Shown here in pieces: positions 1 through 64,000 of a stretch of 64,000 nt of DNA. The notes under the pieces are model-generated. The model was not told where the DNA came from and ran no database searches. It saw nothing but the letters and a program-made list of their open reading frames with translations. Positions within the stretch are counted from its first letter, which is position 1, and the number at the start of each line of letters is the position of its first letter. Source of the stretch: Hysterangium stoloniferum (Eukaryota; Basidiomycota; Agaricomycetes; Hysterangiales; Hysterangiaceae); assembly GCA_015178975.1 (NCBI GenBank), contig WHVD01000079.1:248001-312000 (forward strand), written 5' to 3'. The translations under genes and the position numbers were made by a program.

Positions 1-1500
1 ATATTTAGTTATATATAGAGTTATATATATTTATTATGATTTTACAGAACATTAAATGCTTCTAAATTAGCATTTTTCCTTGATGCATATAGACAACAAC
101 AAAAGTTGTGATTCAACTGCAGGTCAACCACATATCATTACAAAAGCTATTGCATAATTTTATAATTATATTTAAGTAAAGTTTCAGAATTTTAAATCAT
201 CCCATTCTCATGCAAAGTTCTATACAGCATGACATCTGTGGTTCATTTTCCAATATTGGAAGTGAGTGATATTTTATAGGATTAACATTGCATTATTATA
301 GCCACATATGGTATAAGAATAGGTACAAAGTTTCATGAATTTACATGTTCTCGTTCACACGATATCACACTTCTTATTTTTATGATTTTTATAGTACGCA
401 AATTTGATTCCGGGTCTTACGTAACCGAAACGGCTGTAACGATGACAGCCGCGTGACAATTTTGCGAGACGCAGTAAAGCGAAAACTTCACAAATTGACG
501 AGCATTGATTATTACTCAGCTACGCACTGATCACGCCAATCTCACTCCAACCTCAAGTGGAGAATATCGGAAGTAGCTTTGAAACTCTGATGGAGTTGGT
601 CAATGCGAAACCCAATAGCTGACAGTGAAACGTCCAGGTCATTGTCACGGTTCATTTTCATTAATCACAGGGAGATTATCTCTTGGGCCAGTAAATGCCA
701 ATCAATGGTGACATTATCAAACATAGTGTCCAAGTATATAAGACGTAGTATTGCGGGACAACACTTACAATGGCTGAGGATATTCTCAAAGAAATCGGCC
801 ACCCACAAATTCGACTCACGGAACTTCACTGCAAGGACTCATAGTTCCGAGCTCGCACAAGGCATATCCAACGTAAAGATCATTATATACGTGATGATCT
901 TGGTGGCGAAAAGAGAAGCTGCTGTGCGCTATGTTCCCACTGCATATATGGTACATTTTTACAAACCCCCCCTATCTCATGAACAACACTGGAAGTTTGT
1001 AAGAGCTATGGGATTACAGCTATGTGAGAGTGAGGGACAAAATCTGGTGACACCAATATTGCTAAAACTCAAAGACACATTACTCTCGATTGCGTTATAC
1101 CTAATTCAGACTCTTGATCGAAACGCATCGATCCACGACGATCTCGTACTGGGTTTATTCCCCTGTTTCACCTTGTGCTACGAGTACAGCTTTCAGACAC
1201 ATTTTTACAAAAGAATTTTTCCTGTAATACCCCAGTCGTTTCTACTGCCATCCTATAGTAAGCAGCAACTGAGGTGAGTTCTCTACTTGCACGTATTCTT
1301 ATAATTATTGGTAGCTGATGTATTTAGTTTAAGTTTCTGCTGCCCTAATGTAGGTAAATTCAATCGCTTCTATAGCCATCCTAGCCAATAACTGAGTTCA
1401 AACACCTGCTGCCCTATTATAGTTTTTATCAACATACACCTAATAACCAGAAGGGCCCTCCAAGGTAGATAGACGGATAATGATACAGCATGTCAGATAA
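1..1500. other. AT-rich stretch with no supported gene
   Basis: The first 400 bases are strongly AT-rich. A 224-codon open frame at 603-1277 (+) has no motif I recognise, no clear intron structure and no sign of conservation, so I do not call it. From about 1440 onward the sequence begins to match 6640-6830, the downstream flank of the second transporter copy, so the duplicated unit extends past the gene end. Confidence 0.5.
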
Positions 1501-1640
1501 TGTCCCTATGAATTGATTCATCCCCCTAAAAAACGAGAAAACGCTGAGTGGAGATCGAAATTTATGCATGGCAATATGGAGAAGTAGTATTCAAGACACA
1601 AAGAGCCATAGGAGCTCAAGCGTTTGTAATTCACCATCAA

Positions 1641-4600
1641 TCATGTCCTCTCCGAACCCGCCATCTCATCCTCGAGATCCATACCGCTCTCTGTCGATTC
1701 ATATGTTGACAATCGACGGGATATACGCCCCCCGGGGGGGCTAGCACGAGGTCTTCCACTGGCGGGAGCTGCTTCCTCGTCGTCCCCATCGGCCATAGCG
1801 CAAGAATCAGACACCGCTTGGTGTGATCGTCGCTCCACATCACCACTCGTAACGGGTTTTGGAGGAACATCGGGCGCTTCGTCGTCCAATGATTTATCTG
1901 GAATCTACGGATGCATATTTAGGACATGGGACTTCAGTGTGGATAAGGAATACGATAAAACAATGGGATGTACGTACGCCGAGCCGGATAAGGAACGCTG
2001 AGAAGGACGAGCAAGCCGCAAGTGCAAATACCCATCGTATTGCGATCCCATAGGATGCTTGCGCGTGTCTTTGAAGATCAGGTGGGAGCGTCGCGACCAG
2101 ACGGGAGGAGTGTCGGATTCGGCGGACCATCTGTGTTGTGCCACATGAGTAAATGTATGCTTGTGTAGCATCAAGCTGTCGAATCCGAAGTGACTTACGT
2201 CGGCGGCGTCAGGCCCGGTGATGCGCTTGGTTAGCTCCCGGTCGAGTATGGATTGGAATACAGCTGAGGCGAACGCTACACCGCAAACTTGACCTACTCG
2301 TGCCCATATCTGTGAGAATACAGATGATAACCTGTGAGACGATGGCATATTTACCAATACCACGCCAGAGCTGTAAAAACCCGGCGGCGACGGCTATTGC
2401 CGAACGATCAACGTTCACGAGAAGGGCCACTATTTAAGTGGGTAATGAGGTTCGGGCTGCGGCATAGCATAGTCAGGAAGGTAGACACTAACTTAGCGTC
2501 GTTTGGAATACCACTGCGTTACCGAACCCGAGTGGGATCTGGTCATTGATCAGGGAGTATCATATAGTATATAATAAAGGTCACGTACGATAGTGAACCA
2601 TTGTGCAAAGATCCCAGAGTTCTCGTTGAGACGCGTCAAGAGCGCCTAAGCATCGTATCATTAGTGGACTATAACCAGATAGGAAAAGCGAATAGACTAA
2701 CAGCCGCAATTGCCGGACATATACCAAATATCATGCCGATGATCCTGTACCTCCCTGTTCTTGACATAATCCATCTATAGACATGCTCTCAGCCGTAAAA
2801 TTCGCAGCACAAGTTCTGCCACATACCCTGCAAACAATGATCCCGTGGACATTGATATACTGTTTGGAAGTAAGTGGGCACCTACAACCCATTCAGCATA
2901 GCAGCTGCATGAATATGAACAGCACACAAACCGGCGGTCGACGCGGACGTCAACATAACCGTCTCGAAGTACATGGGGAAGAAATATATGATAGCGAAAT
3001 TACACATTGTGGCCTTCCCATGTCAATGTCACATTCAACCAAAGATTTCACATCTAAACTGGACTCACAAGTAAGTCACTGGTTCCAATCAAGATGGGAA
3101 CCTTCTTCCTTAGTAAAAAGGGAGCAAGAATGGGCTCAGGCGCAATAAGCAACTCGAAGAGGACGAATACAATGAATGTGACGATGCAGATTGCCACGGA
3201 AGCAATAACAGCAGGAGAGTTGAATGGGAGATCATCGTTGTATTTATAACTGAGGAAGAAGAGAAGTGAGCCGACCTGCACGAGCTATTAGTACAAATTA
3301 ATAACAAATGAGGAGAATGCAGACGGAGAGCAAAAGTGTGAGACTGCCGCCGTAGTCAATCCGCTTGAGGACATCTTTGGTGCTCCTCCCTCGACCCTGT
3401 GGGTATTGTAAGTGGTCAAAGCATGCTGCAGGGATTATGCCACAAACCGGGGTAGCATAATGAAGGTTATAACCCGTTAAAATAAATGAGGCGACCCAAA
3501 ACGGAATTTGCACTAAAAATGCCCAGCGCCATCCGAATCTGTCTCCTGCCGTCAACTCGATTTTGTGGCAAAAACTATTCAAGAGATATACCGGTCGCTA
3601 ATCCATCCACCAAGCGGACCGCCGAATCCTGTGCCAGCCTGAACGCCATATTGGCACTTAGAGCCAATACTGGACTAAGCACTTACACCGTTGAAAATAC
3701 TCGCAATACCCTGTGCGAGCCCCCGATCTCGCAGGCTAAACATATCGCTCGTAATGACTGTGGCGGTTGTAAACACCCCTCCGCCACCTATCCCACTCAA
3801 CTTCCTAGAGCTTAAGGAATTGACCGAATCAATTGGAAATCATATACGCTCACAAAACGCGCTACATTAAGCATTCCCAAGCTGTTAGACAGCCCACAGC
3901 ATAATGTACCGAGCCCAGCGAAGAATACAGCTGTCTGGTTTGCTCCACGGCGACCCATGGCATCCGAGAGACGACCATAGAGTGGTGTGAACGTACACGT
4001 TGCGAGAAGATATCTACATGGATCGAGGTTATCTCCAAAAGCGGGGGTATTGAAAAGAATGAAATACGATGTTCCGAGCCAACTGGCTTGGTTTGATTGC
4101 TTGTATTCAGAAGAGATTGAGGAGACCACTGTAGGAATATAGTCGGTGTATCATAAATATCAAAGAAGTAGATATGGTACTTGCACGTCGCGACTAGTGT
4201 GGCTGCCAAGTAAATCATAGGAATAATCAGAACACAGTCAAATCGTATCCCGTGATAAAGAAAGAAAGAAAGAAAGAACGGTTGTAGTTTGCCCCAGGAG
4301 TTTTCGCTAGAAAATGGGCGGAACTCTTTCGAATGCCATGGTACATGGTCACCGCCTCGTTAACAGGTCTAGCATTTTTCTGCCTATAGCATGACTGTTG
4401 TACGGTTTGATGGCAGAAAGAGTCTAGGCCATTTGCTCAATCGGTCTGTGTAGACTGATATACCAGAATAGGGATACTAAGAAATTTTCCTATATCCCCG
4501 CGAGGAAGAACCCCAATTGGAAACAGCGTGTTCTCGCACCATTTACATGAGGCTTCTAAAGTGCACAAAAGGAGGGCTTTGGCCATTATAAATCGTAAAC

Positions 4601-4846
4601 TCACTATTCAAACACTAAACAAATCGCCATCCATGGTTCGCTCGTCTCAGCCGAACATACAAATAGGAAATAAGAATGCCTCACGGATAGAAATGTAGCC
4701 ATCCATATTCCGACCAAAATCGAACGGCGATTCACTGCTGAAATTTCCAACGGCCCTGGTCGATTGACAGGGACTTTGTTGACAATTAAGGCAGTGGCAC
4801 TGTTTGTGTCATCTCTGAGAAGCGGGGTGTGTTCATCGGTCGACAT
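1641..4846 (-). CDS. MFS transporter, DHA2-like, copy 1 (multi-exon)
   Basis: Probable 14-helix proton-driven exporter or vacuolar transporter of the drug:H+ antiporter 2 group. The start is ATG at 4846, giving a hydrophilic N-terminus with HTPLLR followed by the first helix. Recognisable blocks in order are SISSEYKQSNQASWLGTS, FTPLYGRLSDAMGRRG (MFS motif A between helices 2 and 3), a GIGGGGVFTTA helix, GGPLGGWISDR, FGWRWAFLVQIPFW, GRGRSTKDVLKRIDYGG (central loop), GFGNAVVFQTTL, VDRSAIAV and GQVCGVAFASAVFQS, then an acidic Arg/Pro-rich cytoplasmic tail ending at 1641. About ten short GT-AG introns interrupt it; the second exon boundary (near 4140-4260) could not be settled. A GAAA microsatellite at 4259-4278 lies within the gene. 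The substrate cannot be inferred. Copy 2 at 6830-10024 is a clear paralog in the same orientation. Confidence 0.8.
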
Positions 4847-5603
4847 GACTATGTGTAGACACTGACAGAGTCAGGGACGCAGAGGAGATAATGAAGGTTA
4901 AGAGGAGGATGGCCCAGGTGAATCATGATGTTCTATTTGGGTAAGTAATAATAGCACTTTCTGACGTTTATGAAGCGCATTAAGGCACACCATTCATTCC
5001 GCACTAGGCTGTGAACTGCCACGTTCGGCATACCGGGCCTAGACCTGATCCCATCAAGCCACCTCAGCTTTCCCGCTCATGTTGCGCCACCCGCTCATGA
5101 TGTGTCACCGCTTAACAAGCTGTTTCCCCAGACTGCCGCCAAAACGACCGAAACGAGTGCTCACGAGTGAAAAGAATGAATGTCTCTAATTATGAAAGTA
5201 CACTCTTGCAATGACAAGTCAATTTCAGTTGGTTATTCTAGTATCAACTTGCTAAGTACTTGTAATGACAAAACATCAAATTAATTACAAATTATAGAGT
5301 CTGTATTAGTAACAGACAGTATAGTAGAAACTGTTTGCATGTCTCGTTGAAATGGGGCAAGTGATGACCTCCCACAAGGTGGCCATTATCGATGGCAGTA
5401 AGTTGATGGGATTGTTTAAAGATCTGTGAAGGGTCCGGACTAAGCACTCTCATTTAGGTCCTATCATAACATCATAGTCGAACACCCCTAGCTTGAAGAC
5501 TCAACTTCGTTGGTAATTCAAAGGCAGTTTTCTACGTTGTTCCACTACATTAGGAGTGTAGCCAATACAAGGGGCAGAAATTATTAGTAATCAAAACATC
5601 GCC
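4847..5603. other. Intergenic, nothing recognised
   Basis: Upstream region of transporter copy 1. It should hold that gene's promoter, but I see no clear motif, RNA gene or repeat beyond ordinary AT-rich sequence. Confidence 0.4.
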
Positions 5604-6257
5604 CTATACTCGTCCTAATGTCGTGATTGGCGTTGAGAAATTTTGTATCACATAGTGAGTAACGTCGCCACCCAAATTATTGAGTTTTAAAGTATGTAGG
5701 TTGTTGAGAGAAACAGGTTTATACGTTCGCGTGTTGCCGCGAAACAGATCCAATTTCCCAAAGTCTTTTAGCCCTAACCGAATGACAGTGAGAGTCTCAG
5801 GCGTAAGGTCTCGACAGTTGATAGTGAAAGTCAAGTTTATTGATGGTGGATTCACAGAGAAGTCTATGTTTTTGCCAACACCACATTAAACGTTTCGGAC
5901 CCACCCTGATAGGTGAAACGGGCATCGGCCTGAATACGGCTCTACTAAAGATAAGAACTTCTCAAGCTTTGACTCGCGTCAGTCATTGTGGCCGTCAGAA
6001 TCAGCGTCTTCAACCATGGTGTCTAAGCATACTTTCCGATCTGTACTTTGGGAGCAGGCATGAAACGCTTCAGTCTGGCTTGGCAAATCACCCAATTCGA
6101 GGAGATACCATATGCCTGGATCACGAATGGCCAAATTTCCCCAAGTCTCACAAACATGAGTACTAGACCTGGAACGTGGGTGATCACCGGGATTTACGGG
6201 GAAATGGGGAATAATAAGACCCAAAGAGGATGACAAGTTTAGAACCAGCCTCGACAA
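5604..6257 (-). pseudogene. F-box-like gene remnant
   Basis: Two open pieces on the minus strand, 6257-5979 and 5855-5604, read in order like a basidiomycete F-box protein. The first has HVCETWGNLAIRDPGIW, which matches the usual 'vCr.Wr.iAl..P.LW' core of fungal F-box proteins, followed by a Leu-rich stretch. The second has a leucine-rich-repeat style run (LNNLHTLKLNNLGGD). The F-box start, a convincing initiator and any continuation after 5604 are missing. F-box proteins are substrate receptors of SCF ubiquitin ligases; this piece is too short to be functional. It could instead be an unresolved multi-exon gene. Confidence 0.45.
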
Positions 6258-6829
6258 GGGCGAAGCGCATCATCAACACGCACATCTCTCACATTCCTCA
6301 TGCTTCATTTGCTTAGTCAACCTCTTCTCCCTGCATAGGATAGCCAGTTTATAATCGATGTAGTCGAGGTGCACCATAAGCGCACTAGCGCTTATAATAG
6401 AAATTGAAGTCTAATCGCTTCATAATGTCTATTGATTTTCCTCAACTTTTATTTCGTTAAATAACAGCTTCATGGGTAGTACCTGGCTACTTCCGACACT
6501 AAAAAAATGGAATCCAACATCCCCTGCTCACGACAACATTGGCTCCATGCAGACCAGGCTCCAGGTAATCAACGCAAGCGCCCCATGGAATGAACTTGTA
6601 GTGAAAAGACGGGCTTATGATACATATATATTTTGAAAAACCGGAGGAGCCCCCAAAAGTAGATAGACTACATATTGTGGATGTAAAAGTAAAGTGCGTA
6701 TGCATTGATTCTTCCCTTGAAAAACGATAGAATCCTGAGTGGAGATGAAAATTTATGCATGATGATATGGAGAAATAGTATCCAAGACAAAAAGGGCCGT
6801 AGGGCGTCAGGCATGTGAGTTACCGTCTA
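6258..6829. other. Spacer containing the duplication edge
   Basis: No gene. The part from about 6640 repeats the sequence found at about 1440-1640 beyond the end of transporter copy 1, so it belongs to the duplicated block. Confidence 0.5.
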
Positions 6830-9800
6830 TCATCTCCTTGCCGATCCCGCTGTCTCATCCTCGAGATCCATACCGCCCTCTATCGACTCATATGTCGACA
6901 ACCGACGGGGTATACGCCGCCCAGGTGGCGTAGGACGAGGTGGTCCACCAGTGGGAGCTGCTTCCTCGGCATCATCGGCGACAGCGCAGGAGTCTATTGG
7001 CTCTTGTGGTTGTCGCTCCACGTCACTCGGAGATGCATCTAGAGCATCTTCATCGTCCAACGATTTATCTGGGATCTACGGATGGATATTTAGAACGTGG
7101 AACCACAGTATGGATAAGAATAAGATAGGATGGTGTAATATACGTACCGCGAGCCGAATAAGAAACGCTGAGAAGGACGAGCAGGCCGCAAGTGCAAACA
7201 CCGATCGTAGAGCGATCCCATAGGACGCTTGCGCGTGTCGTTGAAGATCAGGTGGAAGCGTCGCGACCAGACTGGAGGAGTGTCGGATTTGGCTGACCAT
7301 CTATGTGTTGTGCCACATGAGTAAATCCATGCGCATGTACCATCAAGCTGTCAAATCGGAAGAGACTTACTTCGGCAGCGTCAGGCCCGGTGATGCGCTT
7401 GGTTAGTTCCCGGCCGAGTATGGATTGAAACACAGCTGAGGCGAACGCGACGCCGCATACTTGACCTGTTCGTGACCATATCTGTGAGCCTGAAGATAAA
7501 AACATGTGAGACGATGGCATATTTACCAATACCACGCCAGAGCTGCACAAATCCGGTGGCGACGGCCATTGCAGAACGATCAACGTTAACCAGAAGGGCG
7601 ACTATTTAAGTGGGCAATGAGGTCGGTATGCGGCATTGCATAATCAGGAAAGCAGACACTAACTTAGCGTCGTTTGGAATACCACTGCGTTACCGAATCC
7701 AAGTGGAATCTGATCATTGATAAGGGACTATCATACAGTATATAATATAGGGTCACATACGATGGTGAACCATTGTGTAAATATCGCAGAGTTCTCGTTG
7801 AGACGCGTCAAGAGCATCTAAGTATCCCATCATGAGTGGACCATAACCAGACAGGAAAAGCGAATAGACTAACAGTCGCAATTGCCGGACATATACCAAA
7901 TACCATGTCCATGATCCTGTACTTCCCTGTAGTTGACATAATCCAGCTATAGACGTACTCTCAGCCTTAAAATTTGCAGCACAAATTGTACCACATACCC
8001 GGCAAATAATGATCCCGTGGACATTGCCATACTGTTCGGAAGCAAGTGGGCACCTACAACCCGTTCAGTATAGCAACAGCACGAATATGCATAGCAAACA
8101 TACCGGCGGTCGACGCGGACGTCAACATAACCGTCTCAAAGAACATAGGGAAGAAATACATGACAGCGAAGTTACATATTGAGACCTTCCCATGTCCATG
8201 TCACATTTAACCAAAAAGTTCACAAACAGGACTCACAAGTAAGTTACTTATTCCAATCAAGACCGGAACCCTCTGCCTCAACAGAAAGGGAGCAAGAACG
8301 GGCTCAGGCGCAATAAGCAACTCCACGAGGATGAATGCAATGAAAGTGGCGATGCAAATTATTATGGAGGCAATGACAGCAGGAGAGTTGAATGGGAGAT
8401 CATCGTTGTATTTATAGCTGAGGAAGAAGAGGAGTGAGCCGACCTGTATGGCGTATTAGTAAAGAGAATTCAAAACAAAATGAAGAGAATGCGGACGGAG
8501 AGAAAAAGCGTGAGACTGCCGCCGTAGTCAATCCGCTTGAGGACATCTTTGGTGCTCTTTCCTCTGCCCTGAAGATATCGTAAGTGGTTAAAGCATGCTG
8601 AAGGGATCATACCACGTACCGGGGTAACATAGTGAAGGTTGTAGCCCGTTAAAGCAAATGAAGCGGCAAAAATAGGAATTTGGATTAAAAATGCCCAGCG
8701 CCATCCGAGTCTATCCCCTCCTGTCAACTCGATTTTATAGCAAAAACTATCCAGGAGATATACCGGTCGCTAATCCATCCACCAAGGGGACCGCCGAATC
8801 CCATACCAGCCTGAACGCCATATTAGCACTCAGAGTCTATAGTGGACTAAGCACTTACACCACTGAAAATACTGGCAATACCTTGCGCAAGACCCCGATC
8901 TCGCATGCTAAACATATCGCTCGTAATAATCGATGCAGTTGTCATTATCCCTCCGCCACCTATGCCACTCAACTTCGTAAGGCGTGAGGAATTAACCGAA
9001 TCAATTACAAGTCATGTACGCTCACAAAACGCGCTGCGATGAGCATCTCCAGGCTGTTAGACAATCCACAGCATAATGTACCGAGTCCAGCGAAGAACAC
9101 GGCTGTTTGGTTAGCTCCACGGCGGCCCATAACATTCGAGAGACGGCCATAAAGCGGTGTAAATGTACACGTTGCGAGAAGATATCTACGTGAATTGAAG
9201 TCATGTCAACATGCTGACGGATGAAAAGGAAATATGTACGATGTTCCGAGCCAACTGGCTTGGTTTGATTGATTGTATTCAGAAGAGATTGAGGAGATCA
9301 CTGTGGGGATATAGTCAGCGCATCGTAAATGTCAAAGAACTAGATATGATACTTGCGTGTCGCGACTAGTGTGGCTGCCGGAAAAAAATATAAGAACAAT
9401 CGGAAGGCTATCAAATCATACCCCATGACTAGAAAATAACACAGAAAATATAGAAGAACGATTGCAGCTCCTTCCCATGGTTTTCATCTAGAAAATAAGT
9501 GCCAATCTTTCGTATGCCATAGTACATAGTCGCAGTCTGACCAGCAGGCCTGGCATGTTTCGGCTTATTGTGTGACTGATATACTTTGACGGTATAACGA
9601 GTCCATGCAATTCTCTGCTTTGCAGACTGACATACCAGAATAGGAAAACCGAAAAATTCCGCCTCCATTTCCATGAGGAAAACCCTACTGGGAAGTAGCG
9701 TGTTTTTACATGTCCCGCATGAAGCTTCCACACTACACAAAGTAAACCAATATAGATCGCAAACTTACTATTCAAAGTCTTAAAAAATCAGCAGTCATGC

Positions 9801-10024
9801 ATTCATCTCAGCCGAACTTGCGTGTAACGAAAAAACAGGAACAATTGACGCACAGAAAGAAATGTAGCCATCCATACTCCAACCAAAATCCAACGTCGAT
9901 TGGCAGCTGAAACCTCCATCGGCCCTAGTCGATTCGCAAGGACTTTATCGACATTTGAGGTAACAGTACCATTAGGGTGGTCGGGATTCTCTCTGAGAAG
10001 TGGGGTGTGTTCATTGACAGACAT
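6830..10024 (-). CDS. MFS transporter, DHA2-like, copy 2 (multi-exon)
   Basis: Paralog of the gene at 1641-4846, with the same exon order and strongly similar introns and flanks, so the duplication is fairly recent. I chose ATG at 10024 (MSVNEHTPLLRE), which aligns with the start of copy 1; the in-frame upstream ATG would read through a CAGACA microsatellite. The same blocks are present: SISSEYNQSNQASWLGTS, GRLSNVMGRRG, LGWRWAFLIQIPIF, GRGKSTKDVLKRIDYGG, VDRSAMAVATGFVQLW and GQVCGVAFASAVFQS, then an acidic tail ending at 6830. Motif A reads GRLSN here against GRLSD in copy 1, so a usually conserved Asp is lost. That may reduce transport or mark divergence. It is probably a membrane exporter; the substrate is unknown. 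Confidence 0.8.
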
Positions 10025-10037
10025 GACTCTGTGTGTA

Positions 10038-10077
10038 GACACTGATAGACACACAGACACAGACACAGACACAGACG
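10038..10077. repeat. CAGACA-type microsatellite
   Basis: A short run of (CAGACA)n just upstream of the chosen start of transporter copy 2. It is absent upstream of copy 1, so it arose after the duplication. Confidence 0.8.
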
Positions 10078-10100
10078 AGGTTGCGTCTGGGACAATGAGG

Positions 10101-10442
10101 TAACGGTTAAGAGGAGAAGGGTCTAAATAAATGTCTTTTGTGATGGCTGTAGTGCATTCTGACAGAATCCTGTGACCCTCTGATCACTTTTGGTCGTTCG
10201 TGCCGAGCGCAAAAAAATGCGGCCGAGCTACATGACGTTATGAAACCGGCTTCGGGACCAAGCACTTCCGATGCCGATATCGGCACTGTCTACGTGAAAT
10301 AAATTTTACGATGATGCCAGCTTCGGCCTAGAAGCAGTTAAAGATACAGCAGGTTCCATAAACCGACATCGAAGCTGTCCAAGAAACATTTTTTTCGACA
10401 TTCTAGAACTTAAATGTTACATAGTAGATTTATATCAGAACC
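10101..10442. other. Intergenic spacer
   Basis: Between the transporter promoter side and the 3' end of the THOC1 gene. No feature recognised. Confidence 0.4.
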
Positions 10443-13247
10443 TCAAGAATCGACTTCGATCTGGGAAACCTCTAAAGCATCCTGACTAGGCCCTGACCCT
10501 GCCGCCATTAGCGAGTCAATCGACATGTTCCCCTGACGTTCAATCGAGTCACACAGAGGCTTCTTCTCCCCGCCATCCAATGTAATAGCAGCCGATGCAG
10601 ATCCACCTTTATCCTCCGAATCAACAACCATCCCTTCGTCCTTCTCTTTTTTCTCTCGCTCCTTCTCCTTCTCCCGCTCTTGGTCGATACTCTTCGCTAG
10701 AATATCAACATCCCCAGCGCCAATCTTCCCGAATAGGTGAAGATGTTCGGCGCGCGCTCGGCGGATCGCGAGCCAAGATAGCCGGTCCCGTTGCTATATT
10801 GTCCGATATTTATTAAGGAAGAAGGTCAATGCATGTCAATGGCTTAATAAAATACGAGAAACGAACCAAATTGAAATTCATTAATTGGGGATCTACTTTC
10901 GGTGGCGGAAGTGGCACAGCCTTTGCCACGGCAGGTTGTGAGCTTGGAAGAGGTTGTGTTGACGGCAACGAAGCAGTAGGCTGTGGCGAGGGTTGCGAAG
11001 AAGAAGGTGGCGGTCGTCCCTTCGGAGCAGGGCTCAACACAGGTCGAGGAGGGAGTGAAGGGTGTAGAGAAGGCACTGACGGAACTGGAGCAGCTAGAGT
11101 CGGTGCTGCCACTACTTGCACCGAAACCTGTGCTGGCGCTGCAGCCGCGGGCTCCTGTGATCCAGCAGGTGCTGCTTTGTCTTTTGCCGCTTCGGCCGTT
11201 GGTATAGGCGCAGGTGTAGCGACCAGGACGGGTACAGGTGGTTTCATCTTTTCTAGCTGTGCCTTACGCATATTAATACGCATTTCGACCTGTTTGATAC
11301 GCTTTGCAAAGTCTTTCACTTCGTCGGGGCTGTTGTAGTGAAGTGCAAGCAAATAAAGATTAGAAAAACACAACAGCGTGCAGAACAAAACAGCTAACCT
11401 AGGCGGATCAGTACAATCCGAAAGTCCATGGAACCCAGTCTCCCAAAGCTCCGTCAGAGCCTCCGTGCCAAACCGATATCTCCACGGTGGTGGTGGCTCC
11501 ATCAACTTTTGCCTCTTCACTCGAGTCTGTTCTTCCAGCGATGGCTGAAGAGGTTCCTTGTCAAACGGCGGGCAAAGGTCGTTCTTCCATCGAATCTAAG
11601 AAACAACACAACCTTCAAATTCAGAAGGGTACATAAAATAAATAAATGTATAACAACTCACCCAGTTCCTCTCTCTTTCCAAGACAGCACCCAGAGTCTC
11701 TCCAACCACTTTACCATTAGGAGTAGTGGCCCTCATTTCCTCCATTGCACGTATCCACGTTTCCTCAACCCACTTGGCATCGGCAGGAGTCAATGTGAAG
11801 TCCATATGTAAAGAACGATTCCGCGTTGTGGCCCATTTGACAACTTCTGTAGGCGTGAAGTACTGCAGATGCTGTAATAGAATGAGAAGTTGGAAGAGAA
11901 ATTGTCGTCGGAAGAGTGTATCAGCAATCTGTTGAAGATGCCAAGATATCAGCATGATCGTTCTCGGTGCGCCTTTGTAATATATCTGCGCTCACCTCCA
12001 AATCAAGTAACTCCGGAGAAGTCAAAAATTTCGCAAAAAAGTAATCCCTCGATGCATCATCCCCAACTTCTATGTCGCGTTTCCGCTTCAGCGCGCCACT
12101 GACCGATTTACTCCCCATCATTGCGCGTTCCTTCTTGGTGGCTTCGGAAATGACGGGAAGGACTGTGTTCACGGCGTCTTTGAACTCGTCCACGCTGATT
12201 GAGTGTGCAAAGAGGGGAGGCCGGGAGTATGGAAGCTGGAGCCACCAGAACGTTTGGTAGAATTCTGGGGGAGGAGAGGTTTGTGAGTGGAAAGGAAAAA
12301 AGATACCACCGCGCAAGGCACCTTCTTTCTTCGCTTCCTCAGATGCAGCCCTTTTGGCCTTCTGATCGTTTTCTTGACCTTCAACAACAACGTCCTGGCT
12401 GCCTTCCTTTTCCTTTTCCTTTTCCTTTTCCTTCACATTCTCCTTCTGTTTCGCCTTCTTAGGTAATACGGCCCCCTCCCACTGCGGTCCGTAATCACCC
12501 CTCAAGTTCACGCCACTACGTTCGCCAAGGGAAAACACGCTGCTCAAGAAATTCAATATTCTCCCGCAGAACATAGTATTCTTTCCTGTTTTTGAGAGGC
12601 GGCGGAGGAGGTCGTTCAGTGTGCGGAGGAGGACTAGGGATTTGCCTTTGGCGGGTATCATGTTCTATTCTTGTATGTTTAGCAGGTGTCCTAGCTTTGA
12701 TGTCTAGGTGCTCACAGTGGTTAATCGTTCCGTACGCTCCTCAATCCATGAAAATATATGCCAGCATGATTCAATTGTTTGCCCTTCCAGTAGATCCTCT
12801 AGAACACTAAACGGGAACGAGCTGTCGCACATATCTGAAAAAATATAAACGTAAGAATGGACACATAATAGAAGCGAGAAAAATGAGCAACGCACCATGT
12901 TCCGTAAATGCAAGCACCAAATCCAACCTCGACTTCAACTCATCAAAATATCTAATCTCTGACTCTTTCAACGCCTCTCCCTCTGTCGCCTAATCCACCA
13001 CCGCCGCCACATCAATAAGTAAACGAAACCCTACAGCAAAAACCAAGGCAAATCAACTCACAGCCAATTTAAACACCTCATTCTTCAACAAATACTCCCA
13101 CTGTGCACGACGCGTATCCAGCGACCGATCATCCCGCGTTTCTTGTATTGCATACGCTACAAGCGGATCTAGTTCCTGTTGAGATACCGAGCGAGCCTCA
13201 AGGAGAGTCGAGAGGTGCGAACTGAGGATGGCGAGGTCCTTGCTCAT
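10443..13247 (-). CDS. THOC1: THO complex subunit 1 (Hpr1/THOC1)
   Basis: Nuclear subunit of THO/TREX, which couples transcription elongation to mRNA export. The first exon at 13247 begins MSKDLAILSSHLSTLLEAR. Later exons carry SFPFSVLEDLLEGQTIESC, then the family signature NTMFCGRILNFLSSVFSLGE followed by RSGVNLRGDYG, a Lys/Glu-rich insert, FYQTFWWLQLPYSRPP, RDYFFAKFLTSPELLDLE, RRQFLFQLLILLQHLQYF, ADAKWVEETW and PWRYRFGTEALTELWE. The C-terminal third is an Ala/Pro/Ser-rich linker (about 10900-11240), then QRDRLSWLAIRRARAEHL and a charged tail ending at 10443. About seven short GT-AG introns keep frame (for example 11596-11655, 11336-11402 and the last near 10800-10850). No breaks were seen. 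Divergent promoter space upstream is short. Confidence 0.9.
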
Positions 13248-13337
13248 TGTGGTTGCAATTGATCACCAACCGCTTTCCGCAAATGTGGCTTAGGCGCTCA
13301 CTTCGGCTGATGTAATCAATCGCCCTATGATTAGCGC

Positions 13338-13730
13338 TTAGCGCCACGGACCCTGAAACCTCTGCCTCCCGGACAACGGAATGCCACTCAAACCGAGAAT
13401 AGGATGTGTTCCCTCAATTTCGGCATCCACCCATTGGGACAAAAAAAACCATTCCATTCGTCTAGCCCGACGTCCCCTTGGAAGATCCCGCGCATCGATG
13501 GTCACACCTACTTCTAGGGCCGGTGCAGTGCCCGAATGCATGGAATGGCTGTATATACGGCCCTCGAAGTCTTTGAAGACGATCGAGTGCGGAATTGAGA
13601 CGGGACGAGATGGAGAGGTATGTACTATGGAATGCACTATATATGGCCTAAGGACAATAGGAGAGAACAAAGAGGAAAATAGAGTGGGGAGAACAAAGAA
13701 ATAATGCGTAGCATTGTTTGCTAATGTCAC
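13338..13730 (-). CDS. Hypothetical protein, doubtful
   Basis: Open frame of 130 codons with no recognised domain. It contains a hydrophobic start, then HSMHSGTAPALEVGVTID and an Arg-rich segment. The central part lies in a 149-bp block that is repeated exactly at 13773-13921, where a second truncated frame (13899-13648) reads the same residues. It may be the last exon of an unrecognised gene or non-coding sequence kept open by chance. Confidence 0.25.
   Translation of the reverse strand: MTLANNATHYFFVLPTLFSSLFSPIVLRPYIVHSIVHTSPSRPVSIPHSIVFKDFEGRIYSHSMHSGTAPALEVGVTIDARDLPRGRRARRMEWFFLSQWVDAEIEGTHPILGLSGIPLSGRQRFQGPWR
13415..13563 (+). repeat. 149-bp direct repeat, copy A
   Basis: Identical as far as I can read to 13773-13921, including an A8 run. 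The two copies are separated by 209 bp of unrelated sequence. Exact identity points to a recent local duplication, or to gene conversion. Confidence 0.9.
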
Positions 13731-13772
13731 GTGCCTCCTTCAGAGAAAATGGACAAACTAATTTGTCCAAAC

Positions 13773-13921
13773 CAATTTCGGCATCCACCCATTGGGACAA
13801 AAAAAACCATTCCATTCGTCTAGCCCGACGTCCCCTTGGAAGATCCCGCGCATCGATGGTCACACCTACTTCTAGGGCCGGTGCAGTGCCCGAATGCATG
13901 GAATGGCTGTATATACGGCCC
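13773..13921 (+). repeat. 149-bp direct repeat, copy B
   Basis: Second copy of 13415-13563. Sequence on both sides of the copies differs, so the duplicated unit is just this block. Confidence 0.9.
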
Positions 13922-13929
13922 GAGATTCT

Positions 13930-14299
13930 AGGTTAATTGGTGGAAGAGACTTCCCGATCTACTATTTCTGGATGCGCTCTCATAGCGCGCTGTATGTGGC
14001 TGACATTGTCGTGTCTGTTTTCTCTAATGAGGAGCACGATGATACTCAATACTCATTAGCTAAGAGTGTTACTATGACTCCCGTTCGTTCTTCTGCCTCC
14101 CCATCTCCCAGGATGACGGTGTAGGTTAACTCGCTTGAGGACTGCCCTCTAGCTGCCGCTATCAGTATGACTCGGCGGAACAGTATATTGGATTGAATTA
14201 CAGACGTAGAGCAGCTACAAGTCTAGGGCCTCTGCTCGTACAAATCAGCGCTATGACATCAGAAGACAAAGTAAACATGTTCGTGGTCAAGATCGGTCG
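13930..14299. other. Intergenic spacer
   Basis: Downstream of the repeat and of the 3' end of the mannitol dehydrogenase gene. No feature recognised. Confidence 0.4.
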
Positions 14300-15552
14300 T
14301 TAATTCCTTGCCTTCATTCTCATCAATACATCATACGACCCTTGGATTTTCTTGAACTCCTCGCTGTCCTCGTTAAATCCTGTCAGTTTCGTGATTACAT
14401 TTCGAACACCCTGCTGCTCAATCTCATTCTTCAGCTCTGCAGCCTGCTCGTCCTCGTCGTTCTCATATAACATCGCAGCGGCAATGCCGCGAGCAAGATT
14501 ATCAATAGGAAGGCGATATTCTCGGGCGGTATAGACGGGACCGAGCAAACGGTCGTTTTTCGCGAGCTTCCGTAGTGGCTGGCGCCCCACCCGCTTTACA
14601 TTATCCACGACATTCGGGTTGCGGAATCGATCGAGCGTCCTCCTGATATACTTTTGCTGCTCATCCAGTGTGAAAGTAGGGTGCTTCTTCACAAGGGCTG
14701 CGCCGCCCTCTTGCATGGCGCCTTCGACGATGCGGAGAATTTCCTCATCCTGGATGCTGTCGAATATGGTGGGGTAACCTTTTAGGAACCCGAGGTAGGC
14801 GGTTGTTGCGTGGCCGCAGTTGAAGGTGAAGAGCTTCCGTTCGACGTAGCCAGGAAGATCGTCCGTGAGTGCCATGCCCTTGATCCCGAGCGTCCCACTA
14901 TTGTCAATACCTGTAAGAGGCCCTCGTTCGACGATCCATTCTGATAAAGAATTAATAATACGTTTTTAGTGACCCGTTGACAGAACCGACCGCAGAAATC
15001 TTCCACCCCAACGTCCAGCGGTGAATCATTCTCGAATGGCGGCACGATGCGATCGACCGAGCAATTCGCAAAGCCAACGTGCTCCTTTGCATACTTCTTA
15101 TCTTCCTCCGAAAGATGCTCGAAAACCGCCTCCCGGAGCTTTTCCGTCGCACCGACTCCGTTCTCGCATGCAATCACGTTTAGAGGCCCACTTCCCGCCT
15201 TTCTGCGCTGCGAAATTCCCCTGGCTATCGGACCGGCAATTTTCGGGAGTACGGGGAGTCCGACAGATGTAGTGACTAGTTTGACGTCTGGTGCTGCTAT
15301 TTCGTTTGGCAATTGATCACTTGTGGATACGATTCCTGAGATGTCGGTGACAGTCGTAGTGCCCCGTTTCTTGGGCTCGAGGGTGTGTACAGCGTATTCT
15401 CTGTGTTCGTTTGCTTTGTTTATGACATCCGTGTCGATATCAGCGAATGTGACATGGTAACCAGATTGTACGAGTAAAGGACCGATAAAGCCCCGTCCTA
15501 TATTTCCAGCACCAAAGTGAATTGCACATAGTTGTTTGTGATCGACAACCAT
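14300..15552 (-). CDS. mtlD: Mannitol-1-phosphate 5-dehydrogenase
   Basis: NAD-dependent cytosolic enzyme interconverting mannitol 1-phosphate and fructose 6-phosphate. The start at 15552 leads directly to the Rossmann fingerprint AIHFGAGNIGRGFIGPLL, followed by VTFADID, NVIACEN and NCSVDRIVPP, the last two typical of the long-chain mannitol dehydrogenase family. One intron of about 46 bp (near 14941-14988, GTCGGT...TCAG) joins DVGVEDFC to EWIVERGPL. Exon 2 has RKLFTFNCGHATTAYLG, with the conserved Asn-x-x-His catalytic area, and ends MRMKARN at 14300. Total is about 400 residues, usual for the family (around 390), and no disruption is visible. This gene is well known in ascomycetes and patchier in basidiomycetes. 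Confidence 0.92.
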
Positions 15553-16035
15553 GGTTTGTATAAATGTGGGGATGGTGGGTACTTCCTCTTGCTTTATGTA
15601 CTAAGCGCGAACTGACGTGTGTCCTTGCTAGTGCGGTAGTACGTACATATGATGTCACACTCTCCACTGGCAGCGGCCCATTTTAGACCAGGGTAATTAT
15701 ATCGTACCGGAAATTTGAATTGGAAGGCTTCACAAGGTTCAGCCTCGTGAACAGAGTGGTTTAAATAAATATTAGGATGGTAGATGTCTATGGCAATGTC
15801 GTACTTTCACCTTGGAGCGGCCCATTTTAGACAAAAAGACGAAATTTGAATAGAAAGGCTGTGACCGGGCTGCAGACTTTCCAGAAACTCGGCGCCAACT
15901 CTTCCGTGGCGTAATGAGAGAAACGAAAAGATTCCTATATGCATATGTGCATTCAGAAGCTCAGCTTAACGAATACAAAATAGAAAAGAAGGTATAGAAA
16001 TATAACTAAAGACATCGAATATTAGAAAATACTCC
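15553..16035. promoter_or_regulatory. Spacer with a duplicated motif upstream of mtlD
   Basis: A 17-bp string, AGCGGCCCATTTTAGAC, occurs twice (15674 and 15824 regions), each followed within about 20-30 bp by GAAATTTGAAT and an AAGGCT. The paired blocks are about 150 bp apart. They lie in the promoter region of the mannitol dehydrogenase gene and downstream of SEC13. A shared regulatory site is one reading; a small local duplication is the other. Confidence 0.4.
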
Positions 16036-17457
16036 CTAGCCAGCCATCTCGTTAACACATTCCCAACCACCTTTAAGTCTTTCTTTCCAGAGCGTCACCT
16101 TCCCATCTCCACAGCTGACGGCAAGGATATTCCCAGCTAGACTCCATGATACACGCCAAACGACATCGGGGAATTTACCGCTGGAAGCGCCGGACATGGT
16201 GGACGGGTCTAGTGCGGTCTTAGTCCAAGGGGATGTCGGTGTGTCTTTCGTCCAGATAATCACAGTTTTATCCTAGATATTTCGTGACATATGAGGTCAT
16301 GTCAGTGATATTAATGGATATCAACGAGACGACGCCGACCTGAGAAGCCGTAGCGATGTAGGAACGTGGGAGCCCGATATTGGGCGCCCAAGCAACGTCA
16401 CGAACCCAATCGGCATGACCCTCGAGAACTTCTTCCTCCAGCCAGGCTTGTTGGTCTTCCCTATGATATTGAATGATGTCAAAATCGACAAATGAGTTCT
16501 GAATGTGACGGCATGCCTGAATCCCCATATTTTCACAAGGTTATCGCACCCGGCACTCGCAAACCTCTTGACTGTAGCATAGGAGGGTTGGTCTGGGTTT
16601 GATCCCAGTGCAGAGGGCTGTTGTTGGGTGGGTGTGATAAGTGAGCCCGGAAGGGTAGCTGGAGCCCAAGATACAGCGTTACAGCCAATTGCGTGTCCGT
16701 TGAAAATATCGGCACCCCAGGTGCCATCATCTAGTCAAAGAGCAACACATTAGAACATGCCAAAAATACATGAGGCACGACACACTTTTGAAAGTAAGTA
16801 CGGAAATTTTGCCATCGGAAGATGCACACGCAACAATCGCGCCGAGTTCATGGGGAGCCCAGCTCACCGAGTTGACTTTTCGCGAGGTGTCAGCCGCTAC
16901 TTGCATTCGCGCACGAGGTGAAAAGCATACCTGACGCGCTGTGCAGACTGTGTTCCTTGATTTTGGTCCACGCACCAAATCCACCACCTTGTCCCTGTCC
17001 CTGCGGCTGCTCCTTCCAGATCAACACCTTCCCATCGTACGAACAAGATGCAAGAATGTGCCCATATTTCGGATGAGCCCATGCGACTTGCCATACAGGT
17101 CCGTTATGGCTGTTAGTTGCTACAAGTTACCCTACATGCGGCGACACGACACGAAACGACCAGACATACCCGCGGAGCACCTGTCCCTCTTTTCTCTGCA
17201 TTTCGCCATTGATAACCTCGAAAACCCTCACGCTGCGATCCGAAGAGCATGTAGCCAACCTCTTCCCGTAGTAATCCAGTTGTGCATCATGCTATTCAAA
17301 AAGCAATGAGCACCAGAACCTGGCAAGATAGATAACGAACGTACAATCATATCATCGTGTGATGTCTCAACTGGGACTGCTTTTGTCGCTTTAGATGCAG
17401 CCTGGAGTGATTTCTTATATCGTTGACCATGTAGACATTGATACGGGAGCTTACCAT
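16036..17457 (-). CDS. SEC13: SEC13 WD-repeat protein (COPII coat / nuclear pore)
   Basis: Six-bladed WD40 protein of the outer COPII cage and of the Nup84 nuclear pore complex. The exons assemble without breaks: [148 protein letters not shown] and [20 protein letters not shown], ending in [18 protein letters not shown] at 16036. The start is unusual: ATG at 17457-17455 is followed at once by the donor GTAAGC, so exon 1 appears to hold only the initiator Met and splices to [12 protein letters not shown]. At least six further small introns lie in between. Confidence 0.93.
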
Positions 17458-18057
17458 GTTGTACCACTCTAATCAATGTTTTGGAAGGACGTGGCTGAGC
17501 GCTAGAGAGTTATTTGGGCGCTAAGCACTGGCAATCTTTGAGTTGGATGATCTTTGGTGTCCTAAGTACTCCTTGTCAACCCTATAGTATGTTTTCTAGA
17601 GTGTAAATTAATTTCTTGTGGTGTCAAATTAAGAGGTCTTCGATGATGTCTTTATCTATGTGTGTCTAATTAAGGATTTCGAGTCCTGTAATTTCGCAGG
17701 ACTGAGATCTTCACACCCAATGAATACAATTCCTGAACAGGACCTTAATCATATCCAACATTAATCCTTAAAAGATCATTTCCAAGGCCGAAATTTTTTT
17801 TATTTACGCGGCTGGAAAATCCATATGGATGGCGTTAAGCGCCTCCCCACTTTTATTACCAAACGTGAGGTTGCTTGAGCTACAGCTTTCTTTCATTCCC
17901 TCACGTAGATATCTTGATTATCAGGGTGATGTAGGTGCTCAAGTTGCCTTTTATACCAATAAGACTGATAGTAGCACCCAAAGATCTAGCGGTAACTTGT
18001 AACCCTTCCGAGTCGCCAACAACGTTGAGGGGCCAACATCCATTCCTAAATCCCACC
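17458..18057. other. Divergent promoter region between SEC13 and the DUF6699-like gene
   Basis: The two genes face away from each other across about 600 bp. The sequence is AT-rich with no clear TATA element or repeat recognised. Confidence 0.4.
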
Positions 18058-19480
18058 ATGCCTCCAAGACGGGAACCTAGTCCATTTATACCAAACGTTT
18101 TTTTTATGGAGGAGAACACATCGCGTCATACTCCTGCGGGTGTTCCATCGCCCTTGAGAGGACGACCTGGCCAGCAACAGCGCGCAGGAAGGAATCCCGG
18201 GAGTAATATGCAGCATTATGCCCAACCTCCAGACCCAGGATTTCCAGGGGCTTACAGCAATCAGTGGGGGTACGCCGTCCCTCCGAATCCATATCCCCCC
18301 CAGGCAGGTCATTACCCCCCACCTGGTCCTTATCCCCCTCATCCTGCTCACTTCGCCCCTCCTCCTGGTCCATATCCACCGCATGCCGCATATCCTCCGA
18401 CCGGCGCATTTCCTCCTGCTCATGGTTATGGCGGCTTCCCGCCACCTGGTCCTTATCCCCCTTACGTCGCACCCGGTATTACACCCCATCAACGCGGCGG
18501 TCACCCTCCTCCTACCGCGCCATATCCACATATGGCAATGGGTCCAGCACATTTTGTAGATCCATATCCATATACAGGTGGTATGCCATTTGGTCCATTA
18601 CCTTATGTGCAGCCAGAGCAACCCGTCCCCGTTGAACGTCCCTTGGAAGCAGGTGACATCCTGGTTGATAGATGGGCCGTGGGGCCTGATTGTGCGTGTC
18701 CCAATTCCTGCCTTTTTAACCATTTCCCATCATATCTGTGTTCATCTATCACATTCTTTGGCAAAGGCGTGATGCTGACAAAAGCGTACAGATGGTCCTG
18801 TGTTGACGCCATTCAAAGTTGGGATCCTGGACGTCAAAGTGCAGATCAGTCCACTCCTTGCACCAGCAACCGGGACACCTGGCCAGCCTTTCCTGGAGTA
18901 TAACGTACTGTTACCCGTCCGCTCAGCCCGCCGCTCCACAGACCAAGCCGGGAGATCCTGGACAGGCGGTCGTGCCGCGCCCGCTACGTTTCCACGCGTA
19001 ACCGAACTCAACCTGATTTCGAAAACCTTCCGCTGGGTAATAACCATCAAGGCGGACAACCCGACCATTGGAGTCACATGTTCGGACGTCCTCCACGGCA
19101 TTCACGAAGACATGTACCGTCTTGCACCGCGCTCCACCATCGAGGGGCTTTCGCCCCGGGAGTATAATCTCCTCATGGAGTCGTACAGGGTCAACCGCAG
19201 CACGGCACGCCATGCGCCCGGTGGCGAGTTTGGGGCACCCGTGAAGAGAGGTGACTTTTTGCACAAGTCTATAATGTTTGATGGTATTGTGGAAGATGAG
19301 GCATTCACGTTGCGGAAGCTCGTCGCGTCTGGCCCTGGGTGGAAGGGATTGAAAACGAACAGTCAACGGCGGGGGTACCCTGTCACTCTCGTCTTGAATC
19401 TGGGTCGTATTCACGGTCGTACGGACCATGACGCCACCAGGACTGGAGAAAGTACAGTCACAGGTCCCCACAAGACTTGA
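18058..19480 (+). CDS. Proline-rich protein with DUF6699-like C-terminal domain
   Basis: Two exons, 18058-18691 and 18792-19480, joined by a GTGCGT...ACAG intron that restores frame (GPD-Y-GPVLTPFKVG). The start MPPRREPSPFIPNVFF is preferred over an upstream in-frame ATG at 17935. Residues about 50-190 are a Pro/Tyr/Gly-rich low-complexity region with repeated PPPGPYPPH units, probably disordered. The C-terminal part (VSISPLLAP-like start, then TFRWVITIKA and VTCSDVLHGIHEDMYRLA) resembles the small DUF6699 domain abundant in Agaricomycetes; that assignment is from memory of the family pattern. The function is unknown. No transmembrane helix or signal peptide is seen. Confidence 0.75.
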
Positions 19481-19688
19481 GTCCGACGCCGTTGGTACCT
19501 TCATTTTCTAGACCTTCTCCCGTGCATTTTTTGTATCAAGTACCTTCAATTTTTGGACCTCTCCCAAGCGTTTTCTTTTGTATCAAGGTATAGACGCGCT
19601 TATTTGTTGTCATTTGTCGAAGCTTTTTTCAACACTTCAAACTCTTTTAACTGTGCATTGCTACACTGGTTTGGTAATATTTGGTCCC

Positions 19689-19936
19689 ATTGTTGTCCAC
19701 CTCCCATTGTTCTCACCTCCCATTGTTCTCACCTCCCATTGTTCTCACCTCCCATTGTTCTCACCTCCCATTGTTCTCACCTCCCATTGTTCTCACCTCC
19801 CATTGTTCTCACCTCCCATTGTTCTCACCTCCCATTGTTCTCACCTCCCACTGTTCTCACCTCCCATTGTTCTCACCTCCCATTGTTCTCACCTCCCATT
19901 GTTCTCACCTCCCATTGTTCTCACCTCCCATTGTTC
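19689..19936. repeat. 16-bp minisatellite
   Basis: About 15 near-perfect tandem copies of CACCTCCCATTGTTCT. One copy has a T-to-C change (near 19851). Since 16 is not a multiple of 3 and the unit holds no stop in any plus frame, all three forward frames stay open through the array, which makes long but meaningless open frames. Confidence 0.95.
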
Positions 19937-20041
19937 TTTATTATCTATGTAGATAAAGTAGTGGTTTGTTCTCCATCACTCATTCTAGTCTGTCTGCGCC
20001 TGCGGCAGATACTAGTCTTATAATAGCATTGAAAATCATCA

Positions 20042-20470
20042 CTATAAAACAGCAATAACAGCAATAAAAACTGATAAGAGAAACATAACCACCCAAAGTG
20101 ATAAATGACTCTGCACATGCATAGGTCCCATATCAACAGCCTCTTTTAATGTGTTCTCCATATTAATACCAAAGACATCACTAGCACGCTGCATCGCGTG
20201 TTCACTCAGTTGATGTCGTTCTTCCTGCGATAAACTAATTATCTCCATAATAGCCTCACTCCACGTTTCAGCATCCGGCACTCTAAGCCACCCTGTCCTC
20301 ACGAAGGCAGGCTGACCAGACACATCCGGGTCCACAATGCTCTCCATTGCCACCGCCGTTACACCCTAGGACTGGCAGACCAGAAATCATCCCCTCCACA
20401 GGGATAATCCCAAACTCGTTGGTTGGCATGTAAAGCAGTGTGAGTGTTTTGGGCGATGTGAGTAGCCGGG
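20042..20470 (-). pseudogene. 3' fragment of an ALG2-like mannosyltransferase
   Basis: Read on the minus strand from 20470, the sequence gives TLLYMPTN, FGIIPVEGMISGLPVLGCNG, then after one frame change MESIVDPDVSGQPAFVRTGW, followed by a helical stretch and the hydrophobic C-terminal segment WVVMFLLSVFIAVIAVL ending at 20042. This matches the donor-sugar-binding half and the membrane tail of ALG2, the ER alpha-1,3/1,6-mannosyltransferase of N-glycan assembly. The catalytic N-terminal half is absent and a frameshift lies at the GGG motif. It probably is a remnant cut by the neighbouring transposon block. Confidence 0.75.
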
Positions 20471-22177
20471 ATTACGTCGGGGTCGGGATCGGGGTTGAGC
20501 AGTTTTACAAAAGTAAGAAGTTACTATTGTAATTTTTGACTGATTGGAGTCATGACTTTGGTTGAAATCAAAAAACCATTTTGCATTGAGTGATAAAATT
20601 CTTCAACATTAATGGCTCTTCTTCTGTAAACTCTTCTGGTTTATTAATCATAATCTCAGATTCTTTGAGGGAAGATAATCAATCTTTGAGAACCTTTCCA
20701 AGTACAGCTCCAAAATGCTGAAACATTGTTTCATCCTCAGAAGTAACAAGTTCTGGAGGTGGAGACTTGGGCAGAGATTCTTGAATTGGCAATATTGGAG
20801 ATTTAATACACTCTTCTTGAACTTCTTCTGATTCTGCATATGCATTTCCCATCCTTTGTTTACCACCACTCTGGAAAGTTCAGATACCAAGATTGCCAAA
20901 ATTGCCAAAATGTCAAAAGCAGAAGAACTTCAATGAAAATGACAGAGGATGGAGGAGGTAAGATGACAACAAGAGGAGGAGGCAAAAGAGTTAATGTGGG
21001 AGTTGAGAGAGGTGGAGGAGGCAGAAAAATAGGAGTTGGAGCAGATTGAGGTGGAGAGAAAGAAAGAGGAGCAGAGGAAGGAATAGTTGCAGAAAATGGT
21101 GGAAGATTGGAGGTTGTGGGATGAGGTGGAGATGGCAGGATGCTGAGGCAGAAGAGTAGAGGCTAAAAGAGAAATGGGATGGAAAAGTGAGTGAACCAGG
21201 AATGTTCCATGTGTCTCCAATAACAGAAAACAATAGCAGAAAGCTAATGAAGTGGATGAGGAGGAAGAGGCTGGGCCTTCAAGTCTAAAAGTGAGTTGTT
21301 TTGTAAGGGTTCTGGAATATGGCTAATATGCATCTGAAACAGAAACAAAAGACTAGAGCTCTGGAATATATGGAAACTGTTCATGAAGTTCCATGTTAGT
21401 GATGTGTGAGTGGGGGCATTACTTGTTGGTGGCAGAAGGTAAAATGGGGTCAAACTTGTTTCCTGTGCATGGCAAACAAGATTCCATGCACTGTTGCCAT
21501 GAAGTGGACTCCAAAAGGTGAAAAGGCTCAGAAGGTCAAAAAGACAGGGAAAACAGAGAAGATGGAAAAAATGGTAACCATGGAAACCACCAAGCCAGTG
21601 GAAACTATAGTGCTGAGTGTGGATAATAATACCAGTATTGGACTCCTCAGAGATACTGTCAATGTGATGGTATTTATTGGACTGGAGTCGATAAAGGCTT
21701 AGGAGACCTTAGAGCATCACAATGACATCCAAGAAAAGAGATTATGGATGTGAAATTGGAATGTCCAGAAACAGAATGAGTTCTTGGAAAAGGTAATGGT
21801 CAGTATTGGGATAATTGCTGTTTCTGAAAAGTATGCCAATAAGGAAAAAGACAAGCCAAACAGTCTGCTGGAGGATATAGTTGAGAAGAGGTGGATGTTG
21901 GGAGAAAGGCTGGAAAGTGAAGATGAGGAGGTGCAGAAAATGGTGGAGGGAGTGGAAATTGGGATGGAAGTTGCCAATGGGATGGGAGTTGAAGTGGAGG
22001 AAGGATTTGGGGTGCCAGAAACATTGAAATGATTGTATCTTTATTTTTTAAATAATTGACTTGTGGAAAATTTCTTGATGTGAAAGAGAGTAGTATTGGA
22101 AGTGTCAGAAATGATTGGAAAAGGTTGGAAACCAGACAGACAGACAGGGAATGGAAAATCAGAGTGCTGGTAAAGGT
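20471..22177 (-). mobile_element. Gypsy4 post-pol region (decayed)
   Basis: CpG-poor sequence downstream, in minus orientation, of a Gypsy pol end at 22178-22400. By analogy with Gypsy1 this is the region between the chromodomain and the 3' LTR. I could not place the 3' LTR. An antisense open frame with a half zinc cluster lies at 21406-22032. Confidence 0.5.
21406..22032 (+). pseudogene. Antisense Zn-cluster gene remnant of Gypsy4
   Basis: Plus-strand frames 21406-21702 and 21784-22032, opposite to the Gypsy4 pol strand. The first holds CFLCMANKIPC, that is C-X2-C-X6-C, the first half of a Zn2Cys6-type pattern, followed by a Lys-rich stretch; the second cysteine triad is not visible. The second frame is Glu-rich and ends close to the pol stop, as the Gypsy1 antisense gene does at 29127. 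The identification rests on position and the half motif only. The sequence is CpG-poor and broken. Confidence 0.4.
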
Positions 22178-22400
22178 CCAGGTTTACTAGGATAAGTGGT
22201 GTGCAAGTCAGTTACAATTTCCATAGCATGTCCAAGTTCTGTGGCCAGTATCCATGAAGTTTCTTTGTTGGTACCTTTGTAGCCTGCCCATTTGACTAAA
22301 TAAAGCAATTTACAAGTACATTGTCAATTGTCAATTTTAGAATCTAAAATCTCAGAAACTTCAAATTCAGGTTCTCCATCAATAATAACTAGAGGAGGCA
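22178..22400 (-). pseudogene. Gypsy4 pol C-terminus with chromodomain
   Basis: The minus-strand translation (VIIDGEPEFEVSEILDSK, then LLYLVKWAGYKGT and ETSWILATELG) closely matches the chromodomain end of Gypsy1 at 28780-29032. One in-frame stop is present. Nothing of the rest of this pol precedes it: at about 22400 it abuts, head to head, a plus-strand gag. Confidence 0.75.
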
Positions 22401-23012
22401 TTGAGGTAGCAAAAGATCCTGATGCTCCCAAAGTTTCTGACAATGACAACAAGGAAGTGCAGCTGGATAAACCAAAAAGAAATCTTCTGATGATCCAACT
22501 GAAATGATGTTTATCAACTCCATTGTGAAATTTGCTGACTATCTGAAATCCACTGAGGAAAGCAAAGAATCATCCTGTACCGGAGTCAAAGAACCTGGAC
22601 CATTTACCAGCAAGGATCTGAAAAAATTAAAGAATTTCCTTCTTCAATGCCATTTCAGTTTCCATGATCAACCTGCTGCATTTAAATCTGACAGTCAAAA
22701 AGTCAATTTTGTGCTCTCAAGGATACCACTCCTCAATGACTGGGACACATTTGTCAAAGAACTGGAAACTAACTTTGGACCTTACAATCAATCCAGTGAA
22801 GCAGAAAATGAACTAATGATGCTCAAGATGACAATCAACAAGTTTTTGATTATCTCATCAAGTTCAATACACTTGCTGCATGCTGTGGTTGGGACAATTC
22901 TGCTCTCAGGCACCATTTCTATATGGGTCTTCCATCTCACCTAAAAGACAACTGCAAAGAGGGAAAGTCAAAAACTCTCCAACTCATGCAGATGAAAGCT
23001 CAGACATCCAAT
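22401..23012 (+). pseudogene. Gypsy3 gag, 5' part
   Basis: Capsid-like region: FINSIVKFADYLKSTEE, then LKNFLLQCHFSFHDQP, NDWDTFVKELETNFGPYNQ, and after a frameshift LPSHLKDNCKEG and QLMQMKAQTSN. The NFGPYNQ-x-x-E-A-E segment matches Gypsy1 gag (NFGPYDQTGDAE). It stops at an LTR-like insertion at 23013, and by alignment its next codons are found at 46675 (AHYWECKVEF): Gypsy1 gag reads KAQNVDARYWE where the two pieces join as KAQTSN-AHYWE. Confidence 0.75.
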
Positions 23013-23180
23013 TGTTAGAGTATGATACTACAGCTCTAATATAGTCTATTATGATCTCTATATTTTTCTGATATTTGTAGTATTTTTCCCAGCACTGTAG
23101 GTGCAGTATTGGGTGAGTTACCTTAGGTTGGTAACTGCTGTATAGGTGCTTAGATGAGCACCTAGTAGTATAGTCCACTA
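23013..23180 (+). mobile_element. LTR-like insertion X, left part
   Basis: Starts TGTTAGAG immediately after CCAAT (23008-23012). Its other end, on the far side of the inversion, is the reverse complement of 31054-31139, finishing TTTCAACA next to CCGAT. Together these are about 254 bp with TG...CA ends and a one-mismatch 5-bp TSD. It contains two small hairpins (GTTACC/GGTAAC and TAGGTGCT/AGCACCTA). Confidence 0.55.
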
Positions 23181-23560
23181 CCTGCAGCAGAGCCACCTGC
23201 AGCAGAGCCACCTGCAGCAGAGCCACCTGCAGCAGAGCCACCTGCAGCAGAGCCACCTGCAGCAGAGCCACCTGCAGCAGAGCCACCTGCAGCAGAGCCA
23301 CCTGCAGCAGAGCCACCTGCAGCAGAGCCACCTGCAGCAGAGCCACCTGCAGCAGAGCCACCTGCAGCAGAGCCACCTGCAGCAGAGCCACCTGCAGCAG
23401 AGCCACCTGCAGCAGAGCCACCTGCAGCAGAGCCACCTGCAGCAGAGCCACCTGCAGCAGAGCCACCTGCAGCAGAGCCACCTGCAGCAGAGCCACCTGC
23501 AGCAGAGCCACCTACAGCAGAGCCACTTGCAGCAGAGCCACTTGCAATAGAGCCACTTGG
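23181..23560 (-). repeat. 15-bp minisatellite coding GGSAA (Helitron N-terminal region)
   Basis: About 22 near-identical copies of GAGCCACCTGCAGCA followed by three diverged ones. On the minus strand they encode repeated Gly-Gly-Ser-Ala-Ala. The same repeat in sense orientation opens the Helitron block at 31140. The left inversion breakpoint lies at the edge of this array. Confidence 0.95.
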
Positions 23561-23749
23561 CTGAGCAACCAAAAATGGATTATCAGGTTGACCTCTACCA
23601 ACAGGAAGATCTCCAAATGGTCGAGGAGGGAGTGGTATATTAGAATTTACAGCTAAACGCCGATGACGATCAGATGGAGATGTCATTTGTAATTGTGCCC
23701 TATGCTGCCATCGCTCTTCCTCCCTATTACGCTCAGGTGTTCGATCCAT
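23181..23749 (-). CDS. Helitron Rep-helicase, N-terminal piece (cut off by inversion)
   Basis: Begins MDRTPERNREEERWQ at 23749, then a Pro-rich segment (IPLPPRPFGDLPVGRGQ) and the GGSAA repeats, where the frame runs into foreign sequence and ends GLYY. The same Ser/Ala/Gly repeat starts the large Helitron frame at 31140 on the other strand, in frame. I infer that this is the true first coding part of the 31140-36497 protein, separated from it by the inversion. Confidence 0.7.
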
Positions 23750-25228
23750 AATAATACAGCAATCTCAGCAGCAGCAACAGAGACAGAAACCCTGGCAAGA
23801 AAGGGAGAACAGAGGAGTGATAGAAATTTGGAGTGAATTAGGCTAAAATAGGTCAAAAATGTGAAAATTAAATTATGAATAAATCTTTACAGCATCAGAG
23901 AAGGTATCAATACTAACCTGGAGTTGTTTTGTATCTCACAGGGTCACAGAGGGGATAGAAATAGCAATAAAGCCAAAGGCCACAGAATGGGAGGTCAATT
24001 TTAACTGTATGGATTATATCTGAGTAAAAAATGGTAAAACTAATTACAGGGAAAGGACTCACTTTCAATACTCTACTTATGCCTATAGGGAGCAGTCAGA
24101 AAAGCAGTAGAGAGTGCCAGGGAAAAGGAATTTAGACAAAGAGGTCTAAAATAGCCCAAAAACGTGAAAAATAATGCATAAATAATTTTTAACAGCATGA
24201 GAGAAGGTACCAATACTAACCTGGAGGTATGCTATCTGTTCCAGCAAGAATAGAAACAGCAATCAAGGCAATGCAGCACAGAATAGAGGAATGTCACTGT
24301 AAGAATAATATTTGAGCAAAGAAAAGTAAGGTTAATTAGAGGGACAGGACTCACCTTCAATACTCCACTTATACTCACAGAGAGGGGTCAACAAAGCAGT
24401 GGAGAGTCCCAGGGAAAAGGAATTCACACAAATGGGTCTAAAATAGCCCCAAAACGCGAAAAATAATGCATAAATAAATTAAAACAGCATCAGAAACCCC
24501 AAACCATACCTGATATTATAGGGCAGGCTTCAGATTGTGTGTTCCAATGAGATGAATACCTGGGAAAGAGTAATTTGACTGCAAATAAATTATTTAATCA
24601 TTAAAAAAAGCGAAAATTAAATAATAATAGATAGGAGCTCACCACACCTTTTATATTGCCTGAGGAGTTGAGGAAAGCTTCAGAGATAATAGCTGTTCAA
24701 TATTGGGGGTCCAGGGCCAGTGGATGGCCAGACTCTAACTGCAGAATAATATATTTAATTATTAAAAAGCGAAATTTAATAGAATTAAATAGAGGCCTCA
24801 ACACACCTTGGTATGGGCCCAAATCCCTTGAGAAATATTCTAAAGAGCAACCCCTCACAATTTAAGGAGCACCAAGCTGGGGGAGGGAGAGGGGAAAGGA
24901 GAAAGTGTGGCAGCCTCAAGGCTTTGCAGCGGCTATGGTGCAGAATGTTCCCACGCATCACAGAAGTCACGAAAAAGCTCCCGGCGCACGTCACATGGTG
25001 TCACACAATGCTCCCGCGGCACCAAAATACTCCCGCGAGTGCAGAAATACTCCCGCGAATGTTAAAAGCCTCCGGATTTGCTCCCGCGCTGACTAATAAC
25101 AGCCTTCGGGCGCTAATGCGCCCTCAGCTTAGTCACACAGTGAGGTTCGGGCGCTCCGTGCCCTCACAAATAGGGCCTGCGGCGCCTAAAAACGCCCACC
25201 ACCCACCATGCTCCTTTCACTTATTTGA
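23750..25228 (-). mobile_element. Helitron 5' end and leader
   Basis: In minus orientation the element begins TCAAATAAG at 25228, directly after the A of the interrupted Gypsy2 LTR (25229). This fits the Helitron rule of a 5' TC and insertion between A and T. The leader contains CGCGGGAG-rich sequence (24950-25090) and three tandem, about 295-bp diverged blocks (about 23830-24540) that carry GTGAGT donors and TTACAG acceptors on the minus strand, so the 5' untranslated region probably has several duplicated small exons. Confidence 0.7.
23830..24540 (-). repeat. About 295-bp tandem intron-exon duplications in the Helitron leader
   Basis: The string TCTAAAATAGCCC(C/A)AAAACG plus AATAATGCATAAATA recurs at about 24141 and 24434, and in diverged form at about 23838. 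Between them are repeated CTCACCTTCAATACTC and CAGTGGAGAG blocks. On the minus strand GAAG|GTGAGTCC...TTACAG|TGACATTCC and CTCCAG|GTTAGTATTGG look like splice sites. Confidence 0.6.
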
Positions 25229-25329
25229 TGTCCTGTTATGGGGAGGTAATAAAATGGAATAGACAATAAGGCATAGTCTGGGGGGTACTAATCTGGGGAA
25301 AATAAAGTGTGCATGACTTGTCCCTTACA
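25229..25329 (-). mobile_element. Gypsy2 5' LTR, first 101 bp (inverted)
   Basis: Reverse complement of the start of the 3' LTR at 42203 (TGTAAGGG...AACAGGACA). It ends exactly where the Helitron begins. The missing 230 bp are at 36736-36965 on the plus strand; 101 + 230 = 331, the length of the intact 3' LTR. The outer base is followed by GACAC (25330-25334), the complement of the GTGTC that follows the 3' LTR at 42534-42538. Confidence 0.9.
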
Positions 25330-28300
25330 GACACCGAGTCACCACATGCCCGAAGGCCACAAAAGCCCAATCCACCAATATGGCCACGACCTCACAACCG
25401 GCTAAGCTGGCTGCTGAGTCAAAAAAATATTAAGCAACTCTCTGGATTCTGTGTGGTTGGAGAGTTGCATTGAATCTCCCCACACACCGGAAAATTGTCA
25501 TCTTAATACATCCACCCTGTATGATCCTAATTCCTTGTTCATAAATCTTACTTCAGAACCCCTCGGGAGTATCACCTTTCGAGCTCTCATAGATTCAGGT
25601 TCAACCCATTGTTTTATAGATACAAGTTTTTCCCAAAAAAATCAGTTAAAAACCCATGCAATAGATCCAATTCCGCTCCTTACATTTTTTGTAACACAGT
25701 TGGACCCGAGCTGCTCCGTGGTTCTAGGACATCTGGCTCACCCGCTACAATCTGTTGATTGATTGGGTATTGGGCAATATCCATTTCCGAACCCCATCAG
25801 CACCCAATACGACTGGTCTGCTTCCACCTGTTTCAGCAAATATGGCCTCTATGGCACCTCCAGCCCCTGTGGCAAATCCGAGCTCTCCACCGCCTGTCTC
25901 TCTAATAAATGCCACAGCTTTTATGAGAGCCATCAAGTTGGACGGCTCCCGAGCATTTACAGTCAATCTTAAAGTTGACAAAGTCACCGGTCGCTTTGCA
26001 TCCCTGGTGACTGAACCAATCGCAGATTTGGAAGGTGTTCCAGAAAAATACCATGAATTTGCAGATGTCTTCAGTAAACAAAAAGCTGATCAACTTGCCC
26101 CTCACAGGCCTTATGATTTGAAAATTGATATTGAAGATGGTTCACATCTGCCCCTAGACCCAGTTTATCCTCTCTCACAGTCCGAGTTATCGGCTATCTG
26201 AGATTTCTTGGATGAACATTTGGCTATAGGTTTTATCTGTCCCTCAAAGTCTCCTTATGGAGCCCCTGTCCTATTCATTCAGAAAAAAGACAGTTCCCTT
26301 TGGCTTTGCATTGACTTTCGAGGACTAAATGCGATCACTTGTAAAGATAAGTACCCGTTACCACTAATCTCTGATTTACTCGATGCCCCTCAGAAGGCCC
26401 GAATCTATATAAAGATAGACCTCAGGCACGCTATCATTTGGTTCAGATCGCTGAAGGCGATGAATGGAAAACGGCTTTTCGCACTCACTATGGCTCTTTC
26501 GAATGGTTAGTGATGCCCTTTGGCCTCACCAACGCTCTGTCAGTCTTTCAACGTTTTATCAATGACATCTTTTCAGACCTCCTTGACGTCTTTGTCATTG
26601 TGTACTTAGACAACATTCTCATATTCTCCGAAGACCCTACACTTCATGATGAACACGTTCATGAAGTTCTCTGAAGACTCCAAAAACATGGTCTTTTCAC
26701 GAATGGTAAAAAATGTTCTTTTGATGTCGACACAGGTGAATATTTAGGTTTCATGATGGGACCCAACGGTCTCCGCATGGATGACTCTAAAATTCAAGTC
26801 ATTAAAGATTGGCTGGAACTCTGAAAGCTTAAGGGCCCAGTCCTTTTTAGGCTTGGCCAATTTTTATCATTGTTTCATTCACAACTACTCAAAAATTACC
26901 GTTCCGCTCACTCGTCTTACTCATAAAGATGCTCCATGAAATTTCTGCGAGGAATGCCGAATGGCATTCTGAGAATTGAAAAGTGCATTTACATCTGCTC
27001 CTATTTTGTTGCACTGGAAGCCCGACGTTCAACTCATTGTGGAAACTGATGCCTCAGATTATGCACTTGCTGCGATATTGTCCATTTTGGACACCGATGG
27101 TGAAGTACACCCAGTAGCCTTTTTGTCTCGCACATTTTTGGCACCCGAACTCAACTATGATGTTCACGATAAAGAACTACTTGCGATCTTTGAAGCTTTT
27201 AAAACATGGTGACATTATTTGGAAGGATCGGCTCACCCAATAGATGTTATTACCGACCACAAAAATTCAGTCTACTTTTCAACCACAAAACTCCTCACCT
27301 GTTGGCAAGCCCGATGGTCCGAATTCCTCTCCGCTTTCAATATGGTAATCTGTTTCCATCCCGGCCACCTTGGTGGGAAACCCAACACTATGACTAGAAG
27401 ATGGGACATCTATCCTAAAGAGGGGAGTAGCAACTACACCACGGTTAATCCACATAATTTCAAGCCTATGTTTTCATCGGAACAACTGTCCTTGTCTATC
27501 CCAGCCACTTACCTCATTCATCCAGTCTTGCAGTGTTATTCTTATGGATACCGAGAAATTACATCAAGATATATTATCAGCAATTCCATCAGACCCAGTC
27601 ACCAAAGCACATCTCGATAACCCATCCAACCCCGATCAACCCCGATGGTCACTAGACTCACAAGGTTACATTAGACTTGACAACCGCATCTATGTACCGG
27701 ATTCCAATACCCTTCGGTTGCAAATCCTACAACATAAGCACGACCACCCGATCTTGGGACACTTTGGCCTCAATAAGACTCTTTCACTCATTAGAAGAGA
27801 ATATACATGGCCCGGCATCCAAGATTTCGTTAAGCACTATTGCAAATCTTGTACAACATGTTTACGCTCTAAATCACAGCGACACAAACCATATGGCCTA
27901 CTCAAACAACTACCGATACCGGAAAAACCCTGGAACTTGATTTCTATGGATTTCATCGAGCACCTATTGGCATCCGAAGGTCATACAGCAATCCTAGTTG
28001 TTGTGGATCAGCTCACAAAGCAAAGTATTTTCATTCCAACATATGACACGATAATATCTGTACAGTTAGCCGAATTACATATTTGTCACCCACGTATTTT
28101 CCAAGCAAGGCATTCCATTGCATGTCACATCCGATCGCAGATCTGAGTTTGTCTCTCACTTTTTTAGGTCACTCGGAAAAGCACTAGACATGAAGTTACA
28201 TTTCACTTCGGGCTATCACCCGGAAGGTGACGGTCAAACCGAATGCATGAATCAAACTTTGGAACAGTACATTCATGTCTATTGTAACTATCAACAAGAC

Positions 28301-29032
28301 AATTGGAAATCACTACTACCACTAGCCGAATTCACATACAACAACGCACCGAATGCCACTACTGGTATTTCACCTTTCTTCGCAAACAAAGGCTACAACC
28401 CCAATATCGCAATCCACCCAGAACACGATCTCGCATCCACCCGTGCTCAAGACTTTGTTATAAACCTTGATGAGCTACATCAAGAACTTCATAAAATTAT
28501 CACAATGGCCCAAGAACGATACCAATGGTCTGCGGATAAGAATCGACTTCCGCCTCCTGATTTCAAGATTGGAGACCGAGTATTTGTTAAAGCCGAGTTT
28601 TTCCGAACTACTAGACCCTCTAAAAAGCTCTCTGAAAAATATTTAGGTCCTTTTGAAGTTATAGCACAAGCCAGCACGCTTTCATGAATGCTTCGGCTTC
28701 CCGACAACATGCATGCAGTGCACCCAGTATTTCACGTATCTATGTTAGAACCATGTGTTGCTAACAAAATACCAGATCACATACAATCACCACCGCCACC
28801 CGTGATCATTGATGGAGAACCTGAATTCGAGATATCGGAGATCCTAGACTCAAAAATCAACAATCACCGATGCTCATGCAAATTACTTTATTTGGTTAAA
28901 TGGGCTGGCTATGAAGGTACAGATGAAGAAACCTCATGGATTCTAGCTACAGGGCTCGGCAATGCCTCAGAAATCATTTTAGGGTTTCATCAAGCCTATC
29001 CAAATAAACCCGGTCCTCTAAATTCTTTATAA
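25330..29032 (+). pseudogene. Gypsy1 zinc knuckle and pol (now inverted relative to its gag)
   Basis: Ty3/Gypsy polyprotein with several stops and shifts. It opens with the second half of a zinc knuckle (HRVTTCP) whose first half (CLLCADPG) ends at 42539 on the other strand. Then protease with ALIDSGSTHCFID (about 25590), reverse transcriptase from 26090 ([41 protein letters not shown]), RNase H (VETDASDYALAAILS), integrase from 27730 (HPILGHFGLNKT, CKSCTTC, then SMDFIEHLL, VTSDRRSEFVSHF and GYHPEGDGQTE) and a chromodomain (LLYLVKWAGYEGTDEETSW). The RT catalytic YLDD reads YLDN, so this copy is inactive. It is followed by an antisense gene and the 3' LTR. Confidence 0.9.
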
Positions 29033-29126
29033 AGTTTTTCATGTGGTATCCGACCTTTTTCCGACTATGCCTTATGAAATCACGCTTTGTTTTGTTTGTT
29101 TGTTTTAAAATCATTATATTTTCCAA

Positions 29127-30122
29127 TTATTTAAAAGTCTCCTCTACCACCTCCCCTTCTTCTCTGGCTTCCAAAGCCTCCGGCTCACCAACGGCCACCA
29201 ATACCTCTTCACCGACCTTTTCCGATACCTCAATACCAGGCCCAATCCTGTCGCAACTCGACACCTCTAAGTACTGCTCAAGTTGTCCTCCAAGGGACTC
29301 TATAACACTGGTTTGTTTCTCCAGCCCGACGCCCAGAAGTCGCAACTGCTCGGTCATGAGCCCTTGTTGTCATAGTGTCTTGAATCGGAACCGCATCGTC
29401 TCCAAGAAATCGGTGCGCATGAGGTGGTTTTGCTCCTCTAATGTGTCAGCCTGCCGTTCTTGGTAGGATCCATTTCCGACAGCATCCGGGAAGACACATC
29501 CAAGTTTTTGGTTGGTGCACTCTTGACAGGTGTGGCCCCGACCACTTGCCCAAGGATGGCAAGTCCAACCCCGTTTGGTGCACCGGTTGCACTTGGGGTC
29601 ATTTTCGGCCCCCGCTTTAGGGGCTTGTTTTTGTTTCTATAATCAAAAAAAATAAGAAAATTTTAAAATTAGGAATCCGAACCCACCTTGGGGCTCAATG
29701 GGCCCGGTATATCTTCCTCATCCTCCTCTTCCTCATCATCGGACTCCGAAGGCATCGCGGCCTTGCACTAAAAAAAAAATCATCATCAGCAAAAGGTTCA
29801 CAAAAGAATGGGAACCCACTTACCTTTCCCTCTCGCTTTTTCTTCACCGCCTCCTCTCACACCTGATCGGCCTCCCGCTGCTTCTTCTTTGCAAGCACCG
29901 CACCCAGTGCTTGCGTGCAGCCTCTTCCACTGCCAGTTTTTTCTCCTCTGCCTCAATGGCCGCCAGCTCCTCTTTCTCTTTCCGCTCCTCCTCCTCACGC
30001 ACTTTCCTCTTCTCCTCGAGAAGCTGTCGATGTTCCTGTGCACTAGGTGGTCCACTCGGAACCAACATGGGAGTGACCGTCAACTGAACTGGGAATGGCT
30101 TCGACCCTGAACCTATGGTCAT
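29127..30122 (-). CDS. Antisense Zn2Cys6-like gene inside Gypsy1
   Basis: Lies between the Gypsy1 pol stop and 3' LTR, on the opposite strand. Exon 1 (30122 to about 29824) starts MTIGSGSKPFPVQL and forms a highly charged coiled coil (KRKVREEEERKEKEELAAIE), with one probable frameshift near 29900. Intron 29768-29823 (GTAAGT...TTTAG), an acidic exon (SESDDEEEEDEEDI), intron 29637-29686 (GTGGGT...TATAG), then a cysteine cluster at 29591-29496 spaced C-X2-C-X6-C-X10-C-X2-C-X6-C, the classical fungal Zn2Cys6 spacing. After one stop near 29370 the last frame (29357-29127) is Glu-rich. Role unknown; a DNA-binding regulator is possible from the cluster. Similar remnants lie in Gypsy4 and Gypsy5. Confidence 0.65.
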
Positions 30123-30295
30123 GGTGGTCGAGGGAAGAGAAGTGAAAATTCAAGTGCCAGAACCCCTCAAATTTTTATATGTAAATTTTTACTGAGTCAA
30201 ATGATGTTTTGACACACCAACTGTACCTGACAAGTTTTTATGTACAGAATCTAGATTTTCGGCCTCCTTGGGATTTCGGCCAAATGGGGGGATAC

Positions 30296-31048
30296 TGTTA
30301 CAACTGTGTCGCAACCTGACAGCCCCCGAGGTTATCGCCTCCTATCGACGATTCAAGTCATCATTCAAGTCATCATTCAAGTCTTCACATTGGAAACTGT
30401 CGGCTTCCCGATGCTGATGTATGCCTTTGTGGTGATCAAACTCTGTTTATGCCCCCGTCAAAATATACTTGTACTATCTGGTTAAACTTTGATATGTCCC
30501 TTTTATTATGATGATCCATTCTACATGATGTTTCACATATGTCTATATATACTTGTAACCCTCGTACTATTTCCTTTTCTCGTAATTCCGCTATCGGTTA
30601 TCTCATGGCCTCCGAACTAATTGTAACCTTCCTGTTTCTAGTCAAGCTTATTTGTCACTACCACTTTCTGCTCTTCTCCTAGTTAGTGTTTTTAGACACC
30701 TAATACTTGTATATGAACCTGCTGTAGTTGTAGTTACTAGGCAATCAGAATATTGACTCAAAATACCCTCCTACATCTATAGAAGTCTCATACTAAGTAC
30801 TCCGCTATCTGCCTTCACATGCGCTCACCCACTCTCAGTCCCCAACCCCTTGGCCTGACACTCGACTTATCCCTCGTTTCCGATCAGTAGTTTCACCAAG
30901 AGGTATTCATTAGGACTAGTCTTTGCCTGCCCGAAATTTAAGGACACCCAACGGTTAACTGCAAGGGCGCAGCACATAAGCTGAAGCCAAGTCCTTCCGA
31001 TCGGTCCCCATTGGCCCACCGACACTAGTCAGTTTTTAGTTCTTAACA
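30296..31048 (+). mobile_element. Gypsy1 3' LTR (753 bp)
   Basis: TGTTACAAC...TTCTTAACA. A purine tract (AATGGGGGGATAC) lies directly before it, marking it as the 3' LTR of the plus-oriented half element. It is followed by ATCGG (31049-31053), which matches CCGAT (46670-46674) beyond the partner LTR on the other strand. The partner (44616-46669 without its insertion) is also 753 bp. It contains the shared core CAGCACATAAGCTGAAGCC near 30975. Confidence 0.9.
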
Positions 31049-31053
31049 ATCGG

Positions 31054-31139
31054 TGTTGAAACAGTTGAATAATTCTTTGCAGAACACCCCTGTGAGTGTG
31101 ATTGGAAAGTAAACACTAAGGAGACTTTCCCACACCCAC
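31054..31139 (-). mobile_element. LTR-like insertion X, right part (inverted)
   Basis: The reverse complement ends TTTCAACA followed by CCGAT and is the probable other end of the element starting at 23013. It ends at the right inversion breakpoint where the GGSAA repeat begins. Confidence 0.5.
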
Positions 31140-34100
31140 GGCTCTGCTGCAGGTGGCTCTGCTGCAGGTGGCTCTGCTGCAGGTGGCTCTGCTCCAGTTG
31201 GCTCTGATGCAATGACTGACTTGCTTAATCGGTATAGAGATTTGCCACCATTACTACCTGTTCGGCAAAGGCAGAGGCGTGGACAAGGAAATCCAGCTAC
31301 TCAAATGCAGCGACCAATTTTGCAGGTAGCACCACATATACAGCAGGGTCATCACCCAGCAAATGCACCTATTCAGCCACAGGCACCAGGTCGTACACGA
31401 GACAATGTAGCTGTAGCTGCTCAACTGCAGCAACCAATTTTGCAATTAGCACCACATACCCAGCATAGTCATCAGCCAGCAAATGTACCTGTTCAACTAC
31501 AGGCAGTAAATGTCCAATTAGCACCTGAAGCTGTCCAGCCTGTAGTTGGCTCTGCTGCAGTAGCTGATCTGTATGCTCAGTATGATGCTTTACCACCATT
31601 ACGCCAACCTGCTCAACTGCAGCCACCAGTCCAGGCACAGCTACCTATTTTGCAGTTAGCACCACTACAGCATCACCATCCACAGCAACAACAACAACAA
31701 CCTATTTTGCAGTGGGCACCACCACAGCTTCACCATCCACCTGGAAATCCAGTTCCACAGCAGCAACATATTAATGCTATTCCACAACCTCAGGTACAGG
31801 TACCCATTTTGCAGTTAGCACCACCACAGCATAACCATCCAGGTAGAAATCCAGTTCCACAACAACAACAACAACCTATTGTACAGTGGGCACCACCACA
31901 GCTTCATCATCCACCTGGAAATGCAGTTCCACAACAACAACAACAACCACCTATTGTACAGTGGGCACCACCACAGCTTCACCATCCACCTGGAAATCCA
32001 GTTCCACAACAACAGGTACCCATGTTGCAGCTAGCACCACCACAGCATCACCATCCACCTATTTTTCCAGCAGCAAATGCACAGCAACAGCTACAGTTGG
32101 GCCTACCCCCAGCTATTCCTCCACCTCCAGTTATTCTCCCACTTGCCCCACCCCCAGCTATTGCCCTACCTGCAGTCAATGCCCCACCCCCAGCCATTCC
32201 AGACCCTGCAGCCATCCCTCCATTTCCACTTCCTGTTGCACAATTACCCATTGGACGGCAGCCAGTTGTGGAGGCCAGGTTTCCAAGATATGATGTGGGA
32301 CATATGAACATACAGTGTTCACACTGTGGAGCTTTACACTGGATGGATGAGCGTCTGTCAGCTAGCTCTCGGACAACACCAAAGTTTGGCAAATGTTGCA
32401 AGCAAGGAAAGATCATCCTTCCAATACTTGGACCAGTCCCTCATACCTTAAAGTCTCTTCTTGAGGATAATACAGACAATGCCAAGGAATTTCGCAAAAA
32501 TATTCGTGCATATAATAATGCATTTGCATTTATATCACTTGGTGTCAAATTAGATGAGTCTGTCTTGCAAGGCGGTCGGGGCCCATATGTCTTTAAAATA
32601 CATGGTGGATTGTATCATGAGCATGGTTCCTTAATCCCATATGGGGAAGATGTATCACCCAGTTATGCTCAGCTTTACATCCATGATCCTGCACTGGCAC
32701 ATGAGGATGCACTGGGGAATGCATTGCAGATAAGGCAGAATCACAGGGCAAATCGGAATCTAAACAATCAAACCTTTTCTGACTTGCAGGACATGATGGA
32801 GCAATATAATCCCTTTATAGTACTCTATCGCCAGGCACATGAGCGATTGAGGACACAGGCAGAGACTCCAAGGTTACATGTTAGACTGAGCTACAAGGCT
32901 TTTACTGATCCCCGACGGTACAACCTTCCAACCGGTGATGAACTTGCAGTCATTGTGCCTGGAGATGGTGATACAGGTCAGGGTGATCCAAGGGATATTA
33001 TTTTTCAGAGAAGGGGGGGGCCGTTCCATCGATTGCATGAAGGACAGGCCATTTGTACACCCCTTCATTATGTCATGCTCTTTCCCAGGGGTGAGCGTGG
33101 TTGGTCATGGGACATTCCCTATGCAAATAACAATTGGCAGCCCCAGGCTGCACAGCAGCATGAACAAGCTGAAGAAGAAGACAAAAGTCATAAGGTGACC
33201 CAGCGTGAATATTATGCCTATCGCCTATTTCTTAGAGCAAATGAAGCCAAAACCATTTTTTATGCACAAAAGCTGTTCCAGCAGTACATTGTTGATGCCT
33301 GGGCAGTCACAGAACAGAGCAGATTGAAGTTTCTGAGTCAAAATCAACCAAGGATACATGCAGAACTCTACAACCAGGTCGTTGATGCTTTTTCAAATGA
33401 TGATATCAATCCCAATAGTATCGGTCAGAGGGTCATACTCCCTTCTTCATTTACTGGCGGTTCAAGGGATATGAGGCAAAGTCTGCAAAATTCTTTTGCA
33501 ATTGCACGCAAGTATGGCAATGCCAGCTGCTTCATCACCATGACTGCTAATCCCAATTGGGAGGAGGTCACCCGTGAATTGCTTCCTGGCCAGACCCCTG
33601 CTGATCGCCCTGATTTGGTCTCACGTGTCTTTGCTATCAAAAAGGCTAAAATGCTGAAAATGATTACAGAAGGCCGTATCTTTGGTAAAACAGTAGCACA
33701 TATCCATGTCATTGAATTCCAAAAGCGGGGTCTTCCACACATGCACTGTCTTATATGGTTTGAGGAGCAGGATAAGCCAAGGACACCTGCAGATGTCGAT
33801 TCAATTATTTCTGCCTGTTTTCCAGATCCTGAAACACATCCCAGACTATTTAATTTAGTAGGTCAACTCATGACCCATGGCCCCTGCGGTCTTCATCATC
33901 CAAATGCTGCCTGTATGGCCAATGGTACATGTGGTAAATTCTTCCCAAAGGATTGGTGTGAAGCCACCATTGTCAATCAGGAAGGCTATCCATTCTACCT
34001 TCATCCCAACAATGGGAGGGTTTATGTAACTCCCAAGTTTACATATGACAACAGATATGTTGTTCCTTACTCTCCTATTCTGCTTCTCACCTTTGAGTGC

Positions 34101-36497
34101 CATATCAATGTCGAGTTGGTCTTTACCAATAGATCAATGAAGTATATGCATAAATACTGTTACAAAGGCCCCGATCGCACAACTATGGAGGTTGGAAAGA
34201 CACCAGATGAGATTAAACAGTATCTTGATGCACGATATGTTAGTGCACATGAGTCTGTCTGGCGATTAATGCGCAATGAACTCCACACCCAGGTTCCTGC
34301 AGTAATGGCACTTCGTGTCCACCTCCCTGGGGAAAATACTGTCATTTTTGATGCTGATCAGGGTCCTGCTGAGGCTTTACAAAGGGCAGAGCGTGCGGGC
34401 ACAACTTTAATGGCTTATTTTGAAGCTAATGCCAAGGATCTTATTGGCTACAATGGTCGCCGTGCCAGGGACACATTGTATATGGATTTTCCCGAGTATT
34501 TTACATTTGTAGCTAGGACTAAATCATGGAAGCCACGTCAAAGTGGTTTTTCCATAGGACGCATCCATTTTGTCAATGCTGCCTGTGGTGAAAGATTCCA
34601 CCTCCGTACATTGCTCACTGTCGTCCAAGGTGCCACCTCATTTGAAAATCTAAGGACTTTTCAGGGTGAGACCCATCCCACATTTCAACAAGCCTGTGTT
34701 GCACGTGGTTTGCTTGAAGATGATCGCCAGTGGAACATGTGCCTCAGAGAAGCCAGTCGCATACAGCCTGGCCTTCAACTTCGCAGGTTGTTCGTCATCA
34801 TTTTGACCATGTCCTCCCCTGCACAACCTCAAGAACTCTGGGATGAGTTCAAAGAATTTATCTGTGATGATTTGGACTGGATCCTGAGGGTTACATATAA
34901 CATTGACAATGCAGCACCTCACACAATTTATGACTTTGGTCTCTATCAGATTGATAAAATCCTCCGCTATTCTGGAAAGTCTCTTTCACTCTATCCAACC
35001 ATGCCACAAATCACTGAGAATTGGGATCAGTTCATTGGCAATCGTCTCATTAGGGAGCAGAAGAATTATAATCTTGATCATGAGCATGCCAGTGCCCAAG
35101 CCAATCTTGAAAAGTTCAATCCTGAACAACAAGTGGCTTTTGACACTATCATCAAGGCAGTTGATGAGCAGCAGGAGGGCAAAATGTTCTTTGTCAATGG
35201 CCCAGGTGGCACTGGCAAGTCCTTTGTATGGAATACTCTTGCACATGCATGTCGTGCCAAAGGCTACATTGTCCTTTGTGTCGCCTCATCTGGAATTGCA
35301 TCAATGATTCTCAAAGGTGGTCGCACCTCTCATAGCATGTTTGCAATTCCTGTTCCCTGTGAGAAGAACTCCTCATGTCACATCAAAAAGGGCTCAGAAA
35401 AGGCAGAGCTCATGAAGCAAGTACGCCTCATCATCTGGGATGAAGTTCCAATGCAGTCACATTTCATATGTGAGGCAGTCGACAGAACTCTAAGGGATGT
35501 ATTAGACAAAGATGCTCTCCCCTTTGGAGGCATTCCTGTTGCCTGGGGAGGTGACTTCCAGCAGACTTTGCCTGTTGTACAATGTGCCTCTAAAGAACAG
35601 ATTATTGGTGAATGTATTCAAAAATCTCAACTCTGGAACCATGTCAAGGTACTTTTCTTGAAAAAGAATATGCGGGTTGATCAGCATGATCCACACAGTG
35701 ATCAGTTTGCTCAGTGGCTCTTAGATGTAGGCCATGGAGATTTGCCTTTGGATCATACAATGGATATCCCTCCTCATATGATCTGTGGTCCAGAAATATC
35801 TGATCTAATTGCTGAGATATATCCAGACATCCATGTGGATGGAGACCAAAGAGATTGGCAAGATGGAGACTTCTTAGACCGTGCTATTCTGTGTCCTAGG
35901 AATTCAGATGTAGAAGAAATTAATTCAGAACTTCTGAATAGATTCCCTGGAGTGAGTCGTGTCTACCACAGTGCTGACACTGCAGAGGGTGACATGGAGG
36001 CAGAAGTCTATCCTGTGGAATATTTAAATAGTCTCAACTTTGGTGGAATTTCACCAAGTCGACTTGAGATGAAGCCAGGAGTACCTTTAATGCTACTATG
36101 GAACATAGATCCACAGATGGGACTTTTCAATGGTACAAAATTGCGACTACTGAAAATGGAAAATCATTTGCTTTTGGTGCGGATCTTAACTGGACCATGT
36201 GCTGGGGAAGAGGCATTTATTTCAAGGATTAAAATCATTACAAATGATGATGAACTCCCTTTTAAACTTCATCGGGTTCAGTTTCCAGTACGACTGGCAT
36301 TTGCAATGACAATTAACAAGTCACAGGGACAATCTTTGAAATTAGTAGGATTAGATTTGAGAATGGCTGTGTTTGGACATGGGCAATTGTATGTAGGACT
36401 TTCAAGGGGAAGAAGTTGGAATAGGGTTAAAATATTATTAGAGAAGGAGTCAAAGAGAACTGCAAATATAGTGTACAAAGATGTATTATTAGATTGA
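31140..36497 (+). CDS. Helitron replicase-helicase (RepHel), main part
   Basis: Open for 1761 codons after ATG 31212, and open further up to 31140 through in-frame GGSAA repeats, so the ATG is probably internal. Residues 1-360 are a Gln/Pro/His-rich low-complexity region with repeated QWAPPQLHHPPGN units. Next comes a Cys-rich domain (CSHCGALHWMDERL), then the rolling-circle initiator domain: HUH motif H843-M-H845 in GLPHMHCLIW and the tyrosine pair Y978/Y982 in KYMHKYCYKG. The C-terminal PIF1-like helicase has Walker A GPGGTGKS (about 1330), LIIWDEVPMQS, GGDFQQTLPVV and TINKSQGQSL...YVGLSRGRS. No internal stop, so the protein was probably functional before the inversion removed its first exon or exons. 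Confidence 0.93.
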   Translation, partial: GSAAGGSAAGGSAAGGSAPVGSDAMTDLLNRYRDLPPLLPVRQRQRRGQGNPATQMQRPILQVAPHIQQGHHPANAPIQPQAPGRTRDNVAVAAQLQQPILQLAPHTQHSHQPANVPVQLQAVNVQLAPEAVQPVVGSAAVADLYAQYDALPPLRQPAQLQPPVQAQLPILQLAPLQHHHPQQQQQQPILQWAPPQLHHPPGNPVPQQQHINAIPQPQVQVPILQLAPPQHNHPGRNPVPQQQQQPIVQWAPPQLHHPPGNAVPQQQQQPPIVQWAPPQLHHPPGNPVPQQQVPMLQLAPPQHHHPPIFPAANAQQQLQLGLPPAIPPPPVILPLAPPPAIALPAVNAPPPAIPDPAAIPPFPLPVAQLPIGRQPVVEARFPRYDVGHMNIQCSHCGALHWMDERLSASSRTTPKFGKCCKQGKIILPILGPVPHTLKSLLEDNTDNAKEFRKNIRAYNNAFAFISLGVKLDESVLQGGRGPYVFKIHGGLYHEHGSLIPYGEDVSPSYAQLYIHDPALAHEDALGNALQIRQNHRANRNLNNQTFSDLQDMMEQYNPFIVLYRQAHERLRTQAETPRLHVRLSYKAFTDPRRYNLPTGDELAVIVPGDGDTGQGDPRDIIFQRRGGPFHRLHEGQAICTPLHYVMLFPRGERGWSWDIPYANNNWQPQAAQQHEQAEEEDKSHKVTQREYYAYRLFLRANEAKTIFYAQKLFQQYIVDAWAVTEQSRLKFLSQNQPRIHAELYNQVVDAFSNDDINPNSIGQRVILPSSFTGGSRDMRQSLQNSFAIARKYGNASCFITMTANPNWEEVTRELLPGQTPADRPDLVSRVFAIKKAKMLKMITEGRIFGKTVAHIHVIEFQKRGLPHMHCLIWFEEQDKPRTPADVDSIISACFPDPETHPRLFNLVGQLMTHGPCGLHHPNAACMANGTCGKFFPKDWCEATIVNQEGYPFYLHPNNGRVYVTPKFTYDNRYVVPYSPILLLTFECHINVELVFTNRSMKYMHKYCYKGPDRTTMEVGKTPDEIKQYLDARYVSAHESVWRLMRNELHTQVPAVMALRVHLPGENTVIFDADQGPAEALQRAERAGTTLMAYFEANAKDLIGYNGRRARDTLYMDFPEYFTFVARTKSWKPRQSGFSIGRIHFVNAACGERFHLRTLLTVVQGATSFENLRTFQGETHPTFQQACVARGLLEDDRQWNMCLREASRIQPGLQLRRLFVIILTMSSPAQPQELWDEFKEFICDDLDWILRVTYNIDNAAPHTIYDFGLYQIDKILRYSGKSLSLYPTMPQITENWDQFIGNRLIREQKNYNLDHEHASAQANLEKFNPEQQVAFDTIIKAVDEQQEGKMFFVNGPGGTGKSFVWNTLAHACRAKGYIVLCVASSGIASMILKGGRTSHSMFAIPVPCEKNSSCHIKKGSEKAELMKQVRLIIWDEVPMQSHFICEAVDRTLRDVLDKDALPFGGIPVAWGGDFQQTLPVVQCASKEQIIGECIQKSQLWNHVKVLFLKKNMRVDQHDPHSDQFAQWLLDVGHGDLPLDHTMDIPPHMICGPEISDLIAEIYPDIHVDGDQRDWQDGDFLDRAILCPRNSDVEEINSELLNRFPGVSRVYHSADTAEGDMEAEVYPVEYLNSLNFGGISPSRLEMKPGVPLMLLWNIDPQMGLFNGTKLRLLKMENHLLLVRILTGPCAGEEAFISRIKIITNDDELPFKLHRVQFPVRLAFAMTINKSQGQSLKLVGLDLRMAVFGHGQLYVGLSRGRSWNRVKILLEKESKRTANIVYKDVLLD

Positions 36498-36735
36498 GAA
36501 TTTGATGTTTTTTTCCTGACAATGATTGTATTAGATAGTTAAGAGTTGTGGATGTGAGGGGTTTGCATAGCAAAGTGGTGGGGTAGGTCATTTTGATTGT
36601 GATAAATACTTAAGAGTTGTCAATGCGGGGGGGTTTGGGGGGCGAAGCCCCCCAACAAGCTGGAGCCCACAGCGAAGTTGTGGGGCCGGTCGCAAAGTGA
36701 CCGCCCCCGCAGCGTAGCAAGGGTTCCTAAGCTTG
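36498..36735 (+). mobile_element. Helitron 3' end with GC-rich hairpins
   Basis: Non-coding 3' region. It has a perfect stem (TTGGGGGGC / GCCCCCCAA around GAA, 36635-36655), a second stem (CCCACA / TGTGGG) and a third weak one (GGTC/GACC), then ends CCTAAGCTTG at 36735. The next base is the T of the interrupted LTR. The last four bases CTTG deviate from the usual CTRR; CTAA lies five bases upstream. Confidence 0.75.
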
Positions 36736-36965
36736 TCTTATTCTTTATAGGGTACATTGAACTGATGTAAGAGGGCGCTTAAGGCGTGGGAAAATACACT
36801 GCATGCTGTATAGCTGACGTGTCACACCTGGTAGAGTTTCCTTAGACTTTTCTCTTTGGATTTCCTCTACTAGGTGAGTAGATAGTTATCTTGTATTTAG
36901 TCATTTATATATACCTTTGGATTTCCTCTACTAGTGTGATATCCACTCTTAGAGTTGCCCTTACA
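36736..36965 (+). mobile_element. Gypsy2 5' LTR, remaining 230 bp
   Basis: Matches 42304-42533 of the 3' LTR with a few changes, mostly CpG in this copy against TpG or CpA in the other. It ends CCCTTACA. The first 101 bp are at 25229-25329 on the minus strand. Confidence 0.9.
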
Positions 36966-37077
36966 GTAGAAAAGTCTCACAATCTTCGAGAACTGGCCGC
37001 GATTTTATTACAGGTATTAGACGGAATAAAATCACGACCCCTCCTCACACCCTTACTTCATTCAACTCACTTTTGGG

Positions 37078-38291
37078 ATGTCTCTGCCTCCAGAGCTCGA
37101 GCAACGCTTACAGGGCATGGAACAGAATGCCCAAGACAACATCAAGGCTCTCACGGACCTTATCACCCAACTTCAACTCACCGTCAGCAATCTCGCAAAC
37201 TCTACATCCTCCTCTTCCTCAGCTGCACCTGCTACCCTCCCTCTACACCCAATTGCCCAGCCTACACCATCTGTCGATTCGTCGGCTCGGTCGACACGTC
37301 ATCCGAAAGGTTCGAAACCGAGCGACTTTGATGGTAATAGAGACAGTGGCCGTAACTTCCTACACTCGTGCTACACCTACATGATGCTATGCCCCGAAGA
37401 CTTCGCAGATGACAACACGCGTATTCTTTGGGTCTTGACCTTCATGAAAACCGGTCGAGCCGCAACTTGGGCAAGCGAGGCCATCCTGCGACACCACGCT
37501 AAAGGTGTTATGTTCACGGACTGGGGCGACTTTCAGACCCAATTCGAAGCAGAATTCTACCCGCAGTTTGAACAGGAGGCCGCTGCCAGTTGACTCAATT
37601 CCACGGCATATTTTCAGGGTGCCAGGCATATTGACCTTTACATCGACAAATTTCGAGAAACGGCGCGTAAGGCGGAGTACACCGGTGCCCCGCGGTCATG
37701 GCGTTCAGAGCAGGTCTGAACCGCGGCGTCGAGTGACAAGTCGCGACCATGACGGTCGGTCGACCAGGCAATGGCGACCTCGACGGCTGGTTCGAGACCG
37801 CGCACATCGCAGCACAAGCGCAGACGGCCAGTGACACTTTCCAGCAGTCACTCCAGCGTCGAAACTTACCTTCGAGAACACCGGTCATTTCGTCGACGAC
37901 CGGATCACATTCGCACTCGATCCCCACACCCCCTCGCGTCAACTACGCACCGCCGCCAGGGCCGCCCCCCGGACCTCCCTTCCAAACACCGTCGATGCAA
38001 CGGGGATCCGCAGTCGGAATTGTGCCTATGGAAGTGGACCGGACTCGTCGGACCCAGCAACGCATCCCTCTCAATACCTGTCGTAGGTGTGGACAGGTGG
38101 GTCATTGGGCACGCGATTGTCCAGAGATTAGGGAAATCCTCCGTTTCCTAGCAGAAGACCCAGACGACCTGTCAGCCTTCACGCAAGATATATTGGCATT
38201 AGAGGATGCAGGCCATATTTCCAATATGGACAAGGAGTCACCCCCATTGGGACAGTCGGTGGAACAGGGTTTTCCCCCCAGCAACGAGTGA
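37078..38291 (+). pseudogene. Gypsy2 gag
   Basis: Starts MSLPPELEQRLQGMEQ, with a Ser-rich linker and a capsid region (KPSDFDGNRDSGRNFLHSC, then ILWVLTFMKTGRAATWA). The first frame stops at 37593; the matching continuation (YFQGARHIDLYIDKF and so on) is in another frame, and the C-terminal half from 37749 has a Pro-rich stretch and the zinc knuckle CRRCGQVGHWARDC (CX2CX4HX4C). So at least one frameshift and one stop break it. It overlaps the pol frame by four bases in the -1 frame; a T4C6 run at 38270-38279 is a candidate slip site. Confidence 0.8.
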
Positions 38292-41200
38292 AGGATGCGC
38301 CCTCGTTGCTTATTCATGACCAACTTCACAGTGTAATGATAGATAAGATAGAGCCCCAATACACTCCTCCTACTCATGCTGAAACTGTGAGACCAATAGT
38401 CATATCTAATCTCCCAAAACCCTACCTCCGTCTCCCGAAGTGGGAGCGGAGATTGCCACCCACTTACATCATATGTTCAACCCCCTCGACCAATTCCTTG
38501 TCCTTGCCGATTCAGATTCAGGCAACAGACACTGCTGAGATCCATGCCCTGAGTGCTCTTTTAGATTGTGGCGCTACAGGACTATTCATTGACAGGGACT
38601 TTGTTAAAAGGAAGCGCCTCACCACTCGTTCCCTCACTCGTCCAATTCCAGTCCTCAATGTTGATGGCACTCACAATGAGGCAGGTGCTATCATGGAAGT
38701 AGTTGACCTCATCCTGCATTATAAAGATCATTATGAGCGTGCTGTCTTTGCAGTCACTAGTTTGGGTCACCACAATATGCTTCTTGGATTCACCTGGCTG
38801 CGACAGCACAACCCAGAGGTAGATTGGTCAACAGGCAAGGTCACCATGAGTCGATGCCCATCCCAATGCTGGACTTGCCAACAAGAGTTAAAGGAAGAGC
38901 ATCGAGCAGCTGCAAGACTTCGGGCCTGTCGTACCGGGCCATTACCGATACCCATCACTCCTATAGAAGATGACTCAATAATGGAGGGAGAGGTAGAAGA
39001 AGATACTGAACTCCGAGAGGATGGGGACCGCATTTGGGTGGCCTCACTTCCCCCAGAAGAAGAGTTTATTCGTGCAAGTACTACCACCTCTCAGCGTCTT
39101 GCAGAGGCATTTCATCATAATTCCCAACCAATGACTCCAGGTAAAGGATCAGTACAAGATCAAATTCCTGTATACCTGCATGAATATGTGGACATCTTTT
39201 CCAAGGCCTCCTTTGACAGACTTCCTGAACAGAAAGCCTGGGACCATGCCATTGAACTGGTACCAGATGCCAAACCTTCATCTTGCAAGGTGTACCCTTT
39301 AGCTCCAAATGAACAGGCAGAGCTTGATGCCTTCCTTCAAGAGAACCTATCCACAGGCCGTATCCGACCCTCAAAGTCACCCATGGCTTCCCCAGTGTTC
39401 TTTATTAAGAAAAAGGATGGGTCCCTTCGTTTAGTACAGGATTATCGTGTTCTCAATGCTGTCACTATCAAGAACCAATACCCCCTTCCTTTGATCTCTG
39501 ACCTTATCAATCAGCTACGTGGAGCTCGCTATTTCACCAAATTAGATGTACGATGGGGCTATAACAATGTGAGGATCAAGGAAGGGGATGAATGGAAAGC
39601 AGCCTTTCGCACCAACCGGGGATTGTTTGAACCCCTTGTTATGTTTTTCGGACTCACCAATAGCCCCTCCACCTTCCAGATGATGATGAATGACATTTTC
39701 CATGACCTCATCATGGAGGGTGTAGTGGTCATTTATCTGGATGACATTTTGATATTCACCAAAACACTGCAAGAGCACTACCGTGTGTCACATCTAGTCA
39801 TGCAACGGCTACACCAGCATAAACTCTACCTCAGGCCAGAGAAGTGTGAATTTGAGAAGACCAAGATTGAATATTTGGGACTCATTATCTCAGAGGGTCA
39901 GGTGGAGATGGATCCGATCAAAGTGGCTGGTGTAGCAGAATGGCCAACCCCAGGTAGCCGTAAGGAAGTACAGTCCTTCCTGGGGTTTGCCAACTTCTAC
40001 CGACACTTCATCAAGGACTTCTCCCACCATGCACGTCCCCTGTTTGATCTCACCAAAAAGGATCAGCCTTGGAAGTGGGGCAAGGAGGAAGTGGGTGCCT
40101 TTCACACTCTCAAGCATCTAGTGACTTCAGCACCAGTTCTTGCCTTTGCGAAAGACAACCTTCCATACTGTATTGAGGCTGACAGTTCAGACTTTGCCAC
40201 AGAGGCAGTACTGTCTCAGCAGTCACAGGAGGATGGCAAGTGGCATCCCATTGCATTCTACTCCAAAAGCCTCAATGAGGTGGAACGCAATTATGATATT
40301 CATGATAAGGAGATGCTGGCTATCATCCGGGCACTGGAAGAGTGGCGTCACTTTGTAGAAGGTGCTGAGCATAAGTTTGAGATTTGGACAGACCATAAGA
40401 ACCTGGAATACTTCGCACATCCAAGAAGTTGAACCGGAGGCAAGCCAGATGGTCACTTTATTTGGCACGGTTTGACTTTGAGATGCATCATCGTCCGGGA
40501 GCCTCTATGGGAAAATCAGATGCTCTATCCAGACGTGCTGACCATGGTTCTGGTGCAGAAGACAATAAGGATAGGGTACTCCTCCGACCAGAATTATTTG
40601 CTATTCGAGCATTAGAAGGGATGGAGGTTTATGGTGAAGAACGGGACATCCTGAAGGATGTCCGGGAAGGCTTGAAGGAGTCAACCCCAGAAGATGCAGT
40701 GGCAAATGCTGTTCAGAAGATGCGCAAGACTAAAAGCAGGTCTATACAGTCCTCAGAGTGGTCAGAATCAGAGGGCCTACTCCTGTTTTGTGGGAAGGTA
40801 TATGTTCCAGACCACTTGGATCTCCGCCGCCGCATTATGGCCCAACATCACGATACCAAGGTAACAGGCCACCCAGGCAGGTGGAAGACCTTAGAACTCA
40901 TTTCCAGGAATTACTGGTGGCCCCAAATGTCCAGACATGTAGGACTCTATGCCAAGACTTGTGATGTGTGTTTGCGGACCAAGACCATCCGGCATAAACC
41001 TATGGGTCAGCTGCAGCCATTGCCAATCCCCAGTCAACGCTGGGAAGTGGTCAGTGCAGACTTTATTACGGAATTGCCAGAGGCCCATGGTTTCAATGCA
41101 ATTATGAATGTGGTTGACTCACTCTCTAAACGGGCTCACTTCATCCCTACCATGACCACATTGTCAGCAGCAGGTGCAGCATGTCTTTTCCTACAGCATG

Positions 41201-42085
41201 TCTGGAAACTACATGGCTTGCCAATGAAGGTGGTTTCTGACCGTGGCTCACAGTTTGTGGCAGAATTCACCAAGGAACTCTACCGCTTGCTGGGCATCAA
41301 GATAGCCTCCTCTACTGCCTATCATCCTCAGACAGATGGACAGACAGAACGTCTCAACATGGAACTAGAACAATACATACGGGTGTTCACAAATGAGCGG
41401 CAGGATGATTGGGATGAATTACTTCCCTTAGCAGAGTTCCAATACAATAACCACATCCATTCTTCCACACAACACACACCCTTCATGGTTGACACTGGTC
41501 GTCATCCGCACATGGGTTTTGAACCACATCAGGTGCCATCCAGATTGGAATCTGTGAATGAACTTAAGGAGCGTATGGCAGATGCACTACAGGAAGCTCG
41601 GGCTGCCTTGCAGAAATCAAAGGATGACATGGCGAGATACTATAACCGACGACGGGAACCCACTCCAGTCTATCATCCAGGAGATAAGGTGTTTTTGGAT
41701 GCGAGTAATTTAGCTACTACCCGACCATCAGCCAAACTGGCACACCAGCATTTGGGCCCTTTCATGGTAGAAAGGGCAGTAGGCACACATGCCTATCGAC
41801 TGCATTTACCTCAAAAGCTCAAGCGTTTACACCCAGTTTTCCCTGTTGTTAAACTCATGCTTGCTCCAGTGGACCCATTTCCAGGCCGTCCTAAGCCCTA
41901 CCAACCCCCCCCCAGATCTTGTAGGTAACCAAGAGGAATATGAGGTGGAGGAGGTCCTTGATAGCAGGATGCACTACAGGAAGTTCCAGTATCTTATCAA
42001 ATGGAGAGGTTATGGCTATGAGGAAAATGAGTGGGTGGATGCCAAGGATGTTCATGCACCAGAACTTGTCACTGAGTTTCATTGA
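38288..42085 (+). pseudogene. Gypsy2 pol (protease, RT, RNase H, integrase, chromodomain)
   Basis: Nearly intact polyprotein. Protease with ALLDCGATGLFIDRDF, RT with SPMASPVFFIKKKDG, DYRVLNAVTIKNQYPLPL and an intact VVIYLDDILIF, RNase H with EADSSDFATEAVLS and DIHDKEMLAI, integrase with zinc-binding HPGRWKTLELI...CDVCLRTK and the DDE residues in SADFITELPE, VVSDRGSQFV and AYHPQTDGQTERLNMELEQ, then a chromodomain (FQYLIKWRGYGYEENEWVD). Two frame changes: near 40417-40430, and at a C9 run (41905-41913) just before the chromodomain. Both could be single-base indels. The LTRs differ only slightly, so this is a relatively young insertion. Confidence 0.9.
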
Positions 42086-42202
42086 CTACACTCAGGTGCA
42101 CCCAGACCCATTCAGGAGAAAGACTTTGCCATTTTCAGGGACCCCAAGTTGAGGTTGGATAACACTCGTGTGTCGGGGCGCCACACCTAGATGGGGGGGT
42201 GA

Positions 42203-42533
42203 TGTAAGGGGACAAGTCATGCACACTTTATTTTCCCCAGATTAGTACCCCCCAGACTATGCCTTATTGTCTATTCCATTTTATTACCTCCCCATAACAG
42301 GACATCTTATTCTTTATAGGTACATTGAACTGATATAAGAGGGCACTTAAGGTGTGGGAAAATACACTGCATGCTGTATAGCTGACGTGTCACACCTGGT
42401 AGAGTTTCCTTAGACTTTTCTCTTTGGATTTCCTCTACTAGGTGAGTAGATAGTTATCTTGTATTTAGTCATTTATATATACCTTTGGATTTCCTCTACT
42501 AGTGTGATATCCACTCTTAGAGTTGCCCTTACA
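42203..42533 (+). mobile_element. Gypsy2 3' LTR (331 bp)
   Basis: TGTAAGGGG...CCCTTACA, preceded by a purine tract (ATGGGGGGGTGA) and followed by GTGTC (42534-42538), which is the TSD shared, inverted, with 25330-25334. It inserted into Gypsy1 gag between the Gly and His codons of the zinc knuckle. Confidence 0.93.
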
Positions 42534-42538
42534 GTGTC

Positions 42539-44578
42539 CGGGATCTGCACACAACAAGCAAAGGTTGTTGTCCATTCGACATTGCTTTTCCTGTGGTAGG
42601 AGTTTGCCATCGGAGCTGAGTTTGCCAGTTAAGTCAGGTTTGTCTTTATCTTGAGACTTATTCAACTGTTTGCCCTTGCCTTTCTTGTCATTAGAACCCT
42701 TGTTTTCAGACCTTTTATCGGAGTTCGAGTTGCTACTATTGTTGGTGTTTTGATTACCAGACTTGTTGGCATTCTTATTGTCCAATGATTTTTTGTCCAA
42801 TGGGTTTTCGCGACTAATTTCCAAATGTCATTCCCAGTACCGGGCGTCCACATTTTGGGCCTTTAGATGCATGAGGGGGAGAGTCTTCGGTTTGCCGGTC
42901 TCTCCTTTGGAAACTTCGTCTTTGAGGCAAGATGGGAGGTGTTAGGATACACACTCAGGCTGGGTTTCTGGAGAAACCCGCGGGATATCCGGTAGGACTT
43001 GGCTTCAGCTTATAGGCTGCGCCCTCGCTAGATCGTGTTGTCCAATTTCAAACGGACGGATGGGGATCCTGGGGAGTCCGGGCAGGGTTCGTGGGTCGTA
43101 GGTCGTAAGTCGGGGGTCGTGGGTTGTAAGTTGGAGGTCATGGGTTGTGAGTCGAGTTTGTTGAGAGAGATAGATGCGCCAGAGCCCATGGGCTCTGACT
43201 AGTGTGAGCGATGTGAATCGAGTAAGGTTTTAGAGTGGAAAATATTATTAGATTACTGGGGGGAATCTAAGCTAATTTTCTGACTGGATTATATGTACAA
43301 CATCTGCCAGTTTATATAGACTGTGGAATGCATGACATACCAAATCCAGTAATAACGAAACAAAACTAACAAAACATAAAACGGGAATAGTAAACACCAA
43401 ATTGGTGTTAGGAACGGGACGGAGTCCGAATCATGACAAAGCATAACCCATAACGGGAAACGGAGCGGGAGCGGAGTCCTAAATCGTGACAGGTCATTTG
43501 ACTAAAACGGGAATGGGGCTCGATTAGAGCGGTGACGGGATTCTAAGTGGGGACCGGTGACTGATGCGTGGGACGAAGACGGACATAGACAGAGACGGAG
43601 TCCGGGGGAAGTCCGGTGACTGATATGTGTTGTAATGAGGTCAAACGTAATGAGTCTTGACGTAACGGAGTCCGGGCGGGAAATCCTATAAACAGACGAT
43701 TGGTGCTTGTAGTGCGTGGGGGCGTACGGGTTAGTGCCCGGAGTCTGGCGGGATTGTCCGGTTGTAACAGGAGGCCAGAGTAAAATTGGTAATGGAGGGC
43801 TGAATCGCCCCAGTCACAACGCGCAGCAAGGTTGTTGAACTGGATGATGTAATCGGTGATGCACTGGGTGTCTTTCATTTTGAGATTAGAGAGCGCAGTT
43901 TCAGCATCGCCAGTTTGGTCATAGGGACCAAAGTTTGTTTCGAGTTCCTCAACAAAGGCATCCCAATCGTGAAGCCAATCGGGATCTTCGGAGGTGAGGC
44001 CGGAGAATGTGGGTTCAAACCAGGCTGCTGCAGAGTCCTTAAGGTAAGAGAGTGCAAAATTTATCTTTCGGTCATCCATTGCAAACGCAGCCAGGCGGTC
44101 CTGAAAGTTGAATCAACATTGCATAAGAAATGTCGGCAATTTCTTTGGGTTTGAGCCGGTAAACAGCTCAAGGTTTGTTGACTCAGGTTTGCCCAGGTTC
44201 CTTTTCCTTGGTATTGTTTCTAAGGAATTCGTTAAGGGATCCTAGGGTACCTGAGAACAATTCCCATGTCTTGTCAGGATCGAGAGCTGGTTTTTGTTTT
44301 GTGGATTTCTTAGAACCACTGGCCTGAGGTACTGGTTGGTCACCATCCTCGGGTTCGGGTTCCAGAGCTGATTGATTGTTATCCCCTTCAGGTGCTTCAG
44401 GTTCAGTTGCTTCAGTAACTTCTTCAGCATCGCCGGTAATTTCCACAAAGTGGGATTCTTCAGAGGTTCCTGGTTGCAGGGTTCTCTGAGTAGCTCGGGC
44501 TGTATACAGGAAAGGAGACTTGAGAGTGGAAAATTCTGCTTCACCACTTGGCTTGGTATCTTTTTTTCTCGGGGGCAT
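42539..44578 (-). pseudogene. Gypsy1 gag (5' half of Gypsy1)
   Basis: Starts MPPRKKDTKPSGE at 44578, with an acidic Glu/Pro-rich part and ALDPDKTWELFSGTLG. The capsid region follows on 44079-43770 (INFALSYLKDSAAAWFEP, then DWDAFVEELETNFGPYDQ and LHYQFYSGL). It is broken by a solo LTR (42940-43769) and resumes at 42934 with LPSCLKDEVSKGE, KAQNVDARYWE and an Asn/Ser/Lys-rich linker, ending in the first half of the zinc knuckle (CLLCADPG) at the Gypsy2 insertion. The rest of the element lies at 25330-31048 on the plus strand. Confidence 0.88.
42940..43769 (-). mobile_element. Solo LTR Y in Gypsy1 gag (830 bp)
   Basis: Plus strand TGTTAGGATAC...GGTTGTAACA, flanked by a perfect TSD GGAGG (42935-42939 and 43770-43774). 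Minus orientation is inferred from the shared core CTTGGCTTCAGCTTATAGG at about 42997. A sister solo LTR is at 51785-52604. Confidence 0.9.
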
Positions 44579-44615
44579 GATTAATGGAAAATGTGAGTGT
44601 GAAATCAGAATATAC

Positions 44616-46669
44616 TGTTAAGAACTAAAAACTGACTAGTGTTGGTGGGCCAACGGGGACCGATCGGAAGGACCTGGCTTCAGCTTATATGCTGCACCCT
44701 CGCAGTTAACCATTGGGTGTCCTTAAATTTCGGGCGGGCAAAGACTAGTCCTAATGAATACCTCTTGGTGAAACTACCAATCGGAAATGAGGGATAAGTC
44801 GAGTGTCAGGCCAAGGGGTCGGGGACCGAGAGTGGGCGAGCACACACAAAGGTGGATAGCGGAGTACTTAGTATGAGACTTTTATAGATGTAGGAGGGTA
44901 TTCTGAGTTGATATTCTGATTGCCTAGTAACTACAACTACAGCAGGTTCATATACAAGTATCAGGCATCTAAAAACACTAACTAGGAGAAGAGCAGAAAG
45001 CGGTAGTGACAAATCCGCTTGACTAGAAACGGGAAGGTTACGATTAGTTCGGAGGCCATGAGATAACCAATAGTGGAATTATGAGAAAAGGAAATAGTCC
45101 GAGGGTTACAAGTATATATAGACATATGTGAAACATCAAGTAGAACAGATCATCATAATAAAAGGGACGTATGTGAGGTATCAGCTTTATCTCATAATTT
45201 TCTCTTAATTTTCTTTGAATTTATTAATATTTTCTCGAATTTATTGTATTTTTATTATATTTTTATTGTGAAATATAGGCTCTATCCCTTTTAACTTTGC
45301 ATAATAATAGCATATATGAACTCATATTATGCTATTATATCTTAGTTAATTTATTATAATTTTTTAACTAATTATTTATATTTTATTTACTTAGTTATTA
45401 CCTTTCGGCACCTTGCGCAGCCTAGTTTGCGCATTTTTGGAGTCATGTGACCCATTACATAAGCCTCCGGTGTCGGGATGTCACAAAGGTCACGAATGTG
45501 ACTACCCGAGTCACACAAGTCACGAACGTGACTACCCGAGTCATTATTAGGTTCCGCCGACTCATCGTTTGCTTCCGTCCCGGGACCGCGGCCTTGAACC
45601 TTCATGTTCAAGCAAGAGGTTACAACCCTTGTCTCAGAGAAGAGAATCACATGATAGACAAAGGGTAAATATTGAGTAGAATATGAGGTCATTATGATCT
45701 CACTAATGACCTCATAAACTAAATAGTTAGCTAATCATTGAGTTATCAAAATGTATATAAGGAGGGCCAAGTTTCCAATAAAACCAATCTATCTCTCACA
45801 TATTTTACAGTACAGCACAGAAGCTTACCTCATCATCCTAAGGACAATAATAGCCTTAGTTTGATACACTCACTGCAAGCACCTACACTTGCAGCATCTT
45901 GAATCTTTGTCAGCAACTCTTGGACTTGGCTAATCATCTAAGTTCCCCAGCCTCACAGCTACCCTTTAGGCTTATTAATTAGATAATAAACCTAATAAGT
46001 ATCTAAGTATCCTTACTGAAATCCCTGCCAATACTAGATTACTCAAGGCCCAGCCCTAAGTTTATTGAATTAATCAAGTACAAGCACTCAGATAATCCAA
46101 TACAAATTATTTTCTCTATTAATAAATTATTTAACACCTTGTTAAATAACTATTAATAGTTACAAATAAGCATACAAGAATCCGAAGCTCTTATATCAAG
46201 TCTCTGCCAAGTTACTGCGCATATATTCAGCTTCCAGCCCCTATTCTCAAGGAATAGTTCTTGTATTTGCTAAAAGAGTCATACACAGTTCTATTGAACC
46301 TTTCAATAATCAAAATAAGCATTGATTTGAGTTGTTTAAGCTTCATAGTGCAGCTCATTAATCTATCAGTATTTAAATTACTGGACCTTTGCTTGTTTTA
46401 TTGTTGAAGCTCTGTGACACTATAGCATATATTGAGCTATCTAAGAGAATCCCCTGAATACATTACAATGTATCAAAGTTTAACCAGATAGTACAAGTAT
46501 ATTTTGACGGGGGTGTAAACGGAGTTTGATCACTGTGAAGGCATACATCAGCATTGGGAAGCCAACAGTTTCTGATGTGAAGACTTGAACGATGACTTGA
46601 ACGATGACTTGAATCATCAATAGGAGGCGATAACCTCGGGGGCCGTCGGGTTGCGACACGGTCGTAACA
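44616..46669 (-). mobile_element. Gypsy1 5' LTR, split by solo LTR Z
   Basis: The two parts, 44616-45171 and 46473-46669, total 753 bp, equal to the 3' LTR. The outer end (TCGTAACA) is followed by CCGAT (46670-46674), the TSD. The inner end at 44616 borders the leader before gag. Confidence 0.9.
45172..46467. mobile_element. Solo LTR Z (about 1.3 kb)
   Basis: TGTGAGGTATC...GAATACATTACA, flanked by ACGTA (45167-45171) and ATGTA (46468-46472): a 5-bp TSD with one C-to-T change at a CpG. Inside are two GTCACGAA(T/C)GTGAC palindromes 30 bp apart (45489 and 45519), a TATATAAGG box at about 45755 and an AATAAA at about 45777, consistent with an LTR promoter and poly(A) region in plus orientation. 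The remainder is AT-rich and has no gene. Confidence 0.75.
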
Positions 46670-46674
46670 CCGAT

Positions 46675-49626
46675 GCCCACTATTGGGAATGTAAAGTGGA
46701 ATTTTCCTGAGAGAATCTGATGGAATGTCCTCAAAACAATAAGGCATCATCTAGCAAATCTTCTGGCAACAACTCTAGCATTAACCCCAGCAACTCTGGC
46801 AATAATACTGGCAAATCAAATTCTGATTGGAAGAAAGACAAGAAATCCAACAAAGAAAACAGTCAACTTCTGATAAACCCAACATTTCCCATTTGTTGGG
46901 TTCCAATGGTAAGCTCACCCCAAAGGAGAAACAATAACACATGGATACTGACCTCTGCCTTTTCTGCAGAAAAGGTGGACACAAGGTTTCCAATTGCACT
47001 GTTAAGTCAAACTCTTCCAAGGCTCATGCAGCAACTTCCACTACGACTTCAATATCCAAGGAAAAACATGCCATGGAGTCAAAAAAAGAGTAAGCAACTC
47101 TTCAGAATCTGCACAGACAGAGGGTTGCATTTACTCTCTCCATGTTTTTGAGATTTACCCATGTCAACACAGCCACTTTTTTGAATCCTGACTCTTTATT
47201 TGTAAAGCTGATTTCTGACCTTCTTGGAAATTTAGTGTTCCAAGCTCTGATAGATTCCAGCTCCACACACTGTTTTGCAGATACAACCTTTGCCACAAAA
47301 CATAATCTGAAACTCCATTCTGTTCCCACAATCTCTTTATGTCTGTTTGATGGCACTAACAACATGGCAATTACTCAAGCCTGTGACATGTCTATCTGGT
47401 TCCCATGCTAGCTGTTCAGTCATTCTTAAATACAACTGGCTCACCTGATATAATCCATTGATTGACTGGGTATTGGGAAGTATTAATTTCCTAATTCCCA
47501 ACACTTCCGTTCCCTCTGCAGCATCTAATCTGGCCAGAGCCTCTTCAGCCTCAATGGCAATTCTCGAAACCTCGAAACCTCTGAAAATCTCTCTCATCAA
47601 TGCTGTGGCATTTGTTAGGGTGACTAAATTGGATGGATCACAGTGTTTTTCAATCAGCTTAAAAAGTTGATGAAGTATCTGGACATTTTGCAACTCCATA
47701 ATTATCCAAGCTAAAAGCTGACCTGGAAGGAGTTCCTAAGAAAATACCATGATTTTGCAGATATTTTCAGTAAGCAAAAATCTGACTGGCTTGCACCACA
47801 TATGTAGGCCTTACAACTTAAAAAATCAATATTGAGCCTGGTTCAAACCCACCCTTAGGACCTATGTATTTACTCATTGTCCCAATTGGAACTTTCATCT
47901 ATTTGGGAGTTCTTGAACAAACATCTGTCAAAAGGTTTTATCTGTTCCTCAAAGTCTCCATATGGAGTGCCTGTCCTTTTTGTTAAGAAAAAGGATGGTT
48001 CCCTTTGCCTCTGTGTTGATTTCCAAGGCTTAAATTCCATAAAACAGAAAGATAAGGATCCACTTCTGCCTATTACAGATTTACTTGATGCCCTGGAAAG
48101 CTTGGATTTACACCAAAATAGACCTTAAACATGCTTATCATTTGGTCTGAATTGCCAAAGGTGACAAATGAAAGACTGCTTTCCACACCCACTATGGATC
48201 TTTTGAATGGTTGGTTATGCCATTCAGCCTGACCAATGCTCCCTCTGCTTTTCAACATTTTGTTAAAGATATATGTATTTTCTGACATGCTTGATGTACA
48301 TGTGTGTTATAGTCTATTTGGATGACATTGTGGTATTTTCCAAAGATCCTGCTCTTCACAACAAGCAGGTCCACAAAGTTTTCCGAAGACTCCAAAATAA
48401 CGGTCTTTTTGCTAATAGTAAAAAGTGCTATTTTGACATAGACTCTATTGAATATTTAGGTTTCATTATTGGGCCCAATGGCCTCCATATGGATGAAACC
48501 AAAGTTTAAGTTGTCTGTGACTGGCCCGAGCCACGGAAAGTCAAGGATATCCAGTCATTTTTAGGCTTTGCAAATTTTTACCATCAATTTATTCAGAACT
48601 ATTCAGATATTAGAATACTGCTCACTTGACTTACCTGTAAATCTCAACCGTGGGTTTTTGATGAAAAATGCCATTCTGCCATTCAGACTTTAAGAAATGC
48701 CTTCACTTCTGCTCTGATTCTTTCTCATTGGAAACCTGATGTTCCAATTATTGTGGAAACTGATACTTCTGATTATGCAATTGCCACAATTCTTTCCATC
48801 CAAGATTCTGATGGTAAAATTCACCCAGTCACATTTCTTTCTCAGACACTTTCAATTTCTGAACTTAATTATGACATTCATGATAAGGAACTCTGGCAAT
48901 CTTCAAGGCTTTCAAACATTGGTGGCATTATCTTGAAGGTTCTGCAATTCTGGTTGATGTTGTTACTGATCACAAAAATTTGGAATATTTTTCAACCACT
49001 AAATTTTTGACCTGTCAGCAAGCCTAATGGTCCAAATTTCTTTCTGCTTTCAAAATGACTATCTGTTTCTGACCTGGACATCTTGGTAGAAAACCAGATG
49101 CCATGACTTGACAATGGGACATCTCTCCTAAAGAGGGGGAAAGTAACTATGCTGTTGTTAACTTGCATAACATGAAACCTGTTTTTACAATGCAACAACT
49201 TTCTGCATCTATCTGAATGACTTCTCTCTACCATCCAATTATGTGTAGCATTATGAGTATGGACATTGAGCAATTACATCAAGATGTCCTTTCTGCACTT
49301 ACTTCTGATATGGCTCTCAAGTTACACCTAGAAGTTCCTGAAGACCCCGATCAACCCCAGTGGTCCCAAGACTCTCAAGGTTTCATCCATCTCAATGGAC
49401 ATATTTACATTCTGGACTCCAACAATCTCCAACTCTGCAGATGTACTTCAGTACAAACATGATCATCCAACCTCTGGATATTACAGCATTAACAATACTC
49501 TTGGTTTAATCTGAAGAGAATATACTTGGCCCAACCTCCAAGATTTCATAACCCAGTTCCATAAGTCATGCACTACCTGCTTACACTCCAAATCCCAGAG
49601 ACATAAGCCATATGGCCTTCTCAAGG
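46675..49626 (+). pseudogene. Gypsy3 gag end and pol (decayed)
   Basis: Continues the gag of 22401-23012: AHYWECKVEF, an Asn/Ser-rich linker, and a knuckle remnant near 46945-46995. Protease with FQALIDSSSTHCFAD (about 47245), RT with [42 protein letters not shown] and VIVYLDDIVVFSK (catalytic YLDD kept), RNase H with METDTSDYAIATILS, then the integrase start (REYTWPNLQDF, CTTCLHSKSQRHK). It is cut at 49626 in the HKPYGLLK segment; the rest of integrase is missing. Many stops and shifts, very few CpG. Confidence 0.85.
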
Positions 49627-50099
49627 TCTTGTCCTGCAAAACAAGTGGAGCTTGGTTTCAACTTATGTGTTGCACCCTTGCATGAACTGTTAGGGTGTTC
49701 CAGTATTTTTGAAGAGCAAGTAGTATGATTTGTTGGCTGAAGATGATACTAGTTGCAGCTGGCTGATGATGTCTACAAGAGTATTAGGAGCAAGCAAAGG
49801 GGCTTAAACACAAAAGGTGTAATCTAAGTTGATATTCAAACTGGAGAAACTAGAGCATACATGAGAGGGCTTTTTTGTACAAAGGTATGATGGAGGATTG
49901 GAAGGACAATCAGGGAAGTGAGAAGTTGTGATGGGTCAAAGGAAAGTGGGAAAAGGAACAAGGATCAAACTCAGACTAAATGTGATAAAACACAAGTGTT
50001 CCAAAGGTTGTGAGGTGGCAAATACAACATACATGTTGAATGGGTGACAGAAGAGCATCAGAATGGAGATGGGACAGGATGGTCAAAAGGGTAATCTAC
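49627..50099. other. Decayed LTR-like sequence
   Basis: Contains a variant of the shared LTR core (GGAGCTTGGTTTCAACTTATG near 49650) but no clear ends. Probably an old truncated LTR. No gene. Confidence 0.4.
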
Positions 50100-50104
50100 A
50101 GAGG

Positions 50105-51573
50105 TGTTAAGAACTGAAAACTGACTAATGTCAGCAGGCCAATGGGGACCGATCAGAAGGACTTGGCTTCAGCTTATGTGCTGTGCCCTTGCAATTTACC
50201 GTCGGGTGTCCTTAAATTTCGGATGGGTGAAGACTAGTCCTAACGAGTACCTCACGGTGAGTTACCAATCGGGACCAAAGGATAAGTTGAGTGTTGGGCC
50301 AAGGGGGTCGGGGACCAAGAGTGGGCGAGTGCACGTGAAGGCAGAGAGCAGGATACTTAGAGTAAGACTTCTAGAGATGTATGTAGGTGTTCTGAGTTGA
50401 TATTCTGATTGCCTAGTAACTACAACTACAGCGGGTTCATATACAAGTTATCGGTGTCTAGAAAATACTAACTAAGGAAAGAGTGGAAACATTATTTGAC
50501 AAATAAACTTGACTAGGAATGGGAAGGTTACGATAGGTTCAGAGGCCATGATTAACTGAGAGCGGGATTACTGTTACGACTGTGTCGCAACCTTATTGGT
50601 CCCGAGGTTATTGCCACTTATCAACGTTTTCAAGTCACCACTTCGGAAACCATCAGCCCCTGAAGCTGACGTATGTTTTCATGATGATCAAACTCCGTTT
50701 ACGCCCACATCAAAATAACTTGTATTGTCTGGTTAAACTTTTGATACGTCCCTTTTATTATGTTGATCCGTTCAATCCTATGTTTCACATATGTCTATCT
50801 ATATTTGTAGTCCTTGAACTATTTCCTTTTATCCTAATTCCGCTCTCGGTTATCATCGGCCTCCGAACTAATCATAAACTTCCCGTTCCTAGTCAAGCTT
50901 ATTGTTAATGCCATTTTCCGCCCTTCTCCCCGTTAGTATTTTCTAGACGCCTGTTACTTGTATATGAACCCGCTGTAGTTGTAGTTACTAGGCAATCAGA
51001 ATATCGACTCAGAATACCCTCATACGTCTGTAACAGTCTCATACTAAGAATCCCCCCATCCGCCTTCGTGTGCGCTCGCCCACTCCTGGCCCCGACCCCT
51101 TGGCCTGACGCTCGACTTGTCCTTCGGTCCCAATCAGTATCTCACCGAAAGGAACTCTTTAGGATTAGTCTTTGCCCGTCTGAAATCTAAGGACACCCTA
51201 TGGACATTTGCGAGGGCACAGCACATAAGCTGAAGCCAAGTCCTTCCGATCGGTCCCTGTCAGCCACCGACATTAGTCAGTTTTCAGTTCTTAACAATTA
51301 TGAGAAAAGGAAATAGTCCAAGGGTTACAAGTATATATAGGCATATGTGAAACATAGAGTAGAACAGATCATAATAAAAAGGGACATATCAGAGTATAAC
51401 CAGATAGTACGAGTATATTTTGATGGGGGCGTAAACAGGGTTTGATCACCGTGAAAGCATATGTCAGTGTCGGGCAACCAATGGTTTCCGATGCGATGAC
51501 TTGATTGATAACTTGAAACATCAATTGGTGGCAATAACCTTGGGGACCGTCGGGTTGTGACACGGTCATAACA
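50105..51573 (-). mobile_element. Solo LTR W, interrupted by LTR V
   Basis: Ends TGTTAAGAACTG... and ...GGTCATAACA, flanked by a perfect TSD AGAGG (50100-50104 and 51574-51578). Without LTR V it is about 739 bp and is clearly related to the 753-bp Gypsy1 LTR. Confidence 0.9.
50572..51296 (+). mobile_element. Solo LTR V nested in LTR W
   Basis: TGTTACGACTGTG...TTCTTAACA, 725 bp, same family as W and the Gypsy1 LTR but in opposite orientation. Flanked by ATTAC (50567-50571) and ATTAT (51297-51301), a TSD with one change. Confidence 0.9.
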
Positions 51574-51784
51574 AGAGGGATACATAGGTGTCAGGGCACT
51601 GCATGGTTGGGATACTGATAGTGGGGTGAAAGAAGGTTACAAGGATAAAGTCAAGTTTTTGGGGCTCCAAAATGATAGGATCCTAACAGTAGATTCACCT
51701 GTGAACAGAGATGGCAGTACATGGTGGTGACAGTAAGTAAAATGGGAATGAAAAACTACTATGTACATCTATAATGATTGTTGG

Positions 51785-52604
51785 TGTTAGGATACGTAAG
51801 GGTGGGTTTCCGGAGAAACCTGCGGAATATCTGGTAGGACTTGGCTTCAGCTTATAGGCTGTGCCCTTGCTAGATCGTGTCGTCCAATTTCAGACAGGCA
51901 GACGGGAATCCCGGGGAGTCCGGGTGGGGGTCGTGGGTCGTGGGTCGTGAGTTGTAAGTCGGAGGTTGTGGGTCGTGAGTCGAGACTGGTGAGAGAGATA
52001 GATATGCCGGAGCCCATGGGCTCTGACTAGGGTGAGCGGTGTGAATCAAGTAGGGTTTTAGAGCGGAAAATGTATTAGATTACTGGGGGGAATCTAAGCT
52101 GATTTTCTGACTGGATTGTATGTACAACATCTGCCAGTTTAAATAGACTGTGGAGTAAATGTCATACTGAATCCAGTAATAATGAAACGAAGTGAGCAAA
52201 ACATAAAACGGGAATAGTAAACACCAAATTGGTGTTAGAAATGGGACAGAACGGAGCAGAGTCTGAATCGTGACAAAGCATAACCCATAACGGGAAATGG
52301 AGCGGGAGCGGAGTCCAAATCGTGACAGGTCATTTGACTAAAACAGGAATGGGGCTCAGTTAGAGTGGTGATGGGATTCTGAGTGGGGTCTGGTGACTGA
52401 TGCGTGGGAAGAAGACGGACATAGACAGAGACAGAGTCCAGGGGAAGTCTGGTGACTGATATGTGTCGTAATGAGGTTGAACATAACAAGTCTTGACGTA
52501 CGGAGTCTGGGTGGGAGATCCTATAAACAGACAATTGGTGCGTGTAGGGTGTGGTGGCGTACAAGTTAGTGCCTGGAGTCCGGCGGGATTGTCCAGTTGT
52601 AACA
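51785..52604 (-). mobile_element. Solo LTR, sister of Y (820 bp)
   Basis: TGTTAGGATACG...AGTTGTAACA with a perfect TSD GTTGG (51780-51784 and 52605-52609). It is similar to 42940-43769 along its whole length. Confidence 0.92.
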
Positions 52605-52609
52605 GTTGG

Positions 52610-53601
52610 GGTCTAAAGTCTAAAGCTAAAGGGTAATGGAATGTCAGGCATCTGCAAGGTTAGTACATATATACCCAGGAGGTCAGTTCTACTAGTCAAG
52701 TGGAGCTTGGCTTCAACATATGTGTTGCACCTTCACATGAATTGTCAGGTTGCTCTGGTATTTCAAAACAAGTATGCAATAGAACTCAAGTTGACACTTA
52801 GGAGGATATCTGAAAACTATTAAGTATACCAAATTCCAATATACTAGAGGTCATTTAAACATCTGGGATGTGATTCAAACATAATTTGTTTTGTAAAACT
52901 TTTTGAAAGTTTTAAACTCTCTTGTACAATACAAACTAAAGAATCTTTCCGGACATGAGTAGACAATAAAAATAAAAAAATAGTAATTTGAAACACTAAT
53001 ACATACTTTTAAAAAATGTATATCATTGGCACCTCTAAATACATATGTATTACTTTGGAATGGATCTGTCAATCTGAACAGATTTCTACTTGATTCAATA
53101 TACCCAGAATATATTCACCCAACTAAGAAAGCCACAGGACAAAAAATTTCTAATTATATATCACATATTTTACTAGGAAATAACTACAGTTTAGCTTTTA
53201 AAAAACAAATTAACAACAAAAGTATTAGCAAGTATTTACATAACTTGGAAAACCATATACAATAGGTTCTATTAATTGACTCTGAATTGTTTAGGATATA
53301 ATATGGAGAATTGTTTCTTATGGTTGGTGGTTAACAATATAATAGTCTCAGAGGATATATCACTATTTAAAGATGGAGTTTTGTAGAAATATAAATTTTA
53401 CCAGTAAACATCTGATATTATAGTAATCACAGACAACCTCCTTGACTAAATGAATTGGGGGGCCAGAAGGCTAAGGGTTGATGGGGTCTGAGTCTCAGCT
53501 GGCCAAGGGCATCAGGGGTCCATGGGATTAGTATATACTCAACTGGGAGGTCTGGCTCTACTAATCAAATGGAGCTTCACTTCAACGTGTGTTGCACCCT
53601 C
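52610..53601. other. AT-rich decayed sequence with LTR scraps
   Basis: LTR-core variants near 52700 and 53565 mark two truncated LTR pieces. The AT-rich middle (52800-53440) has an open frame at 53026-53265 (+) without recognisable motif. No gene is supported. Confidence 0.4.
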
Positions 53602-54455
53602 ATGAAAACTGGGGAGATGACAGGGAACATACACAGGACAGGCATGGACCAGAGAGTGGGTCAGAAAAGGCTCCAAAAAAAAAGTTTGGAAAAGGGTCCA
53701 GGACCTGAAAAGGGTCCAGGACCTGAAAAGGGTCCAGGACCTGAAAAGGGTCCAGGACCTGAAAAGGGTCCAGGACCTGAAAAGGGTCCAGGACCTGAAA
53801 AGGGTCCAGGACCTGAAAAGGGTCCAGGACCTGAAAAGGGTCCAGGACCTGAAAAGGGTCCAGGACCTGAAAAGGGTCCAGGACCTGAAAAGGGTCCAGG
53901 ACCTGAAAAGGGTCCAGGACCTGAAAAGGGTCCAGGACCTGAAAAGGGTCCAAGGACAAGGCAAAGGACAAGGGTAAGCAAGGTGATGCCAATTTGGAGT
54001 TATGAGCAATTATTTAGGAGGTATATCTGTAAAGAAAACCAAGCACTAGGTGGCCAACACATTGTGAACTTGAATCCATAATATACCATTAAGGTACATG
54101 GCAGACAGAGCATATTTCTGGGAGCCAATGGAATCTGAAAATACAGTGACTAGTAGGAACTTAGTCCATCTGGAATATCCAGAAATAATTGGGAGCCAAG
54201 CAAACCAGGGGCAGGACAAAACAAGGATCAGAGCAGGGCAAAATGAATGGAATCTGAGTAAAACAGGATCAGCTTCAGCTGTTGACTTACAGTATCTTTG
54301 CATCTGGAAATCAGAATGATATATGAAAACACAAAAAAGGGTTCTGTCAAAGATAAGTAATGTGATGCCAATGTGGAGTTGTGAACAAATGAATGGGGAA
54401 AATAAACATGATGCTAGGTAAGGTGAATGAGTGATGAGTTGTAGTTTTAATCTAC
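53602..54455 (-). mobile_element. Internal fragment of a Gypsy5-type element
   Basis: Similar along its length to 58158-58770 (for example CAAACCAGGGGCAGGACA, and TTTTAATCTAC just before the LTR). The neighbouring LTR starts at 54456, as the Gypsy5 5' LTR starts at 58771, so this is the leader/gag side of a second, truncated minus-strand element. The 18-bp minisatellite at 53694-53952 is expanded here only. Confidence 0.65.
53694..53952. repeat. 18-bp minisatellite
   Basis: About 14 copies of AAAAGGGTCCAGGACCTG. The unit contains the palindrome GGTCCAGGACC. As a multiple of 3 it reads EKGPGP in one plus frame. The matching site at about 58240-58275 has only about one and a half units. Confidence 0.95.
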
Positions 54456-55057
54456 TGTTAAGTTGTGGATCTCTGGGTGGAATGTCCAGTGGATATTCTG
54501 GATACTTCCCAGAAATATGTCCATGGAGTTCCCAGGGATTAGTTCAGGGAGTACTGGAATATTCCCAGAGTACAAGTTGGACTTGTTTTCAGCTTATGTG
54601 CTGTGCCCTTGTCACTTGGATGTCCATATTTCAGAGGGCAGATATATCCAGAGTGTTTACAGATACTCAGAGTTCCTGGAGGTTCTGGATGTCCAGAGCC
54701 CAGAGAGTTCCGGATATTGAGTGTACAGAAAGACAGAAGGAACAAGACTAGTTTGAGATTAAAACTAAGGAGTAAGTACATGACTATAGAGGACTATATA
54801 GATGTTCCAATTATTGTATTACAAGCCTGGAAGTATAATAAGATGTATTTGGAACTGTTTCCAAACTAAGCATATAATAACAAGTAGATAAATGAGGATA
54901 CAAGGATGGGGACAGATCAGGGAATAAGGGCAAGAACAATAAACAGATGAATGAACATCTGTCAACCAGTCAGTTACCAAATGCAGAACAAAGGAAGCGA
55001 GTCGGGATATCCACATATCCACAGATATCTGATACTATCCAGAAATGGATCCTAACA
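54456..55057 (-). mobile_element. LTR of the truncated Gypsy5-type element (602 bp)
   Basis: TGTTAAGTTG...GGATCCTAACA, preceded by the same leader sequence that precedes 58771. It carries the LTR core (TTTTCAGCTTATGTGCTG near 54578). The partner LTR is not found. Confidence 0.65.
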
Positions 55058-55109
55058 CTACAATGACTAAGTGTGCATATTTCCAGGAATGCCATGGGTT
55101 CTGGGCAGG

Positions 55110-56083
55110 TGTTAAGTTCTGGAACAAAGGATAAGTTCCAAGGAAGTCCCGCAGAGTGTTTCTGGTAATTATTCCAAACACACTTTCCGGGAAATGTCCT
55201 GTGGAGTCCCCAGGTAATAAGTCCAGGGAGTTTCCAGGGATTAGCACAAGGAGTGTATCAGAATAATTACCAGAGTGGTACTGAGAGATGGACTTGGCTT
55301 CAGCTTATGTGCTGCACCCTCATACACTCATTTGGGTGTCCATATTTTGAGCTGACAGAACACCTACAAGCAAGATGTAGATTCTGGAGTTCCTGTGGAA
55401 GTTCTGGGAATCAAGCATGCAGACAGACAAGAGGACTAGAGACTGGATCAGGACATATTTGGGGTGTAACTAGTTCAATATTGAAACTGGAGTGTAAGTA
55501 TATACATGAGTATGGGAGACTTATATAGACTGTGGAATGTAATAATACCAAATATGGTAATAATGAGGGGCAGAACTATTAAACATAAAATGAAACAAGT
55601 AAATACTAAACTGGGAATTCGGGACAGGATGGAATGGAAGTGGAGAATGAATCATGACAGGTCATTAGACCATAATGGGAACAGGGCTCTGTTAGAGGGG
55701 TTCTGGGAGTTCAGTCAGAGTCCGGCGGGTTTTCTGGTTAACTGTAACTTGATGAGTAGGATATAGAGAGTTGGGTGCAGATAAGGTGGAGTCAAAGATT
55801 AAGAAGCATGTACAAAAACGTGGGAGGCCTGGTCCAGGAAATGACCAAGAACATGTAGAGATGTCAACTGTGAAAGGGTGGAGTCTGATGAATTCCAGGT
55901 CATAACAGAAGGTATCTAGTTGGGGGGCAGACTGACTGAATGGGATGTGAGTCAAAGGGTACTTGAGGGATGAGGGTTGGGTTCTGGTGCATTCCAGATC
56001 TTGATACTGGTCCAGAAGGTGGTTTGGAACCTATATAATATCCAGAAGATACTCTGTGGAGTTCCTGGGAACAGGTCTTGACA
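55110..56083 (-). mobile_element. Gypsy5 3' LTR
   Basis: TGTTAAGTTC...GGTCTTGACA. It is 55 bp shorter than its partner at 58771-59799, owing to one deletion near 55728. The flank GCAGG (55105-55109) matches the base run after the partner (59800-59804). A purine tract (AAAGGGAGAGTAC on the minus strand) abuts its inner end, marking it as the 3' LTR. Confidence 0.85.
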
Positions 56084-56217
56084 GTACTCTCCCTTTAAGG
56101 CCAAAGTCCCATAGAGGCCATAGAACATGATAAGGTTTGTCAGGGATTGCAACTAGTGCAAGGCAGTGGAATTCAAACCAGAGTCTGGGGGCAAGACAGG
56201 GAGCCCACACAGGGTAA

Positions 56218-56436
56218 GTGAAAGATCCATGGGGAGTTCTGGGAACTGACCAAGATGACAGAAGGTATGGAAGCTGCTCCAGTCCACCTGGAGGCAAGAA
56301 CAATCTGCAGTATTCCAGTTGTCATGACTGGAACACTGAGTGTTTCTGGAAGTCCAGTTGGGGCCTGGGATGTTGGCCCTGTGCACACTTGAAAGCCAAG
56401 TGCTCCTTGGTACAGGAGGCCATGGGATCTGGGTAA
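56218..56436 (+). pseudogene. Antisense Zn2Cys6-like remnant of Gypsy5
   Basis: A 72-codon frame opposite to the Gypsy5 pol strand, close to the 3' LTR, as in Gypsy1. Cysteines at codons 35, 42, 52, 55 and 62 give C-X6-C-X9-C-X2-C-X6-C (GCWPCAHLKAKC at the end). The position where the first Cys of a Zn2Cys6 cluster should be, three residues before codon 35, is Tyr (TAT, one transition from TGT). The rest of the gene is not recognisable. Confidence 0.5.
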
Positions 56437-57159
56437 CAGGAAGCGGGATGGCATGCAGAAAAGCCAGAAAAGACAACTTGGAGGACAAGTCATCTAAGGG
56501 TCTGTAGAGTCCAAGAGTTCCATGGACAATGATGGGTTGGGGAAGTCTGTGGGACCCGAGGAAGTAATACTCTTACAACAAAGGGCATACAGGGGAAAGG
56601 GAGTCAGGTCCCAGTGGAGTCTGAGTCATAACCAATGAGGTCCTTGGGTTCTGAGGGATAGCTCAGAGGTCATGGAAGGACAGAGGGTGAAGGGACAGAT
56701 ACTTGACTCATCATGAACTGAGAGTCAAAGTGTGTTGCAGAAAAGCTAGAAAGGCAATGAGAGACATAGGGAAACAGGGAGTCATGAAGTAAATCCAACA
56801 TATACATGGGGTCTGCAGATAATGTGGCTAGAGAGAGGTTAGTAGGTTTCAACTTATGCAGTTTTACTGTGGCATAGTCATTACTCCAACATATACAGGG
56901 GTCCATGGATAAGGCGGCTAAAGAGAGGGTAGTGGGTTTCAACTTATGCATGCAGGTTACAATGGCATAGTTGTTACTCCCCTCTTTGGGATAGATGTCC
57001 CATCATCTAGACAGAGTGTCAGGTTTTCCACAGAGGTGGCTGGGTCAAAAACAGATGATCATGTTAACAGCAAGAAAAAACAGAACTCAATGCATTTTTG
57101 GAGTCCACAAATCTCCAAAGATTTGGAATGTTCGGAAAATCCGAAAACCTAAAAATTGA

Positions 57160-57720
57160 GTCAAAGGGTTGGTGCCAAAGGAGGCCAGGAGTGCCAAAAG
57201 AAGGCAGGGATGCCTGAAAAGGCCATGGATGCCTGAAAAGGCCTGAGGGTTGTCCAAAGGCCAAAAAATGCCTGAAAGGCTGGATTAACTGATCTTGGCA
57301 AACAAAAACTCAACAAATAGGTAAGATACAAATGGTCCTGGAAATCCTGGAAAGTCCAGAAATCCAAAGAATCTGAAGGGTCCAAGGGTTCTGAGGATTC
57401 CTGAAAGTTCAGAAATATCTACAGAATCTGAAATTAAGTGAAAGCCAAAAGACCAGAGATGCTGAAAAGGCCAGAGATGCCCAGAAGGCTGTGGGTGCCT
57501 GAAAGGCCATGGGTGTCTGAAAAGGCCATGGGTGTCTGAAAAGGCCATCGGTGCCAGAAGGATCAGATCACAGGGGCCACTGAGGCTGCAAGTATGCCTG
57601 AAAAGGCCAGGGGTGCCTGAAAAGGCCAGGGGTGCCTGAAAAGGCCAGGGATGCCTGAAAAGGCCAGGGGTGCCAAAAAGGCCATGAATACCTGAAAAGG
57701 CCATGGATGCTGTAGAGGAT
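57160..57720. repeat. Irregular GCCTGAAAAGGCCA minisatellite
   Basis: Many diverged copies of a 16-19 bp unit built on TGCCTGAAAAGGCCAGGGG. The half-palindrome CCTGAAAAGG or GGCC recurs. It sits directly beside the RNase H remnant of Gypsy5. Confidence 0.85.
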
Positions 57721-58770
57721 CACAAGGGCCACTGAGGCCACAGGTGCTGTTTGGGCTGGGGCAGTCTGAAAAGACTCAGAGCAGACGAAACAGTCAAATA
57801 AGAGGCATCGGAAATTATGGAAAATTTACTGCTAAATACCTGGAAATCAATGGATTTATAGTGGGTGAGACACTCATTTAATGCTAGTCAAGGTGACATC
57901 CAGATTTGTTCCACAAAGGAAACAACTAAATGCTCCTCAGAGAAACTGAAAAGAGCCAGAAAATGTCCCAGAAGGGAACCAGAAAGCAAGTCACAGTTTG
58001 GAGTGTATCCAGGTTGTAAAAGCTGACAACATATGGGAACTGCAAGAATCTTCCTGACCCAGAGTTCTGGAGGGTTCTGGATATTTGGAGTCTGGTGGGT
58101 CATTGTAGGGATCAATGCAGAAGGGTAGAGAGAACTTGGAAAAGTCTGTGGGGGCTGGGACAACTGGGGAGATGACAGGGAACATGCACTGGACAGGCAT
58201 GGACCAGAGAGTGGGTCAGAAAAGGCTCCAAACAAAAAGTTCGGAAAAGGGGCCCAGGACCCAGAAAAGGTCCGAGGGCAAGGCAGATGATAAGGGTAAG
58301 CGAGGTGATGTCACTTTGGAATTATGAGCAATGGTTTTGGAGGTTTATCTATAAAGAAAACCAAGTATGGGGTTCAACACATTGCAAAACTGAATCCATA
58401 GTATGTATACCATTAAGGCAAATGGCAGACATAGCATATTTCCAGGGTCTGGCAGAATCCGATAATATGGTCACTAGTAGGGAATTAGTCCATCTGGAAT
58501 ATCCAGACATAATTGGATGCTGAGCAAACCAGGGGCAGGACAGAAACAAGGATCGGGGCAGGGCAAAAGAGTGGATCTGAGTCAAACAGGATCAGCTTCA
58601 GTCATTGACTTATCTCTGCATCTGGAAGTCAGAATGATGTCTGAAACACAAGCAATTTTGTAAAAGATTAGTAATGTGATGCTGATGTAGAACTGTGAAC
58701 AAATGAATGGGGAAATTAAAACATGTTGTCAGATAAGGTAAATGAGTGACGAGTTGCAGTTTCAATCTAC

Positions 58771-59799
58771 TGTTAAGTTCTGGAACAAAGGATAACTTCT
58801 GAGGAAGTCCTGTGGAGTGTTTCTGGTAATTATTCTGAACACACTTTCCAGGAAATGTCCCGTGGAGTCCTGGGTAATAAGTCTGGGGAGTTTCTGGGGA
58901 TTAGTACAAGGAGTGTATCAGAATAATTACCAGAGTAGTACTGAGAGATGGACTTGGCTTCAGCTTATGTGCTGTGCCCTTGTACACTCATTTGGGTGTC
59001 CATATTTCAAGCTGACAGAACATCTACAAGGAAGATGTAGATTCTGGAGTTCCCATGGGAGTTCTGGGAATTGAGCATGCAGACAGACAAGAGGACTAGA
59101 GAATGGATCAGGATGTATTTGGGGTGTAACTAGTTCAATATTGAAACTGGAGTGTAAGTACATGAGTATGGAAGACTTATATAGACTGTGGAATGTAATA
59201 ATACCAAATATGGTAATAATGAGAGGCAGAACTATTAAACATAAAATGAAACAAGTAAATACTAAACTGGGAATTCAGGATGGGATGGAACAGAAGTGGA
59301 GAATGAATCATGACAGGTCATTAGACCATAATGGGAACAGGGCTCTGTTAGAGGGGTTCCAGGAGTCCAGTCAGAGTCTGGTGACTGGTCCGTGAGATAC
59401 AGAGTGTTGGGTGTATATAGGGTGGAGTTCGGAGTCCAGTGGGTTTTCCAGTTAACTGTAACTTGATGAGTAGGATATAGAGAGTTGGGTGCAGATAAGG
59501 TGGAGTCAAAGATTAAGAAGCATGTACAAAAATGTGGGAGGTCTGGTCTAGGGAATGACCAAGAACATGTAGAGATGTCAAATGTGAAAGGGCAGAGTCC
59601 AATGGATTCCGGGTCATAACAGAAGGTGTCTAGTTGGGGGGGCAGACTGACAGAATGGAATGTGAGTCAAAGGGTACTTGAGGGATGAGGGTCAGGTTCC
59701 AGTGGATTCCAGATCTCAATACTGGTCTGGAAGGTGGTTCAGAACCTAATATAATATCCAGAGGATACTCCATGGAGTTCCCAGGAACAGGTCTTGACA
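58771..59799 (-). mobile_element. Gypsy5 5' LTR (1029 bp)
   Basis: TGTTAAGTTC...GGTCTTGACA, followed by GCAGG (59800-59804), the TSD shared with 55105-55109. Carries the LTR core at about 58950. Confidence 0.85.
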
Positions 59800-59829
59800 G
59801 CAGGCTGGAACATTGGCATAGAGAAGTGA

Positions 59830-60175
59830 CAAGTGTTGACAGGGATGATCAGGTGAAGGTCAGGTCATGGATTAAAGATGTACATATATAGAACAAACAT
59901 GGGGAGTCCATGTGGAGTCCAGGTCAGTAAATGACCAAGGACACTCAGAGATGCTATCTGGGAAAGGGCAGAGTCCAATGGGTTCTGGGTCATAACAGGA
60001 GGTGTCTAGTTGAGGGAAGAATACCAGAATGGGATTTGAGGTGAAGGTACTTGAGGGATGAGGGTCAGGTTCCAGTGGATTGTGGATCTTGATACTAGTC
60101 CAGAGATAGTTTGGAACCTGATATGATTTTCAGGAAATACTCTGTGGAGTCTCCAGGAATGGATCTTCACAACAA
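59830..60175 (-). mobile_element. Partial LTR, Gypsy5 family
   Basis: Repeats the outer end of the Gypsy5 LTR in diverged form (GAGGGATGAGGGTCAGGTTCC, then GTGGAGTCTCCAGGAATGG). The other end is missing. Confidence 0.6.
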
Positions 60176-60183
60176 ACTCATTT

Positions 60184-60446
60184 GTGGGCCAACCACTGCA
60201 CCAAACTGAATGAGCTCATAATATGCTATTGGACATGTAGTTAGGTGGTAAGAGATGATTACTCCCAACTGTTTCAGTCCAAATACCAGCCATAAACCTG
60301 CAGGTAAATGCATACAAACCAGCTTCATATAGGTTCATGGCTGGTATTTGGACCATAACAGCTAAGAGTGGTCATCTTTTAGTGTATAATTACATGTCCA
60401 ATAATATATTATGAGCTCATTTGGTGTGATGCAGCAGTTGGCTCAT
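60184..60446. mobile_element. Fold-back MITE-like palindrome
   Basis: Two arms in inverted orientation: 60184-60300 with ATGAGCTCATAATATGCTAT and CCAAATACCAGCCAT, and 60330-60446 with their complements. The outer ends are TGGGCCAAC and GTTGGCTCA. It is about 263 bp with no coding capacity. A target duplication could not be defined. Confidence 0.75.
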
Positions 60447-60462
60447 AAAGGAAGTTGCAAGC

Positions 60463-62314
60463 TCAAATGGACTCCAATTGTGGGAAATATGTTACAGGTT
60501 GAATTTTGCAGTTGTAACATGATAATTCACTATATATGTAGTATAATATATATAGAAAGCTAAAAAGTGATCAGTCAACATTTGAAGCAACCATGAGGTT
60601 TGCAATTTTCATGCAATATTCCTGGGTATTCTAGCACGCACCTTATGTAATGCATAACTGCTATAAAGATCTGTTGTAGTAACCCTCACCAGGCTTACAA
60701 AACCACTGGTTTCTATCTTAGATGAAAATGTAGCAAACTCGCAGACAATCCTTTTGTGAGGAGTCGGTTTGTTAGGGGATTGATAATTCTCTTGATACTC
60801 AGATATACAATCCAAACCCTTTGTCAAAGAAATATCTAAATTTTTATTCAGACGACTTACGGAAATATCCCTCATTGTTGAGGCTATCCCTGCTAATGCT
60901 TGTAATCGGGATTTGGAGTCAACGGTTGAATACTGTGCAGGGGTGAATGTGGCTCGCGCTATTACCACCCCAAACTAATCAGCCAATGATAGTTTTTGAA
61001 GCCTCATGGTGACTCTTCATTGATTCATGTTGTTATCTCTATATATTTCAATCGAGATTCATAGAATACACTCTTTTTTGGTAAATGGAGACACACGGTA
61101 GAAGTCAGCGCAATGTACCACTATTGAAATCGGACCACATCTTGGAGGAGGAATATGCAAAGTTATATATAAAGAACCCTGGTGCTGATAGCGATAATCT
61201 GGGTACTCGCACTGATTGGAGGATATATGAGTCAGTATAACAGACTGGCCCTACGAAAAACGCCTGACTTTGCTGCATTACATTTACTGGAACCTTCACG
61301 CTAGCTCTTCTGACTCCAGGCGGTTAGGTGCATATGAACCATTTGAGTGGTCGCCAGGAACGCACGCCATAAATACTACACTCAGTCAGCCGATCCCGCG
61401 TAACATGTATGACGGGGTCTGAAGGTGGATCGAAGACAAGGCTCATCTGGACGGTGACCCACCCGGCGCTGCGAGCACATAATGTAATTGAACTTTCTTT
61501 GTCTCTGTGGCATAACCTGACGCGCTAAACCCTGATCGTCAGGAAATGGGTGGCGCGTGAGGGTCCAATGCTGCTAAATATAACCTCTCCTCTTTCATTG
61601 TTGTACGTAAGGTGTGGGTTTCTGTGCTCTCTTAGCAGTGACCATGGTAAGTCATACGCGGCTCTTAGACTTGCTATTAAGCACTGGCCTCTAAAACCAT
61701 ATAGCCAGGATGTAGATTTAAATGGGGCAGTTGATGAGACGCATAATGAATGGTTATATGCGAACATATAGTTTTCGTATAGCCATCGCCGGTCGCCCGC
61801 TACTGCATATCAGACCAGGTGCCATGGTTAAGTCATGGGAAGGCGTTCACCGATAGAATTGTATACACTGAAGCGAACAATGGCATCTGATGATGGGCAT
61901 TGATTGTCCGGATTGTGACTCTTAAGATGAATGTTCTCATTAAGTATCTTAAAATTCTTCACTATGAAAATAAGAAGTTTCCACAATATTGGTGGTGTCG
62001 TTGGCACATACCTAGAGTATCCGTTATGGCGACATGCTTCCATAAACTGCTCCCCTTGTCACCTCTGCTTCTTAAAATTTAAAAAAAAATCTAGATTTCT
62101 CGCTAGAGGTCACCCAGGAGCCCCCACCGATTGGCTATGTGATGCCAGTTAGTTTGGTGGCAGCCAGTGCCATTCGGGAAGCTCTGCATTCAGTAGGGCG
62201 TTGAACGATAATTGGGCGAAGCCTCGTGTAATCCACCCAAGGGGACTGCATTCGACAATGGATAGATAAAAAGGAGACAAACTCTGCGTGTATGGTCGAT
62301 CGCAGTCCTCGCCC
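60463..62314. other. Non-repetitive region without a supported gene
   Basis: Outside the transposon block. A 119-codon frame at 60609-60968 (-) starts at a non-ATG codon and has no known motif; it might be a terminal exon of an unrecognised gene. No other coherent gene, tRNA or repeat is seen. 62250-62314 should be the promoter region of the hydrolase gene. Confidence 0.35.
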
Positions 62315-63676
62315 ATGTCGCAATACGCGTATCTTTCTGAACCGGACCCTAAATGGGCTGAAGTAGCCTCCCGTGTCCCTCCAACAGAACTCCCTAAAGA
62401 CTTTTCTCAGTACAGAAGAGGACTTGCTGAAGCTGTTGGAAGGTCGCTTTCCCGTCGACCGTTGGGTGAGTGTATATTCAAGCTTCCACTTGAACCCAAA
62501 ATATTCAGTAACATTAACTACGTATTATATTGTAAAGGCATCCATCTAAATCTAACTGCACGGCAGTGGGTGCTACCTGTTGACGGGACCCTAAACAGCG
62601 TTAGGACATACGTCCCAGATCGGAACACATTACTGGGAGCAGACCAACAAGATCGCTACCCAGCACTTGTTTGGATATTTGGAGGCGGTATGTCCCTCTA
62701 TCATTGGCCCACAACAACAGGAAGCCTAACTCTTCTTTCCAGGATGGTGTAGCGGCACTCTCGACAACGCCGACACCTTGCTACGGTCGTTGTCTGTAGA
62801 CCTGCGAATCTCATGCGTAGCAGTTGATTATCGGAAGGCGCCGGAGCACCCATTTCCAACCCCACTCAATGATGCATACGCTTCGCTCAAATGGGTAATA
62901 GTCATCGATCTTTAAATAATTCACTTTATGTTTATTCCACATTTTCTAGGTTGTCGAAAACGCACAGCTCATTTCGATAGATGTGCATAGGGGGTTGATT
63001 GTAGGGTATTTCCACTGGGGGCAACTTGGCCGCTGCCATGGTTCAAAGGGCTATGAATGACCCGGATCTCAGGGGAAAAATTACCGGACAGGTGTTGGTT
63101 ACTCCAGCTCTCCTATCTGCGTCCACATATCCGGTAAAGTGAATGATTATGAATTTTACTCGGTTGTTTTGGAAATTTATCTGACATCATTTAGGTTCAA
63201 AGACGAGCTTCTTTCCTTGGAACAGAATTCCGACGCAAGCATTTTGTCTGGGGAACTAATCCGTCTTTTCTGGGGTAAGTACCGATTTATGCTTGTTTGG
63301 AATTTTGTCTAATTTTCAATTCTTTAGAAATCTATCATGGTCCTCATGCCAGCAATCCGGAAGTATCACCCCTCCTGGCAGCCTCATTTGAAGGACTTCC
63401 GCGTACTTACATCCAAATAAACGGAATGGATCCACTACGTGATGAAGCCATTTTATATAATAAGCTGTTACGTGAGGCTGGTGTCCCTACCATGGTCGAC
63501 ATGTAAGTACCATCGCTTAGTTATCTCCTTAAATGAGTACTTACGCTGTCGGGAGGTATCCGGGGTTCCCGCATGGGTTTCATGAACATTTCCCTGATCT
63601 GACGGCTAGTCGCAGGCAAAGCAGGCAACTTCGCGCTGGTATTGGTTGGTTGCTGCGAGGTGGGTGCGTTATGTGA
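62315..63676 (+). pseudogene. Alpha/beta hydrolase (HSL-type lipase/esterase), apparent frameshift
   Basis: Six exons, splitting at GT-AG introns 62464-62538, about 62687-62743, about 62896-62949, 63134-63194, 63275-63327 and 63503-63556. The start is ATG 62315 (MSQYAYLSEPDPKW). Family marks: oxyanion motif FGGGWCSGTLDNAD (Phe for the usual His of HGGG), CVAVDYRKAPEHPFPTPLND, the nucleophile elbow G-Y-S-T-G-G-NLAA, the catalytic Asp in GMDPLRDE and His in YPGFPHGFHEHF. At the elbow an extra T in a TTT run (about 63012-63014) shifts the frame, so as read it is broken; a sequencing error is equally possible. Likely a cytosolic carboxylester hydrolase if intact. Confidence 0.8.
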
Positions 63677-64000
63677 TGGGCTCGGGTCTCTGAAGGAGAC
63701 CTTCAGGTTGTTGCTTGCTCAGCTGGCGACAACGGAATAACCGATAATTTATTTTGTCATATGTGTATTATCTCGTTTCATTGTTAAATGTACAGTGAAA
63801 AAATTTTGTTTGTCATTAGTACTTTCCTACCTTGAAGCCGCGGTGTTAGCTACCGGTAGATAGTCTCTTTGGTGTAATGTCAGACTGACAATGCAGAACT
63901 TTTCAAAATCCACAATTGGTATTGACGTCCATACGTGCTCTCGCCACGATTATTCTGCCTTCACTGAGCATTGCCGCACACCCCACCATCTGGCATAATT
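63677..64000. other. 3' flank, nothing recognised
   Basis: AT-rich sequence after the hydrolase stop. No gene or repeat recognised up to the window end. Confidence 0.4.

What the first reader, a model, noticed from the sequence alone, without database searches (positions are those of the whole stretch)
23008..46674. Four-level transposon nest cut by an 8-kb inversion, reconstructable base by base
Gypsy1 is split with its halves on opposite strands, yet its outer flanks match as a TSD (ATCGG at 31049, complement CCGAT at 46670) and both LTRs are 753 bp. Gypsy2 is likewise split, with TSD GACAC/GTGTC (25330 and 42534) and LTR pieces 101+230 equal to the intact 331. The Helitron has its 5' end at 25228 (-) and its 3' end at 36735 (+). 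One inversion of about 23181-31139 explains all three, with one breakpoint at a GGSAA-coding minisatellite and the other inside the LTR-like insert X.
Basis: partly seen in the sequence, partly recalled or inferred. Interest (0 to 1): 0.9.

Follow-up and report, generated by a model that had tools for sequence, protein, structure and literature searches.

The report
Transposon nest split by clean inversion
In a fungal genome, mobile elements that jumped into one another were later cut by a flip of 7,960 bases, and sister copies elsewhere in the same genome show where both cuts fell; it is a well-documented example of a known kind of event.

Summary
Relatives in the window's own assembly show the unsplit order for three families: the 253-bp LTR-like X (11 of 11 relatives examined), the Helitron (10 of 10 fetched copies; 25 of 26 places that could be paired, the exception being the window) and Gypsy1 (one paralogue). 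X is cut at CCACT|GTGGG with no base lost, gained or duplicated; the other cut lies in the Helitron's coding 15-bp minisatellite, in phase. Neither junction has microhomology: the footprint of two clean double-strand breaks rejoined end to end. Corrections: X and Gypsy1 sit side by side in one target of an older Gypsy gag (CCAAT-X-CCGAT-G1-CCGAT), and a 1,296-bp element (Y) interrupts Gypsy1's right LTR. Gypsy1's 8% LTR divergence is mostly CpG decay (51 of 56 transitions); outside CpG it is 1.4%. No uninverted allele was found and no reads were available, so an assembly error is unlikely but not excluded. An ordinary kind of event, unusually exact.

The parts
21500..23012 (+). Host element Gypsy0, gag side, left of the nest (start approximate, not determined); target CCAAT at 23008-23012
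   Evidence: In seven gag relatives printed this sequence continues into the bases that stand at 46675; in L020 only for nine bases, then a solo LTR. L020 (contig C129) is 98% identical on both flanks
23013..23179 (+). X, left 167 bp (starts TG)
   Evidence: 11 relatives hold this part next to the 31139 end of X; L041 lacks some bases shortly before the join
23179..23180 (.). Left inversion junction (X | minisatellite)
23180..25228 (-). Helitron 5' part: 5' end TC at 25228, N-terminal coding part, minisatellite 23180-23556 (25 units of 15 bp, read as GGSAA)
25229..25329 (-). Gypsy2 left LTR, first 101 bp
25330..25334 (.). Gypsy2 TSD GACAC (= GTGTC on the other strand)
25335..31048 (+). Gypsy1 pol side (integrase zinc-binding domain; Tf2-1-like SH3 just under its cut-off) and 753-bp LTR 30296-31048; 31, 53 and 35 stops in the three forward frames of 25755-29030
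31049..31053 (.). Gypsy1 TSD ATCGG (= CCGAT), standing where the right-hand target copy of X would be
31054..31139 (-). X, right 86 bp (ends CA)
31139..31140 (.). Right inversion junction (X | minisatellite)
31140..36735 (+). Helitron 3' part: 4.8 minisatellite units, 1761-aa Rep/helicase ORF 31212-36497 (Helitron_like_N, PIF1), 3' end CTTG
36736..42533 (+). Gypsy2: rest of left LTR (36736-36965), coding part with RT, RNase H and integrase domains, right LTR 42203-42533
42534..42538 (.). Gypsy2 TSD GTGTC
42539..46669 (-). Gypsy1 gag side and LTR (44616-45171 + 46473-46669)
   Evidence: Retrotrans_gag; paralogue L048 joins this to 25330 onwards on one strand
45172..46467 (.). Y: TG...CA insert of 1,296 bp in Gypsy1's right LTR, flanks ACGTA / ATGTA
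   Evidence: L022 holds a relative at about 97% in two pieces
46670..46674 (.). Gypsy1 TSD CCGAT
46675..49300 (+). Host Gypsy0 continued (end approximate, not determined); CpG almost absent

Best explanation
A balanced 7,960-bp inversion (23180-31139) inside a pre-existing nest: X and then Gypsy1 entered the gag of an old Gypsy element, Gypsy2 entered Gypsy1, a Helitron entered Gypsy2's left LTR, and after that two double-strand breaks, one in X and one in the Helitron's coding minisatellite, were rejoined the wrong way round by end joining without loss, gain or microhomology. Shown: order, orientation, both junctions in the assembly, and that the flip postdates the Helitron (one cut lies inside it). 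Inferred: that X preceded Gypsy1, and that the breaks were simple double-strand breaks sealed by non-homologous end joining, with the array as the fragile partner. Consequence (inferred): the Helitron's 5' end and N-terminal coding part are cut off from its Rep/helicase, and Gypsy1 and Gypsy2 are split, so none of the three can move as a unit.
For: X unsplit in 11 of 11 relatives examined (10 of the 12 loci cut, plus L021; the other two were the window itself and a Gypsy1-LTR-only locus); the join is CCACT|GTGGG in 9 of the 10 printed and CCATT|GTGGG in one. Helitron pieces collinear in 10 of 10 fetched copies, not all of them full length; of 40 places of the 5' piece, 25 pair collinearly with a 3' piece, 1 (the window) as inverted, 14 had no partner in the list used. 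Gypsy1 paralogue L048 joins 42534 and 25330 on one strand at the five TSD bases. LTR start-to-start spacing of four same-strand Gypsy2 LTR pairs (C525, C346, C79, C442) is 5,556-5,570, against 5,568 here once the pieces are ordered; other same-strand pairs on one contig lie further apart (C13 13,294; C49 9,589) and were not counted. No junction homology. Host site without X and Gypsy1 at 98% identity in L020. Array total 449 bp here against 90-506 bp in 10 other copies, so one array split in two suffices.
Against: No reads or second isolate. The full X-Gypsy1 junction was matched only by the window (40 of 1744 first-look candidates scored), so no uninverted allele was seen. The cut in the array cannot be placed to a unit, so loss of whole 15-bp units there cannot be excluded. 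Four of the ten compared Helitron copies (L015-L018) hold no exact copy of the window's unit, so their arrays are only approximate equivalents. The Gypsy1 test rests on one paralogue whose matched stretches are 84-89% identical.
Confidence: 0.88

Rival explanations
1. Recombination between inverted minisatellite arrays: X first gained a copy of the Helitron's array in its middle, and the 7.6 kb between the two opposite arrays then flipped by homologous exchange.
For: Opposite arrays do flank the segment now (72 bp, 96% complementary).
Against: It needs an extra, unexplained array insertion exactly in X without duplication; none of the 11 X relatives examined has one, and the array total fits one Helitron. 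The opposite arrays are also a product of the simple flip.
Confidence: 0.05
2. Assembly error: the sequence is collinear in the living strain and was flipped by the assembler at the minisatellite.
For: One end is a tandem array, a usual weak point; no reads were available.
Against: In the collinear order X and the array share no base at either junction and the repeat search shows no longer match between them, so no repeat would mislead an assembler at the X end; both joins are exact to the base.
Confidence: 0.06
3. No inversion: independent insertions of fragments in opposite orientations.
For: The region is dense with related elements.
Against: Would need matching broken ends of several elements, base-exact, by chance; the halves of X, the Helitron, Gypsy1 and Gypsy2's LTR each add up.
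Confidence: 0.01

Closest known systems
Cut-and-paste inversions (clean double-strand breaks, end joining without duplication), as described for Drosophila in PMC7584159 (passages read)
   Same: Balanced, no inverted duplication at the ends, no homology at the junctions.
   Different: Only 8 kb, wholly inside a transposon nest of a probable fungus; one break in a coding minisatellite.
Agaricomycete Helitrons such as HELPO2 of Pleurotus ostreatus (PMC4289320, passages read)
   Same: AT target, 5' TC, 3' CTTG as reported for HELPO2, Rep and helicase in one ORF.
   Different: Carries a 15-bp coding minisatellite near the N-terminus; the corresponding span is 90-506 bp in 10 copies. The 120 best protein relatives listed of 1330 are 40-50% identical over the 501-aa region searched.
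Galileo-generated Drosophila inversions (PMC2775673; only the search listings with title and start of abstract seen)
   Same: Inversion breakpoints in transposable elements.
   Different: By its title Galileo acts by ectopic recombination; here the uninverted order offers no inverted pair at the cuts.
CpG-biased decay of transposons in Tricholoma matsutake (PMC6980582, passages read)
   Same: C-to-T change biased to CpG in repeats of an agaric.
   Different: Here it is seen on one LTR pair inside a nest; the cause was not tested.

Membership tests
Balanced inversion by end joining | Both halves of the cut sequences are present and fit without loss | tested here: met
   X to the base; array in phase, though loss of whole units cannot be seen
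Balanced inversion by end joining | No homology between the two cut sites | tested here: met
   0 bp on either side of both junctions
Balanced inversion by end joining | Physical presence of both junctions in DNA of the strain | not testable with these tools
   No reads held
Inversion by recombination between inverted repeats | Inverted repeat pair at both ends before the event | tested here: not met
   X relatives hold no array (11 of 11 examined)
Helitron | Rep (Helitron_like_N) plus PIF1 helicase | tested here: met
   E 2.9e-58 and 2.5e-72
Helitron | Inserted between A and T without TSD; 5' TC | tested here: met
   Window: GACA|T against the intact right LTR. TC start in 5 of 5 other copies printed, preceded by A in 4; the fifth, L016, follows what looks like another Helitron's end
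Helitron | 3' CTRR | tested here: not met
   Ends CTTG here and in the 3 other copies whose 3' end was printed; CTTG is reported for HELPO2
Helitron | Hairpin of 16-20 nt about 12 nt from the 3' end | tested here: inconclusive
   A strong stem by RNA folding, but it ends 25 nt from the terminus; no shuffled control was run
Ty3/Gypsy LTR retrotransposon (Gypsy2) | TG...CA LTRs, 5-bp TSD, RT and RNase H before integrase | tested here: met
   the integrase core match is just under its Pfam cut-off (32.0 against 32.6) while the integrase zinc-binding domain passes; gag of Gypsy2 was not given to Pfam
Ty3/Gypsy LTR retrotransposon (Gypsy1) | TG...CA LTRs, 5-bp TSD, gag and pol domains | tested here: inconclusive
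   LTRs, TSD, Retrotrans_gag and integrase zinc-binding domain found; its reverse transcriptase was not given to Pfam
Solo LTR (X) | TG...CA and 5-bp TSD; identical LTR in a parent element | tested here: inconclusive
   TG...CA; of 5 relatives printed with both ends, 3 have exact 5-bp TSDs, 1 has one mismatch, 1 could not be read; no parent element was sought

The most novel reading that the evidence does not exclude
The flip was not random breakage. The coding minisatellite of this Helitron family (CTGCTGCAG in each unit) is a preferred break site, cut at a hairpin, and was joined to a second small palindrome in X (CCAC-T-GTGG, cut at its centre). The flip also left an orphan Helitron 5' end pointing out of the nest towards host DNA, a configuration that could start one-ended capture of the neighbouring region. 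Against it: the other 25 paired Helitron places show no such flip, folding and palindrome tests were weak, and no partner 3' end was found to the left in the window.
Probability: 0.08. Interest if true: 0.6.

Novelty: new member of a known kind. Interest (0 to 1): 0.38.

Why it matters
Inserted elements act here as built-in rulers: both breakpoints of a small inversion can be fixed from one genome, one of them to the base, with the uncut sequences known from relatives. The nest also gives an ordered clock, which suggests that raw LTR divergence misdates insertions in this genome because CpG sites decay several times faster than the rest.

Tried and rejected
Hairpin-driven breakage: single-strand DNA folding of 120 nt of the array gave z -1.1 and -2.1 on the two strands (27 and 5 of 200 shuffles as stable) and +0.4 and +0.6 for the 72-nt side; too weak to claim. 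The break in X lies at a 4-bp palindrome centre, but 11% of X positions are within reach of one, so this is not significant. A recurrent inversion at the array: none of the 25 other paired Helitron places shows it; 14 further places could not be judged. A Helitron 3' end left of the nest that could pair with the orphan 5' end: not found in the window with up to 3 mismatches (its own end at 36720-36735 and a 3-mismatch hit at 49995, both on +). An uninverted allele: not found; the full X-Gypsy1 junction was matched only in the window. Paper searches (the first 10-15 rows of each listing, or all where fewer) showed no title or start of abstract that describes an inversion inside a nested fungal Gypsy/Helitron stack. 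Most of these papers were not opened, so this is no proof of absence.

Full report
Setting. The window is G000:C532:248001-312000, one contig of a 111-Mb assembly in 554 contigs. Of the 120 best protein relatives of the Helitron listed (of 1330), 24 rows carry an organism name; 12 of these are Agaricomycetes (class assigned from recall), 8 Rhododendron, 4 others, including a mayfly record with the best E-value. A mushroom-type basidiomycete is likely, by inference only.

Checking the claim. Gypsy1's LTRs read in opposite directions at 30296-31048 and 44616-46669. Its TSD is ATCGG / CCGAT, Gypsy2's is GACAC / GTGTC. The Helitron's 5' end is at 25228 on the minus strand and its 3' end at 36735 on the plus strand. 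Random 5-mers here are reverse complements with frequency 0.0013.

Independent test 1, X. Of 12 loci cut for 30960-31139, one is the window and one holds only Gypsy1 LTR. In the other 10 the bases of 23013-23179 and of 31139-31054 lie side by side on one strand (L041 with a small gap in the match before the join); an 11th relative, L021, does the same at 80-88% identity. The join reads CCACT|GTGGG in 9 of the 10 printed and CCATT|GTGGG in one. X is therefore a 253-bp TG...CA element. Five relatives were printed with both ends: 3 show exact 5-bp TSDs, 1 has one mismatch, 1 could not be read because the printed position was off. The window's X is cut without a base lost.

Independent test 2, the Helitron. 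In 10 of 10 fetched copies the reverse complement of the 5' piece (23557 onwards) lies upstream of the 3' piece (31140 onwards), with the array between; the main matched pieces are 85-99% identical and several copies are truncated or interrupted. Genome-wide, 40 places of the 5' piece were examined: 25 pair with a 3' piece within 10 kb in the collinear sense, 1 (the window) in the inverted sense, 14 have no partner in the list used. The array spans 90-506 bp in ten other copies and 449 bp in the window if its two parts are added; four of the ten hold no exact copy of the window's unit. The two parts meet in phase at GGT|GGC.

Independent test 3, Gypsy1 and Gypsy2. Paralogue L048 joins window 42534 onwards and window 25330 onwards at the five TSD bases on one strand, whereas in the window they stand on opposite strands. 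Four same-strand Gypsy2 LTR pairs read off (C525, C346, C79, C442) have starts 5,556-5,570 bp apart; the window gives 5,568. Pairs further apart (C13 13,294; C49 9,589) were left out.

Collinearity. Flipping 23180-31139 as a list of coordinates gives host, X, TSD, Gypsy1, TSD, Gypsy2 LTR, Helitron, Gypsy2, TSD, Gypsy1, TSD, host. The sequence itself was not rebuilt.

What the host is, and the order of events. Seven of the eleven gag-relative loci were printed at the insertion site: 6 read CCAAT|GCCCACT and 1 CCAAA. The window reads CCAAT-X-CCGAT-Gypsy1-CCGAT. The simplest reading is that X entered first, its right target copy changed A to G, and Gypsy1 then entered that copy and duplicated it; X and Gypsy1 are neighbours, not nested. 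The closest host copy among the 40 scored, L020 on contig C129, is 98% identical on both sides (281 and 333 aligned bases) and has neither X nor Gypsy1 at this site; it has a solo LTR of a Gypsy1-like family nine bases further on, with TSD ACTAT. The search with the longer right flank did not list C129; its best other match was 84%. A further TG...CA element, Y (45172-46467), sits in Gypsy1's right LTR with flanks ACGTA / ATGTA.

Clock. Gypsy1's LTRs differ by 56 transitions and 4 transversions in 753 bases (8.0%); 51 of the 56 transitions are at CpG, although only 106 of 359 C/G sites are in CpG in either copy. Outside CpG the difference is 9 of 647 sites (1.4%). The host flanks differ from L020 by 19 of 933 non-CpG sites (2.0%), and two stretches near the mannitol dehydrogenase gene differ from C129 by 20 of 811 and 14 of 908. 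Gypsy2's LTRs differ by 2 of 323, with two gap columns in each piece. The Helitron's 3' piece differs from three compared copies by 13 of 4,120, 33 of 5,382 and 38 of 5,384. The order host split, Gypsy1, Gypsy2, Helitron agrees with the nest, but the counts are small and neighbouring steps are not clearly apart. Taken at face value the raw 8% would place Gypsy1 before the host split, which L020 argues against unless L020 lost both elements cleanly. CpG observed/expected is 0.04-0.08 in the host element and 0.94 in window 1-12000; the nest's own elements lie between (0.28-0.78) and do not follow the nest order.

Mechanism. Neither junction has a base of homology, and X shows no duplication at the cut. 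Following the scheme in PMC7584159 (passages read) this is a cut-and-paste inversion by end joining. Recombination between inverted repeats lacks the pair it needs in the uninverted order. That breaks and end joining were the agents is inferred. The present inverted arrays (72 bp at 96%) could in principle flip the segment again.

Status of the assembly question. An assembler flip usually needs a shared repeat at both ends; the X end shares nothing with the array. This makes an error unlikely, but only reads can close the point.

Judgement. It is a clear and unusually exact example of a known kind of event, useful as a base-resolved breakpoint pair, not a new system.

Noticed in passing
30296-31048 vs 44616-46669; host 21500-23012 and 46675-50000: Strong CpG-specific decay: 51 of 56 LTR transitions at CpG, and CpG observed/expected of 0.04-0.08 in the host element against 0.94 in window 1-12000. 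LTR dating in this genome may mislead unless CpG sites are set aside.
   Followed up: partly
12361-23012; L044, L045, L046 and contig C129: A segment with a mannitol dehydrogenase gene is repeated at about 92-98% on contigs C129 (three copies, both orientations), C17 and C135.
   Followed up: partly
23008-23012 and L020 1786-1795: Three LTR-type insertions (X, Gypsy1, and a solo LTR in the C129 copy) within about ten bases of the same gag site.
   Followed up: partly
L011 928-931, L013 1166-1167: In two Helitron copies on different contigs the flank is another piece of the same Helitron family, broken at the position of window 32502.
   Followed up: no
L016 around 1103: The 5' flank of this Helitron reads like another Helitron's 3' end, suggesting a head-to-tail pair.
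   Followed up: no
1498-4869 and 6690-10049: A 3.4-kb direct repeat at 82% identity.
   Followed up: no
13415-13563 and 13773-13921: A 149-bp direct repeat, identical; the C129 and C17 copies L044 and L045 appear not to hold it as a pair.
   Followed up: no
19685-19937 and 53689-53957: Two nearly perfect minisatellites, 16-bp and 18-bp units.
   Followed up: no
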